Shown here: piece by piece, positions 1-64,000 of the stretch
Layout: each line of letters opens with the position of its first letter
Numbering within the stretch: the stretch's first letter is position 1
NCBI GenBank assembly: GCA_009746045.1
Contig: RPFO01000130.1
Span: 767,808 to 831,807, forward strand
Origin: Mesostigma viride
Taxonomy: Eukaryota; Streptophyta; Mesostigmatophyceae; Mesostigmatales; Mesostigmataceae
Direction of reading: 5' to 3'
DNA: 64,000 bases
Notes under the pieces: model-generated
The model's input: only the letters and a program-made list of their open reading frames with translations
Told to the model about the DNA's origin: nothing
The model's database searches: none
Program-made: the position numbers and the translations under genes

Positions 1-1808
1 CTCGCGAGCCGCTGCCTCCGCCTCCCGCGTGGCCGCATGGCGGTTCATGGGAGCCAGGAAACGTGCCCGAAGGCCTGTCACGCGTTCCCATGCGGAAGAG
101 ATGCGCTGGTATTATATTATAGTGCGCCGGTTGCCACAAGATCGCGTGCCACAAGAAAGTAAGCCCGACCGCGCACATGTCGCTGGACTGCAAGCACATC
201 CGTGGCGCCTGGCATCGACTGAGGCTGCCCAAAGGGCCCCACATTGCACCTCGCCTTTTCTCGGCTCCCCTCGACTCGCATGTCCTCTCCTCATAGGCTG
301 GACTGGGCTGGGCTGGGCTGGGCTGGGTTGGGCTGGGCTGGTGGTTTGACGAAAGTACAAAGGTCTCGCCCGTGCATTTCACGACCGCGCATGATGGGCG
401 ACCCGAGGAGGCAGCAAAGGAGCCTCCGACAAGGCCCTAAAACAGCCCCAAATGTAGCAGCCGGTGAGCAGCCGTGAGCCTCACTTGAAGGCGCAGTGGC
501 TGTTTCGAAGGCAGCGATCCCTGAAGAGGGCCGCAGCCTGGGGAAGGGCACCAGACATGGCACTCGCACCTCGTTGCTGAGAAGCCGCAGCAGCCGTGGC
601 ACCCACCACCTCCACGTAAGGTGCCGGGAAAGGTGTCGCGTCGCAGCCTGTTGCTGGGTGACTTCCGTCCGCCTCGTCACCCACAACCTCATCACCTAGA
701 GCGCAGCCCGGGGGGTTGCCTTGCCAAGCGGTGAAGGTGGTCGTGGTCAGCCTCCCTGCGCTCACGGCCAGCAGGCCTCTAAGAGAGGGCCGATGAGGTC
801 CCCACTACAGCTGGGGGGGGCCCTAAGTGAGGGCGGACGGGGTCCCGACGACAGCCGGGGGGGGCCGTTCTTGGCCGCCGTGCAGTAGGCGACCACAGGC
901 ACGCATGGCTTGGGCTTCATGGTGCAAGAGGGGCACGCCATGGCGCATCATGCCCAACTGTGCAACACGCCCAAATGCGCATCACGCCCAAAAGAGGCAT
1001 CACGCCCAAACGTTGTATCATGCCATATGGCGCATCACGCCCACTGGCGCATGCGTACGGGGCCGGCCCGACAGCGAGCGAGGGAGCCCCCCTCTCTCAC
1101 CATCCCCGCTGAATTGTGATTGAACCAGTCCACACACAGCCAGTAGGGGACGGAGCCCCAGCAAGGGCGAGGGGAGAGAGGGGCACGTGGTCATACCTAC
1201 ACGCAACCGGCATGCCCCCTGCCTGCCACCAGCGCGCCCCCTGCCCGTCATCCGTCATGCGATCGGTCCGCTACATGGATGGGCACAGCCAGCCAGCAAA
1301 GCTGTGGACAGCCCGAAATTATGACCCCAAAAGGTGGCCCTGAGGTGGGACTCCCTACGATGATGGACGATGATGGATGGAGACAAGGGGAGGAAGGGGC
1401 TGTCTCGAGATAGGATGCCCTGCACAGCCCATAGCACCTGGTCGCTATAACTTCAAGGAGCTATAGCCGTGCATGGGGAAGGCTGGAACGCAGCACCACA
1501 GCCATCTACAAAGGCCGTCTGCATACGCCATCTGAATAGACCATCGAGCAGGCCAGAGGGTGGCCATCTGAACAGGCCACACAGCCCGCGAGCCCCTCGC
1601 AACCAGGCCTGGGGCCAGACACCGTAACCCATGCCGCCCAGCGTATTGTGTATGCCCAGCGCCACCATGACCAAGTGAACAGGCCAACCAGGCCAACCCA
1701 TAAGCAGACGTCGAACAGGCCATTCCATTAACGGCCGCGGATCAGGCCATTCCCCCCAAAGGGCATCTACGAAAAGGCCATGTGACCAAAGGCCGTCCAA
1801 CGGTCCGT
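1..1808. other. No gene recognised
   Basis: Both strands carry only short overlapping ORFs without recognisable domains. There is a short GGCTG run at 302-341. The stretch 1500-1790 is rich in the word 'aggccat' and loosely repetitive. It lies downstream of the minus-strand gene that ends at 1809, so it may hold that gene's 3' untranslated region and terminator. I see no poly(A) signal I would trust. Confidence 0.5.
302..341. repeat. GGCTG pentanucleotide microsatellite
   Basis: About eight tandem GGCTG units with one substitution (ggttg). No coding role is visible. Confidence 0.85.
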
Positions 1809-3379
1809 CTATCCCGCGCGCCCCTCGCACCCCACGCTGAAGAAGCGCGTGTGCCGCGACGAGATGCACGGCGTGAACGCAAACGCCGCCAGCCGCATGA
1901 CCTGGCCGCTGCCGTACGGGCCCGCAAAGTAAAACGTGCAATCATCCTCCGGGTCGACGGACAGCCAGGACGACAGGCCCCAGAGCGACCCCTCGCGAGC
2001 GGGGAGGTCCCCCTCGACCAACGAGTGCTCGCCACGTGGCATCTTCCCGAGCGGGTCGCACGCTAGCCGCCCCGAATAGCGCAGCGCGGGCGACGGCGTC
2101 ACCGCATCCGGTCTGGCATCCGTCACCGCGTACGCCAGCGCAATGTTCCCAAACGTGTCCATCGCGATGCTCGACAGCCAGCGGTGGTGGCCGTCGGGGT
2201 GCGAGCCGACCGTGCCCTCCTGGTGGAGCGTCCAGGGGCCCCTGGCGCCCGTGGTCGCGTTGACGCCCCTGCGCAGCTCGAACCACCGGATGGCTGACCG
2301 GCGACCCCCGTCGGGGTCGGTGACCAGCTCCACCATAGTGCCCAGCAGCACCTGGTAGTCGGGGAACGCGCGCAGGACCAGGCGGGGGTAGAGCCCCCGC
2401 CCCGCGAGCGTGGTGGTCGCGCTGTGGGTGTGGTTGCCGCTGAGAGTGGGCGTGTCGTGCTGGAAGCAGGTCACCCCCGGGTTGGTCGCGTCGCAGGGGC
2501 CGTCGTCGCCCACGTTGACGCGGCGCAGCATGAGCGCCTGGGGGGTGTCGCCCAGTCCGACGTCCGCGCCGTCCTCGGAGCAGCTCTCGGAGATCTCCAC
2601 ACACGTGCCTGAGGGGGCGCCATGCGCGGCCCCTACCCTCGGGTCATCCCCCTGGCCCAGGATGTGCGCGGCGCAGGGGTTGTCTATGCTGCGCGTGACG
2701 CCTGCCTCGAGGAACGGGTAGACCACGTGCACAAATACGCCGCAGCGGTGCAGCTTGTCCAGCTGGAGCTCGGGCGCGGGCCCCTCCAGACTCGCGGGGA
2801 GCAGGTTGTGCTTGAACACGATGTTACTGAACACTGTCGGGAGGAGGACCACCGACAGCCGCAACCGATCGCTGACGTACGTGCCCATGACCGCTAACCC
2901 CAGGAACCCGCGCGTTGTGTTGAAGGAGGAGATGAGGCTCGCCCCTTGCCCGGCTGCTAGGTGCCACTCGTCCGCCTTGAGGATGGAAGCCCAGATGTCC
3001 GCGGGGTCGATGTTGTTCACTTCGGTCCAGGGACCCAGGGGCGAGCCCAGGTTAACCACCACGCACAGCGTGGGGCCAGCCCCGATCGAGTTGATGTGGC
3101 CCAGCACCCAGATGCGCACCGAGGCTAAATATAGAACGGCGGCTTTCCCGCTGTGGCCGTCGTGCGCGCATTCGGAGGTGGGCGGGTGCAGGTAGGCCAA
3201 AGGCGTGGGCTTTTGAAGTGGCTCCCCGGTCCACTTGTCGATGATGGCGAGCTTGGGTGAGGTCCCGTCGCGGAAGACCTGCAGCACGTAGTCGGGCCCC
3301 ACAGCAATGGATACGTCGGTGGCGCTCACGCCGGCCGAGGTAGGCCCGTTCACGTTGATGAGGGGGGTGGAGAAGTTGG
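1809..3379 (-). CDS. Last exon: second extracellular propeller-like domain
   Basis: This exon encodes about 523 residues ending at a TAG. It resembles a family of secreted bacterial and eukaryotic proteins of unknown function that I know by hallmark strings. The domain opens with SIAVGPDYVLQV. Later come IRWFELR, GPWTLHQEGT, HRWLSSIAMDTFGNIALAYAV, LRYSGRLACDPLGKMP and SVDPEDDCTFYFAGPYG. The repeated aromatic and SxAMDxxGNIAL blocks suggest a beta-propeller-like fold. Several Cys (TFYF preceded by DDC, CFQHD, CAAH) fit an oxidising, secreted location. The acceptor is CCCGCAG before position 3379, in phase 1. The same domain fills the exon at 5243-7318, so I read the two as duplicated exons of one gene. 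The biochemical function is unknown. The coding call is strong; the joining is inference. Confidence 0.75.
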
Positions 3380-3657
3380 CTGCGGGTTGTGGAGGTTGAG
3401 GGTGTGTGCAGCGTGGTCGTTGAGGGTGTGTGCAGTGTGGGAAGAGGGGTGGGGGTGGTGGGGGGTGAGGGGTTGGGAGCGCAGATCATGAAAATTTGCG
3501 TGTGTGTGTGTGTGTTAGTGTCTGTTAGTGTGTGGTAGTATGTGTTAGCAATAGTATTTCTGTCGGCTTCAGCAACTGGGTGAACAAAAGAAAACCTACC
3601 ATTGCACACTGCGCAAACAACACACATGCGTCCCTGTCCTTGCACTGCAAGAGCTAC

Positions 3658-4996
3658 CCGTTACCGTCCCCTTACCGTCCCCTTACCGTCCCCTTACCGT
3701 CCCCTCACCGTCCCCTCACCGTCCCCTTACCGTCCCCTTACCGTCCCCTTACCGTCCCCTTACCGTCCCCTTACCGTCCCCTTACCGTCCCCTTACCGTC
3801 CCCTTACCGTCCCCTTACCGTCCCCTCACCGTCCCCTTACCGTCCCCTTACCGTCCCCTCACCGTCCCCTCACCGTCCCCTTACCGTCCCCTTACCGTCC
3901 CCTCACCGTCCCCTTACCGTCCCCTCACCGTCCCCTCACCGTCCCCTCACCGTCCCCTTACCGTCCCCTCACCGTCCCCTTACCGTCCCCTTACCGTCCC
4001 CTTACCGTCCCCTTACCGTCCCCTTACCGTCCCCTTACCGTCCCCTCACCGTCCCCTTACCGTCCCCTTACCGTCCCCTTACCGTCCCCTTACCGTCCCC
4101 TTACCGTCCCCTTACCGTCCCCTTACCGTCCCCTCACCGTCCCCTCACCGTCCCCTCACCGTCCCCTTACCGTCCCCTTACCGTCCCCTTACCGTCCCCT
4201 CACCGTCCCCTTACCGTCCCCTTACCGTCCCCTTACCGTCCCCTTACCGTCCCCTTACCGTCCCCTTACCGTCCCCTCACCGTCCCCTTACCGTCCCCTT
4301 ACCGTCCCCTTACCGTCCCCTTACCGTCCCCTCACCGTCCCCTTACCGTCCCCTCACCGTCCCCTCACCGTCCCCTTACCGTCCCCTTACCGTCCCCTCA
4401 CCGTCCCCTTACCGTCCCCTTACCGTCCCCTCACCGTCCCCTCACCGTCCCCTTACCGTCCCCTTACCGTCCCCTCACCGTCCCCTTACCGTCCCCTCAC
4501 CGTCCCCTCACCGTCCCCTCACCGTCCCCTTACCGTCCCCTTACCGTCCCCTTACCGTCCCCTCACCGTCCCCTCACCGTCCCCTTACCGTCCCCTTACC
4601 GTCCCCTTACCGTCCCCTTACCGTCCCCTTACCGTCCCCTTACCGTCCCCTTACCGTCCCCTCACCGTCCCCTCACCGTCCCCTCACCGTCCCCTCACCG
4701 TCCCCTCACCGTCCCCTTACCGTCCCCTCACCGTCCCCTCACCGTCCCCTCACCGTCCCCTTACCGTCCCCTCACCGTCCCCTTACCGTCCCCTTACCGT
4801 CCCCTTACCGTCCCCTTACCGTCCCCTTACCGTCCCTCACCGTCCCCTTACCGTCCCCTCACCGTCCCCTTACCGTCCCCTCACCGTCCCCTTACCGTCC
4901 CCTTACCGTCCCCTTACCGTCCCCTTACCGTCCCCTTACCGTCCCCTTACCGTCCCCTTACCGTCCCCTTACCGTCCCCTTACCGTCCCCTTACCG
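3658..4996. repeat. 11-bp minisatellite (about 122 copies)
   Basis: Tandem 11-bp units, CCTTACCGTCC or CCTCACCGTCC, differ only at one T/C position. A single 10-bp unit occurs near 4828-4838. Eleven is not a multiple of three and the unit has no stop, so all three plus-strand frames read the same 11-residue Pro-rich cycle. The long ORFs here are therefore repeat artefacts, not genes. The array sits inside the proposed intron between the exons at 5243-7318 and 1809-3379. Confidence 0.95.
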
Positions 4997-5058
4997 TTGC
5001 ACGTTCGGGACCACACACAAGTACCCTTCCTTTCACCTTGGTGCATGTTAGGACCTGA

Positions 5059-5093
5059 ATCTTGAAGATAATCTTCAAGATAATCTTGAAGAT
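5059..5093. repeat. Alternating palindromic triplet
   Basis: Three 11-bp blocks at 5059-5069, 5071-5081 and 5083-5093 read ATCTTGAAGAT, ATCTTCAAGAT, ATCTTGAAGAT, each separated by one A. The middle block is the reverse complement of the outer two, so it can pair with either neighbour. It lies in the proposed intron, about 150 bases from the donor at 5243. Confidence 0.9.
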
Positions 5094-5242
5094 AGCCTTC
5101 CACCACTGCTTTGCGGGAATGTGAATGAAACATTAATCCTTCTCACGTCTGCACTGCGAGGCCCCGCAAAACAAACCGAAAGCCCACTTTTGGCGAGCGA
5201 GACCCGAGACCGAATTCAAAGAAAATTCCGAACCCTCCTCAC

Positions 5243-7318
<2,076 letters not shown>

Positions 7319-7429
7319 CTGTGTGGGGGGGGTTGTGGTTGTGGGGGGTTGTTTTTGTGAGTGTGTGGGGCCAGGGGGGGGGGGGGGGGGGGGAGGGGGG
7401 ATGGGTTAGTAGGCATTTTAACATGAACC

Positions 7430-8766
7430 AGAGTTAGACTTGGAGTTATGGCCATCAAGCGCGATAGACTAAAATGTTGCTGATGGTGACAAGTAACTCA
7501 CCGCCAAGAGAAGTGGGGGAAACAGCCCGAGTTGAGGACGGGCAGGCCTCCGCTACTTAAATAGGCGCGCACTACTATATTTATTAGGCATACACTACTG
7601 CTTGGATGTACATGCACGCACTTGGTTGGAATGGTGCTTGGCTGAAGATGTAGCTGGTTGGTTGGTAAATATTACAGTGTCCTCGTCGGTAATTTTACCA
7701 ATTATGTATGTCTGCCCAAGGTTTTGCACCTAGCCACGGTAAAACAAACAAAGAAAAGAATTTAGCATTTTAATCCAGGGTCATCCAGATTGGCTGCATG
7801 TTGAACCAAGAAACAAACAATGAAATAATAACTAATTGATTGTTAGGATGGTCGCCCAGGTGCTTTGACATGCTGGAGCAACTGAACAAACCAATCCTAC
7901 GTACAAGAACGAAAATAAACCAAACCCCAGATTGGCTCCGGCTGCTATTCAACCAACCCGGCCAAAACCGACCCCTTAACAACTAACTAGTTCCGATGTG
8001 GACACTGTACGCTTGAAAGGAACATCAGCGGTTGATGAAGATAACTATTGGTAGAGGGCATGTTACACATGGCTACGACAAAGAGTCATAGGACATAACT
8101 TCACAGCATGAGTTATACTGTAGTATATTATAACTGATGATACCATCTGTTGCTTGCGCATGACACCCATCAGTCCAAGTGAACCAGATGCCTCCCCAGA
8201 TTCCTCCCTCGGAAGAGCTGTAATTGACAGGCCAACAAACGGTACACCGCCAGCTTGAGGTTTAAGAAGAGGGTCCGACCGATCCAGGGCTGCGATCTTA
8301 AACCTGAAATCAAATCCAGGGCTGACAATCTTAAACATCAGCTCTGCACATACTCCCCCTCTCCTACCACTGACCACTACTTGGCAGCCTTTGCCTACTA
8401 GTGGTGCCTACTTTAAGATCTTTTATCCCAAAACCAGCCCAGCGATCTTGAACCGGAAATTCCGAAATCCAGGGTCTCAAGATCTTAAACCTGGGCTTCA
8501 TAAACCTCAAGCTGGCGGTGTAACATGCGCATAGAGTGGACGCGCGCTAGCAGAGAAAAACTTACGGGAAACCCCCACGCAAGCTTCCACCCCCAGTCGT
8601 GCGTGAGGCAGGCCCGTTACCACTACTATGCATGTATGGTGGCAAATACTTAAATTAAATTAGAGTATGGTATAACACACGACCGCCAAGCCTGAAAGTA
8701 CAGGCCACGAGCTACACTGTGCATGGCTACTACGGCGCGTGCAGCCAAAGTTTCGCCTGGCCGCAC
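7430..8766. other. No gene recognised (proposed intron 1)
   Basis: This is AT-richer sequence with no convincing ORF. A long G run (7374-7400) on the plus strand supplies the C-rich tract ahead of the acceptor at 7319-7320. In my model the whole span 7319-14410 is one large intron. If the model is wrong, this stretch would be intergenic and could hold the promoter of the gene at 5243-7318. Confidence 0.4.
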
Positions 8767-9438
8767 CATAGTGGACGGTGCAGCGCTGGCCATAGTGGAC
8801 GGTGCAGCGCTGGCCATAGTGGACGGTGCAGCGCTGGCCATAGTGGACGGTGCAGCGCTGGCCATAGTGGATGGTGCAGCGCTGGCCATAGTGGACGGTG
8901 CAGCGCTGGCCATAGTGGACGGTGCAGCGCTGGCCATAGTGGACGGTGCAGCGCTGGCCATAGTGGACGGTGCAGCGCTGGCCATAGTGGACGGTGCAGC
9001 GCTGGCCATAGTGGACGGTGCAGCGCTGGCCATAGTGGACGGTGCAGCGCTGGCCATAGTGGACGGTGCAGCGCTGGCCATAGTGGACGGTGCAGCGCTG
9101 GCCATAGTGGACGGTGCAGCGCTGGCCATAGTGGACGGTGCAGCGCTGGCCATAGTGGACGGTGCAGCGCTGGCCATAGTGGACGGTGCAGCGCTGGCCA
9201 TAGTGGACGGTGCAGCGCTGGCCATAGTGGACGGTGCAGCGCTGGCCATAGTGGACGGTGCAGCGCTGGCCATAGTGGACGGTGCAGCGCTGGCCATAGT
9301 GGACGGTGCAGCGCTGGCCATAGTGGACGGTGCAGCGCTGGCCATAGTGGACGGTGCAGCGCTGGCCATAGTGGACGGTGCAGCGCTGGCCATAGTGGAC
9401 GGTGCAGCGCTGGCCATAGTGGACGGTGCAGCGCTGGC
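8767..9438. repeat. 24-bp minisatellite (28 copies)
   Basis: Exactly 28 tandem 24-bp units containing CATAGTGGACGGTGCAGCGC. They are almost perfectly identical, with one C-to-T change near 8871. Twenty-four is divisible by three, so several frames stay open and give 8-residue periodic peptides. I treat these as artefacts because no frame has non-repeat coding sequence at either end. Confidence 0.95.
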
Positions 9439-9705
9439 CGCGCCGTAGCGGACAAGGTGGTACTAGGATTCTACCGCAGAACCTCTGGCATAATACCTTG
9501 AAAACTGGCCAAACACATTGGCGTGATAACTAGCACACCACCCACCACTCCACCCATCAAATGCATCGCCTGATGGCTTGACTTTCAAAGGCCTTATGCG
9601 AATGCTTGCGCAGCGCTGCTGCGCCCAACTGCCTTGCAAAAGCTTACAGCCAGAGCACCCGCCATACTTGGCTTGCCCCCCTTGCCATGCCACACTCTAC
9701 AGGTG

Positions 9706-10160
9706 CACATCCCTAATCACAGCAGGCACACATCCCTATTCACAACAGGCGCACATCCCTATTCACAGCAGGCGCACATCCCTATTCACAACAGGCGCGC
9801 ATCCCTATTCACAACAGGCGCACATCCCTATTCACAGCAGGCGCACATCCCTATTCACAACAGGCGCACATCCCTATTCACAACAGGCGCACATCCCTAT
9901 TCACAACAGGCGCACATCCCTATTCACAGCATACGCACGTCCCTATTCACAGCATACACACACCCCTATTCACAACAGGCGCACATCCCTATTCACAACA
10001 GGCGCACATCCCTATTCACAACAGGCGCACATCCCTATTCACAGCATACGCACGTCCCTATTCACAGCATACACACACCCCTATTCACAACAGGCGCACA
10101 TCCCTATTCACAACTGGTGCACATCCCTATTCACAACAGGCGCACATCCCTATTCACGGC
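9706..10160. repeat. 23-bp minisatellite
   Basis: About 20 units of 23 bp built on ACATCCCTATTCACAACAGG. Variant sub-blocks (agcatacgcacgtccc, agcatacacacacccc) recur in the same order at about 9928-9966 and 10041-10080, which suggests a higher-order duplication of several units. Confidence 0.9.
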
Positions 10161-10470
10161 ACGCACACGGGCCGTACACCTACCTAAGTGTCCCTGCTCC
10201 ACCTGACACGGCGGCGGCACCGGCAGCGACGCGGGAGCTGATCCATGGGGATGTGTGTGGGGGCATAGGTGTGGGTGGCAAGGCAGGGTCCACCATATTT
10301 TTTGTGTGGGTGGGTGGGGGGCAGCGCAACGGGGGCGTAAGGATGGGTGCAGGGGTGCGTGGGGGGTTGGGATGGGGGGCATAGGGGGCCATGCACACAG
10401 GCAGTTGTATGCGTGCGGGCGTTTGTGAATAGAGAGAGACATATTCTTGTGGGGGTTAAGGGTGCAATAT

Positions 10471-10601
10471 AAGGGGAGGGAAAGGGGGAGAGGGAGGGAG
10501 GGGAGGGGGGGGAGGGAGGGAGGGAAGCGAGGGAGAGGGCGAAGGAAGGGGCGGGGGGGGGAGGGGGGAAGGGAGAGAGTGCGCGAGCAAGAGAGACAGA
10601 C

Positions 10602-10692
<91 letters not shown>
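10471..10692. repeat. Purine tract ending in (GA)n
   Basis: The plus strand is almost pure G/A from 10471 and becomes a perfect GA dinucleotide array at about 10606-10692. Such mirror-like purine tracts can form triplex DNA. No gene is supported. Confidence 0.9.
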
Positions 10693-10696
<4 letters not shown>

Positions 10697-10814
10697 AAGA
10701 GTTGGGTGGTTGTTCCATTGGTTGGTTGTATTATGGGTGGGCAGGTGGACTCAGAAAATAGCGATGTTGTAATGTGCCAGCAGCTATACATTTGACTTCA
10801 CACGAGGTGTGGCT

Positions 10815-10965
10815 ACTTATAAACAGTGGCTTCATCATAAAGAGTGGCTTCATCATAAGTAGCGGTTTCATCATCAACAGGGGCTTTATCATAAACAGTG
10901 GCTTCATCATTAATAGCGGCTTCACCATAAATAGCAGCTTCATCATAAACAGTGGCTTTAACACG
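10815..10965. repeat. 18-bp degenerate minisatellite
   Basis: About eight units of 18 bp built on AGTGGCTTCATCATAAAC, with several substitutions. It is too diverged to be recent. Confidence 0.8.
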
Positions 10966-11127
10966 GCGAGCGGGGGACCATGCATTTGCCTCACAACTGC
11001 TCATAAGTACCACATGGCCAAGGGATTTTTTTAAAAATAATATTTTTAAACTTGTTTTCTAACTAGAAGTATGCAGGTGCATACCATTTCTATCAAATTC
11101 TATCAATTCTATCCATCCTATCCACCA

Positions 11128-11331
11128 TATACATCATATCAATCCTATCAATCCTATCAATCCTATCAATCCTGTCAATCCTATCAATCCTATCAATCCT
11201 ATCAATCCTATCAATCCTATCAATCCTATCAATCCTATCAATCCTATCAATCCTATCAATCCTATCAATCCTATCAATCCTATCAATCCTATCAATCCTA
11301 TCAATCCTATCAATCCTATCAATCCTATCAA
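11128..11331. repeat. 9-bp minisatellite (TCAATCCTA)n
   Basis: About 22 tandem 9-bp units with one T-to-G change near 11174. The YQSYQS reading is periodic only. Confidence 0.95.
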
Positions 11332-11339
11332 TCAGTGTT

Positions 11340-13140
11340 TCGATTAGTAGCGGATTTCCGCCGAATGTGGCGGTGTCGTGCTACTTTTGGAAAAATGTGG
11401 CGGTACCGCCCTTGTTTTGAGCCCGTCCAATATGCCACATTGGGCGGTGCTGGTTTACACTGCAAAAGCTCATTCGCCCCGGGTTGGCAGTGCTGAAAGC
11501 GCACAGTAGTTGGCAGTACGCCACGGTTGGCCGTGTCGTACTAGGCGCCAGCCCACAGGCTTTCCGCCACAACGGAGGGTGTCGGGGTGGGTCATGGGTG
11601 CACTGTGCAGTATGCTCACTCACGTGGCTAGGCAGGCTCTCAACACTTGCCTGGCGCCGTGGCAACTTGTGCTTTCTGCCTGCTGCCAGCCAACTACGCC
11701 GACCACCAGTGACCACTGCCCAAGCCGTGGCACGAAGCTGCCATCGCTTATCATTATTGTCACAAGCTTTCGGGTATACGCAAGGTCATTGCAATGGCAG
11801 GCAAAGTTCCGTCTAGGCCATGGGGACTGCGTTTAGGCGAAACTTGACAAATCTTGCGCCAGAAAGGCAGAAAATATGCTTGAATGTTGGAGGAAACTAG
11901 TTCCATGGTGATCCTATTTTTATGGCGGGATGATCGCAGTTTGAAGTCTCGCTGGCGATTTCTCTACCATCGCAAAGGGGGTCTGACGTGAGTTTTTCAT
12001 CGCGAGGAATGAAGGATTGATGCATACGGCAGGAGTTGTCGCGTTTTTAAATGTCTAATGGTCGTAATGAAAAAGTCCGTATGCTGATAGTTTTCCATTC
12101 TGTAAAAAATCCGACGCTATCTTCTCGTTTTCCGTCATGTACGGTAAGGGTTTATTGTTCAGGCCTGCACGATGCATTTCCGACCTAACATGGAAGGTGC
12201 ATGGGCCTTTCTTGCCCGCCTGGGCAAAATCAATGCCTATTTCGGTACGGAGTGTTACCGCATTTTCATCCCCTGATTTTTACGTACCTTTTAAGTTCAT
12301 CGAGGTAATTTTTCTAGGTTCTTTCCGCGGGGTTCCCACAGCTGTCAAGCTCACCGTTTCTTGCAGTTGCCTTGTCAGATTTCTTGCTGCTTTTATCGTC
12401 CTGGTCTATGCTGCGCCGGGTATGCCTTGTGTTACAACCTAGAAGTTATCAACACAATATGGTGCTTTCATTGCGTTGGCTTCTTGTAATTTTTTGTATG
12501 GTAGACAACTTACTGCGTGTTCAGTAACCCGGCCTGCCTGCGTGTTGCATTGGCCGTGGCGAGAAGCTGCCGAGTTATCAGCCGCTTCTTGGCATCGCGA
12601 CGTGCCGGGCACAAATTGATGGTACTTCGTGCATGATGGACATTTCTTGTACGTTTGGCATTGCATGTAGATAGATGTTATGTTGAGCCTTTGGAGCTCA
12701 ACAGACATGAATCATCACACATGTTGGCTGACCTGCACTACATCAAGGAGACAACCATGGTATATTTATTATCCAATGATGGACCAGAGAGGTGAAAGGC
12801 TGGGGATGTCACGGGAATTCATACTAGTCTATAATGTGGTCACAATGTGTTTGCCCAGTGTCCTGGGGAACTGAAAATATGCTGAAAATAGGGTCTCTTT
12901 CTATTTTCAGTTTAGCGTAGAACGGGCACATGGTCAGCGGTAGTGGCGGGGTGCTGTTACTGCCGTACTACCCCCTTGTCTTTTTGTAGGTATCATACTT
13001 ATGGTCCCCAATCATCACTGGATTTTTTATAATGTCATATCTATGGTCCCCAATCATCACTGGATTTCTATCACATGCATAGGCATGGTTTCAAGAAAAG
13101 TGCACCATTTAGGTATGTCCGGTCCGTCCAAGTGTGCCGC
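11340..13140. other. No gene recognised
   Basis: Inside proposed intron 1. Visible structure: a hairpin at about 12882-12911 (CTGAAAATAG ... CTATTTTCAG), two copies of a block of about 35 bp around 12994-13066 (both carrying ATGGTCCCCAATCATCACTG), and a 13-bp match at 12744-12756 to the end of the 's' insertion family. No ORF here looks like a protein. Confidence 0.45.
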
Positions 13141-13152
13141 CTACTAGTAGTT

Positions 13153-13640
<488 letters not shown>

Positions 13641-13923
13641 TGTTGTGTCCCACGCCGCCTACTAGTAGTTATGGGTATCAAACTAGAGACCGACAAGTGA
13701 CAACCGGCGCCACGCCGTCCCTCTGGCGGGCGCTGAGCCGCTGACACACACTACGCTAGATACGGGTGCCCGCCACTGACCCCGCCATGCGTGGCCGTGC
13801 CCAAACCAGCCTTATTGTTCAAAACGCCACATAATTGGCCGAGAGACACAAGTTTACAAAGTTCAAAACGCCACACATGGCTGACCGCAAAAACCTTAAT
13901 CGAAACGCTGCTATAAATCCCAT

Positions 13924-14151
13924 CCATGCTCTCCATGCTCTCCATGCTCTCCATGCTCCCCATGCTCTCCATGCTCTCCATGCTCTCCTTGCTCTCCATG
14001 CTCTCCATGCTCTCCATGCCCTCCTTGCTCTCCTTGCTCTCCATGCTCTCCATGCTCTCCATGCTCTCCATGCTCTCCATGCTCTCCATGCTCTCCATGC
14101 TCTCCATGCTCTCCATGCTCTCCATGCTCTCCATGCTCTCCATGCTCTCAA
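13924..14151. repeat. 9-bp minisatellite (TCCATGCTC)n
   Basis: About 25 tandem 9-bp units with sparse variants (CTTGCTC, CCATGCCC). They grade into diverged ATCAATGCT and CTACCAATC units up to about 14215, as if the older edge is decaying. Confidence 0.9.
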
Positions 14152-14410
14152 CGCGATCAATGCTATCAATGCTACCAATCCTACCAATCCTACCGATCCT
14201 ACCAATCCTATCAAAACTACCATTCAATTATCGATCCTATCCATCCCATTGAAGTCATAGCGCTTACTAATCAGTTGAGGCCTGCAGAATACGGCAACCG
14301 CATTTTATGCGGCAACAGTATCTATGTTGACAGATGAATCAGGCAACTGTGTACGTTGAATAATAGGCTGGGCCAATGCATACGTTGGAAGAACCATGCC
14401 CTTTGCGTAC

Positions 14411-15308
14411 CTTCCTTGCCATTGTCAGGGAGTACAATCGCCAGCGGTAGGATCAGCGTCAGCGCCGCCAGAATCAGAACCACCACGACCACAGCCACTT
14501 TCCATACCGCGACGCCATCCCGCCGACTCTCCGTCACCTCCACGCTCTCGTGGTTAACCGCACCCTCGGTCCCTTGGCCCAGCTCAAACATCTCGTTTTC
14601 GCTGTGTGCTGGCGTGTACTCCTCCGGCTCACTCTCCGCATCTGTGGCCGTGTTGATGGGGCCTGCAACAGAGGACGAGGCGGTCGGCTGGGACGAGCTG
14701 CCCCCCACGCTGCTGCTGTTGCTTCTTCTTCGGGACCTGCGTTTAGGTTTTTTCTTCTTGCGGGACTGGCGGCGTTCATTGGGCCGGGCGTCCGCGCTAC
14801 TTGGGCCGGGCTCGCTCACATCTACGGCAAAGCTGCCCCCCGAGGAGGCCGCGGCGGGGAGCTCATGGCCCGACGAGCCCAAGGCCGCGTAGAAATCGGG
14901 GTGAAACACGGGGATGCCGAGGGAAACAGACTCCCCATTGGATGTCATCGGAGTTAAGACTGGCGCGGCTGCAAACGGGCTAGATAACGCCCGTGGGATT
15001 GGAATAACCGAGTCGGCAGCCGATCCCGTTGTGGACGGGGCTAGACCATTGGACGATGGTCGCGGAGGGCCCGGGCCAAGTGGAGCCTCCGCATGCGAAC
15101 TGGATTGCGGTTGCCCTCGAGATGGGCTTGAAGGCGCCAGTAATACGGGAGTCATCTCCACATGGGACTTGCAGGGAGGCTCGGAAGGCGGATTCGCAAT
15201 CTCCTCGATGGAAAAAGGAGCCGAAAGAGGCTCTGCCAGTTCTTCGTGAATGACGTGGGAGATGTGTCCCCGGTAAACTTGCCCCTGGTTCCCGGCAGTT
15301 CCCTCCAT
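14411..15308 (-). CDS. First exon: disordered cytosolic tail plus transmembrane anchor
   Basis: This exon encodes 299 residues. The ATG at 15306-15308 has a strong context (ACCATGG). Residues 1-260 are Ser/Pro/Ala-rich and look disordered, with a basic cluster at 179-195 (RRQSRKKKKPKRRSRRR). Residues about 268-293 form one hydrophobic helix (VWKVAVVVVVLILAALTLIL and onward), followed by LPDNGKE and a donor GAAG|GTACGC at 14411. The exon ends in phase 1. The next downstream coding exon on this strand (7318) starts in phase 1. Joining them gives a single-pass type II protein with two extracytoplasmic propeller-like domains, 1514 residues in all and in frame throughout. The function of the tail is unknown. 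The exon itself is convincing; linking it across an intron of about 7.1 kb is inference. Confidence 0.6.
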
Positions 15309-16290
15309 GGTAAAACTACCAGACTATGCCACTTCCGATAACCACATCGAAAATTTAAGAACAGTCATGTTTCTTCGCCCTGAAAATCCGGGATAAATAC
15401 TAACGAAACTCGCGTCGAATGCCTCCCGAGAGGGTCGGCAACTCATGTCTCACAGAAGACACTATGCTCAAAATGGTTAGTTCTATTCCAACGTTGAACT
15501 GCGGTGAGTCAAGTACTTCAAAAACGTATCGTACAGTAGCACAATACATCCAGTATGCTGACCAGGATTAACTGTAGATGTCATTGCTGACCGTTATCCC
15601 GGCTCGGCATTAATTAATGTCCATGGCTACCAAGTTTTGATGGTTTTGTCTCGTGTTGGTAAATTGCTTGTCGGCTTTCCTGAGATCTCGGTACGATGAC
15701 CGCACCCCGACATGCAGGGAGCACGGTTGGCGCCCCCAAAAAATCGGAGTCAACATGCGCAGTGCTTCCCTGCGCAGCGCTTCCAATCGTATCTATGATA
15801 TCCATAGGATCGATCGCGTCTGCACTCCGCCCGAATATTTGAAAGGCGCGTCCCGAGCGTTCGATACTGTCCTAAGCGTAAACTGCGAGTGACTATGACC
15901 GGCGCTGAGTCGAGTTGAGCGAATGCGTCGAGCGACAACTGTACCAATTTCTGGATACGGCTGCCACACCGCCGAACCCAATGTATCGATAACTGCCGGA
16001 ACCGCAGGATATCGATAACTGCCGAAAATATCTTCAGGTTCGAAAACAACCAAGGTGAGCACGAAAGGGATATTGAATAAAGGGAATATGGATGGACCTA
16101 CCTACTATTCGAAGGCACTTGCCCAGACCAGGACTCAGCTGCTCAAGTGCGAAAGTGCCCATGTGCGGCGTGGGAATTGGGATACAGTACAACTAGCTAG
16201 TATTCGAAGCCACGGGCTTGAGCCTCGAGTGCACATATTTTGTATTCGACGAACACAATAATGGAATTTCCGGATCGAAGTATTCGAATA
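15309..16290. other. No gene recognised; upstream of minus-strand gene
   Basis: Mixed-composition sequence without a supported ORF. It should contain the promoter of the gene starting at 15308 if that start is right. A word GATAACTGCCG recurs near 15987 and 16012. Confidence 0.4.
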
Positions 16291-16748
16291 CCGTAGTGGT
16301 CAAAATCACTTTGCGACAAACCTCTTTGCGAATCGACCTCGCAAACTACTTTTCATGGGCTTCATTTTGGGTCGCAAAGTTCAAAACTTACCGCGTCGCG
16401 CCTGCGCCGTGCCGCACGCAGACAGGTAGAACGAACGCGTGGCGCCAAAACTTTCGCGCCTTTTGTCACTTATCATGCGAAAGCCAAAGGTTTAGGCTTG
16501 TGCAGCCATGCACGATTGTCTTGGCACGATGGCAGAAGAGCGGGGAGGCCGGCAGGCCAGCAGGCAGTCAAGCCTACTGGCCTATAAATTTACAACATCG
16601 AGTACCTGCCAGTTGCCACTGACCATAAACAAGTCGATGGGCTCGCAAACCTAAAACTTTGCCTTCATTTTGGGTCGCAAACTATAAATTTCACCCTGTT
16701 TTGGGGTCGCAAAGTAGGTTTGTCGCAAAGTGATTTTGACCACTACGG
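16291..16748. mobile_element. MITE, Tc1/mariner-type TIRs
   Basis: A 458-bp element. Its first 33 bases (16291-16323, starting CCGTAGTGGTCAAAATCACT) are matched perfectly in inverted orientation at the right end (16716-16748). The similarity continues about 8 more bases after a one-base gap. TA dinucleotides flank both ends (16289-16290 and 16749-16750), fitting the TA target duplication of Tc1/mariner transposases. The interior has several GGGTCGCAAA motifs in both halves but no transposase ORF, so it must move in trans. Confidence 0.85.
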
Positions 16749-17038
16749 TACCATCCTGGCTGATCGCCTAGTGGTAACGATAAGTCATGATAAAGGACAA
16801 GCTTAAGGGGGGGGGGATGCTTCGCATCCCCCCCAAAAGATGGCGCAAAGCCGACCGTACCTCTAGTAGTCGAGTTTCGATCCGTCCGCCGACACATGGC
16901 AACTCCGTCGATTCAAGTCAACTGCCGAAGCTTATGAAGGGGGCTGAAAAAAGGAAAAAGTCGGGAGACAAATAACGACACGCTGTGTGGGCCTATAACA
17001 CCGCAGTCCGGCGTCCGCCCTTCCCAGTTCCCACCCAC

Positions 17039-18009
17039 CCGGAGGCCATTTGCCGCCTCAGTGAGACGCCCCGCCGCCCCAGCCGAGGTCGCAACCCCCC
17101 CCCCCTCAGCAAGCCGATGGTCTTTACATGTATCAATTGAGGTCGCAATGAGGCCTCCCACCCTCCTGAGCGAGTCGACGCCAGAGTCTGCGGGATCCCC
17201 CCCGCACTCACCCACCCGGAGGTTCCCCCCCCCCCCTCCCCCCTCCGTCAGCCATGATACGCCCCCCCGCCGACTGGCCCAGGAAAAGTACGAAGATCCG
17301 CCACAGGATGCCTCCCCGCTTGAGTGAGACGGCGAGGTCGCAAGGCCCCCCGCCCTCCTCAGCGAGACGCCAGAGTCTGCGGGATCCCCCGCCCAGCCCG
17401 CCCCCCACCCACCCGGAGTTCCTCCCCCCCCCCCCCCCCCCCGCCCCCCACCCACCCGGAAGTTCCCCCCCCCCCCCCCCCCCCACCCACCCGGAAGTTC
17501 CTCCCCCCCCCCCCCCGCCCACCCCGCCCACCCACCCACCCGGAGTTCCTCCCCCCCCCGCCCCCCCCCCCCCTCCCCCCCCCCCAGGACACTAAGACGG
17601 TCCGCCCCGGCCGGGCGAGGTCGCAAGGCCCCCCGCCCACCTCAGCGAGACGCCAGAGTCTGCGGGATCCCCCGCCCCCCCCCCCCCCACCCACCCGGAG
17701 TTCCTCCCCCCCCCCCCCCCCCCCCGCCCACCCACCCACCCGGAGGCCATTTGCCGCCTCAGTGAGACGCCCCGCCGCCCCAGCCGAGGTCGCAACCCCC
17801 CCCCCTCAGCAAGCCGATGGTCTTTACATGTATCAATTGAGGTCGCAATGAGGCCTCCCACCCTCCTGAGCGAGTCAACGCCAGAGTCTGCGGGATCCCC
17901 CCCGCACTCACCCATCCGGAGGTTCCCCCCCCCCCCCCTCCGTCAGCCATGATACGCCCCCCCGCCGACCGGCCCAGGAAAAGTACGAAGATCCGCCACA
18001 GGATGCCTC
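17039..18009. repeat. Satellite A, higher-order C-rich repeat
   Basis: The block at 17039-17313 recurs almost unchanged at 17740-18009, a period of about 700 bp. Each repeat mixes unique words (CGCCAGAGTCTGCGGGATCC, GATGGTCTTTACATGTATC) with long C runs and CCCACCCACCCGGAG. The proline-rich ORFs follow from the C runs and are not genes. The same family resumes at 25967, beyond the retrotransposon. Confidence 0.85.
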
Positions 18010-18621
18010 TGTTACGAGCCGCACCATCGGCTCTGAAAGACTCTAGTCTAGCGTGGGTTACGCCTGAATAAACTCGGAATCTGCTCTCCGCCCGGACTAC
18101 GTGAATGTAGCCCTGAATTCTAGCTAGTACGCGGAATTACTAGCTAGGCCCTGAATGCACAACTAGATAAATTATGCATATACATGGAATGCACGAAGGG
18201 CGTTAGTGCAGCCCAGATTTGACCCCTGGTTCGGCAGACGAGTTTTACTCAAGTCGATTTTATTCCAAACCAAAGATAGGAAGCCATTGTCACCTACGAC
18301 ATTTGTCCAAGACGGCGTGCATGCCAGCGGGTCGGCTGGGGGCCGAACCTCTAGCGCTGCAATTAATATCAGCCGTAGATGTACATAGTATCCGCCAGTC
18401 TGGCACCCGGTACCTGGCAGTCCCGGGTACAGACCAGTAACACACCAAACCGAAAGCAAAGCCACGGGTACCTGGGCCGGCTGATGGAATAACTCGGCCA
18501 AGTCCCCGAATCTAACGTAATAACTATCGAAAGTCTCAAACAATATCAAAATGACTTTCGACTGACCAAACTAATTTATTTTAGGAATTGTTACGCCCAA
18601 ACATGGGTTAGGGCCGTAACA
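18010..18621 (-). repeat. 3' LTR of Ty3/gypsy element
   Basis: 612 bp bounded by the short inverted ends TGTTACG (element start, at 18621 on the minus strand) and CGTAACA (element end, at 18010). It is immediately preceded, in element orientation, by a polypurine tract. No second LTR is visible in the window, so identity rests on the terminal TG..CA, the polypurine tract and position after the coding region. Confidence 0.8.
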
Positions 18622-18636
18622 CTCCTCCCCCTCCCC
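18622..18636 (-). promoter_or_regulatory. Polypurine tract (plus-strand primer)
   Basis: On the minus strand GGGGAGGGGGAGGAG lies directly before the TGTTACG start of the LTR. This is the expected position and composition for second-strand priming. Confidence 0.85.
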
Positions 18637-18931
18637 GGGGGACGATGGCTATCGTCCAATCGCCCGGGGCGCACCTCAAACAACGACACACAAACATGGA
18701 AAATTCAAAAGAAAACCAAAACACAATCATAACAACGGGGTGCTGTGTACCAGCGAGAACCCATCGTCATACATGCATATAATACACCAACTATGAGAAT
18801 ACTATGTCCCGATCCCTGTTCGCCAGCGGAGCAGTAGCCAGTTCTTCTCGGTGTTGCCTCGCAGGGACAACACCTTGATAGTTGTCAAATACTCCTTCGT
18901 CCCAGCACTCTCCGGCCAATCTCCCGGAAAA

Positions 18932-21306
18932 TTACTGGAATCCCTGCTGCGCGCGATGCCGCCGCAACGCGTTGTAGCCGTGCTCAGTCATGATCTCCGG
19001 GATCTTGCCAAGGGGAGCCGCGACCACGTCGGCGTTGAACGCCACCTGGTAGTCATTGCGCGTCTGCTGACGCAGCGTGGACTTCTCAATCCACACATCC
19101 GGCGGCCAGTACGACAGGAAGGCCGCCATGTAGGGGAGCCGGGTGAACCTGATGAACCCCTGCTCCACATCGACCTCCCCGCACCCAGTTTCCGCGAAGT
19201 ACCCGGCAGCCATGAGCAACAGCTCCTTCTGGGCCTTCTCGCTCTCGCAGTAGAACCCCGGAGCTGCCGCAATCTCAGGGAGCTGCTTCCGCATGTAGAT
19301 AGCTCCCGGGATAGGCATGAGCTTGGGATACGCAATCCGTCGCAAGTGGTGCTCAGCGCGGTATTGCGGCAGAGGCGGCGGGTGCAGATCGTACGTGGCG
19401 GTAGTCCCTACTATCACCGGCTCGTAGCGGGACTCAGATGGCACCGGCGCCGGCACATGTGCGTGCAGGAGAAAGCTGACCGAGTCGAAGGTGCCTTCTC
19501 GCTGAATAAGCACGCTGGAGCCCCCACGGAAGCGCAGGCTCGCGGGGTAGTAAAACCCGGATGGCGGGGGAAGGCTCGGGCGTGGGTATCCCACGTCAAT
19601 GTCGACCACGAAGCCAGCCACCGGATGCAAGGGGACAATGACCCGATTACGGGCATACGTGCCCCGTACCCATTCCTGGGCCGGTATCACGTCCCGACGC
19701 GGAGCGATCTCCTGTACCGGCGTCTCTGCGGAGCGGGCCAGGACAGGTTGAGGCTGCGCTGGTGCAGGCTGGGGAGCAAGGGCCGGTAAAGGCTGCTCTG
19801 GTGCGGGCGCGGGGATAAGGGCCGCGCCCTGCTGACGCAGCGGTCGGTCGTTGGCACCTCGAACGGGTGACCGTTCGCGTTCCCGAGCGCGGCCGGGTTG
19901 TCCGGGCCCAGCGGCCGCCCCTGTCAAGTTCGAAGCTGAACCGGTGTGCTCGACACGGTCCAGGGAACCGTGATTGTCCCTGGGGTGGAACGGCGCCTGT
20001 CGCGCCTCGCGCCGGCGTGACTCCCGCAGCTCTTCTTGCTGACGAGATTCCCGTGACGTGTGCCGGCGTCTCTCCCGCGCCCCGTGAGCGTGGTACAAGT
20101 CCTGTGCCGAGTCCCGACGTGCTTCCCACCAATCGCCACGCTCGTCGCGCCGTCGGATAGAATCGCGTGGCGTTTCATGACGTGCCGATTGTCCGCCACG
20201 CTCGTGACGCGGGGCAGGGCGGCTCTCACCTTGTCTCTCCCCGGATCTGTCCCGCGGGGCCACCACCACACTTGGTCGACCCCGAGGACGCCCCTTAGTA
20301 GGGAACCTCCTGGGGCGAGCCATCACCGCCTCACGGTTGTACACAATGAGGCGGCGGGGCGGCCGTGTACCGACCTGCGCCGCCCAAGGGACACCATCCT
20401 CCTCAGGGTCGTCACGGCGGACCCGTGGCAGGTCGTCATCCGACTCGTCGTCAGCCAGCTGCCTGTCACCCTCGCCTTCGGGGTCATCTCCCTCCGCCTC
20501 ATCCATCTTCCAGATCCTCCGGCACGCCTCCCGCAAGGACCACTCCCAGCACCCCGTGCAGAGCGCGCCTCGTAGGGTAACTCTCCTAAACGCGTCCGGC
20601 AATCGGTTGCGAACGCGTTCAGGGATCAGTAGCAGCGCCAGGCGGGGGTACGCGATTAGAGCCTCCAGAACGTCCTGGCAGTCGCCGCAAGCACAGAGTG
20701 GCGGATGCTGCTCCCACGCCACGGCCACCACCTGGCCCTCGACCGAGGTTGTCCTCCAATCCACCTCGATCAGGAATCCCACCTGTCTGCTGATACACAG
20801 CTTGAGCTCGGATACCGGATCTGACTTGGAACCGGGGGCGCGGTCAGGACAATAGGGTTTAGAAACGAAGTCCGATGCCGCCCGCCCATGTCTCTTGCGG
20901 CGACGCCATAGAACCTCGTCAGAGTCATAACCGGGACATGCCACTTCGGATAGTAACATTCCTGATTCTCCCGGGACGAGGTCTCCCGCTGCCGAATCTC
21001 CTCTTGCAGCCGAGCCTGTGCCTTCAGCTCCTGGGAGCCGCTGGCACCAGGCGTCGAGGGTCGCGGCTGGCTGATAGACGGCACAGCAGCCGCCTGAGCC
21101 CGCCCTATCTGCCCATCGTCATCCGTCCCTATATCCACCATGTCTGCGAACAACGAAGAGTCCTCGTCTCCCGACGGCTCCATCTGCAACCGCCAGGTGA
21201 GGGGCACCCAGTCGGGAACAGTATCGGGACCATAGCGTCTTGTAAGAAAGCCTGTACGGCTGTCTACATACCCACCTACCCTGTCAATATGGACATACCT
21301 GTACAT
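18932..21306 (-). pseudogene. Extra 3' ORF of the Ty3/gypsy element
   Basis: After the chromodomain and before the LTR lies about 2.4 kb of coding-like sequence in two overlapping frames: 21306-20770, then 20959-18932 (675 aa). A one-base shift separates them. The protein has an acidic start (SGDEDSSLFADMVDIGTDDD), a Cys cluster (LCACGDC, later LCTGCWEW) that could bind zinc, and a long Arg/Asp/Ser-rich middle. A Pro/Ala/Gln stretch follows, then a compact C-terminal domain of about 200 residues ending in NALRRHRAQQGFQ. I see no signal peptide or membrane helix, so it does not look like an envelope protein. I do not recognise the family. Possible roles are nucleic-acid binding or capsid-like, but neither is shown. 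Confidence 0.6.
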
Positions 21307-21429
21307 ACCTCGTGCAGGACCCAGCTGGTCCCCTACATACGTGTCCTGCAGCCCGTGGCGGCTGCCTACGTACCTTACCTGGACCTGTACGGCCCTGCAT
21401 GATGAACACCTTTCTTACTATCTACTGCC

Positions 21430-24400
21430 CTAGTGTAGGGCACACCTCTTCTTGTATTCCCGTAGCAGGCGCTCACATCCGCCTAGCTCGTTCTCCGTAC
21501 GCCATGAGTCCTCATAGTCGTGCTGGGTAAAACGCCATCGTACTCGGTACTGTCGCTGTCTGCTTCTCCCGCGCTGGATGTCCCGGTGGTCCACAATCTC
21601 GGCCACCTCGTCTTCCTGTTCACCGGTCTCGGGGTTGTATTCGACGGGGGCCGGCGGATTGAGGCGACCTTGGATGGAGTTCTGGTGATACAACTTGAGT
21701 TGATCGCGGTGGAAGTTGGGGGAAGTGTTCCAGGAGCTTGGGATGTCGACCTTGAACATCACATCGCCCAGCTTCTCCAAGACCTTGTGAGGCCCCAGGA
21801 ACATAGGACGGAGCTTGGTCTTGAGCTCACCTCCTACCTTCTCGGAGAAACGTCCTAGTCGGGGGCCTTCCACCAGAACCCAGTCACCTGCCTCAATCGA
21901 GGGGTGCGCGCGTCCAGGCGACTAGCGGTCCTCGCCATATAGCGCTCGGCTGCGGCTCGGTAGCCCCTGACCGCGCTGTCATGGGCCTGACGCATCTGAA
22001 CCAACAGCTTCTCCACCCCTTCCAGGGTGTCCCGCCGGACCGTTTTCTCTGCCAAAGCGGGGCTCGTGAGAAGGTCGGTCGGCGTAAGCGGGTGCCTGCC
22101 AGTGTTGAGGAAGAACGGCGTGAGGCCATGGGCCGCCTGGGGGGCGTTGTTCAAGGAGAATTCCACCAAGCCCAGAAACTCCTCCCAATTGCCTCCCACC
22201 GCGTCAGTGTAGTGTCGCATGGTCTCTTGCACTGTGCGGTTCAGTCGCTCCACCAGGTGAGAGGACGAGCTGTGGTACGCTGTCCCCAATGACACCTTGG
22301 TGCCCAGTCGTTCAAAGAACTCCTGCCAGAAGCGAGCCGTGAACAACTTGTCACGGTCCGATATGAATTGCCGGCTGAGTCCGTGGTACCGAAACACGTG
22401 GTGGAGATACAACTTAGCGCAAGCCTCAGCCGTGAGCTCGGCCGGGCATGGGGCCAAGTGACACATGCGCGTCAGGCGGTCCAAGAAAACCAAGATCATG
22501 CTGTTGCCGTGCTTGGTCTTCCGGAAGGGGCCAATAAAATCCATCATCAATGAGTCCCAAGGCGCCATGGGGTCAGGCAGCGTCTTGGGGATCGCTTGTG
22601 ACCCCGTGTTGCGGGACTTCATGATCTGGCATGATGGACACTCGCGCACGTACGTCTCGATGTACTCCCGCATACCTGGCCAGTAGAAGTTCTTTCTGGC
22701 CCGCGGCAGCAGGCGATGGATTCCTTGGTGGCCACCGGTGAGGGAGTCGTGGAGCTCATGGAGCAGAGCCGCTCTACATATCTCCGGGACGTACAGGCGC
22801 CAGCAGTCAGGTCTCACCATGACATAGAGTCGTCCGTCCTGGAACTTGCACGGGAGCTTGCCCATCTGCTGAGGGTGCGACCTGATCGCCTCCAGGGCTG
22901 CTGCTTCCGTGACGGTGAATCGGCTGATCAGCGTCTCCAGAACGGAGGTGACGGTGTACGCATCCGCCTCCTCTTCAGTCTCGAGGGTTTGGTATACGTA
23001 CTCCGAGAAAATGGTGGGGGACCCAATGGGCTGCAAGTGAAAAATTCCCTGAGCCGGGACCACGTGGCTGAGTGGCAAGCGCGAATGGGACCCCTCCCCT
23101 TCCCCGGGGGCGCGCACGTCCTCGTGCGAACCCCAGTCGGGGGATAGGTCGTCCATGGTGGTACGACCCGTGTGAAACAAATAACGAGCCTGCGGTGACC
23201 GCGGAAGGTCACCATAGGACGTGCCGGGCGCCTGAGCTGGGACGCAAGTGGTATGTAGTACTCCCAGATCTTCATAGAACCAGTAGTCCTCCCGCCGGGA
23301 AAGGGCGTCTGGGACCACGTTCTCTGCACCCTTGACGTACTGAATCTTAAAGGGGGCGAACTGGGACAAGTACTCCAGCCAGCGTGCTTGACGGGGCACC
23401 AGGTTGGGTTGGGCGAGCAGATGCGTGAGGGGCCGATGATCCGTGTGGATGATCAGCCGGTGGGGATCAAGATCCCCCTGCTCGCTGATGGCAACGTCAA
23501 ACTGGGCCCCGAGAAGATGATGGCGCCAGGTATGGCAGCAGTAGACCACGGCAAGAAGCTCCTGCTGGTGTACCGGATAGTTGCGCTCGGCAGGGATCAT
23601 AGTCCGGGAGATGTACTCGACCGGCTGCAACCCCTGACCCTGGTCCTGCAATAGGACACCGCCGATTGCAACCTTGCTCGCGTCCGTTGCGACCACAAAG
23701 GGCTTGGACGGGTCCGAGATAACGAGCACGGGGGCCGTGGTCAGGCTGCGCTTGAGGGCCTCAAAGGCCTGTTGGCACGGTTCCGACCAAACGAAAGGAA
23801 CACCCTTCTTGAGGAGGGCGTTAATGGGGGCAGCGATCGTCGCGAAACGGGGGATGAAACGTCGGTAATACGACGCGACACCCAAAAAGCTGCGCACGCC
23901 CTTGACGTTGGTCGGGGTCGGCCACTGCTGGATGGAGGCGATCTTGGAGGGGTCCGTCGCGACGCCGGCAGCGGACAGGGTATGACCGAGGAACGGTACG
24001 CTGCGACCAGCGCGGACCTTGGCCTTGCGGACCGAAAGATTCTCCTCCTCCATGATGCGCAATACCGTGGCGACGTCCTCGAGGTGATCCTCAAAGGTCT
24101 TGGAGTACACCAAGATGTCATCCAGGTATGCGAGCGCACAAGTGCGCTTGTAGGACCACGGGGGCTTCGCGCCCCGGTTGGGGTCCTCGAGGTCACGGGA
24201 AACCTGCGGGAGATGCGCGGTTCCCATGACTGGGCGGAGGATGTCATTCATGAGCATCTGAAAGCTCGCAGGGGAGTTGCACAACCCCATGGCGGCCACA
24301 CGGAACTGATAGTGGCCGAACGGCGTGTTGAACGCCGTTTTATGACAGTCCTCCGGCGCAATCCTTAACTGCCAGAACCCGTCTGCGCAATCAAGGACGG

Positions 24401-25622
24401 TGAAACATGTGGCGCCCTGCACGCGGTTGAAGATATCGTCGATGCGGGGGAGAGGGTACTTGGACTTTACCGTAATAGCGTTCAGCTTACGATAGTCCGT
24501 GACGAGCCGCCACTTGCCCCCAGGCTTGGGGACCAACAGCACGCCTGCTGAGAAGGGGCTGTTGCTGGGCTCGATGAGACCCCGCTCCAGAAGCGCCATC
24601 AAGATCTTCTTGAGCTCCACCAGCTCCACCGGACCCATGCGGTACATAGGGGACGTCGTAGGGCCATAGCCCTCCTGCAATTGGATGCGGTGGAGCACCG
24701 AGCGCGGCGGGGGAAACTCTTGCTTACTCTCATCAAAGAGCTTCGCGCGTGCTGCCAACACCGCATTGTAGCGCTCAGTCTCCTCGGGGGTGAAGCCCAC
24801 ACCGATCTCATTGAGCATGAGCTCCACGGCAGCGAGGTCGAGGCGATACATGTAGTATTCCTTGCCCTGACGCAGCTTGCCCTCCAACGACTTGATGCTC
24901 ATGAGGATCTGTGAGGCTTGGCGGGGTTGGGTAAATTCCCGCTCGTGCGTGACGTTGTGCACAGTGGGACCCTGCGCCTGATATTCGCCAACCGGACTCC
25001 AAAAGGAGCCGTCGGGGAACCACACCACGCGACGCTTAATGCTGATGTCAACATCCTGAGCGTCCATCCAGTCAATGCCAATAATGATATCGGCTGCGCC
25101 CAGCGGCGCGACAGTGGCGGTAAGCTCCACAGGGATGCCCTGAATCACCGCCTTGATGTCGACTAGACCTGGCGAGGGGTTCTTGCGACCATCTGAGTAA
25201 GTCACATTTACCACTGTCGCGTGTGGCCGTATAGTGTAGCCAGCGCGACGCGCCAGTGCCTCATTGATGAATGACGTGGAAGCGCCCGTGTCGACCATGA
25301 ACTGCACGTCCATGACAGTCTTGCCCTTGAGGAAGGGGTCCAGTGCTGTTGATGGCACTGCCAGACCCCCTCGAAAGAGGAGCAAGCTGCGGGCCGCACT
25401 CCTCGGGGCTGCATGCGTCGGCGGGGCGTCCGCGTTGCTGCCCGAAGCCGGAATTGTAGCCGTGGCTGGAGCCTCACCAACTGGCTCCATACTCGCGCCG
25501 GTATCCGCAACTAACGGTGCCTGTACGGCGGAGCTACTGCTATCTACACTATTTACTCCTACTACGCTATCTACCCTATCTACCTGAGCTACCGCTACTT
25601 CTACCCCCAAGGGGAGGGACAC
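21430..25622 (-). pseudogene. pol: Ty3/gypsy pol: protease, RT, RNase H, integrase, chromodomain
   Basis: The main frame (25622-21855, 1255 codons) carries, in order, a retropepsin VDTGAS (about residue 110), RT with TDYRKLN (about 373) and AYLDDILVYS (about 497), and RNase H with VATDASK (about 643). The integrase has a HHCC finger (HELHDSLTGGH ... CPSC) and a DD35E core: MMDFIG, ISDRDKLF, and E in VERLNRT 35 residues later. Near 21900 the frame breaks. The continuation EAGDWVLVEGPRLGRFSEKV is in another frame and leads into a chromodomain (EVAEIVDHRD ... YRVRWRFTQHDYEDSW ... LLREYKKR) ending at 21430. The usual YHPQTDGQTE before the catalytic E reads YHSSSSHLVE here. One indel separates this pol from intactness. 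Replication protein of a plant/fungal-type chromovirus. Confidence 0.9.
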
Positions 25623-25966
25623 TACGCGCGAGGAACGGATGGCCGGGAGGCCGCCTCGTTCGACCGCCCGGTCCGCTCTTCCCCCTCCTCCACCGGTTCC
25701 TCCTCATCGTCGTCGCCATACGCATAGCCTGCGATGGCCTGGGCATCCATCCGCCCACTGTCCGAGTCGTGATCAGCCGCGCCTCGTTGCTGCGCTAGCA
25801 CCTTGTTCACCTCGCGGGTCACCCGTTGGAAGGATGGACCTGAGGCCCGAGGCGTTTGATACTGCGCGGGCTGGCGGCGGGCATTCTGCAGCTTGGCTGC
25901 ACGTGCTCCCGCATTACGGGGCCGATCGCCTCGCTGCGCAGGGTCCGGACGTTTGCCGAAGCGAGA
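25622..25966 (-). pseudogene. gag: Gag C-terminal remnant
   Basis: About 115 residues in frame up to the junction with satellite A, ending at a TAG that overlaps the first pol GTG (TAGTG). It contains QRVTREVNKVLAQQRG and an acidic tail GDDDEEEPVEEGEE. No CCHC knuckle is in the surviving part. The reading frame upstream of 25966 continues into satellite sequence and is spurious. Confidence 0.6.
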
Positions 25967-26590
25967 CGCCAGAGTCTGCGGGATCCCCCGCCCAGCCCGC
26001 CCACCCACCCACCCGGAGGTCGGTACCCCCCCCCCCCCCCCGCCCTCCCCCCTCAGCCGGCCGGCATGATGCGCCCCCCCGCCCCCCCGCGAAAAGGCGT
26101 GGCGCGAAGGACAGGCGTCGACCACGAGGACCCCTGAAAAAGACCGGAAAAGTATGAAGATCCGCCACAGGATGCCTCCCCGCCTGAGTGAGACGGCGAG
26201 GTCGCAAGGCCCCCGCGCCCCCCCACCCGCCACCCGGAGGTTCCCCGCCTCCCCCCCCAGGACCGCACTAAGACGGTCCGCCCCGGCCGGGCGAGGTCGC
26301 AAGGCCCCCCGCCCACCTCAGCGAGACGCCAGAGTCTGCGGGATCCCCCGCCCCCCCGCCCCCCACCCACCCGGAGTTCCTCCCCCCCCCCCCCCGCCCC
26401 CCCGCCCCACCCACCCGGAAGTTCCTCCCCCCCCCCCCGCCCCCCCGCCCACCCACCCACCCGGAGTTCCTCCCCCCCCCCGCCCCCCCCCCCCCCCTCC
26501 CCCCCCCCCGCCCCCGCCTCCCCACCCACCCGGAGTTCCTCCCCCCGCCCCCCCGCCCCCCCCCCCCGCGAAAAGGCGAGAACCGTCGCA
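25967..26590. repeat. Satellite A, right-hand block
   Basis: The same words as in 17039-18009 (CGCCAGAGTCTGCGGGATCC at about 25970 and 26329, AAGATCCGCCACAGGATGCC at about 26156, CCCGGAGTTCCT with long C runs). Confidence 0.85.
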
Positions 26591-28240
26591 AGCTCGCTCG
26601 AGTCGCTCACGTCAACAATAATGTCGCGAGACGACGTCTTGAAAGCCATAAAGATGCGAGCGAGTGAACGCGGCGCGAACTTAAACGACGACGAGGAGCG
26701 AAAAGTACGGAGATCCGCCACATATATATAGCCTTGCCGAATGCTATTGGAGATACGGCGTCTTCGGTCCAACCACGCACGGAAGCCTGTACGATCTCCA
26801 AATTCCGTCGACTTGCGCCCAACGGGAAAAGGCGAAAAGGACACCCGTCGATCACGAGGACCCCTGAAGATAAGTACGGAAAGTTACGGCATACGGGCCA
26901 CAGGATGCCCGATGGTCTTTACATGCAGGGCTTGACGGCTTTCGTCCGTCCAGCCGACCGTCAGGCTTGACGGCTTTCGTCCGTCAAGCTGACCGTAACG
27001 CTAGTAGGCGACCTATTTTCGGTAAGCCGACAGGTGGCAAGCGAAAAGACGAAAGCCGTCAAGCCGACCGTCACTCTAGTAGGCGACCCAGTTTCGGTCA
27101 GCCGACAGGTGGCAAGTCTCAAAAGTTCGACCGAGTACCCGCCAGTCAAGCTCGATCGAGTCGCTAACGTCAAAATGTCGCGAGACGACTTTAAAGCCAT
27201 TAAAGATGCGAGCGAGTGAACGCCAATAGTGTCCCACTGAACAAAGTCTCTCCGTCCGCCGCCCGAGATACGGCGTCTTCAGCCCAACCACATACGGAAG
27301 CCTGTACGATCTCCAAAGTCCGTCTCCTTGCGCCCAACGGGAAACGGCGCCAAGGACACACGTCGACCACGAGGAGCTCCTGAAAAGTACGGAAATTCTA
27401 CTGAGATCCGCCACAGGATGCCCGATGGTTTTTAATATAGTTGGATATGCCCGATGGTTTTTAATATAGTTGGATACAGTCGGTTGCAAAATCCCAATTA
27501 GCAAATTTCGACGACTTAGAAACTTTGGTCAGTTTCAAACCTAACGTCTTTTGGTCCCTTTTAAGCACCTGCATGGATTCAAGACGGAAAATTTTAACAG
27601 CAACAAAAAGTATCTTCGCCCGTCAGTCTTTGGACCGTCACTTCAGTAGACGACGCAGTTTGCATGTACCAACCTACGACGATCGTCCTAGGTTGGTATA
27701 TGGGCAGCCGCCACGTGCAGGGGAATAACTTCAGGCGAACCTGTCCGGCCGCTAACGCAGTTTCGTCATTCCGACAGGTAGAAAGTCGAAAAAGGTGGAA
27801 AGTCGAACACGGCGAGAGCAACGGCGAAAAGACGAAAGCCGTCAAGCCGACCGTCACTCTAGTAGGCGACCCAGTTTCGATGAGTCGACAGGTGGCAAGT
27901 CGCAAAAGTTCGACCAACTACGCGCCAGTCAAGCTCGATCGACTCGCTAACGTCAAAATGTCGCGAGACGACTTTAAAGCCATTAAAGATGCCCGCGAGT
28001 GAACGCCAATGGCGTCTCACTGAACAAACGCCTTTCGTCCTCCGCTCAAGATACGCCGTCTTCGATCCAGCCACGCACGGAAGCCTGTACGATCTCCAAA
28101 TTCCGACGACTTGTGCCCAACGGTAAAAGGCGAAAAGGACACCCGTCGATCACGAGTTATCCACTGAAATGTACGGAAAGTTACGGCGTACGGGCCACAG
28201 GATGCCCGATGGTTTTTAATATAGTTGATAATGGTGTTCG
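26590..28240. repeat. Satellite B, about 780-bp period
   Basis: The block at about 27050-27222 recurs at about 27830-28002 with few changes (for example CGTCACTCTAGTAGGCGACC and ATGTCGCGAGACGACTTTAA). A companion block with CGGAAGCCTGTACGATCTCC occurs at about 26778, 27296 and 28077. Small ORFs end the same way in each copy (MSRDDFKAIKDA), but the copies are diverged and I do not treat them as genes. A 27-bp word with CCCGATGGTTTTTAATATAG is duplicated at about 27421 and 27449. Confidence 0.8.
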
Positions 28241-28674
28241 GCGATGATGGTAGTTATTACGGTAAGTAGTCATTGATGTAGAATCACGTTGCATTGTATC
28301 GGGGTTGGATTTTAAATTTTACACGTCTGACAAGTGATAACGACGTGACTGGGCTGTGCATCAGTTATCCCAAGTTGCGATCTTTCTCGGATAATTTTTC
28401 ACCCCGGAGTCCCCTCAGGCTCAGCACTACAATTTGATAGGCTAGACGCGCAACACCATGTTGGAAATTGAATTAGTATCAAGTGCTGACCCTACTCCGT
28501 AGAAATCGTCGAGTGCTCGGCTGAGAACCCGTTGATCGGGCGCTTATAATTTCGAGCCCGTTGGCTCCCAGTTCCACAGTTTCTTTTTACAAAAAAGCTA
28601 CCATTTCAACGACTAAGAAGCCTTGGTTGATCGGAGCGTTGGGCTAACATTTCTGTTATTTATACTCTCCGTGC

Positions 28675-29514
28675 ATGTCGCTGGCCGGGGTAAGCATCGG
28701 GCGGGGAGCTCTAGTTCCAGCCGGCTTAGCGTTTCGTCCAACTGTAAGACTTACAGGACCTCATCGGTTTTCCCCACGCAATACGAGCTTTACTTCCATT
28801 TTCACCCGCGCTAGGACCAGGCAGCTCGCGGCACGCCCACAGGACCCCCGCAACAGCCCGTCCCCCCGTCAGCACACCCTGACCGCGTCTGGCACCATGC
28901 AACCATCCGCAGGCGCGACCCCCCCGCCGCTGCCCGAGGTGGTCCAGGTCGGCGACCCCGTCCTGCGGACTCCTGCCAGGGAGGTCCCTGCCGCTGAAAT
29001 CGGCACCCAAGCCCTGAACGCGCTCATTGAGACCATGGTCGCTGTCATGCGGTCATGTCCAGGGGTGGGCCTCGCCGCCCCCCAGATCGGTGTCCCCCTG
29101 CGCGTGATAGTCTTAGAGGACCAGGCACCGTACATGGCCAGCATGACCCCCTCTGAGATCGCCCAGCACGAGCGGGCCCCCTTCGATCTCACGGTCCTCA
29201 TCAACCCGGTCCTGCAGCCCGTGGCGGGCACAGGCAGGATCTACTTCTTCGAGGGTTGTTTGAGCGTGACGGGTTTCCGAGCGCTCGTTCCCCGCCACCT
29301 GGAGGTGCAGGTGGACGCGGTCGACCGCGAGGGGCGGCCTGTGTCCCTGCGTGCACGCGGATGGAAGGCACGCATACTGCAGCACGAGATGGACCACCTG
29401 GAGGGCACCCTGTACGTCGATCGCATGGTCACCCGGTCGTTCCGCACGGGAACCCACCTCAAGTGCCCACTACCGGACGGATGCCCCGCGCCGGGCACCT
29501 ATCTGGAAAACTAG
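28675..29514 (+). CDS. PDF1A: Peptide deformylase, PDF1A-like, organelle-targeted
   Basis: 279 residues, no introns. Peptide deformylase removes the formyl group from N-terminal formyl-Met of proteins made in plastids and mitochondria, using a metal held by Cys, His and His. All three family motifs are present: GVGLAAPQIG (about residue 130), EGCLSV (about 195) with the metal-binding Cys, and QHEMDHLEG (about 239) with HExxH. The catalytic part starts near VVQVGDPVLRTPAREV (about 89). The first 75 or so residues are rich in Arg, Ser and Thr with no acidic run and look like a transit peptide. The internal Met at about 75 (GTMQPSAG) is another possible start without the leader. The C terminus is in the usual position. 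Immediately upstream is a T-rich stretch without other ORFs. Confidence 0.93.
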   Translation: MSLAGVSIGRGALVPAGLAFRPTVRLTGPHRFSPRNTSFTSIFTRARTRQLAARPQDPRNSPSPRQHTLTASGTMQPSAGATPPPLPEVVQVGDPVLRTPAREVPAAEIGTQALNALIETMVAVMRSCPGVGLAAPQIGVPLRVIVLEDQAPYMASMTPSEIAQHERAPFDLTVLINPVLQPVAGTGRIYFFEGCLSVTGFRALVPRHLEVQVDAVDREGRPVSLRARGWKARILQHEMDHLEGTLYVDRMVTRSFRTGTHLKCPLPDGCPAPGTYLEN

Positions 29515-30977
29515 TTGTACAACGGGCAATATTTCAGGGGGTTGCCTTGCAAAGCTGTAAGGTGGGTTGGCTTGCGATTATACATGTTGCCAGGCAGGCC
29601 ACGCACCCGGCAGTTCTTTGGAACACTAGGCAGTCTGAGGGGGGATGGATACAGCAAGGTCTGTGTGCACCAACCGGTTGCCACCAAAGGAACGTCAAGG
29701 TGGTGGGTGGGTGATACTGGCACTGGGCGCGGGGCACGGGCTTTCGGACTCTGGACAAATCATCACGGGTGGGTTTGCCTGTGACAGCACTTGCAGCCAA
29801 CAAGCCCCCCCACCCGGCATTTCTTTGGAATCCCCATTGAATTTTTTTTCTAGTTCTTTCAGAACTAGGCAGAGTAGGAGCTAGGGATGTATTCGGCAAG
29901 GTCGACTAGGAGTTCCACTTGTTGAGGAAACGAGGTCGAGGGACAACTTCGTTGCTACGGTGGGTGCCAATACGGCTGCTGAGCAAGGGTACTAAGAAAG
30001 GCTGCTGACGAAGCATCAAGGTTGCTGCGGGGAAGATGAGCAGTGGGTGGGTGACCACCAGACACGAGATTACTGTTACCGTTTGAAGGCGCAGCCTGGC
30101 GGTGACCTTCTGTACATGAATGTTGTGTTTATGCAAGGCCCATTGGGTTCTAGTGTTGGAACCTGATTGGAAGCGCGAAGTTACATGGGGATACAGTCGC
30201 TACATGACCCCGTATCAGCTGATGGGTTGATCGTCCGTCCTGAAGCCCCTTGGAGAATGATGGCACTGATGGGCAGTGGCGTTCTGCATGGGTCACAGAT
30301 AACGGAATGGTGGACCTTTAACGCTCATCGCATGCATGTTGACAAGACTCATGTAGAAACCGGGATGCTGAGATGAAAGTGGGCTGCTCCATGTATCACT
30401 TATGATAAGAAAATGAATTCACCCACATGGCTCATGCTCCTGTTGTGCGAAATGTGCATAGTGCGCATAATTCTTCTGTTAGTCCCTTTTCCATACATTG
30501 TCCAATGGTTTCCGTGTAACTTCTATCTTTACGCAAGTATTTATATATGCATTTCACGATGTACTGCACAGCGTTGGCGAGCCATGTGCATCTAGCCAGC
30601 ATTAGTACTGCATCGTTTACAGTATGCACGCAGCTCATGCATCCTACGATGACCTCCGGGCATGGAATTTAAGTAAGCACTATGTGCGTGCCATGCACAC
30701 ATGAGTAATGAACTAGGTACCATGCATGCGATAGACCCATGCATGGGTCCTTGATTCCCATAAGTTCGAGGCCGGCTCTTCGGCTCCCCAATGGGACTGC
30801 GATGAGGCCGGGTCTTAATTGATCAACCCATATACTACTATTTGGAAAACGCAGCCGTTGCACAAATTTATCTAACATTCTTTCGTACGGCTTTCGGCTT
30901 CAGCCGGCACTCAGCGGTGCGACTTACAGTCCGCTTGACGAATGAACTGCGCGTTATTTCCTCGCGACCAATCACCA
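29515..30977. other. No gene recognised
   Basis: Region downstream of the deformylase. A decayed variant of the LINE 3' tail is visible at about 30782-30822 (GGCTCCCCAATGGGACTGCG, then TCTTAATTGATCAA). Nothing else supported. Confidence 0.45.
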
Positions 30978-31106
30978 CAATGTCAATTAATTAATTAATT
31001 AGACTCGTGCTCCCGTTGGGGAGTCACGGAGCATTAACCCTGATGGATGGATGGATGGGTGCAAACAGTCCTACCGGTCTAATCTATCTACATCAGCTAT
31101 CTACAA

Positions 31107-31119
31107 GGTTGTCTCCTTG
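31107..31119 (+). mobile_element. 13-bp 's' micro-insertion with 8-bp TSD
   Basis: GGTTGTCTCCTTG, identical to the end of the 's' family, is flanked by ATCTACAA on both sides (31099-31106 and 31120-31127). The homologous LINE 3' UTR at 58580-58605 lacks the 13 bases, which supports insertion here. Confidence 0.7.
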
Positions 31120-31249
31120 ATCTACAAACATCTATCAACATCAACTCTACCCTAGGGGACCTGTCTGGCGTGCTTCCCGTGTGTTTGCACACGCGGGCGC
31201 TTCCCCACGGGGGGGGGGGGCTCGTTGTCCTCTATATGACCTGGGCCCA

Positions 31250-32985
31250 CTTGGCCTTGCATGTCCATCATCTTTTTCCAAATCACGGAGAGGCCTAGGC
31301 CCCCCATGTCCTCTACTAGCTGTTCTAGCTGTTCTTTGAAGGTGCGGGCCTTGCGGCGTCTAGCATCACGGGGCCCGGCCCACGTCAGGAGGTGCCGGCC
31401 AGGCTGAGCTGGGCGCAGTCCCGCGGGCCGGGGGCCACGTGAGGTGTCTACCTGGCTGGTGCGTGCTAGGTGCCCTACTATAGCTGCAGGCGCCGCTGCT
31501 TAATGGTGCTGGTGATATATGGCATGCCAAGGTACAGGTCCTCATTGCGGACATGAGCAGCATATCCTACTCTGAAAATGGATCGCAGCATGTTGATGAC
31601 CGTGGCGTCCAGCTTGCGGGCCAGGTCGGCGGTGAGGGTCCACGTCTCGGCCCCATACGTAAGAACAGGAAGGACGAGGACCTTAAACAGGTCCTGTTTC
31701 TCGATCTTGCCCAGGGGCTTGCGCCACAGGGCCCGGTATTGGCGTAAAGCGTGCCATGCAGGCGAGGGAGATGCGGTGGTCTGCACATCAGCCTCGCAGC
31801 TGGGAAGCAGGCTGCCCAGCAGCTTGACACGGTCCCGATACAGGACTCGAGAGCCGTCAAGGAGAAAGAGGGCTGGCGGTGGGTGGGTGAGCCCAATCGC
31901 CAGAGCCTGTGTCTTCTTGCTGACCTCAAGCCCCACTGCACGGGCCTCGATAGCCAGGCAGTCAAGCCACGTCTGCACGTGCCCAGTGTACGTCCTCGAA
32001 GAGGGTCGTGTCGTCTGCATAGATGATGTCCGCCGTGCAGCCGAATCTCCGTTTCCGCCCCGCCATGCCAGAAACGGTTGGCAACCTGCACCCCTGGTTC
32101 CCTATAACTATACCCACGATGCGGGCAAATCGCTTGCGCGCCTGAATCATTACGTATTGGACCACATAATGAACAGGTAGGGCGACAGCACGCAGCCCTG
32201 CCACACACCCTTCTGTAAAGGGCACGGTGGCGTGGTCCCGTAGGAAGTGTGCACCGAAGTGGTGGACCCTTCATACAGGTTGCGGATGACAGCAATAAGG
32301 GGCGGGGGATCCGGAGCAGCTCAAGGATGTCCCATAGCGCAGGCCAGAAAACCGAATCGAAGGCTTTGATGAAGTCCACCAGCACAAGGTGCAGAGGGGA
32401 CTCACCAGGCTGAAGGCGTTGCATGCAGTCCCTCCACAAGGCGGCGAGTAGCGAAGAGCGCCTGTACTGTGTTGCGACCTGAACGGAAGCCGTGCTGAGT
32501 CTCGCTGAGGTGACCGTCCAAGGCCGTGCGCAGGCGGTTCAGAATGAGCCGCATGAGAAGCTTGAGGGGGGCACTTTGGATGGCGGATGCACACCCCTCT
32601 GTAGTTGCTGGGGTCGGCTGGCGACCTCTTGTTCTTGTACAGCATCGTGCGAAAACTGTGTTGCCAGGCCGCTGGAGGCGGTTGCGACGACAGCAGAAGG
32701 CGGTTGCAACTTGCAGATATCCCGGAAGAGCAGCATAACACCAGTGTCCTCAAATTCGGCTGCAAGTTTCACAACTGCGGCTGGAATCTCGTGGGAGCCG
32801 GTGGCGGCGGCGTAACGCAGCCGCTGGACCGCCTGAGTCCGTGACCTCGCGAGAGGTGAAAGGAGGCATGTCTGACGGGTCGCCAAGCGGGCCGATCAGC
32901 GGGGGGACTAGGTAGTCCGCCGCTGACCTAGGCGGGGCCGGGGGCCCGGCGGGGCCGCCGACCAAGGCAGTCGGGCAGGCACATG
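31250..32985 (-). pseudogene. LINE reverse transcriptase, multiply frameshifted
   Basis: Fragments in different frames line up as one non-LTR RT. They are FTSREVTD then QRLRYAAATGSHEIPAAVVK, the finger MLYKNKRSPADPSNYRGV, and motif A LVDFIKAFDSVFWPALWD. Motif B remnants surround QGC, the catalytic YADD is in DIIYADDTTLFED, and the thumb and connection hold LFKVLVLPVLTYGAETWTLT, LDATVINMLRSIFRVGY and VRNEDLYLGMPYITSTIKQ. At least four frame changes make it inactive as read. It is the only RT-bearing LINE in the window with the palm region. Clade assignment would need a tree; L1-like is plausible given the ORF1 types nearby. Confidence 0.85.
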
Positions 32986-32997
32986 CAATGTCAAGCC

Positions 32998-33399
32998 ATG
33001 GCGTCGGACCCATTTTTTAGGTTTCTGATGCGTTACATCCAGGTGAGCCATTTAGAAGAGGTTTGTACGGCGTACATGCAGATTGCGGCGCAGGAGCCAA
33101 ACTCTGCGATGTCTTGTGTTCGCGAGCTCCAGATAAAACCGTCGCAAATTCTTTTCGGGGCTGTTCGACCAAATTTTTCATGCATTGAGGAAATCCTGTA
33201 CATTGGCAAACGCGCAGGCAGAGCTCTCGCACGAGGACTTGATCGGCTGCTCCACCGCGCGTACGTACATACCGCCTGTAAGCGGGTTGTTCCCTGCTTT
33301 CTGCGCATGCGGGGTTGGGCGGTTGGCGAGATCACTGATCCCCGCACGCATTGCGCTCCGGTGCAGGCGCACCACTGGTCGATCAACTTCTGGAGCTAA
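32998..33399 (+). CDS. Small hypothetical protein
   Basis: 133 residues from the ATG at 32998 (context GCCATGG). The sequence looks protein-like and amphipathic (QILFGAVRPNFSCIEEILYIGKRAGRALARGLDRLLHRAY) but I recognise no domain. A GTGAGC immediately after codon 15 (MRYIQ|V) could be a splice donor, in which case only the first 15 residues are coding here. The LINE at 30987-32985 is inserted just 12 bases upstream of this ATG, so any promoter has been displaced by 2 kb. Low confidence. Confidence 0.3.
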   Translation: MASDPFFRFLMRYIQVSHLEEVCTAYMQIAAQEPNSAMSCVRELQIKPSQILFGAVRPNFSCIEEILYIGKRAGRALARGLDRLLHRAYVHTACKRVVPCFLRMRGWAVGEITDPRTHCAPVQAHHWSINFWS

Positions 33400-33446
33400 G
33401 TAAGTAAGTACTTGCGTGTCATAAGCAAAGGCATGCCACGGAGTAC

Positions 33447-34952
33447 TATTAATAAATTAATTAAACTCTACGTGCTCCCGTTGGGGAGTCACGGAGCACC
33501 GAAGTGCTTTTAATCCCTGTGTGTGCACAACAGGAGAAAGGGCAGAGACCCCCAGTCTCCTTCATGCCTGCCTAAGGCATGCCACAGCTGCATGCATTCG
33601 GGCGCGCTAGCTTAACGGACACGCTAACGATCCGGCAATCTGTGGGTGCAATAAGACCCATGTGAGCATGGCATAACCTGAGGGAGCGTGGCCAAGGAAT
33701 CTGGTCGATCATAGCCAGGACGTAGCATGGCTGTCTGTACAAGGACTAAGCTATGGCTATGGCTGGTTGTATACCGTGCGTTAGCGATGCACGTGACTAG
33801 TAGGTATGTTGGCACAGCTAGGCAAACATTCTAAGCATGGCTGCCTTAGCGGCAAGGGTTACAAGCTAGGGCTATTAGCTAGTCTAGCCCGCGGGGGGCG
33901 TCCACATCTTGTGGTTGATCATCAGGTCCCCGCCCCTCCAGTGTACCTTGGGCTTCTGGGGGTCCTGCTTATGGCGGAGGTATTCCTGCCACAGGTGACT
34001 CGCGTCGCTGCTGCTCAGTGCTGAGCGGGGGTCAGGTCGTCGTCCAGCGCGTCCAGGTGAGGTCGTGCAACCCCTTGCGAGTTGCGACGGGAGAGGAACC
34101 GCTGCTTGTCCTCACGGGAGGGGAAGGTGAGCGGGACTGGTGGGGGAGCCGCCTTGTCCCGTGAGTGGGGAAGGCGGTGACACCCACACACTTCTACCTC
34201 ACCTACCAGGCCCATGAGGGTAAGGAGCTGGTCCTTGAGCTCGTCGGCAAGGGAGGTTGACGTCTCACCTGGCTTCTGCCAATGGGGGAAACGAGGCAGC
34301 ACCACTCGGCACTCGCGGCGAGCGCGGTCGGTGACCTCCCGCTGCTGGGCCTGGCGGTGGTCTTCCACCTCGAGGGATCCTGGAGCTTCGTGGCGATGGC
34401 GTCGGTGGTTGAGGCGGTCGCTGACCGCAGCAGGTCCGCATAGGAGAGCGGCGGTCCGAGGTCACCAGCATCCTGCCGGGGTGGCTGGGATGCAATGGTG
34501 GCCGTCTGCATGCTCCGCTATCTTCGGGACCTGTGTGGCCAGGGCCTCGGTGATGGCCTCAAGCTTCTTCATGAGCTAGCACGCCGCACTTGCCCTCCAC
34601 CTGGTTAAGGCGAGAGACAAGTGCAGCGTGCGTGTCCGAAGCCTGCGCCGCGGTGTGTAGCGCCGTGAACTGGGGTTGTAGCTTGTGGACGACCCGGCGG
34701 GTTTCCACATTGGAGACCCGGGCCTCGACCGTGTTGAGCGTGGTGTTCAGCGATGTCATCTTCTCGGCCAGGCTGCGGCCAGGTCACGTGCTCCTCCAGC
34801 ACTGCGCGGATGTCATCCTTGCAGAGGGAGTGAGCCGATGGGGCTGCCGGCTGTGCGGGGGCGGGGGCGCTGAGCGCTCTGCTGATGTCGCCGAGGCTGC
34901 GCGCTGGTAGTAGCTGGTCAAGATAAACAGGCGTTGGCGTGGTTCTTCGTTC
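33447..34952 (-). mobile_element. ORF1-only LINE relative, family a, copy 2 (5'-truncated)
   Basis: Minus-strand copy of the element at 43007-45013. It starts inside ORF1 (matching copy 1 from about 43590) and runs through the same 3' UTR (CCCTTTCTCCTG ... CACAGGGATTAAAAGCACTT) to the hairpin and an AATT-rich tail. The ORF1 protein (coiled-coil words such as LNTTLNTVEARVSNVE, then PPLSYADLLRSATASTTDAIATKLQ, CRVVLPRFPH, LTFPSREDKQRFLSRR) is broken by several frameshifts. Its 5' junction carries 40 bases of the 's' family (34953-34992) in the opposite orientation. Confidence 0.85.
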
Positions 34953-35008
34953 GGATTCTCCCGATTTCTGGCCTGCGCTGGTTGTCTCCTTGATGTTGGA
35001 AGACACAA

Positions 35009-36053
35009 TTAATCAAAGGCATCAAACACAGGCTCGTCCTGACGCGAGACGTGCGGACAGCCAAAGGCATCAACACTGCACATCTTCTCGCAGTTATCGG
35101 CCATGACACGGATGCTGGCATCAGTCAGGGCCGGGCACTCTTTCATTGTCAACACCTTCACGTGCCGACGTACAATGGATGCTGGCATCAGTCACACCAT
35201 GGCAGTCGTCCAACCTAAGGACGAGAAGCCCCGGACAGTACCGCGTCGCTGCGCTTATACCGACATCCGTGATGCCAGTGCAGCCCATCACAGACAAGCT
35301 TTGGGCAGTTTTCACCCAGTGGCCCGATGGCCCCGACGGTGACCCCAGGGCAGTGGTTCGCTTCCATGCAGACCTGAGACCGCGCAAGTTCCTGCCGTTC
35401 CTCACCATTGGCTCCAAGCCGGCATCGGTGACTTCACCGCAGCGCGACAATGTCAGTTCCTTGAACACGTGGAAATTGTCCGCCAACGCCCTCACACCAG
35501 CATGTGTCACTCTGATGCACCCTGTGATGTCCAACTGCTCCAGGAATGGGCAATACTCTCCCAGTGCGGCCAGCCCCTTGTTGCTAATCCAGCAGCTCGG
35601 AATGCGCAAAACACTCAAGTGGCGGCTGCCAGCCTTCACGAGGGCTTTGAAGCCATTCCTAGTCAAACCATAGGGCATCTCATAGGTGTCATTCAAGGTC
35701 CTGACCTCAAACTCTAAATGCTTAACAATCAATCGTGCGGTCGAGGATAAGATGTTCCAGGTCGTGCGCGTGCCAGCCTAGTGCCGGTGCCCATCCTCCG
35801 TGACTCGCATATTGAGTGCCTCTAGCACACGCAACTCCTTGCAGTGCTCCGCCACCGCTACCGCGCCTTGATTGGTCCCCACCGACAAGGCCATGGTTGC
35901 CCGTGGTGTGAGGGTGCATGGGACGCCCAACATCCACTTCGTGAGCGCTGCACAGTTGTCAGCAACATGCTTGAGTGCGGAATTCGTGAAGTGCCACCGG
36001 ATACACCGCTGCCACTGAGCTCTGTCAAGCGGGGGCGTATGCGGACCAGCCAT
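35009..36053 (-). pseudogene. Leucine-rich repeat (cysteine-containing, F-box/LRR type), disrupted
   Basis: The protein is built of about 25-residue LRRs of the AMN1/FBXL kind: NSALKHVADNCAALTKW, AVAVAEHCKELRVLEALN, GLAALGEYCPFLEQLDITGC, VTHAGVRALADNFHVFKELTLSRC, VTDAGLEPMVRNGRNLRGL, ITDVGISAATRYCPGLLVLRLDDC, LTDASIRVMADNCEKMCSVDAFGC. It ends in DEPVFDAFD and a TAA at 35009. Such proteins usually serve as substrate-binding parts of SCF ubiquitin ligases or similar scaffolds. The frame shifts near 35730, around 35280-35340 (VTVGAIGPLGENCPKL lies in another frame) and near 35188. I do not see an F-box upstream of 36053. It is either a decayed gene or carries sequencing indels; the repeat core itself is well preserved. 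Confidence 0.75.
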
Positions 36054-36059
36054 TCGATG

Positions 36060-37093
36060 GCACGGATGCGCGCCGCCCCTCTCAGATGGACCCCAACAAC
36101 GAAGTTGAAATGTGCCGATCGATCTTCATCACCCGCGGGAAAGGACCTGTCGACGGCCCCCTCGTGACGTGCGACAGTGGTGCATCCTGACTTGCTCCAG
36201 CAGGGGCACGTGAGACATCAGCTCCGCGCCAAGCTCTGGCGTGGTGAGGGTGACCTGGTCAGGTCAGCCATCTGGCGGCGGGAGAGGGGGAGACCTGGGA
36301 ACTGGACAGGTCCGCTGCTTCCTGGAATGGAACCCTGGTAACATCTAGATTGCAGCGTGGGGATGGGCCCCCCAGGGGAAGGGGGCGACAAAAAGAGAAG
36401 GTACTAGTCAGGCACACGACACTTCACCTTTACTGCAGACAGCCTGGGTCTGACAGAAAGAACAGCTCTCTATCTCCCATACCAAGGAAGTGGGTATCAG
36501 TGATGAGTGGGTACTAGAAGAACTCTTGACGCAGGAGTAGCATACTTTCCCAAACAAGTGCTTTGCTGACCCGGAAGTGACATGGGCGCCAGTCAACGCG
36601 GGGCATTCAGCAACGTAGCGTCTGGGTGCCCTGAACTTCCTGTGCTCTACGTTGGCTAAACGTGCTGGCTGAATCCATACTAAATACGCTGGGCCTACCA
36701 CCAAGTACGCTTTAAAAGAGGCTATCATAAACCCTGGCTGCATAACGGCATGACCTGCACCACACGCCCATCTGGGCTCACCCATTTCGCATTTCAGATT
36801 TCCAGAACCAACCGCTTTCGTGGAACAGCGTGCCATGTGCCGCCATACCTAGGCTCCATGAGCGCGGCCCCTCTGAATTGAAGGGGTCAAATGGCAGAGT
36901 TACAGTACAGGGGCAGGCAGGCTCAAGCTCCCACGTAGGACCCAGCGGGCTGGCCAGTGGCCACTGCGCGCCCGCATGGGGTCGGCTTGCTTGGGCGTAG
37001 CTTGGTTGTCTCGTCGGGACAAGGCTTCATGCATTATATACTGTTTTGCTTTGGTAGCACAATGGTACACAGGCATGGAAGGAAAGAAAGGCC
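36060..37093. other. No gene recognised
   Basis: Upstream of the LRR gene. Weak coding-like sequence continues to about 36170 and may be the LRR protein's N-terminal part in another frame. Beyond that nothing is supported. Confidence 0.4.
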
Positions 37094-37733
37094 AACGCAC
37101 CCCCTCACCCCCACCCCACCCCACCCCACCCCACCCCACCCCACCCCACCCCACCCCACCCCACCCCACCCCACCCCACCCCACCCCACCCCACCCCACC
37201 CCACCCACCCCACCCCACCCCACCACCCACCCCACCCCACCCCACCCCACCCCACCCCACACCCACCCCACCCCACCCACCCACACCACCCCACCCCACC
37301 CCACCCCACCCCACCCCACCCCACCCCACCCCACCCCACCCCACCCCACCCCACCCACCCCACCCCACCCCACCCCACCCCACCCCACCCCACCCCACCC
37401 CACCCCACCCCACCCCACCCCACCCCACCCCACCCCACCCCACCCACCCCACCCCACCCCACCCCACCCCACCCCACCCCACCCCACCCACCCCACCCCA
37501 CCCCACCCCACCCCACCCCACCCACCCCACCCCACCCCACCCCACCCCACCCCACCCCACCCCACCCCACCCCACCCCACCCCACCCCACCCCACCCCAC
37601 CCCACCCCACCCCACCCACCCCACCCCACCCCACCCCACCCCACCCCACCCCACCCCACCCCACCCACCCCACCCCACCCCACCCCACCCCACCCACCCC
37701 ACCCCACCCCACCCCACCCCACCCCACCCCCGT
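37094..37733. repeat. CCCCA pentanucleotide array
   Basis: About 640 bp of CCCCA units with scattered 4-bp CCCA variants, about 125 units. The G-rich strand (TGGGG)n is a strong G-quadruplex former. Long HPTPP-type ORFs are periodic artefacts. It does not match the usual algal telomere unit (TTTAGGG or TTTTAGGG). Confidence 0.95.
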
Positions 37734-37739
37734 GGTGAA

Positions 37740-39802
37740 GAAGGAACACAATAACCCTCCGCGGCCACAACCGGGCCACTCAGGGCCCTGCCCCCAAGTC
37801 CATGGTTATAGAATCAATAATTACAGTTACAATATGATTCGATAGACCGGTAGATCAGCGCGCGGTCGCTGTCACCATCACCATAAGGGTGAATGCTCCA
37901 CGGCTCCCCAATGGGACTGCGTGACTAATTAATTAAGGAAGAAAGTGGCCACACTCTCATGATCCCAATACGTCATTAGCCTTGCATGCATGTGTTGGAA
38001 TTCTCAGGAAAGCCGACTGGGCGCTCATACAATGCAAACAACTGCCACTGCAATACCAGCCCGGCACCCTGCGCAGCTGTCTAGATCTCCGGTCCTTTGC
38101 GTATGCAAAGACTTTCTAGTTTCTACTACAATTGGACGGAAGATTATGGGAGTTGTGGGACTTCCTTAGTAGCGAACGGCTGAAGGCTGTGGGGAAAGGT
38201 AATGGAGATAGGAAGGGACGATGACGTTCATGATTGGGAATCCAACCAATTCAAAGTGCTGCCGTACGAAGCGTTTGACCGTTAGTAATGGAACGGATAA
38301 AACCACCTGCACATGCGTCATCCCTTTACAACCAGCGCCAGATAGTGTAGGCTGGCCGTGAGAGCTGACAATAATTATACATCGAGGTCCAATCCAGATC
38401 TCTGCAAAATTATTTGCGAAATTGTGCCAAAAAATTCATAGTTGCAATTAACGGCTATCAGGTAAACAGACGATTCTACGCCAGCGGGCAGAATACCTAG
38501 CTGTAGCGTACCGTTAGCGGGAACACGCGAACGCCCTCGAGGAAGTCATCTCACGCTGCGGTGGGGGATAGGTCCATCGTTGTAGATACCACGTATCGGG
38601 CGGGCGGGATCATGATGCCTTCCTCGTTCGTGGAATCTTTCACGGTTAGGTAAAGCAGCTGGTTGGCACCTGGGCCCTGCAGCGCGAGCATACTGCCCTC
38701 CTCATCAGATACTGCACACCATCGGCGAAGGGTTCTTGTCGGCCAAAAGAACGGCCCGACTGGCCCAGGATTTAGCATTGGGAGCGTGATTTACAAGAGA
38801 GGCGGGTCACCCCAGACGGTGACGGTCGGCGGCGGTACGGAAGCACGTCCGTGTAAGCCCTGCATGGTTGTCCTTTCCCAGCCAAGCCCGTGGCGATTTA
38901 CGAGAAGGCACCTGGATTGTCCACGACGCCATCCCTAGCAGCTATGAATCATTTACATGGCCTTCGCAGTTAATCCGTGTGCAGCCCTGAGCAAAGCATA
39001 AATTTTACTACTGCAGAGTTATGAGCCGCTGCCCCGCTGAGGCAGGGGCAAAATAGAACACAGGCTGCAAAAACCACAGGCTGAGGTAGCAATTTGAAAT
39101 AGAACATGTAGCTCCAGCACTGTTCTGTAGACGACGTCGCCAATGAGTTTTTGATTCTCCGAATTCTAGACACCCATCTCCAGAACGCTAGGTCCGTTCC
39201 ATTGTGGCATGAAAACGCGGGACGCGGTGTTACCCGGTCGAAGAAAAAACCGGGAAAGTGACAGCAACAAATTTCCCGCCGAATGGTATCCCATCCAGAG
39301 AAGTTGCATTACATTTCTTGCTACTTTCAGAATCCGTACACCGATACCGAAGCAAGCCCGCTTGTGCCGCGCGCCGCAGTATCTCCGATTTTCTATTTCG
39401 ACAGTTACGACAGACCGGCATCACGAAATGAGCTCGACACGAAATGCTGCCAACGCCCCACGACCCAAATGTGATGGCCTCGATCTGGGTACGGACAGTG
39501 ATCCATAGCCGGGCCCGAACTCCGAAGCCCGCATAAAACAGCAATTTAGAAAAGATTACGTGCGGGGCGATTATTCGTCAGGTGAAGAGGACTGAGCACT
39601 GGGACAGTGGGACTACACAATCATAACCAAACACAACATCGTCAACGCTGCATCCATTCCAGGAAGCGTCCTGGATGATGGGAACAATTTGATAAGTCGA
39701 CGTAATTGTTGCCAGTCGTTTCTTACGTTATGAAATGCTTCTGAATATTCGAGGTGGCGAGGTGTAGTCTGGAGCGCTAGTTCGGAATGCATCCGGTGTG
39801 AA
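37740..39802. other. No gene recognised; decayed LINE tail at its left edge
   Basis: At about 37845-37937 a degenerate LINE 3' end is visible: ATAGACCGGTAG, then GCTCCCCAATGGGACTGCG and TAATTAATTAAG. The remainder has only short ORFs. The minus-strand one at 38551-38778 is discussed under rejected items. Confidence 0.45.
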
Positions 39803-42496
39803 ATGGCTTTCAGGCTCGTCGCCTTGACGAGCATTTCGTACTGGTATGGCACTCAGGGGCAGGTTTTCCCGAGCGTTGAACGTATTCTAGATGAACGCTC
39901 TGGCAATCACCTAAATGGCATCAAGCACAATCCCTTGCGCCCCATACCCTGCCATCGTCGACATGGTGCCCGAGTCAGCCCGGCCCTGTGCGTTTATCCA
40001 TCCATTTTCGTGTGTGGAAGAAGAGCACGGCTGTCTCCAGACAATCCCAAGTGGGTGCGCGCGAAGGACAGGGCTACACCTCAGCAGCTCGCGTTGAATA
40101 AGAAGATCGTCGCATGCACGTCGTCCGAGCAGATACTGCAGCTCCTCGAGTCGGCGTTGGAGGAGGGGACGGACCTCAATGGAGTCAACATGGCGACCGC
40201 CGTTTCCCGCTACGCGAGAGTGGCGCGGGGCGACGCGAAGGCCGACCCCCGATTTTCCACGTTTCTGGACCTGGTCTGGGCGGAGATCAGGGAAGCGCCC
40301 GACTCCTTCCAGAGCCGACACCTGTCCAACCTGGCGCACGGGCTGGCCAAACTGGGCGGCCCGGAGGCGGAAAAAGGTCTCGCCGTCCTGGAAACAGAGA
40401 TGCTGCGGCGAGGGTGGCGGGATTTCGACCCCCAGGGTTTCTCCAACACGGCCTGGGGCTTTGCGACGGCTGGCCAGGGCAGCGTGCAGCTCTTCGAGGG
40501 CATCGAGAAGGAGCTCCTCGCGCGAAAGTTTGCCGGTTTCAACCCTCAAAACGCGGCCAACACGCTGTGGGCGTTTGCGACGGCTGGCCGCGGCGGCGCC
40601 GAGTTTTACCATGCAGCCGAGGCCATGGTCGCGCAGAGCGGGCTCGAGGGCTGCAACGCGCAGGACATTGCCAACATCCTCTGGGCGTTCGCGACGGCCG
40701 GGCGCGGGAGCGAGTCGCTCTTCTCGGTGATGGAAGTCATGATCATATCCCGCGGCCTGGACGACTTCACGCCTCAGGGTGTCTCCAACACCATCTGGGC
40801 GTTTGCAAAGGGCGGGTACCGGGGGCCGCGCATCTACGCGGCGGTCGAAGAGGAGGCCCTGGTGGGCGGTCTGTTCGGCTTCAAGCCGCAGAACATTGTC
40901 AACCTCGCGTGGGCGTTTGCGACTGCCTGCATGGGCTCCCCCGCGCTCTTCTCGGTGATCGAGTCTCGGGTCGTTGCGATGGGCACGACCCGGTTCAAGG
41001 CGCAAGAGCTGGCCAACCTGCTCTGGGCGTTTGCGACCGCGGGACACCCTGGCAGGGCGCTCTTTGCCGCCGTGGAGGCCGGGCTTACCCCCGAGTCAAT
41101 GGCGTCGTTCAACCTGCAGAACTGCGCCAACGCGCTGTGGGCGTTTGCGGTCGCAGACAGGTGTCACCGCCCGGTCACGCGCACGCTCATGGACAAGGCG
41201 CTCAGCTATGTCGCGTGGGATATGCCGGTGGAGAACCTGGTCCAGCTGGCGCAGTTTGTGCTGGCGGCAGGGTACACGGCCCACCCTGGTAGGCCTCGCG
41301 GGGACGGGGATGCCCCTGCCTCCCTCCCTGGGCTCTTCAACGGGCATTCTTCCTCACGCAGGGTTGGAAGTTACGCCTCGTCGGAAAGGGTGGGTTCCCC
41401 TAGCTCCAACAACCGCTTGAATGGTGAGAATGGAGGGCAAGCGGCCCATGGCCCTAACCACCAGGCCTCCCACCCGTTGAGTGGGGACAACGGCGGTCAA
41501 GCGCGTGCTACGGCCGGGTACACCTCGCAGGGGGGGGAGCCACACGTTGTCGCCAGAGACCCTGCGGGGGGCAGCAGGGGCCATCCTGTGGGGCGTCGGG
41601 GCGAGGAGGCTGTTTATAGCGGCAGCGCGCGCAACGGGTACCACGTGAAGGGGGCGCGGATCAACGGGAGGGATGTCTCGGCACATGCCGGCGGGGAGGG
41701 ACTGTTGATGATGCCCGCCCGTGGTGACGCAGGTACCGCCGCCATTGCCAGCAGCAGCGGCAGCGCCACCGCCACCGGCAGGGATGTGATAATTGGAAGC
41801 AGTGGAGGCAGCGAAGTCGGCAGCGGCCTAGGCAGCAGTGAAAGCACGAGCAGTAATAGAATTAATGGCAGCAGCAGCGTTGGCGGGGACATTCGCAGGG
41901 AAGGGAGTGGGGAGGGGCGCATGGACAGGGGTAGGGAGGGGCATGGGGAGCTGGAGCAAGACAGGGAGCTTGACGGCATGGCGGCAGCGTTGGTGCTGGA
42001 GGCGGTGCGCACGGCCACGGAGAGGGGTCGTATCCCCTCCCCACCTTCCTCTCGCCTGCACCAGGAGGTGTCCGGCGTGCTAACGGACATGGCCATCCAG
42101 CACACAAACGAGCTGCCACTGTTTGGGGGCGTGTACTATGTGGACATTGCGGTGGCGGGCAAGATCGCGGTGGAGGTGGACGGGCCGTGCCATTTTAGGG
42201 GGGGGCCGCAGGCGCTCTCAGGCGACATCACGTCAACCACGGCGCTCAAGCGGCGGTTGCTGGAACAAGGGGGGTGGACGATCCTCTCTGTGCCCTATTT
42301 CGAGTGGACCATGCTGAGTGACAGCGGTCAGAAGCAGCGGTACATGCGGGGGAAGCTGGTGGGGTGCGGCGCGGGGGCGTTGGTTGGGGGGGTGGCGGCT
42401 GGGGGCGGTGCGAATGGCGCGGGTGGGGCACCCATGCGCCTGCAGGGTGGTGGGGAGGCGAGGAGGTCGCCTGCGGCGGAGCTGGCCCAGGAATAG
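39803..42496 (+). CDS. OPR-type organellar RNA-binding protein with C-terminal RAP domain
   Basis: 897 residues, no intron seen. Octotricopeptide-repeat proteins bind organelle RNAs base by base and control their stability, splicing or translation; the family is greatly expanded in green algae. Residues about 180-460 hold seven or more repeats of 36-38 residues. Each has the hallmark (N/T)xxWAFA: NTAWGFATAG, NTLWAFATAG, NILWAFATAG, NTIWAFAKGG, NLAWAFATAC, NLLWAFATAG, NALWAFAVAD. A Gly/Ser-rich, low-complexity linker of about 240 residues follows. The RAP domain (about 775-855) contains YYVDIAVAGKIAVEVDGPCHF and later LLEQGGWTILSVPYFEW, typical of its nuclease-like fold. The N-terminal 75 residues are Arg-rich with few acids and fit an organelle leader. 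The ATG at 39803 is the first in frame. The RNA target is unknown. Confidence 0.9.
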   Translation: MAFRLVALTSISYWYGTQGQVFPSVERILDERSGNHLNGIKHNPLRPIPCHRRHGARVSPALCVYPSIFVCGRRARLSPDNPKWVRAKDRATPQQLALNKKIVACTSSEQILQLLESALEEGTDLNGVNMATAVSRYARVARGDAKADPRFSTFLDLVWAEIREAPDSFQSRHLSNLAHGLAKLGGPEAEKGLAVLETEMLRRGWRDFDPQGFSNTAWGFATAGQGSVQLFEGIEKELLARKFAGFNPQNAANTLWAFATAGRGGAEFYHAAEAMVAQSGLEGCNAQDIANILWAFATAGRGSESLFSVMEVMIISRGLDDFTPQGVSNTIWAFAKGGYRGPRIYAAVEEEALVGGLFGFKPQNIVNLAWAFATACMGSPALFSVIESRVVAMGTTRFKAQELANLLWAFATAGHPGRALFAAVEAGLTPESMASFNLQNCANALWAFAVADRCHRPVTRTLMDKALSYVAWDMPVENLVQLAQFVLAAGYTAHPGRPRGDGDAPASLPGLFNGHSSSRRVGSYASSERVGSPSSNNRLNGENGGQAAHGPNHQASHPLSGDNGGQARATAGYTSQGGEPHVVARDPAGGSRGHPVGRRGEEAVYSGSARNGYHVKGARINGRDVSAHAGGEGLLMMPARGDAGTAAIASSSGSATATGRDVIIGSSGGSEVGSGLGSSESTSSNRINGSSSVGGDIRREGSGEGRMDRGREGHGELEQDRELDGMAAALVLEAVRTATERGRIPSPPSSRLHQEVSGVLTDMAIQHTNELPLFGGVYYVDIAVAGKIAVEVDGPCHFRGGPQALSGDITSTTALKRRLLEQGGWTILSVPYFEWTMLSDSGQKQRYMRGKLVGCGAGALVGGVAAGGGANGAGGAPMRLQGGGEARRSPAAELAQE

Positions 42497-42589
42497 CAGG
42501 TCCCTTCAATTGATTGATTCCATTAAAGTGAGGTCTGATTCCTGGCAAGTGGATAGCGGTTAGAACCCGAGTTACGCCATTTTTCATTC

Positions 42590-42995
42590 ATTCATTCATT
42601 AATTAAGAAGACAACTCGTTGGGAGCTTATGTAACACATAGCCCTGAGAGGGGGCATATGGTTTCTAACACATTCTGAGCTACAACCTGCAGGTGGGGGG
42701 ATGTAAACCGCCACCTACTCCGGGTGCACAAGGTGCACCTGCACCACCATGATTAAAAATTAAATTAAATTGTAACATATCTCCGTTGGGAGTACATGTA
42801 GCGCATATCCCTGGAATATGTGCTACATGATCTCCCAAATGAGGCATGTTATAATTTATTTTAATTTAATATTAATATCCCTGAGAAGGGACATTTCATT
42901 TTTAATACATTCTGGGCTACTTCCTGCAAGGGTAGGGTGTAAACTACACCTGCTCTGGGTGCACAACGTGCACCGGCACCACTATGTATTCCAGC
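42590..42995 (-). mobile_element. Stacked 3' ends of family b elements
   Basis: Three minus-strand family-b 3' ends lie in series. Each has a version of the b 3' UTR (CTACTTCCTGCAAGGGT and a GGTGCAC ... GTGCACC motif in plus orientation) and a different AT-rich tail: (CATT)n near 42585-42600, TTAAATTAAATT near 42763, and TTTAATTTAATATTAATA near 42860. The pattern fits repeated insertion of an element into the tail of an older relative. They begin only about 95 bp after the stop codon of the OPR gene. Confidence 0.7.
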
Positions 42996-43006
42996 ATGGA
43001 AGGCGC

Positions 43007-45013
43007 AGGCAAAGAGGAGGCGGCGGTGTCGGATGGTATGGGTGACAACCTTGCTACGAAAAATGGCTGACGACGGTATGGCTGACGGCGGAGCTCAGAT
43101 CTTTTGCGTCTGAGCCCCAAATTCGGTCAGACCACTTGCATTCGATGCGCCTTTCTAAGACGCACTTGCCAGTATAAACGGTTACGGCTGCCACGCAGTA
43201 TAGACAAAGTTCCGCACGTGACCAGCTATGACGACTACCAAAGCAAAACGAGGGCTGGAAAAGGAGCTGGCACAGCTTCCCAGCGCCCAGCCCAACCCTC
43301 TCGCCCTCGCCATTGTTCAGCCGACAGGCTTACCCGCCAAACCCTCGCCAAGCGCCTCGCCTGAGCCCAAGAAACCCTGCCACGATCGCAAATGGCGCCA
43401 GTTCCTCCCCGGCGACCGAGACTTCTCCCTCACCGTGTGGCAAGAGTTGTCGCCGCCGGAATGCATTGAGGTTCTCCAGTTCCTCGAACAGGAGCGGAAG
43501 CTCTTCGTGCCCAGGAAGGGGGCGGCTATCGACTACAATGGAGACATGTCCTGGCTCTATGCTTTGAACGAAGTACAACAACGCCTGATTATCTTGACCA
43601 GCCAATTCCAGATCCGCCTCGGCGACATCACCAGAACGCTCCGCACCCCAGCCCCCGCACAGCCGGCAGCCCCATCGGCTTCCTCCCTCGGCAAGGATGA
43701 CATCCGCGCAGTGCTGGAGGAGCACGTGACCTGGCCGCTGGCCGAGCAGCTGACATCGCTGAACACCACGCTCAACAAGGTCGAGGCCCGGGTCTCCAAC
43801 GTGGAAACCAAGGTCGTCCACAAGCTACAACCCCAGTTCACGGCGCTACACACCACGGCGCAGGCTTCGGAAACGCATGCTGCACTTGTCTCTCGCCTTA
43901 ACCAGGTGGAGGGCAAGTGTGGCGTGCTCCTGAAGAAGCTTGAGGCCATCACCGCCCACACCGAGGCCCTGGCCACACAGGTCCCCAAGATAGCGGAGCA
44001 GACGGCCATGGTCATTGCATCCCAGCCACCCCGGCAGGATGCTGGCGACCTCCCGCCGCTCTCCTACGCGGACCTGCTGCGGTCAGCGACCGCCTCCACC
44101 ACCGACGCCATCGCCACAAAGCTCCAGGAGCTGGAGGACCACCGCCAGGCCCAGCAACGGGAGGTCACCGACCGCGCTCGCCGTGAGTGCCGAGTGGTGC
44201 TACGTCGCTTCCCCCAGAAGCCAGGTGAGACGTCAACCTCTCTTGCTGACGAGCTCAAGAACCAGCTTCTTACCCTCATGGGCCTGGTAGGTGAGGTAGA
44301 ACTGCGTGGGTGCCACCGCCCCTTCCCCACTCACGGGACAAGGCGGCCCCCCCACCAGTCCTACTCACCTTCCCCTCCCCTGAGGATAAGCAGCGGTTCC
44401 TCTCTCGTCGCAAGCGGTTGCACGACCTCACCTGGACGCTGGATGACGACCTCACCCCCGCTCAGCAACAGCAGCGACGCGACCTGTGGCCGGAATACCT
44501 CCGCCATAAGCAGGACCCCCAGAAGCCCAAGGTGTACTGGAGGGGCGGGGACCTGATGATCAACCACAAGATGTGGACGCCCCCAGCGGGCTAGAATAGC
44601 AATAGCCCTAGCTTGTAACCATTGGCGTCACTGCCGCTAAGGCAGCCATGCCTAGAATGTTGCCTAGCTGTGCCAACACACCTAGTCACGTGCCGCCAAC
44701 GCACGGTACACAACCAGCCATAGCCTTAGCCTAGTCCTAGTACAGCCATGCTACGCCCTGGCTATGTTCAGATTACTTGCCCACGCTCCTTGCTATGATA
44801 TGCTCACATGGGTCTTATTGCACCCACAGTTTGCCGGATCGTTAGCCTGTCCTTTTAGCTAGCCGCGCCCGATTGCAGCTGTGGCATGCCTTTGGCATGA
44901 AGGAGACTGGGGGTCTCTGCCCTTTCTCCTGTAGTGCACACACAGGGATTAAAAGCACTTCGGTGCTCCGTGACTCCCCAACGGGAGCACGAGTTTAATT
45001 AATTAATTAATTA
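43007..45013 (+). mobile_element. ORF1-only LINE relative, family a, full length
   Basis: 2007 bp flanked by an 11-bp TSD, ATGGAAGGCGC (42996-43006 and 45014-45024). Order: 5' leader (GGCTGACGGCGGAGCTCA, CTTTCTAAGACGCAC), a single ORF1-type gene (43228-44594), a 3' UTR of about 350 bp, the hairpin CTCCCCAACGGGAG, and a TTAA-type tail. There is no endonuclease or RT and no room for one. The host sequence interrupted by the TSD is itself a family-b 3' UTR, so this is an insertion within an insertion. Confidence 0.9.
43228..44594 (+). pseudogene. ORF1 protein of family a (coiled coil, RNA-binding)
   Basis: The ORF starts at the ATG at 43228 (MTTTKAKRGLEKELAQL) and stays open to about 44320. There one shift moves the reading to the frame ending at 44594 (LPHSRDKAAPPPV then LTFPSPEDKQRFLSRRKRL). 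Read together: a basic, disordered N-terminal region; a heptad-rich coiled coil at about residues 150-250 (AEQLTSLNTTLNKVEARVSN, LNQVEGKCGVLLKKLEAI); ADLLRSATASTTDAIATKLQ; an RRM-like part (ECRVVLRRFPQ ... LMGLVGEVELRGCHR); and a C-terminal domain DDDLTPAQQQQRRDLWPEYL, VYWRGGDLMINHK. This order matches L1-type ORF1p, an RNA chaperone that coats LINE RNA. Stop at 44594. The single frameshift lies in a C-rich stretch and could be an error. Confidence 0.85.
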
Positions 45014-45024
45014 ATGGAAGGCGC

Positions 45025-45660
45025 GGACATAGGGTGGAAGATCATCATGGGTTTACAAACAATAGCATTTGAGGGCATGGCTTCTCAGCAGAGAGTGGCT
45101 CTCTGCATAGGCAGAGCTTGGCTAAATTCTTAATACATCATCCGTGGAGAGTCCCATTATAGGCGCACATGCGCATATATAGGCTTGAGCCACATGCTAA
45201 GCTAAGCCTGACTGTAATCTACACTACTGCTATGTTCCCTAGACTGGGGTTGCTGGGGTGGCAGGGGGCGCCTGCATGCCATGGCTTGTGGTCGACGTGG
45301 ATCGGACCGCTCCGCCCTCGACAGTATACCGGTTTCCCCCCTGCGCGGTCTGCCGGAGCTGGAGGTAGGTCGGCCATAGCTCCCGTCGCCGCTGTTGCTG
45401 TGCCAGGGCCAAGTCGTCGTCCAGCGTGTAGGAAGTCCCCGAGAGCTTCTTGCGGCATTTAACGACAGCTTATATCCACCATATACTCAAAGGTGAGGAG
45501 CCGGGGAGCCAGGCTAGCCTTACCCCGAGCGCGGGGAAGACGGACAGCGCCGACATCCGCAGCTCACCAGTGAGTTGCATGGGGGTAAGCATGTCGCGCT
45601 TAAACGCTATGGCAAGAGACTCCGAGTTCTCACCTGCCGGCTGGTCGAAGTGATTGACGA
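45025..45660 (-). mobile_element. Family b, copy 2 (minus, interrupted by family a)
   Basis: It continues the b sequence broken at 42995-45024. The 3' UTR words CTCAGCAGAGAG and ATAGGC occur, and from 45235 the ORF1 C-terminal part reads on the minus strand (GGKPVY, VDHKPWHAGAP) like the complete copy at 57003 (GQPVYWKG, VGHKPWQATPA). It ends near 45660, so this copy is 5'-truncated. Confidence 0.75.
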
Positions 45661-46338
45661 CTGATGACGACCATGACGATCTATGACCACCATGATGTAT
45701 CATACCTAAAAGGCCTGGCATGGGGTGGAAGATTATTATGGGCGCTAGGCAATGCATTACACCAGCGCATGCATCACTCACGAGCCACGAGCCGACCGGT
45801 AGCCATGGCTGACGGCGGAGCTCATAAGTTTCACGTTTGAGCACCGAATTCGGCTGTGAATATCACGATCGCTTCGTCTTTCTATATATAAGACGCACAT
45901 GCTGATATGATTTCCCGACCGAAGCTATCACGCAATATATGGTGAGCAAACGCTCCTCCGCGCAACGCCGCAGCCTGGCGGCTGCGCTCGGCCCTGCAAA
46001 TACGTCTGCAGCTCCGGCTGCAGCTTCGCCCTCCGGCCCAGAAGGCAGCGGCGCCACTAGCCATGCAAGCCCTAGTGGTCGCTCAGCCCTCCAGGCTCAC
46101 CTCGCCCGCAGCGTCGCCTGAGCCCAAGCGCAGTCGCCCTGCCGAGCCGACCTGGGAAGCGTTCGACTTTGACGCCAGCCAGCCCGGCTTTTTTGACAAG
46201 CTCACCCACGACAGGATCCTGAGCTGCGTGTTCTGGGGATCAACCGCCTCGCTTATTGAACTGTGCAAGCAGCTCCTCCACCAGGGTCGCCTCGTCAATG
46301 CTTTCTTTCAGAACCGCCCATTCGACTACATCTTCACC

Positions 46339-46691
46339 AGTAATGACTGACTAGCTAGACCTTTTCAGTGGTTTCCCATTTGCGGGTATTTCCTCGTAAA
46401 TGGCGGGGAGAGCGATCGCAGCAATGGTGCTTACCCCTAGACACTCCCGGCCAGAGGCTCGAAACACATGCACGCCCTGATCAAGCTAGCTGTTTCCGGC
46501 CCCACCGTCTAGGTCATCTAGTCGCTCTACACGTAAGCCAGCCATAATTTCAATGCACAAGGCTACACGCTTCCATCACCATTCATATTCATCATCCTGA
46601 ACGACTCGAACACGCGGACAAGATAACGGCAGGCTCGAGCTACCGTGGTCCGGATTCCCCCGATTTCTGGCCTGCGCTGGTTGTCTCCTTG
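46339..46691 (+). mobile_element. 's' element, longest copy, 11-bp TSD
   Basis: 353 bp inserted in family b ORF1 with the perfect TSD ACATCTTCACC (46328-46338 and 46692-46702). It ends CTGCGCTGGTTGTCTCCTTG. No ORF, no A-rich or AT-repeat tail, no obvious Pol III boxes. Presumed SINE-like passenger of LINE machinery. Confidence 0.85.
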
Positions 46692-47059
46692 ACATCTTCA
46701 CCGCCCCCCGCCCCCGACTGCAGATATTCGCCCTCTTCTTCCTCCTTGCATGGACGCTCTGGACATCGAGGAGCTCTGGCCGGCCCCTCCAGCCCATCAC
46801 CACCACCTTGACCGAATCCTCCATCCGCTCACTCCTTAAGGAGGCCCTCGAGCAGCACATGGCCCCTCTCGCCGCAGATGTGGCGGCCAATGGCAGCACG
46901 TTGACTGCCGAGCTCCCCCTCCTCTCCACCATCTCCACCGCCACCTCCACCCTCCTCGACTCCTCCACCGCCATGCACCCCCACCTCCGCCGCCATCACC
47001 GCCTAGCTCTGCGACATCGACCAGCGCCTCAAGGACAATGCCATCGCCATTGAGGTCCT

Positions 47060-47609
47060 TACGCCAGTACCGGCCCTGTGGCGCAAGCCCCTGGGCAAGA
47101 TCGAGAAACAGGACCTGTTCAAGGTCCTCGTCCTTCCTGTTCTCACGTATGGAGCCGAGACGTGGACCCTCACCGCCGACCTGGCCCGCAAGCTGGACGG
47201 CGCGGTCACCAGCATGCTGCGTTCCATTTTCAGAGTAGGATATGCTGCTCATGTCCGCAATGACGGGACCTGTATCAGGGCATGCCCTATATCACCAGCA
47301 CCATTAAGCATCGACGCCTGCAGCTAGTAGGACACCTAGCTCGCACCAACCAGGTAGACACCTCACGTGGCCCCCCCGCAGGACTGCGACCAGCCCAGCC
47401 TGGCCGGCACCTCCTGCCGTGGGCTGGGCCCAGTGATGTTAGACGCCGCAAGGCCCGCACCTTCAAAGAACAGCTAGTAGAGGACATGGGGGGCCTATGC
47501 CTCTCCGTGATTAGACCGGTAGGACTGTTTGCACCCATCCATCCATCCATCAGGGTTAATGCTCCGCGACTCCCCAACGGGAGCACGAGTCTAATTAATT
47601 AATTAATTA
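47060..47609 (+). mobile_element. LINE 3' fragment, 11-bp TSD
   Basis: 550 bp. It starts inside the RT thumb (ALWRKPLGKIEKQDLFKVLV, YGAETWTLTADLARKLDG) and runs through the LINE C terminus (LVGHLARTNQVDTSRGPPAG) to the hairpin and (TTAA)n tail. The TSD ATTGAGGTCCT is at 47049-47059 and 47610-47620. Removing it restores ORF1 of family b across the junction, in line with 57640-57660 in copy 1. Confidence 0.92.
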
Positions 47610-48049
47610 ATTGAGGTCCTGCAATGAAACACCGCAGGCCTCACCGCCCAGGCGGTGAAGGACATTGCCGCCAAGCCAGCCCTCGCTGGCCCGGCTGGCG
47701 ATGCTCCTCCCACCCAGACCTGGGCGGACATGCTTAAGCAACACACCACCTCCACCACCTCCGCCGTTGCAGCACGGCAGCTCCAGCAGCAGAAGCTCGA
47801 CCTCCGCGAGGAGGCCGAGCTCGCCAAGCGCAGCCTTAACGTCATACTCAAGAACTTCGACATGGAGGAAGGTGAGAATTCCGAGAAGCTTGCACGTGCG
47901 TTTGAGAGCAAAATCCTTGATTGCATGCCGGGGCCTTCTTGGTGAGATTAAGCTGATCGCCCACCGCCTTCCCCGCGCGCGGGGTAAGGCTGGGGCGCCC
48001 CCGCTTCTTCTCATCTAAGAGCCCAGCGGACAAGATTTCGTTTCTCAGG

Positions 48050-49033
48050 CTGTTGTCTCGTTGAAAGCATTACAGGTCCAGTCGGATCCGCCACATGCAC
48101 CTGCGCGGTGGTTGCCGGTGGGGCGGGCTGACAGCACTAGAACTTATCCTTATAATGCCTGCCTGTTTCCTAGAGCATCAAATGGCAAAAAATGAAGGCA
48201 TGGTGTGCGGTCCCATGGCAGCTCATACATGTGTGCTGGCGCTAAGATATATACTGTAACGCAGAGTCCCACAGGTGCACTGCACCCCCACTGAACAAGC
48301 TAGAACGGATCCTCAGCTGGGAATGTCCTCTTTTTCTAACTGGCATTGGCTTCCAGGTTTGAAGCCCGATAAATAGGGAGAAGGGTATCCACCAATCTAG
48401 CCACTGAATCATAAACTCATGGCTTGCCTTTCCCAGGGTGCTGACCCTGGCTGGTCATGTCCAAGGAATGTCCGAGAGCCCACCAGGCAGGAAACCAAAG
48501 AGCCCAGCAACAGTTGGCTCCAAGAGGCTGCGCCTCAGGCCTATGGCTGCGACCTGAGAGGTCTTGAAGGGCTCTAAACGACCTGGAGGCATTTGAATGG
48601 CTTGAATGGCCTTCAGCAGCCTTGAGGGGCATCGAGGGGTGGGCCATCTGTTTGTTGCCCGCAGTAGCAACAAAAAGCATAACCGCACAGATATGAGCAA
48701 AACAAAATCGGAAGGTCGCAAGGGGCCCCCTCTTACTCGCCCTCCCCCGTCATGGTGCGGTGGTTAGCATCCCCAAGCAGCCGGGCAAGCCCAAACTGGA
48801 CCGCAACGAAGGATGTGTAAACCTGGGCCGCGTCACCGCGATGCCACATGCGCAAGCCACACAAACCAAGGCAACTGGACGATATCCATGCCGAGGCTGC
48901 AATCGTAAGCTACGATCCAAAACCCGAGTTCATCTGATTGCTGTTGGCCCCTCCCACTCTTTACCACTTAGGGTACTGTTTAGGGCACTGTTTAGGGCAC
49001 TGTTTCGGGTTTACTGCTGGCAACCATGCCCAT
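48050..49033. other. No gene recognised
   Basis: Downstream of the GT29 gene, which ends at 49034. A small direct repeat (GGCACTGTTTAGG-like, three to four units) lies at about 48968-49010. Otherwise nothing supported. Confidence 0.45.
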
Positions 49034-52000
49034 TCATGATAATCCCCGCATGCCCGCCCTCCTGCTGCCAAACGCCGTACCCATGTTGCCTACACCAGAC
49101 GTGACCCCCTGGGCCGGGATTGGTTTCTGCGCCCCACAGTTCCGGTTATACTCCTCGTCCCCCTCCTGGTATTCACAGATCGTGAACCGGGCCGGACCCA
49201 GCCCCGTGCCGCCAGTGCCACCAGGGTTTATGGTCCCCAGGGTGAAGCCGCGCATGCCGGCAGGACGGCCAGCCTGGCTCGGCGATGAGTAGTGCTCCAG
49301 GGAGCGCATCAGGGTGTGCTCAAGGTCCAGCGCATGGCCGCCGTACATGGACCGCCGGTTGAGCGCCCTGCACGGAGAAATAAATAATGAAAGGAGTGGT
49401 GGAATAGATAATGAAAGGCAAAGAGCCTAGCTTCCGCTGTTGTAAGGAACAAGGACAACTGTAAAGAGGTGAGGCGTCCTAGCGTGAACAAGCCTAGCGT
49501 GTCATCCAGAGAAACCGCCAAGCATTGTCAAGAGAAGATGCGGCCATGGGGTGAAGAAACACCATGCATATATAATTCATCCCAACAGGCAAAAAAACGC
49601 TTCAGAATGGAGAACGGACGCGCGCACCCCACCTGAAGTAGCGCATGTTGCCGCCGCCAAACCCGTAGATGGTCACGGCATCGCACATCTTGGCCATGAT
49701 CCAGCTGCTGATGTACCTGGTGGAGGGTCAAGGAAAAAGGAAAGGAAGGGGTGAACAGGGGGGTAAGAGCGTGGCTGGGCATGTCAGATGGTCACGGCGT
49801 CACACATCTTGGCCAGGATCCAGCGGCTGATGTACCTGGTGGAGGGTCAAGGAAAAAGGAAAGGAAGGGGTGAACAGGGGGGTAAGAGCGTGGCTGGGCA
49901 TGTCAGATGGTCACGGCGTCACACATCTTGGCCAGGATCCAGCGGCTGATGTACCTGGTGGAGGGTCAAGGAAAAAGGAAAGGAAGGGGTGAACAGGGGG
50001 GTAAGAGCGTGGCTGGGCATGTCAGATGGTCACGGCGTCACACATCTTGGCCAGGATCCAGCGGCTGATGTACCTGGTGGAGGGTCAAGGAAAAAGGAAA
50101 GGAAGGGGTGAACAGGGGGGTAAGAGCGTGGCTGGGCATGTCAGATGGTCACGGCGTCACACATCTTGGCCAGGATCCAGCGGCTGATGCAGATGGAGGG
50201 TGGAGGGCGAAAAGGCGGGAGTAGAGCAGGGGGTGGTGCCAGGGGTGGGCAGGAGAGGGGCCTTTACAGGGGGGGGGAGGATTGGAATAGAATGGGGAAT
50301 ACAGAGCACAGTACAGAGCACTACAACTTTTTCCTAATCCAACCCCCTTACAGAACCCCAGTACAGACCATCAGTGGTGGCAGATGACAGGGTGAAGTAC
50401 CCACCCGCTGGTGGGCTGTGCGTGCCCGTAGTACGTCCCCCCCGCGCAGGCCAGCCGGTCCCTGTACGCGTGCAGCAGGGTGCGCGCCTTGAGCCAGGTG
50501 GCGGGCTTCATACACACGAGCGACACGCGGCGAGCAGCGTGCGCAGCCCGTAAGTAGTTCTGGATGCGTGTGTGCAGGTCGGGGTAGCACCTGGCGGAGG
50601 GCAACGACACGCCGCCACAGGACGCACAAGCAGGCCAGCAGCAAGGCACACACGCGGGGCCAGCAGCATGGCACACATTGGTGGGAGGGGTCAGCAGCAT
50701 TGTCGTCAGAAAGCAACAAACGTGAAAAGGCTAGCTGCCCAAATCGGAGATTCCGCGGAACACAGAAAGTAAGAAAGCCTAGAAGCTACCAGCAAGAATG
50801 GCCATGAGTGCCGGTCAGGGTAACACCAGGCGGTTGCCATGTAGTAGTATTACGGCACACGGATGGAGACGACGACGTCAGCATTGCTAGTAAGACGCAT
50901 CAGCCGGTCTACATGAGGGCGCAGCAATAGGGAAGCATCAAGTCAACACCAGCGGCCAGGGGAGGAGTCAGGTAGTGGTTCACGTCCGGTCCTGGTCAGA
51001 CTGCAGCGAAGCAATGTAAGAGGGAACCAGCAAGGCAAACATAAGAGGTCACCGGTAACGTAATTGCGAAAGGGCAGCCACAAGGCAAACGTGAGGGGGC
51101 ACGTGCAAGGCAAATGCGAGGGGGCGGCCGCATGAGCATTTCAACCAGTGTGGCGGGTGCGACCAGGTTTGCCACTGGCATCCTGCAACTTGGTTTATAA
51201 AAGCTGGCTGAAGCCTGTCAATACATAGTCACCAAATGGAGGTGCTCCATCCACGTCCTGATCATGAAGGTATAGCACTGGTCATGAAGATATAGCACTG
51301 GTCATGAAGATATAGCACTGATCATGAAGGTATAGCACTGATCATGAAACTATAGCACTGATCATGAAGGTATAGCACTGATCATGAAGGTATAGCGCTG
51401 ATGATGAAGGTATAGCACTGATGATGAAGGTACAGCACTGATCATGAAGGTATAGCACTGATGATGAAGGTATAGCACTGATGATGAAGGTATAGCGCTG
51501 ATGATGAAGGTATAGCACTGATCATGAAGGTATAGCACTGATCATGAAGGTACAGCACTGATCATGAAGGTACAGCACTGATCATGAAGGTACAGCACTG
51601 ATGATGAAGGTATAGCACTGATCATGAAGGTATAGCACTGATCATGAAGGTATAGCACTGATCATGAAGATATAGCACTGATGATGAAGATATAGCACTG
51701 ATCATGAAGATGTATAAGAGCAGGTTGAGGCCATGACCGCCTGCAGGCTGTCACAAATCACCCGCATCCTGCGCGCTACCATGGTCGATGAGCTACAGTG
51801 ACCGGGGCGGGACCTTCCGTCATGACCTATAGTGACCCACCGTCGTGCTACAGTGACCCACCAATGCACTACAGTGACCCACCCGTGCGCTGCAGTGACC
51901 CACCGAGACATGAGCAGGACGACCCCCTCCTCCAACGGGCAGTCCTCCGTGCCGCACGCCAGCATACCCCGCGCCACCGCCAACCCCCTGGCCGCGCCCA

Positions 52001-53267
52001 TGACCGGCCCTAGGGACCTGGCCGTGCTGTACTGGCTGATCCACCCCCGGTTGACCATGCGGACGGTCGTCCGAGCGCCCACGAACGGCGCCAAGTCCTT
52101 ATCATTGTCCCCCGTGGTGGGCGCGCTGTTGTACCGAATGACGGCATCATGGGAGTCAATCGCGGGGCCGAAGCGGGCCTGCAGGAGCGTCGCGCTGGAC
52201 CCGACGAGCGCGCACGACTTGTACCGCCGGCTGGTGAAACGGCTCGAGTCGTCATCCTTTGCGAACATGGAGGCCACGGGGAAGTCAGCATGGGGCAACC
52301 CGCGTGCCGAGGGGAGCGGCTTGCCTGATGAGGAGGACCCCTTGGCGGCGGTGCCGGGGGGGGGGTCCTCGCAGTACTTGCGGGCTGAGTCAGCACCACC
52401 CGGTGCGTCGTCGTCCCCATCATCCCCCTCACCGGTCTCGTCGTCATCACGCGATGCCGGTGGCTTGGATTTCCGACCGGGGTTGCCCTGTGGCCTTGCT
52501 GACGGTTGCATGGACGGTTTATTGCTGAAGCCTGACATGCCGAGGCCGCCGGTCCCGAGGTTGCGCCCGCTGAGACTGCTGCTGCTGCTGCCACCCTGGG
52601 ACCATGCCTGCAGGGTGGGCTGAACTACAGCTGCTGTGGTGGCCTGCTCCATGCCCATTGCACTCATGAATTGTGTTGCTCGAAACGCGGCGTTATTTGA
52701 GTTTGGCACCAGACTAGTGGAGCTGCTGTCAGAGTCTCCCCACACGGCGTCCAATAATGCGGTGGCATCCTGGACTTGTGTGGATGGGGAGCTTCCTGCA
52801 TTCTGGGACACCCCAAATTGGGACTGCTGCAATGCCGACTCCACCTGCTGTGCCGATAGTTGGCCATGGACTTGTTGCGGCATATTCAGCAGCGAACCTG
52901 CCGCTGCCGCGGCTCTCGCGGTCACGTACACGTCGGGGTCCCTGGAACGGTCGCCTCGCGTCAGCAGCGCAGAGCCCGCCACGCTCCCACCCGCTAGTAT
53001 GTCCGACGCGGGCAAGGACGTGGACTCGAACATTGGCAACAATGCCGATACAGACTCGGCAGCAGCGCGGGTAGAAGCGATATCCATATGCTGGCGAAGC
53101 GTCCTGCTCTCCGTGAGCGGGTGGATGGAGGCGACCTGCGCATCCGTTTCATGCACCCAGTAAAAATATGCTACTCTCGCAACGGACACAACCACCAGAA
53201 CTACTATTAACGCGACATAGTCCACCCTGCATGGGCTAGCGGGGATGTTGCCTCCTTGAGGCCCCAT
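49034..53267 (-). CDS. GT29 sialyltransferase-like glycosyltransferase, four exons
   Basis: Exons: 53267-51904, 50590-50405, 49716-49633, 49367-49034 (655 codons). All three junctions are phase 2 with GT..AG sites. GT29 enzymes transfer sialic acid or related sugars from CMP donors in the Golgi. Layout: short cytosolic tail, membrane helix at about 17-38, and a long Ser/Gln/Asp-rich stem. Sialylmotif L is at about 351-397 (CALVGSSATLLQARFGPAID, SHDAVIRYNSAP). Motif S straddles exons 2 and 3 (PTSG, then C528 ten residues after G517, then YGFG). Motif VS is in exon 4 (HALDLE, the HxxxxE pattern, 556-561). The G-to-C spacing in motif S equals that of animal sialyltransferases, which supports the splice choice. 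Donor and acceptor are unknown; algal and plant homologues may use Kdo or other keto-sugars. Introns 1 and 2 hold tandem arrays. Confidence 0.88.
49785..50190 (-). repeat. 119-bp array of decoy sialylmotif-S exons
   Basis: Four tandem copies (units starting about 49785, 49904, 50023 and 50142) lie in GT29 intron 2, upstream of the true exon 3. Each repeats the pyrimidine-rich tract, the acceptor CACCAG and the first 50 or so coding bases (YISRWILAKMCDAVTI). A stop follows at once (ATC TGA) where the true exon continues IYGFGGGN. The first decoy met by the spliceosome (about 50190) lacks the CACCAG acceptor. Confidence 0.92.
51270..51712. repeat. 20-bp minisatellite in GT29 intron 1
   Basis: About 22 units of GGTATAGCACTGATCATGAA with variants at three positions (GATGATG, GGTACAGC, AGATATAG). 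A second small array, an 18-bp TGACCCAC-type repeat, spans 51830-51903 and abuts the exon 1 donor at 51904. Confidence 0.9.
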
Positions 53268-54965
53268 TTGCCCAAGTTATCCGTTTCACAATGGGCGTGC
53301 CCCAAACCCGAATGCGTGCGGTTTACCAGGCAGCATGCTCTGAAAAAGAGTCATTTGTAAACAACAAGCGGGTCCTCTGCTTGATAACGACATTTACAGA
53401 CGAATGGAGGAACGTTCCAGACAATGCTGCTACTTATATGCAACGCCCATTCTTCCTATGACGCCATAGCCATATCATGGTTGCCGTATATGGCTAGCTG
53501 CCCAAAAACTGGCAGAGGTTGCCCTTGTTGGTGGTGTTAGAATAAGAGATCGTGGGACACGTGGCGTTCCTATGTTTGCCGTCAGTGGCGTCCGGCATAG
53601 CGTGCGAGGGGTTTGCCAACGAAGCCATGGCTTCATCAGCAAGTTGGTGCAGGGCCGCGGACGCTTGTGATTGTTGGGATGAATCGTATTCCGCCATATC
53701 GAGCTGAAAACAGAGGGATATTTGCTGGTCAGGGTGGTGCCGATATCTTCGGAAATCTTGGGCGATAGCTGCAGAAAATTATATCAGCGTGTTCGTCATC
53801 AAAAGACGAGTCTAATGCAACCAACCCGATGAAATTTCATGGCCAGAGTCGAAAGTAATGAGCATTCTCGTATATTTCAGTTTGTCACCGCATTTTGTAC
53901 GACCGCGAATCATACTCTCGCTTGTCAAGTTGATATTTTAAAATCAAATTTCACACAGCTTGCTGTTAGCATGTATATGAAATATAATTAAGGTGACGGT
54001 CCCGGCGCGAATTTTTTGCGCCGAAAAATTTCGTGGTACCCGTCCGTACCGTGAAAAAATGGTGCACGGTGCGCGCACCCCTACTGGAGCTGGCCATGGC
54101 GACGTGCTTTCAGGCAGACTAGAAAAAGATAGCTCACGGAATGCAGAGAAATTGTGCGAATCTGAAAGACAATGAGTTTGTGCGATTTTCACTGTCGATT
54201 ATTTATTGATGACCATCGCCACGGGGGTCCAATCTTAAGTTTTCGTCAAGAGCAATAAATTAGAATGCACGCTGGTGGCGGTGATTGTTAGGTTTTGTGG
54301 GCTTCAATTCGCGTCAAGGATGCGTTGACATTGTTATTAGTAAATTTTAAATATATGTCCATTGGTCTTATCGTAGTATAGAGCTTTGACATGGCTCTGT
54401 ATATAGGTTTATAGCTGGGCGTTTGCTTTGGTTTGAGTGATTTCACTCTGCTGTAAGTAATTATATTTTTAATATATATATATAATGGCTGGGTTTCGGC
54501 AGGATTTCCGTCATTATTGGTCAGACACTTTCCCGGCTCGCGGGATGCGCGGCTTAATCCACGGAAGGTTGTTCCTTCTTGCGCCGTTGGGCGAAGGACA
54601 ATGCCGTTAATGATACGATCGTGTGATCAGCATCGCCCCATTAATGTTTCGCTTCCTTAATTGAAAGGTTAGCAACGCAAGCTTTCGGCTTCTTTCCCTA
54701 CATTTAGCGCCAGGTAGCATGCCATTCCGTGCTGCGCATCGCCAGCTTCCTGGCACCTTTTTGTGTTTTTTATCCACGTTGCATGATGGCTGCGCGACGT
54801 GTCAAAGCGTGAGCCGTGGTGTGTCGTTAACTTGTCAGGGATTTGTTGAGTGGTTTCTCGGAAGGATTTTGGTGATAGCACTCAGTTTTATGTGAATATT
54901 GACGCAGCCTTTCTTAGCAGCGGCTTCAAATGTTGTGGTTGGAGGCTCACAAGCTTGAGGTTGTT
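53268..54965. other. No gene recognised; region upstream of GT29
   Basis: Presumed 5' region of the GT29 gene, turning AT-rich beyond 53760. A 67-codon ORF (53494-53697, minus) is discussed under rejected items. Inverted pairs near 54005-54030 (GCGCGAATTTTTTGCGCC) and a (TA)n run near 54473 are visible. Confidence 0.4.
53766..53812 (-). promoter_or_regulatory. Leader/promoter-like block shared with family b
   Basis: On the minus strand this reads TCGTCTTTTGATGACGAACA, then CGCTGATATAATTTTCTGCA. It closely matches the 5' leader of family b at 58409-58455 (TCGTCTTTCTAAGACGCACA, then TGCTGATATAATTTTCCGAC). It lies about 500 bp upstream of the GT29 start. It could be a captured element leader or a common core promoter. 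Function not shown. Confidence 0.4.
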
Positions 54966-55690
54966 TCCTAGGGGAGCTGTCTGGCGTGCTTCCCGTATCA
55001 AAGAGACAACCAGCGCGGGCCAGAAATCGGGAGAATCCGGACCATGGTAGCTCGAGCCTGCCGTTATCTTTTCCGCGTTTTCGAGTCGTTCAGGATGATG
55101 AAGATGAATGGTGATGGAAATGTGTATCCTTGTGCATTGAAATTATGGCTGGCTTACGTGTGGAGCGACTAGATGACCTAGACGGTGGGGCCGGAAACAG
55201 CATGCTTGATCAGGGCGTGTGTTTCGAGCCTAACTGGCCGGGAGTGTCTAGTGGTGAGCACCATTGCTGCGATCGCTCTCCCACCATTTACGAGGAAATA
55301 CCCGCAAATGGAAAACCACTGAAAAGGTCTAGCTAGTCAGTATGTTTGCACACGTGCGGGCGCTTCCCCACGGGGGGGGGGGGCTCGTTGTCCTCTATAT
55401 GACCTGGGCCCACTTGGCCTTGTCCATCGACTTTTTCCAAATCACGGAGAGGCCTAGGCCCCCCATGTCCTCTACTTGCTGTTCTTTGAAGGTGCGGGCC
55501 TTGCGGCGTCTAGCATCACGGGGCCCGGCCCACGTCAGGAGGTGCCGGCCAGGCTGAGCTGGGCGCAGTCCCGCGGGGGGGCCACGTGAGGTGTCTACCT
55601 GGTTGGTGCGAGCTAGGTGCCCTACGAGCTGAGTGCAGGCGCCGCTGCTGGATCGAGATATATTGTTTCCGGCTAGTAGATGCCATGGGG
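54966..55690 (-). mobile_element. LINE C-terminal fragment (minus)
   Basis: Minus-strand LINE sequence: LVGHLARTNQVDTSRGPPAG, RRRKARTFKEQQVEDMGGLG, WKKSMDKAKWAQ, then part of the 3' UTR, interrupted by an 's' copy at 54999-55339. No hairpin or tail follows, so its 3' end is missing, which is unusual for LINEs. It stands head to head with the plus-strand fragment starting at 55693. Confidence 0.8.
54999..55339 (-). mobile_element. 's' element, 341 bp
   Basis: Minus-strand copy nearly co-linear with 46339-46691. Its conserved end is at 54999. Only a 4-bp duplication (GTAT) is visible. The interrupted LINE word is TTCCCGT/GTTTGCACAC, seen uninterrupted at 31168-31187. Confidence 0.8.
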
Positions 55691-55692
55691 GG

Positions 55693-56378
55693 CGTTCCAT
55701 TTTCAGAGTAGGATATGCTGCTCATGTCCACAATGAGGACCTGTACCAGGGCATGCCCTATATCAAAGAGACAACCAGCGCAGGCCAGAAATCGGGAGAA
55801 TCCGGACCATGGTAGCTCGAGCCTGCCGTTATCTTTTCCGCGTTTTTGCCCTATATCACCAGCACCATTAAGCAACGACGCCTGCAGCTAGTAGGGCACT
55901 TAGCTCGCACCAACCAGGTAGACACCTCACGTGGCCCCCCCGCAGGACTGCGACCAGCCCAGCCTGGCCGGCACCTCCTGACGTGGGCTGGGCCCAGTGA
56001 TGTTAGACGCCGCAAGGCCCGCACCTTCAAAGCACAGCTAGTCGAGGACATGGGGGGCCTAGGCCTCTCCGTGATTTGGAAGAAGATGATGGACAAGGCC
56101 AAGTGGGCCCAGGTCATAGAGGACAACGAGCGCCCCCCAGTGGGGAAGCGCCCGCGCGTGCAATCCCGTGGGAGGCACGCCAGATAGCTCCCCTAGGGCA
56201 GCGTGCGGCTGCCTAGATAGATGTTGTAGTTAGAATGCTGTTAGATAGATGTAGTATGTAGCCGATAGATTAGACCGGTAGGACTGTTTGCACCCATCCA
56301 TCCATCCATCGGGGTTAATGCTCCGTGACTCCCCAACGGGAGCACGAGTCTAATTAATTAATTAATTAATTAATTAAT
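55693..56378 (+). mobile_element. LINE 3' fragment (plus) with tail
   Basis: It begins in FRVGYAAHVHNEDLYQGMPY, is interrupted by an 81-bp 's' copy (55766-55846), then continues MPYITSTIKQRRLQLVGHLA to EDNERPPVGKRPRVQSRG and a stop at 56187. The LINE 3' UTR, hairpin (about 56328-56341) and (TTAA)n tail to 56378 follow. This is the most complete LINE C terminus in the window. Confidence 0.88.
55766..55846 (-). mobile_element. 's' element, 81 bp, 12-bp TSD
   Basis: TSD TGCCCTATATCA at 55754-55765 and 55847-55858. Removing insert and one TSD restores the LINE reading GMPYITSTIKQ. Confidence 0.88.
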
Positions 56379-56549
56379 GGGGGGCCTAGGCCTCTCCGTG
56401 ATTTGGAAGAAGATGATGGACAAGACCAAGTGGGCCCAGGTCATAGAGGACAACGAGCCCCCCCCTGTGGGGAAGCGCCCGCGTGTGCAAACCCGCGGGA
56501 GGCACGCCAGACAGCTCCCCTAGGGTAGCGTGATGCTGTTTAGATCGAT
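56379..56549 (+). mobile_element. LINE 3' UTR fragment, left part
   Basis: A second LINE fragment starts right after the tail of the previous one (GGGGGGCCTAGGCCTCTCCG, VIWKKMMDKTKWAQVIEDN). It runs to 56549, where family b is inserted, and resumes at 58561-58765 (GATAGATTAGACCGGTAGGA, hairpin, mixed TTAA/CTTA tail). Confidence 0.85.
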
Positions 56550-56559
56550 GTTTGTAGTT

Positions 56560-58550
56560 GAATTGAATTGAATTGAATTGTAACATAACTCCGTTGGGAG
56601 TATATGTAGCACATAGCCCTTGAGAGGGGGCATATGGCCTATCATACATCCTAAGCTACTTCCTGCAAGGGTGGGGATGTAAAGGACCCTTGCTCTAGGT
56701 GCACCAGGGCACGTGCATCCCCATGATCTTCAAGCTATGCCCAGCGAAGGGGGAGCCTGTCATGGGGGGGAAGATCAGCATAGCTATACAAAGGCTAAAG
56801 CGTGGCTCTCAGCAGAGAGTTACTCCCTGCATGGGCACAACATAACTAAATAAAGCTAGGCATCATCTGGAGTGTGGCTCATCATAGGCACACATGTACA
56901 TGATTAAATAAAGCGTGTGGCTTAGCTGGGATAGTGCCTCTAGGAGGCGTACATGTACATGGCCACGGTCTATCTATTCTACACTACTACTGCTGTATTC
57001 CCCTAAGCTGGGGCGTCTGGAGTCGCTGGGGCCGCGGGGGTCGCCTGCCAGGGCTTGTGGCCGACGTAGATGGCCGCCCCCTTCCAATACACCGGCTGGC
57101 CCGCCTTGGTCTGCCGGAGCTGGAGGTAGGTCGGCCATAGCGCCCGTCGCCGTTGTTGCTGCGCCAGGGTCAGGTCGTCGTCAAGGGTGAAGAGAGTCTT
57201 CTCGAGCCGCTTGCGGCGTCTGAGAAAAGAAATCTTGTCCGCCGGGGTCTTAAAGGTGAGAAGGAGCGGGGGCGGCCCTGCCTTACCCCGCGCGCGGGGA
57301 AGGCGGTGGGCGGCCAGCTTGATCTCACCAGTAAGGCCCATGCGATCAAGGATTTCTCTCTCAAAAGCACGCGCAAGCTTCTCGGAATTCTCACCTTCCT
57401 CCATCTTGAGATTCTTGACAATGACGTTAAGGCTGCGCTTGGCGAGCTCGGCCTCCTCGCGGAGGTCAAGCGTCTGCCGTTGGAGCTGGGCTGCGACGGC
57501 GGAGGTGGTGGAGGTGGTGTGTTGCTTAAGCATGTCCGCCCAGGTGGTGATGGGAGGAGCATCGCCGACCAGGCCAGCCGGGGCTGGCTTGGCGGCAATG
57601 TCCTTCACCGCCTGGGCGGTGAGGCCTGCGGTGTTCTGCAGAACCTCGATAGCGATGGCGTTATCCTTAAGACGCTGGTCGATGTCGCGGAGCTGGGCGG
57701 TGATGGAGTCGGTGGAGGCGGAGGGGGGGGGGTGGAGGCGAGGAGGGTGGCGGTGGCGGTGGGGATGGTGGGGAGCTCAGCAACCAGCTTGCGCACATTG
57801 ACAGCAATGGGCGAAGCGTGCTGGTAGAAGGCGTCGTGGAGGTGGCGGAGGAGGGTGGATTCGGTAACGGGGCAGGGTTGCAAAAGGTCGTCGGCCGAGC
57901 GCTTAGTGATGGTAAAGAGAGCTGCGAGCTGAAGGCGGGGGCGAGGCCAGCCGGCCATATTGGCCGAGGTAGGGGCGTCAGCTGGGCGGGTGGAAAACCG
58001 GCCGTCAGCTCCGTTGCGGAAAAGGTTTCTGGAATGGAACTGCTCGCACAGGGCCAGCAGTGAGGCGTGGGACCCGTAAAACACGAGCTCCAGTAACTTG
58101 GAGCATGACATTTCGAAAAAGGCAAGCCTGTTGGTGTCGAAGGTGGCAAAAAGCCGATCAACGTCAAAATCTCGCTCAGACCAGCCAGGTTCGTCTGAGC
58201 GACTGCGCTTGGGATCAGGCGAGGCTGAAGGCGAGGCAGGAAGCCCGGGAGGGGGCTGGGCGACTACCAGTGCGCGACTAGTGTCACTGCCGCCTGCCGG
58301 ACCTGATGGCGAAGCTGCAGCCGGAGCTGCAGACGTATTTTCATTGCCGAGCGCAGCCGTCAGGCTGCGTTGCGTCGATGGGCGTTTGCTCATCGTATAT
58401 TGCGTAATAGCGTCGGAAAATTATATCAGCATGTGCGTCTTAGAAAGACGAAGCGATTGTGATATTCACGACTAAATTCGGTGCTCAAACGTGAAAGTTA
58501 TGAGCTCCGCCGTCAGCCATGGCTACCTCGTGGCTCGTGGCTCGTGGCTC
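56560..58550 (-). mobile_element. ORF1-only LINE relative, family b, full length
   Basis: 1991 bp in minus orientation with a perfect 10-bp TSD GTTTGTAGTT (56550-56559 and 58551-58560), inserted in a LINE 3' UTR. Layout: leader with GAGCCACGAG repeats, GCCATGGCTGACGGCGGAGC and AAGACGCACATGCTGATATA; one ORF1 gene (58393-57003); a 3' UTR of about 440 bp; a CTCCCAACGGAG hairpin; and a tail of (GAATT)n units. No RT or endonuclease. Confidence 0.92.
57003..58393 (-). pseudogene. ORF1 protein of family b
   Basis: Starts at the ATG at 58393 (MSKRPSTQRSLTAALGNENT). The frame changes once inside a run of C residues (plus-strand G run at about 57721-57731). After the change it reads DSITAQLRDIDQRLKDNAIA, VKDIAAKPAPAGLVGD, TTWADMLKQHTTSTTSAVAA, LAKRSLNVIVKNLKMEEGEN, LARAFEREILDRMGLTGEIK, LTFKTPADKISFLRRRKRLE, DDDLTLAQQQRRRALWPTYL, VYWKGAAIYVGHKPW and a stop at 57003. 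The second half aligns by eye with family a ORF1 (WADML/YADLL, DDDLT.AQQQ.RR.LWP.YL, VYW.G). The N-terminal halves differ. L1 ORF1p-like RNA-binding protein. The homopolymer break may be a sequencing error. Confidence 0.85.
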
Positions 58551-58560
58551 GTTTGTAGTT

Positions 58561-58765
58561 AGTGATGCTGTTTTGATAGATGTTGTAGGTAGCTGATGTA
58601 GATAGATTAGACCGGTAGGACTGTACTACATGTTTGCACCCATCCATCCATCCATCGGGGTTAATGCTCCGTGACTCCCATGCAACGGGAGCACGAGTCT
58701 AATTACTTACTTAATTACTTACTTACTTACTTAATTAATTAATTAATTAGTTAGTTAGTTAATTA
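58561..58765 (+). mobile_element. LINE 3' UTR fragment, right part with tail
   Basis: Continuation of 56379-56549 beyond family b. The hairpin has a small insertion (GACTCCCATGCAACGGGAGC). The tail is a mixture of TAAT, TACT and TAGT units, unlike the pure TTAA tails elsewhere. Confidence 0.8.
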
Positions 58766-58771
58766 ATATGG

Positions 58772-58970
58772 TTTCCGGCCCCACCGTCTAGGTCATCTAG
58801 TCGCTCTACACGTAAGCCAGCCATAATTTCAATGCACAAGGATACACATTTCCATCCCCATTCATATTCATCATCCTGAACGACTCGAACACGCAGACAA
58901 GATAACGGCAGGCTCGAGCTACCATGGTCTGGATTCTCCCGATTTCTGGCCTGCGCTGGTTGTCTCCTTG
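58772..58970 (+). mobile_element. 's' element, 199 bp
   Basis: Begins inside the longest copy (TTTCCGGCCCCACCGTCTAG) and ends GGTTGTCTCCTTG. ATATGG flanks both ends (58766-58771 and 58971-58976). Confidence 0.8.
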
Positions 58971-59222
58971 ATATGGCATGCCAAGGTACAGGTCCTCATT
59001 GCGGACATGAGCAGCATATCCTACTCTGAAAATGGATCGCAGCATGTTGGTGACCGCGCCGTCTAGCTTGCGGGCCAGGTCGGCGGTGAGGGTCCACGTC
59101 TCGGCCCCGTACGTAAGAACAGGAAGGACGAGGACCTTGAACAGGCCGGTCCTGTTTCTCGATCTTGCCCAGGGGCTTGCGCCACAGGGCCCGGTATTGG
59201 CGTAACGCGTGCCAGGCAAGGA
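58971..59222 (-). mobile_element. LINE RT thumb fragment
   Basis: Minus-strand YANTGPCGASPWARSRNRTG and LFKVLVLPVLTYGAETWTLT, LDGAVTNMLRSIFRVGY, VRNEDLYLGMPY, cut at the junction with the 's' copy. Confidence 0.8.
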
Positions 59223-59350
59223 GGGGGGTTAATTAACGTGTGGTAGGGTTTTCTAGATTAGATCAGATTATAGAGTTAGCTTAGTTCGGTTTCGCGGCTT
59301 CGCCCACCTCCATCCATCCAGCAAGGAATATGTGCAACATGATCGCCCAT

Positions 59351-59425
59351 CCATCCATCCATCGGGGTTAATGCTGCGTGACTCCCCAACGGGAGCACGA
59401 GTCTAATTAATTAATTAATTAATTA
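59351..59425 (+). mobile_element. LINE tail-only insertion, 75 bp, 12-bp TSD
   Basis: Only the last 75 bases of the LINE (CATC units, hairpin CTCCCCAACGGGAG, TTAA tail), flanked by ATGATCGCCCAT (59339-59350 and 59426-59437). The target is itself a family-b-like 3' end (GTCATGTTATAATTTAATTT follows). Confidence 0.92.
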
Positions 59426-59695
59426 ATGATCGCCCATGAACGTCGGAGTCATGTTATAATTTAATTTAAACTAGTAGAATAATCATTATTTTGGGGTGCC
59501 AAAGCTGGAAAAAATTTTAGCTGGGGCATTTAGAGGAAATTGTATTGAAACATGCAAAATGATGCACCGATATTGTCCTAGGCAGAATGTGTCATAAGTA
59601 GCGTCTTTTGCTTTTTTTAGCTCAACACCGGCGTGTAATTGGGTATTCCACCCTCAACCAGTGGTGGGATGGACCCCCATACACCCTATTTACAT

Positions 59696-59737
59696 CAAGG
59701 AGACAACCAGCTAGCGCAGGCCAGAAATCGGGAGAAT
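59696..59737 (-). mobile_element. 's' element, 42 bp, 11-bp TSD
   Basis: TSD CCTATTTACAT at 59685-59695 and 59738-59748. The insert is the last 42 or so bases of the family with a 4-bp internal duplication (AGCTAGCGC for AGCGC). Confidence 0.9.
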
Positions 59738-60137
59738 CCTATTTACATGCTAAAATCATCTCTTGGGTACCCCCAGGTCAGCAGTGCATGATATTAAATA
59801 ATATGGCTTCAGGGGTGCTGGCATGGGACCCTCATGGCTGGACAGTGCTTCGACCCTTTACGAAGGCAGCTCTGGATGCAAAAATTGTGGGTGCAACACG
59901 ATGGGCGTCGCATGGCCCAGGCATGATGGCATCCAGGTGGTTGACGATTCACTCAACAGTCCCACTGGCTGACTCCATAAGTCAATCGAGAGTATCACGC
60001 CAGCCAGATGCCTGCCTAAGCACGCATACACACAAACACACACATTCACACGCCGGTCCGACCAATACTGTTGCCCGGCACGCCGACAAGATAGCCTACA
60101 CGAAGGGGAGCCTGGATATAACATTTATATTCATACA

Positions 60138-60165
60138 TTTCTGGCCTGCGCTGGTTGTCTCCTTG
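60138..60165 (+). mobile_element. 's' element, 28 bp
   Basis: TTTCTGGCCTGCGCTGGTTG followed by TCTCCTTG, flanked by ATACA on each side (60133-60137 and 60166-60170). The TSD is short, so support is moderate; the 28-base identity is the main evidence. Confidence 0.75.
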
Positions 60166-60299
60166 ATACAAAACGGAGTTGTCAGGAGTGAGCAAGCGGA
60201 TTCGATCCGGCGTCGCCAAGGCCCAGACCGCCGGGATCCCAACGCCGCTGTCATTCTCCACCATCCAGCGCACCGGAAACCTTAGTGCTCAGGTCCAAG

Positions 60300-61020
60300 A
60301 CGCCTGTGTCATCCCGCCTGCGACACCGCGCCTGCGACCATCTGCGCTCCCAAGAGCCTTGCGTGGAAATCCCCCAAACTCCCAAGAGGCACTGCCTCTC
60401 TGAGAGATGGAATATCTTGTACCATTGAGATGGCAGCTCTCTGTACGCTCGAAGCTGATCTTGCTGCCAATCTGTCGTCGCCAGGCCCTGTAGGCATCAG
60501 CTCCCCCTCCCCCCAACGGCCGACCACCGATGGCACAACCCCTGCATTGATGACGCCCTTATATTGGGGCCAAAAATAGACCAGATGGCCACGCAACCGA
60601 CCATGACCACAATGAAATAGACCCATCGGCCAAGCAACCAACCAGATCCCGCAGTGTTTTGGAAATAGCAACACATGCGGGCGTCAGGCATGATGCGATG
60701 CGGGCGTTGCGGGCATCATGCGTCGCGCAGCACATGCGGGCAGCCGACCCACGCAGGGCCCTCGCGGTTCAGCGGGACAAGGGTCGGGCGGGCCGAGGGG
60801 ACAAGGGGATAAGTGCCGGGTGGGCCAAGGGTCGGGCGCGACAAGGGCCGGATCCCGGATGATGGACAGCGCGGTGGAGCTCCGATGGGCGTTGGCTAAT
60901 GTTTGACCGGAAGGCCCACCCTGCCCAGCGACGATTGGCTCTTGGCCTGCCGCGGGCACATCGTCTCGTGACCGCGAGGCATCCCGTGACCACGCACGCT
61001 TGACTGGGTGACCCCGTGTT
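60300..61020. other. No gene recognised
   Basis: Low-complexity patches (ACAAGGGTCGGGCG-type words at 60778-60850) and no supported ORF. Confidence 0.45.
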
Positions 61021-61026
61021 CAACCC

Positions 61027-61190
61027 CCGGCGGCCTGCCGCCTGGCGACAAGAGCCCGCAGCACGGCAGCCACTGAACCCCCGGTGGGCTGCCATCTGGC
61101 GACAAGAGCCCACCGCATGGCAGCCACTGAACCCCTGGCGGCCTGCCAGCTGGCAAGAACAGCCCACCGCACGGCAGCCATTGGACCCAC
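61027..61190. repeat. About 60-bp tandem repeat, three copies
   Basis: Units contain GGCCTGCC, CTGGCGACAAGAGCCC, GCACGGCAGCCACTGAACCC. Minus-strand ORFs across them are periodic. Confidence 0.75.
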
Positions 61191-61582
61191 AGGATCGGAA
61201 ACAACTCCTCTCAGGGAATTCAACCCCTTCAAGGTCGTAGACCTCAATCCGGTAGCCGCTCGACAAACCAGTCGACCAGGATGGTTAGTAGCAAAGATTT
61301 GTTGAGAAACCGAGGGACCCCGAACCAGCCGACGCTCACGCCGACCTTGACACTAGCCCAAGTGGCCTTTACGCTGGCATATGCCCATGCTAGCGGACCG
61401 TAACTGTCCATCAAAGGACTGCCTTCACCAACAGCCCATGTGGACACACTACCCAACCGCTGAGGCCTGCGGTGCCCGAACCGCCAGCCATGCCACGGAC
61501 GCATTAAGGGGGAGCTGAGTACAAATTCTGCCTTCAGACCTGCCGCCAACGCCAAATGGTCGACAAAGCCAGGTGTGTGTTA

Positions 61583-61760
61583 GGCCAGTAAGGCCAGCAT
61601 CCCATCAAAGTAAGGCCAGTAAGGCCAGCATCCCATCAAAGTAAGGCCAGTAAGGCCAGCATCCCATCAAAGGCCAGTAAGGCCAGCATCCCATCAAAGT
61701 AAGGCCAGTAAGGCCAGCATCCCATCAAAGTCAGGCCAGTAAGGCCAGCATCCCATCCAC
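61583..61760. repeat. 31-bp minisatellite, about six copies
   Basis: AGGCCAGTAAGGCCAGCATC followed by CCATCAAAGTA; one unit is shortened near 61660-61690. Confidence 0.9.
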
Positions 61761-61764
61761 TAGC

Positions 61765-63188
61765 GGCCATTTCCCCGACTTAAGCCGTTGCACCGAATTC
61801 CGCCAACTTGCATCGCATTCCGCCAACTTGCGCCGCATTGCGCCACCTTGGGGGAATTCGACTGACCCAGACATAGCTCGATCCTGATAGCTAAATCTTC
61901 ATAGCGAAAGCTTCACAGCTACAGCTTGATAGCTGCAGTTTGGTAGCTACCGCTCTGGAGTAACGCAGCGTTGGCCAGTCTCAGCCTTGGTCGGTCTCCA
62001 TGTTCGTCTGCCCCCAAGTGAATAAAGCATCTTCTGATTTGGCACGCCGCAAAGGTGAAAACCATTTGCGTTCAGTGCCGGTCCGCGGAAAACGCGATCT
62101 GCAAATGAATCCAGGCCGGAATCGAACTGGGGACCTCTCGCACCCACTTTTGCTGACTATAGGACGGACGTCTCCTCAGTGAATACAGCATCGGTCGGTA
62201 GGTTTACCGGTACCCTGCGTTCCTCAGTCGCCAGGGTTAACGATACCCTGCGTTCCTCAGTTGCCAGGTTTAACGATACTTGGCGGCCGGGCGGGGGGCC
62301 ACGCGGGTTATTTCGACGCGCGCCCTGCAGCCGTGGGGAGCAAGGCAGGGGGAGGCAAGGCAGTGAGAAATAACATTAGGCACACTCTGCAAACTGGGAG
62401 GGGGGTGCTCAATGACCTCACTAACGACGGAAAATGTATGCCCTCCCCCCGCTCATCAAGGCCCACTAAGAAGTAAAACTCGCAGGAATAAGCCGGCGGC
62501 CTTCGAGGGAGGCAAACGAACAACTTGTTCTGTACGGGCGCAGGGGGGACCCCTTGTCGTTGCGACCCTGCAGGACGGGCCTATTGATGGAGGGGGTTGC
62601 AAGGAAACAGAGGATGGGAGGGAATGGATCTTTCGATGATGCTGCGGGAAAGCCTCCAATCGGCAGACGGAGGGAGGTACGCTTAGGGGGGGAGAATGAG
62701 GGGGGCAGATGGAGGGGGCCAGACGGCGGGTGAAGCAAAGAAGGGCATAATGACAAGGAGAGAATAATAGGGGTTAGGCAGATGGGAAGCTCCAAACTGA
62801 GTCACACGACTCACTTGGCGTTGCCTGGGGGCAGGCCCTTCTCGGAGGGCGCGGACCACCCAAAGTGGTGTGTGTGCGCCAGGTGGGGCACCGTGGGCGC
62901 TGGCTTGACGTGCGCCAGCACGGGGGACACGGGGGAACTGCTGCGGGCCCCTGGCGCATGGGGCGACGTGCTGGCGGATGGGGACCAGACAGGGGACCAA
63001 GATAGCAGTTGTAAACTGATGTCACCACCTTCGGAAGATACGATGTGCTGCGGTGCCAAACTAAAGGCGTATAGTCGAGTACAAGGGTATGGCGCTATAC
63101 ATGGTACAGAGTCGCTGTTAAGAGTTAATTAATTAATTACTTAATGGTACAGTGAACATGGTATAGTACTGGCTATGGTGCTAGTGTG
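61765..63188. other. No gene firmly recognised
   Basis: Contains small duplications (CCTGCGTTCCTCAGT at 62213 and 62249; GCATT-CGCCAACTTG words at 61795-61850) and a tRNA-like remnant at 62107-62165. A possible minus-strand exon ending at a good donor near 62813 is discussed under rejected items. Confidence 0.4.
62107..62165 (-). other. tRNA-Pro-like remnant (3' half) or SINE head
   Basis: On the minus strand AGTGGGTGCGAGAGGTCC and then CCAGTTCGATTCCGGC match the anticodon loop (TGG), anticodon 3' stem, variable loop and T-loop B box of a tRNA-Pro. TATAGTCAGCAAAAGTGG could act as a weak A box. The 5' anticodon strand, D arm and acceptor pairing are not recognisable, and the T stem does not pair properly, so this is not a functional tRNA. 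Confidence 0.4.
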
Positions 63189-63760
63189 CAGAAAATGGCA
63201 CACCATGGAGCGCCGTGCGATCTGTGCGGCTACAGAAAATGGCACACCATGGAACGCCGTGCGATCTGTGCGGCTACAGAAAATGGCATGCCATGGAACG
63301 CCGTGCGATCTGTGCGGCTACAGAAAATGGCATGCCATGGAACGCCGTGCGATCTGTGCGGCTACAGAAAATGGCACACCATGGAACGCCGTGCGATCTG
63401 TGCGGCTACAGAAAATGGCATGCCATGGAACGCCGTGCGATCTGTGCGGCTACAGAAAATGGCACACCATGGAACGCCGTGCGATCTGTGCGGCTACAGA
63501 AAATGGCACACCATGGAGCGCCGTGCGATCTGTGCGGCTACAGAAAATGGCATGCCATGGAACGCCGTGCGATCTGTGCGGCTACAGAAAATGGCACACC
63601 ATGGAACGCCGTGCGATCTGTGCGGCTACAGAAAATGGCATGCCATGGAACGCCGTGCGATCTGTGCGGCTACAGAAAATGGCATGCCATGGAACGCCGT
63701 GCGATCTGTGCGGCTACAGAAAATGGCACACCATGGAACGCCGTGCGATCTGTGCGGCTA
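63189..63760. repeat. 44-bp minisatellite, exactly 13 copies
   Basis: 13 units of 44 bp (CAGAAAATGGCACACCATGG then AACGCCGTGCGATCTGTGCG and GCTA). Units come in two forms, CACACC or CATGCC, plus an occasional AGC/AAC change. Three frames stay open through the array, so the roughly 200-residue ORFs are repeat artefacts. Confidence 0.95.
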
Positions 63761-64000
63761 CCGCTGGAGTCACGTTAGAAAAGGCGCAGGTTGTGGGTGC
63801 TTAGCTAAGGGTAGGTGTATTGTGGGGCGGTGCGCTCGCAAATCGAGACCAAAAAGATTGAACAAGCCCTTGCGCTGGTTGTGATTTGTCATATGCCAGA
63901 GATACACATTGCGATTCGGTTGGCGATTTGCTTCAAGATTCTATGCAACCCATGGGACCCCACGCAAGTCTCCAACCCTAAGAAAACCAAGTCACCAACC

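Follow-up and report, generated by a model that had tools for sequence, protein, structure and literature searches.

Mesostigma viride harbours a family of sequences that share one 3′ end and break off at different points on the other side. These copies are very probably 5′-truncated insertions, made by target-primed reverse transcription (TPRT) at ATA(T) sites, of a Penelope-like element (PLE) with an N-terminal GIY-YIG-type endonuclease. The original prediction had proposed TPRT, and a fixed 3′ end, staggered 5′ ends, an excess of target-site duplications (TSDs) and paralogous empty sites bear it out. The stretch analysed, here called the window, comprises 64,000 nucleotides (RPFO01000130.1, positions 767,808–831,807) within the 439.9 Mb genome that was searched.

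Copies in the window

At up to one mismatch, GGTTGTCTCCTTG has nine matches in the 64-kb window, compared with a mean of 0.15 and a maximum of 2 in 100 shuffles. All eight copies listed originally are present; the list was incomplete, a 13-bp copy at 12744..12756 (minus strand) having been overlooked. When the copies are aligned at their shared end, agreement reaches back for varying distances and then breaks off. The 353-bp 5′-truncated copy at 46339..46691 (plus strand), which served as the genome query, is flanked by an 11-bp TSD, ACATCTTCACC, and a 199-bp truncated copy at 58772..58970 (plus) by the 6-bp TSD ATATGG; no empty paralogue was found for the latter. Two minus-strand copies carry the variant ending CTCTTTG. 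One of them, 341 bp long at 54999..55339, is nested in another repeat and has the 4-bp TSD ATAC; the other, at 55764..55846, is 83 bp long with the 10-bp TSD ATATAGGGCA, correcting a start first placed at 55766 and a TSD first given as 12 bp.

The remaining copies are shorter. A 42-bp footprint at 59696..59737 (minus) has an 11-bp TSD, ATGTAAATAGG, and a 28-bp footprint at 60138..60165 (plus) the 5-bp TSD ATACA. A footprint of ∼40–46 bp at 34953..34992 (plus; BLAST start 34947) shows no clear TSD. The 13-bp footprint GGTTGTCTCCTTG at 31107..31119 (plus) lies between two copies of the 8-bp TSD ATCTACAA, at 31099–31106 and 31120–31127; its 12744..12756 counterpart shows no clear TSD and no empty paralogue was found for it. 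Checked letter by letter, TSDs measure at least 8 bp in four of the nine copies and 4–6 bp in three, and are absent from two; the lengths first reported at 46339 (11 bp), 59696 (11 bp) and 31107 (8 bp) all hold. The footprint at 59696..59737 also carries AGCT-like additional bases close to its end.

Empty sites were sought in the window and in the loci read, as paralogues that lack the insert and carry a single TSD copy. A first search found them for the copies at 54999 (window 31226–31151) and 55764 (locus L116), two of the nine window sites; self-matches of 31107 and 12744 and a 75% match of 46339 were not counted. A second search found them for six of 29 sites: 31107 (in L026 and L114), L129:643, L079-:800, L112, L071 and L055. 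Matches of a locus to its own flank (L087, L079+, L041+ and the first L129 row) were not counted. Together, the searches supply empty paralogues for three of the nine window copies and for five other loci.

Abundance and length of the copies

The whole-genome search with the element's end that had been proposed as a check returned thousands of copies: 7344 occurrences of GGTTGTCTCCTTGAT and 5631 exact copies of GCGCTGGTTGTCTCCTTG, each with 0 for its reversed control. Shorter probes are also common. VGGTTGTCTCCTTGAT occurs 450 times (control 0), a class made up of copies that stop at or within those 13 bases together with longer copies mutated there; by appearance, 13 of 50 such loci read were mutated longer copies, and perhaps ∼330 of the 450 places are, by extrapolation, truly 13 bp or less. 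VGTCTCCTTGATA occurs 313 times (control 6), but tandem arrays and long copies with mutations contribute to this count. Twenty such places, chosen away from two arrays, were read: 11 were judged by eye to be long copies, and four (L133, L138, L142 and L148) show a 9–13 bp TSD around a 10–16 bp insert, partly with extra bases. The cleanest case is L148, where the insert is GTCTCCTTG plus one base and the TSD is ATAGGCAAG.

Insert lengths, the second proposed check, were taken from the first 69 of 100 listed places, all on contig C1 and in 68 loci; removal of two duplicates of other copies (L061 and L068) left 67. Starting at the 3′ end, each was aligned with a single copy, L039; at least 18 bp was required, which places shorter inserts outside the sample. 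All 67 share the 3′ end and have staggered 5′ ends, as do the window copies, in keeping with the fixed end and variable truncation first described. The median length is 152 bp: 28 copies are 57 bp or shorter, three are 58–127 bp, 22 are 128–310 bp and 14 exceed 310 bp, five of the last extending past the fetched stretch.

This distribution bears on whether a SINE-like element of ∼350 bp, moved by an unrelated LINE, could account for the family. Two window copies, of 341 and 353 bp, start ∼12 bases apart, as such an element might. However, there is no length peak around 350 bp among the 67 copies. Of 28 other loci matching the 353-bp copy, 21 also agree with locus L036 over more than 100 bp farther upstream (six share less and one nothing). 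Loci L020 and L021 have 1.43 kb in common, reaching into reverse transcriptase (RT) coding sequence. No defined 5′ end emerged at around 350 bp, and the SINE reading, which we consider very unlikely, was rejected.

Least credible of the alternatives is that DNA was copied segmentally or in tandem, with no reverse transcription involved. Some loci do copy one insertion, as the duplicates L061 and L068 attest, and PMC6947507 reports many segmental duplications in M. viride. Yet when the parent element is used as a BLAST query with an E cut-off of 1e-6, all seven window matches stop at the 3′ terminus, the two 13-bp copies being below BLAST's detectable length, and 29 of 54 incidental matches end within 1 nt of that same terminus. 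The TSDs and the ATA(T) target also speak against such copying; neither randomly placed 3′ ends nor a missing TSD excess, either of which would have favoured it, was observed. Loci L129, L130 and L167, which have common flanks, are copies of one insertion.

Target sites and duplications

Target-primed insertion is further supported by the flanks. Reading on past the 3′ end of the element, the 67 copies have A at the first position in 66 cases, T at the second in 62, A at the third in 58 and T at the fourth in 43, giving an ATA(T) flank. Sufficient flank for a TSD test was available for 61 copies (six were dropped), and downstream flanks swapped among loci served as the control. By the aligned 5′ boundary and at the widest search range, exact TSDs of at least 8 bp occur in 14 of 61 copies (0.5% when swapped), of at least 6 bp in 18 (2.5%) and of at least 5 bp in 23 (8.6%); narrower ranges gave fewer matches for real and control flanks alike. 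The other 38 sampled copies have no exact TSD of at least 5 bp, likely owing to old age, blunt joins and target deletions.

An excess is also seen for the smallest inserts. Fifty loci of the 13-bp class were read. Their 3′ flanks were distinct in 44 cases, and removal of longer-copy look-alikes left 34. These 34 inserts, which keep at most 13 element bases, have a TSD of at least 8 bp in 13 cases (controls 0.14%) and of at least 5 bp in 25 (controls 8.1%). Short TSDs at AT-rich targets are a PLE feature, and these copies show them. The same 13 perfect duplications, sitting directly at the insert, weigh against the idea that short inserts are longer insertions shortened later by deletion, since each deletion would need to stop exactly at the TSD; this history is very unlikely overall, although it may hold for a single copy.

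Inserts shorter than 13 bp

Insertions as short as 13 bp had been reported, and they exist, but 13 bp is not the floor: TSD-flanked net inserts as small as 7–10 bp are present. They were sought, under filters for arrays and AT, in the window plus 131 loci (348,570 bases in all). Outside full 13-mers and arrays, CTCCTTG occurs 72 times and is followed by AT in 18 cases, four of which have a TSD of at least 8 bp; 139 permutations of the word give 4701 occurrences, 230 followed by AT and none with such a TSD. The permutation control was discarded in its unfiltered form, in which arrays dominate (37 matches for the 139 permutations and five for the real word). The four sites are L041-:188 (net 7 bp, TSD of at least 8 bp), L104:2313 (net 7 bp, TSD ATAGAACTGAT), L087:547 (net 8 bp, TSD of at least 8 bp) and L129:643 (net 8 bp, 21-bp TSD), the last with an empty paralogue at L037:2613–2543.

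A genome search anchored on the target, with the insert left free (ATATGGTTG-N(3–33)-ATATGGTTGGGG), returned six places. The inserts at three of them terminate in CTCCTTG, with a net 8 bp in one case, and those at two in ATCAGA; the sixth insert is CTTC. The ATCAGA-ending small inserts form a second set, also at ATA(T) sites.

Joints at the 5′ end

TSDs were scanned with a filter against tandem arrays, which dominated the unfiltered scan. Of 49 TSD-bearing matches surveyed, 37 were scored for microhomology, TSD lengths counting the shared bases. Microhomology measured 0 bp at 14 joints, 1 bp at seven, 2 bp at eight, 3 bp at four, 4 bp at one, 5 bp at two and 19 bp at one, where the expected shares for 0–4 bp are 75%, 19%, 4.6%, 1.3% and 0.3%. 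Two joints were set aside as artefacts: that at window position 13991 lies in a tandem array, and the 19-bp ‘microhomology’ at L094 is a nested self-insertion. Leaving out these two and eight scored 13-mer-pattern sites (the pattern favours GG joints), a manual tally of small numbers found microhomology of at least 1 bp at 11 of the 14 joints of inserts up to 50 bp long, versus three of the 12 joints of inserts longer than 80 bp. LINE inserts show a similar split between annealing and direct 5′ joining (PMC4245944).

The parent element

With the 353-bp copy as query, the best 40 of 1699 candidates were scored, and the same sequence continues upstream, where it encodes an RT. A 231-aa piece of this RT has 27 related proteins, two of which (P0001 and P0002, EukProt Mesvir1) are 93 and 95% identical to it; relatives for alignment numbered 1179 among 8000 scored. 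In the longer relatives ..PKLHKTPY.. precedes the palm, and an LHKTP-type motif, which we take to be PLE-like in this position, also occurs in the reading frame of locus L172.

Upstream of the RT, at least 37 other places match all 2730 bases of the 5′ part of L039 at 96% (40 of 473 candidates scored), and L172 lies in one such full-length match. Its 641-aa frame (1452–3377) contains a GIY-YIG-like motif, IYAIYNRRYPQRIYVGQTQRDAWTRFQEH, at aa 91–119, which arose in four of 100000 shuffles. An RT N-terminal region follows downstream in the same frame (27% identity to P0061 over 297 columns, E 4e-23), so the endonuclease-like motif precedes the RT region in L172, as it does in the region order of L039. 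Because the L172 frame exits the PLE before the palm, none of the copies read encodes the entire protein in an open frame. L039 and L172 differ 15, 7 and 17 times at the three codon positions, a weak sign of past coding constraint.

A tail copy of ∼213 bp lies directly upstream of the body in L039, and the composite is flanked by ATACAT. The tail is joined to ATATTAG... in L039, L172 and L175, an arrangement that matches a pseudo-LTR. Matches spaced by 4552 bp on contigs C1542 (three) and C307 (two) belong to this composite type.

In the 641-aa L172 frame no GIY-YIG is recognized by Pfam, nor any RT in the L039 and L040 pieces; among nine RT relatives, Pfam places RVT_1 below cut-off in eight and finds none in P0008. 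The broken endonuclease piece of L039 has no relatives at E 0.001. The fold prediction for the RT is modest (pLDDT 60.6, 15 sequences), and the two PDB structures closest to it are the telomerases of Tetrahymena and human (E 4.4e-3 and 3.8e-2, with none below 0.001). Rfam finds no hammerhead ribozyme up to E 1 in L036, L039, L040, L172, L175 or L176; other weak Rfam matches fell far under gathering scores and were disregarded. A conserved 3′ hairpin gained no support either, four stretches folding no better than shuffles (z −1.00 to +1.30).

The same TPRT outcome could come from a parent that is no PLE, such as a LINE-type (non-LTR) element or another kind of RT element with a similar domain layout. 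Pfam sees neither domain in the parent pieces, the fold evidence is weak and the six loci searched lack a hammerhead ribozyme. Such a parent is nonetheless improbable, given that the two top fold matches are telomerase chains, that the GIY-YIG-like motif is rarely matched by shuffles and that a tail repeat stands in front of the body. A long retroelement with an apparently telomerase-like RT, an upstream GIY-YIG-like motif and a tail in front fits, from its sequence, a PLE with an N-terminal endonuclease.

Relation to known retroelements

PLEs with a GIY-YIG endonuclease at the N-terminus, before the RT, are of the Chlamys/Naiad type. They resemble the Mesostigma element in its probable telomerase-related RT, its GIY-YIG-like motif upstream of the RT and its green-lineage host. 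We know of no ultra-short fixed-end footprints for PLEs of this type. In canonical PLEs the endonuclease is instead C-terminal, and an optional ‘tail’ of 30–40 bp may be present. A hammerhead ribozyme in the pseudo-LTR is common in PLEs, though not universal; Poseidon PAc of Anolis has one, in contrast to the six Mesostigma loci searched. Otherwise, the canonical elements (Penelope, PAc and the Adineta Pen families) share the pseudo-LTR or partial tandem structure, and likewise have short TSDs, an AT-rich target and a fixed cDNA start, as described in PMC11167929 and PMC3846280.

Truncated LINEs (L1 and ZfL2) have in common with these copies a fixed 3′ end, 5′ truncation, TSDs and annealing or direct joining, as described in PMC4245944 and PMC2666801. 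They differ in enzyme class, and the Mesostigma element lacks a poly(A). De novo LINE assays place their marker in the 3′ UTR (PMC2666801), so such assays presumably cannot recover inserts of 7–60 bp.

A figure legend of PMC6947507 names PLEs for Mesostigma. Neither this PLE family nor footprints of 7–60 bp are described in the open-access literature searched, outside which most subscription papers lie. The Mesostigma parent probably represents a new PLE family.

Proposed mechanism

From the products observed we infer an enzymology of four steps. The endonuclease, whose putative motif lies in the parent, would nick ahead of ATA(T). The exposed DNA 3′ end would then serve as primer for cDNA synthesis, which would begin at a single fixed position on or beside CTCCTTG, the sequence at which the copies end. 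Synthesis would frequently halt early, within ∼60 nt, as suggested by the 28 copies of 57 bp or less among the 67 sampled (minimum 18 bp); the enzyme may not yet be processive, or repair may displace it. Finally, the cDNA end would join the upstream target strand, producing TSDs of ∼4–25 bp, with net products of 7–10 bp persisting as footprints. In the small sample scored, 1–4 bp of microhomology mark most short products, and most long ones have none.

The 3′ end may be recognized directly, as was first suggested. In Anolis, a canonical PLE cuts AT-rich DNA and begins its cDNA at fixed internal places in the RNA, with no target homology (PMC11167929). By analogy, the fixed end seen here may be a start site within a longer RNA and not that RNA's terminus.

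Early abortion could itself be a distinct and frequent outcome of TPRT, with an unstable phase of ∼60 nt after priming, during which the upstream target strand captures growing cDNAs, even of 7–10 nt, via microhomology, a proposal that we offer tentatively and at somewhat less than even confidence. The ATCAGA-ending inserts at ATA(T) sites hint that early abortion might be general.

Outlook

The timing of termination in target-primed synthesis, and the way in which the free cDNA end becomes attached, are still poorly understood, and laboratory assays yield long products. The Mesostigma genome alone supplies natural products by the thousand, varying widely in length down to 7 bp and with joints that can be read. 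They allow direct measurement of the minimum cDNA length for joining and of how far microhomology is used. The footprints are also a caution: a small indel bordered by repeats can be the scar of a retroelement. If early abortion is real, tail-less elements expose an otherwise hidden kind of insertion mutation, no longer than some tens of bases, that would be missed in poly(A)-tailed elements and by annotation software.

Variation within and between copies of the Penelope-like element

Long copies of the Penelope-like element (PLE) at six loci fetched from the same genome (L132, L136, L137, L145, L147 and L149) carry 2-4 additional bases directly before GTCTCCTTG. These bases lie at an almost identical position close to the 3′ end, and they may reflect slippage shortly after the start of reverse transcription. 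PLE copies also occur within, or immediately adjoining, other PLE copies (L094, L098, L165 and L170); one example of a site for such insertion is the element's own ATAATTTCAA.

PLE parts are further found in a composite element, in which the PLE tail and the GIY-YIG-like endonuclease frame are followed by unrelated sequence that includes a gag-like frame of the CCHC zinc-knuckle type. The composite was seen at L172 (4076-5149), L175, L176, G000:C1542:83776-95579 and G000:C307:3686-10937. On C1513, the contig containing the window, both ends of the composite bear the tail. Matches on C1542 and on C307 are spaced by 4552 bp, resembling a tandem array.

Other features of the window and a candidate second family

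The window also contains a 1255-aa frame for an LTR retrotransposon polyprotein, whose domains are protease, RT, RNase H and integrase (21855-25622, minus strand), a frame with RAP/FAST-like domains (39803-42496, plus strand) and a frame matching glycosyltransferase family 29 (sialyltransferase; 51702-53267, minus strand). Long tandem arrays with units of about 9-44 bp occupy 3514-5000, 8622-9593, 13080-14100, 37021-37700, 51178-51817 and 63057-63892, and several of them overlap with long frames, which occur on both strands.

Small inserts flanked by target site duplications, ending in ATCAGA and followed by ATA(T), were seen at four places: L074 719 and L055 464 (both minus strand), G000:C667:2639054 and G000:C2108:41844. 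Perhaps these represent a second family, which would have its target in common with the PLE but a different fixed 3′ end.
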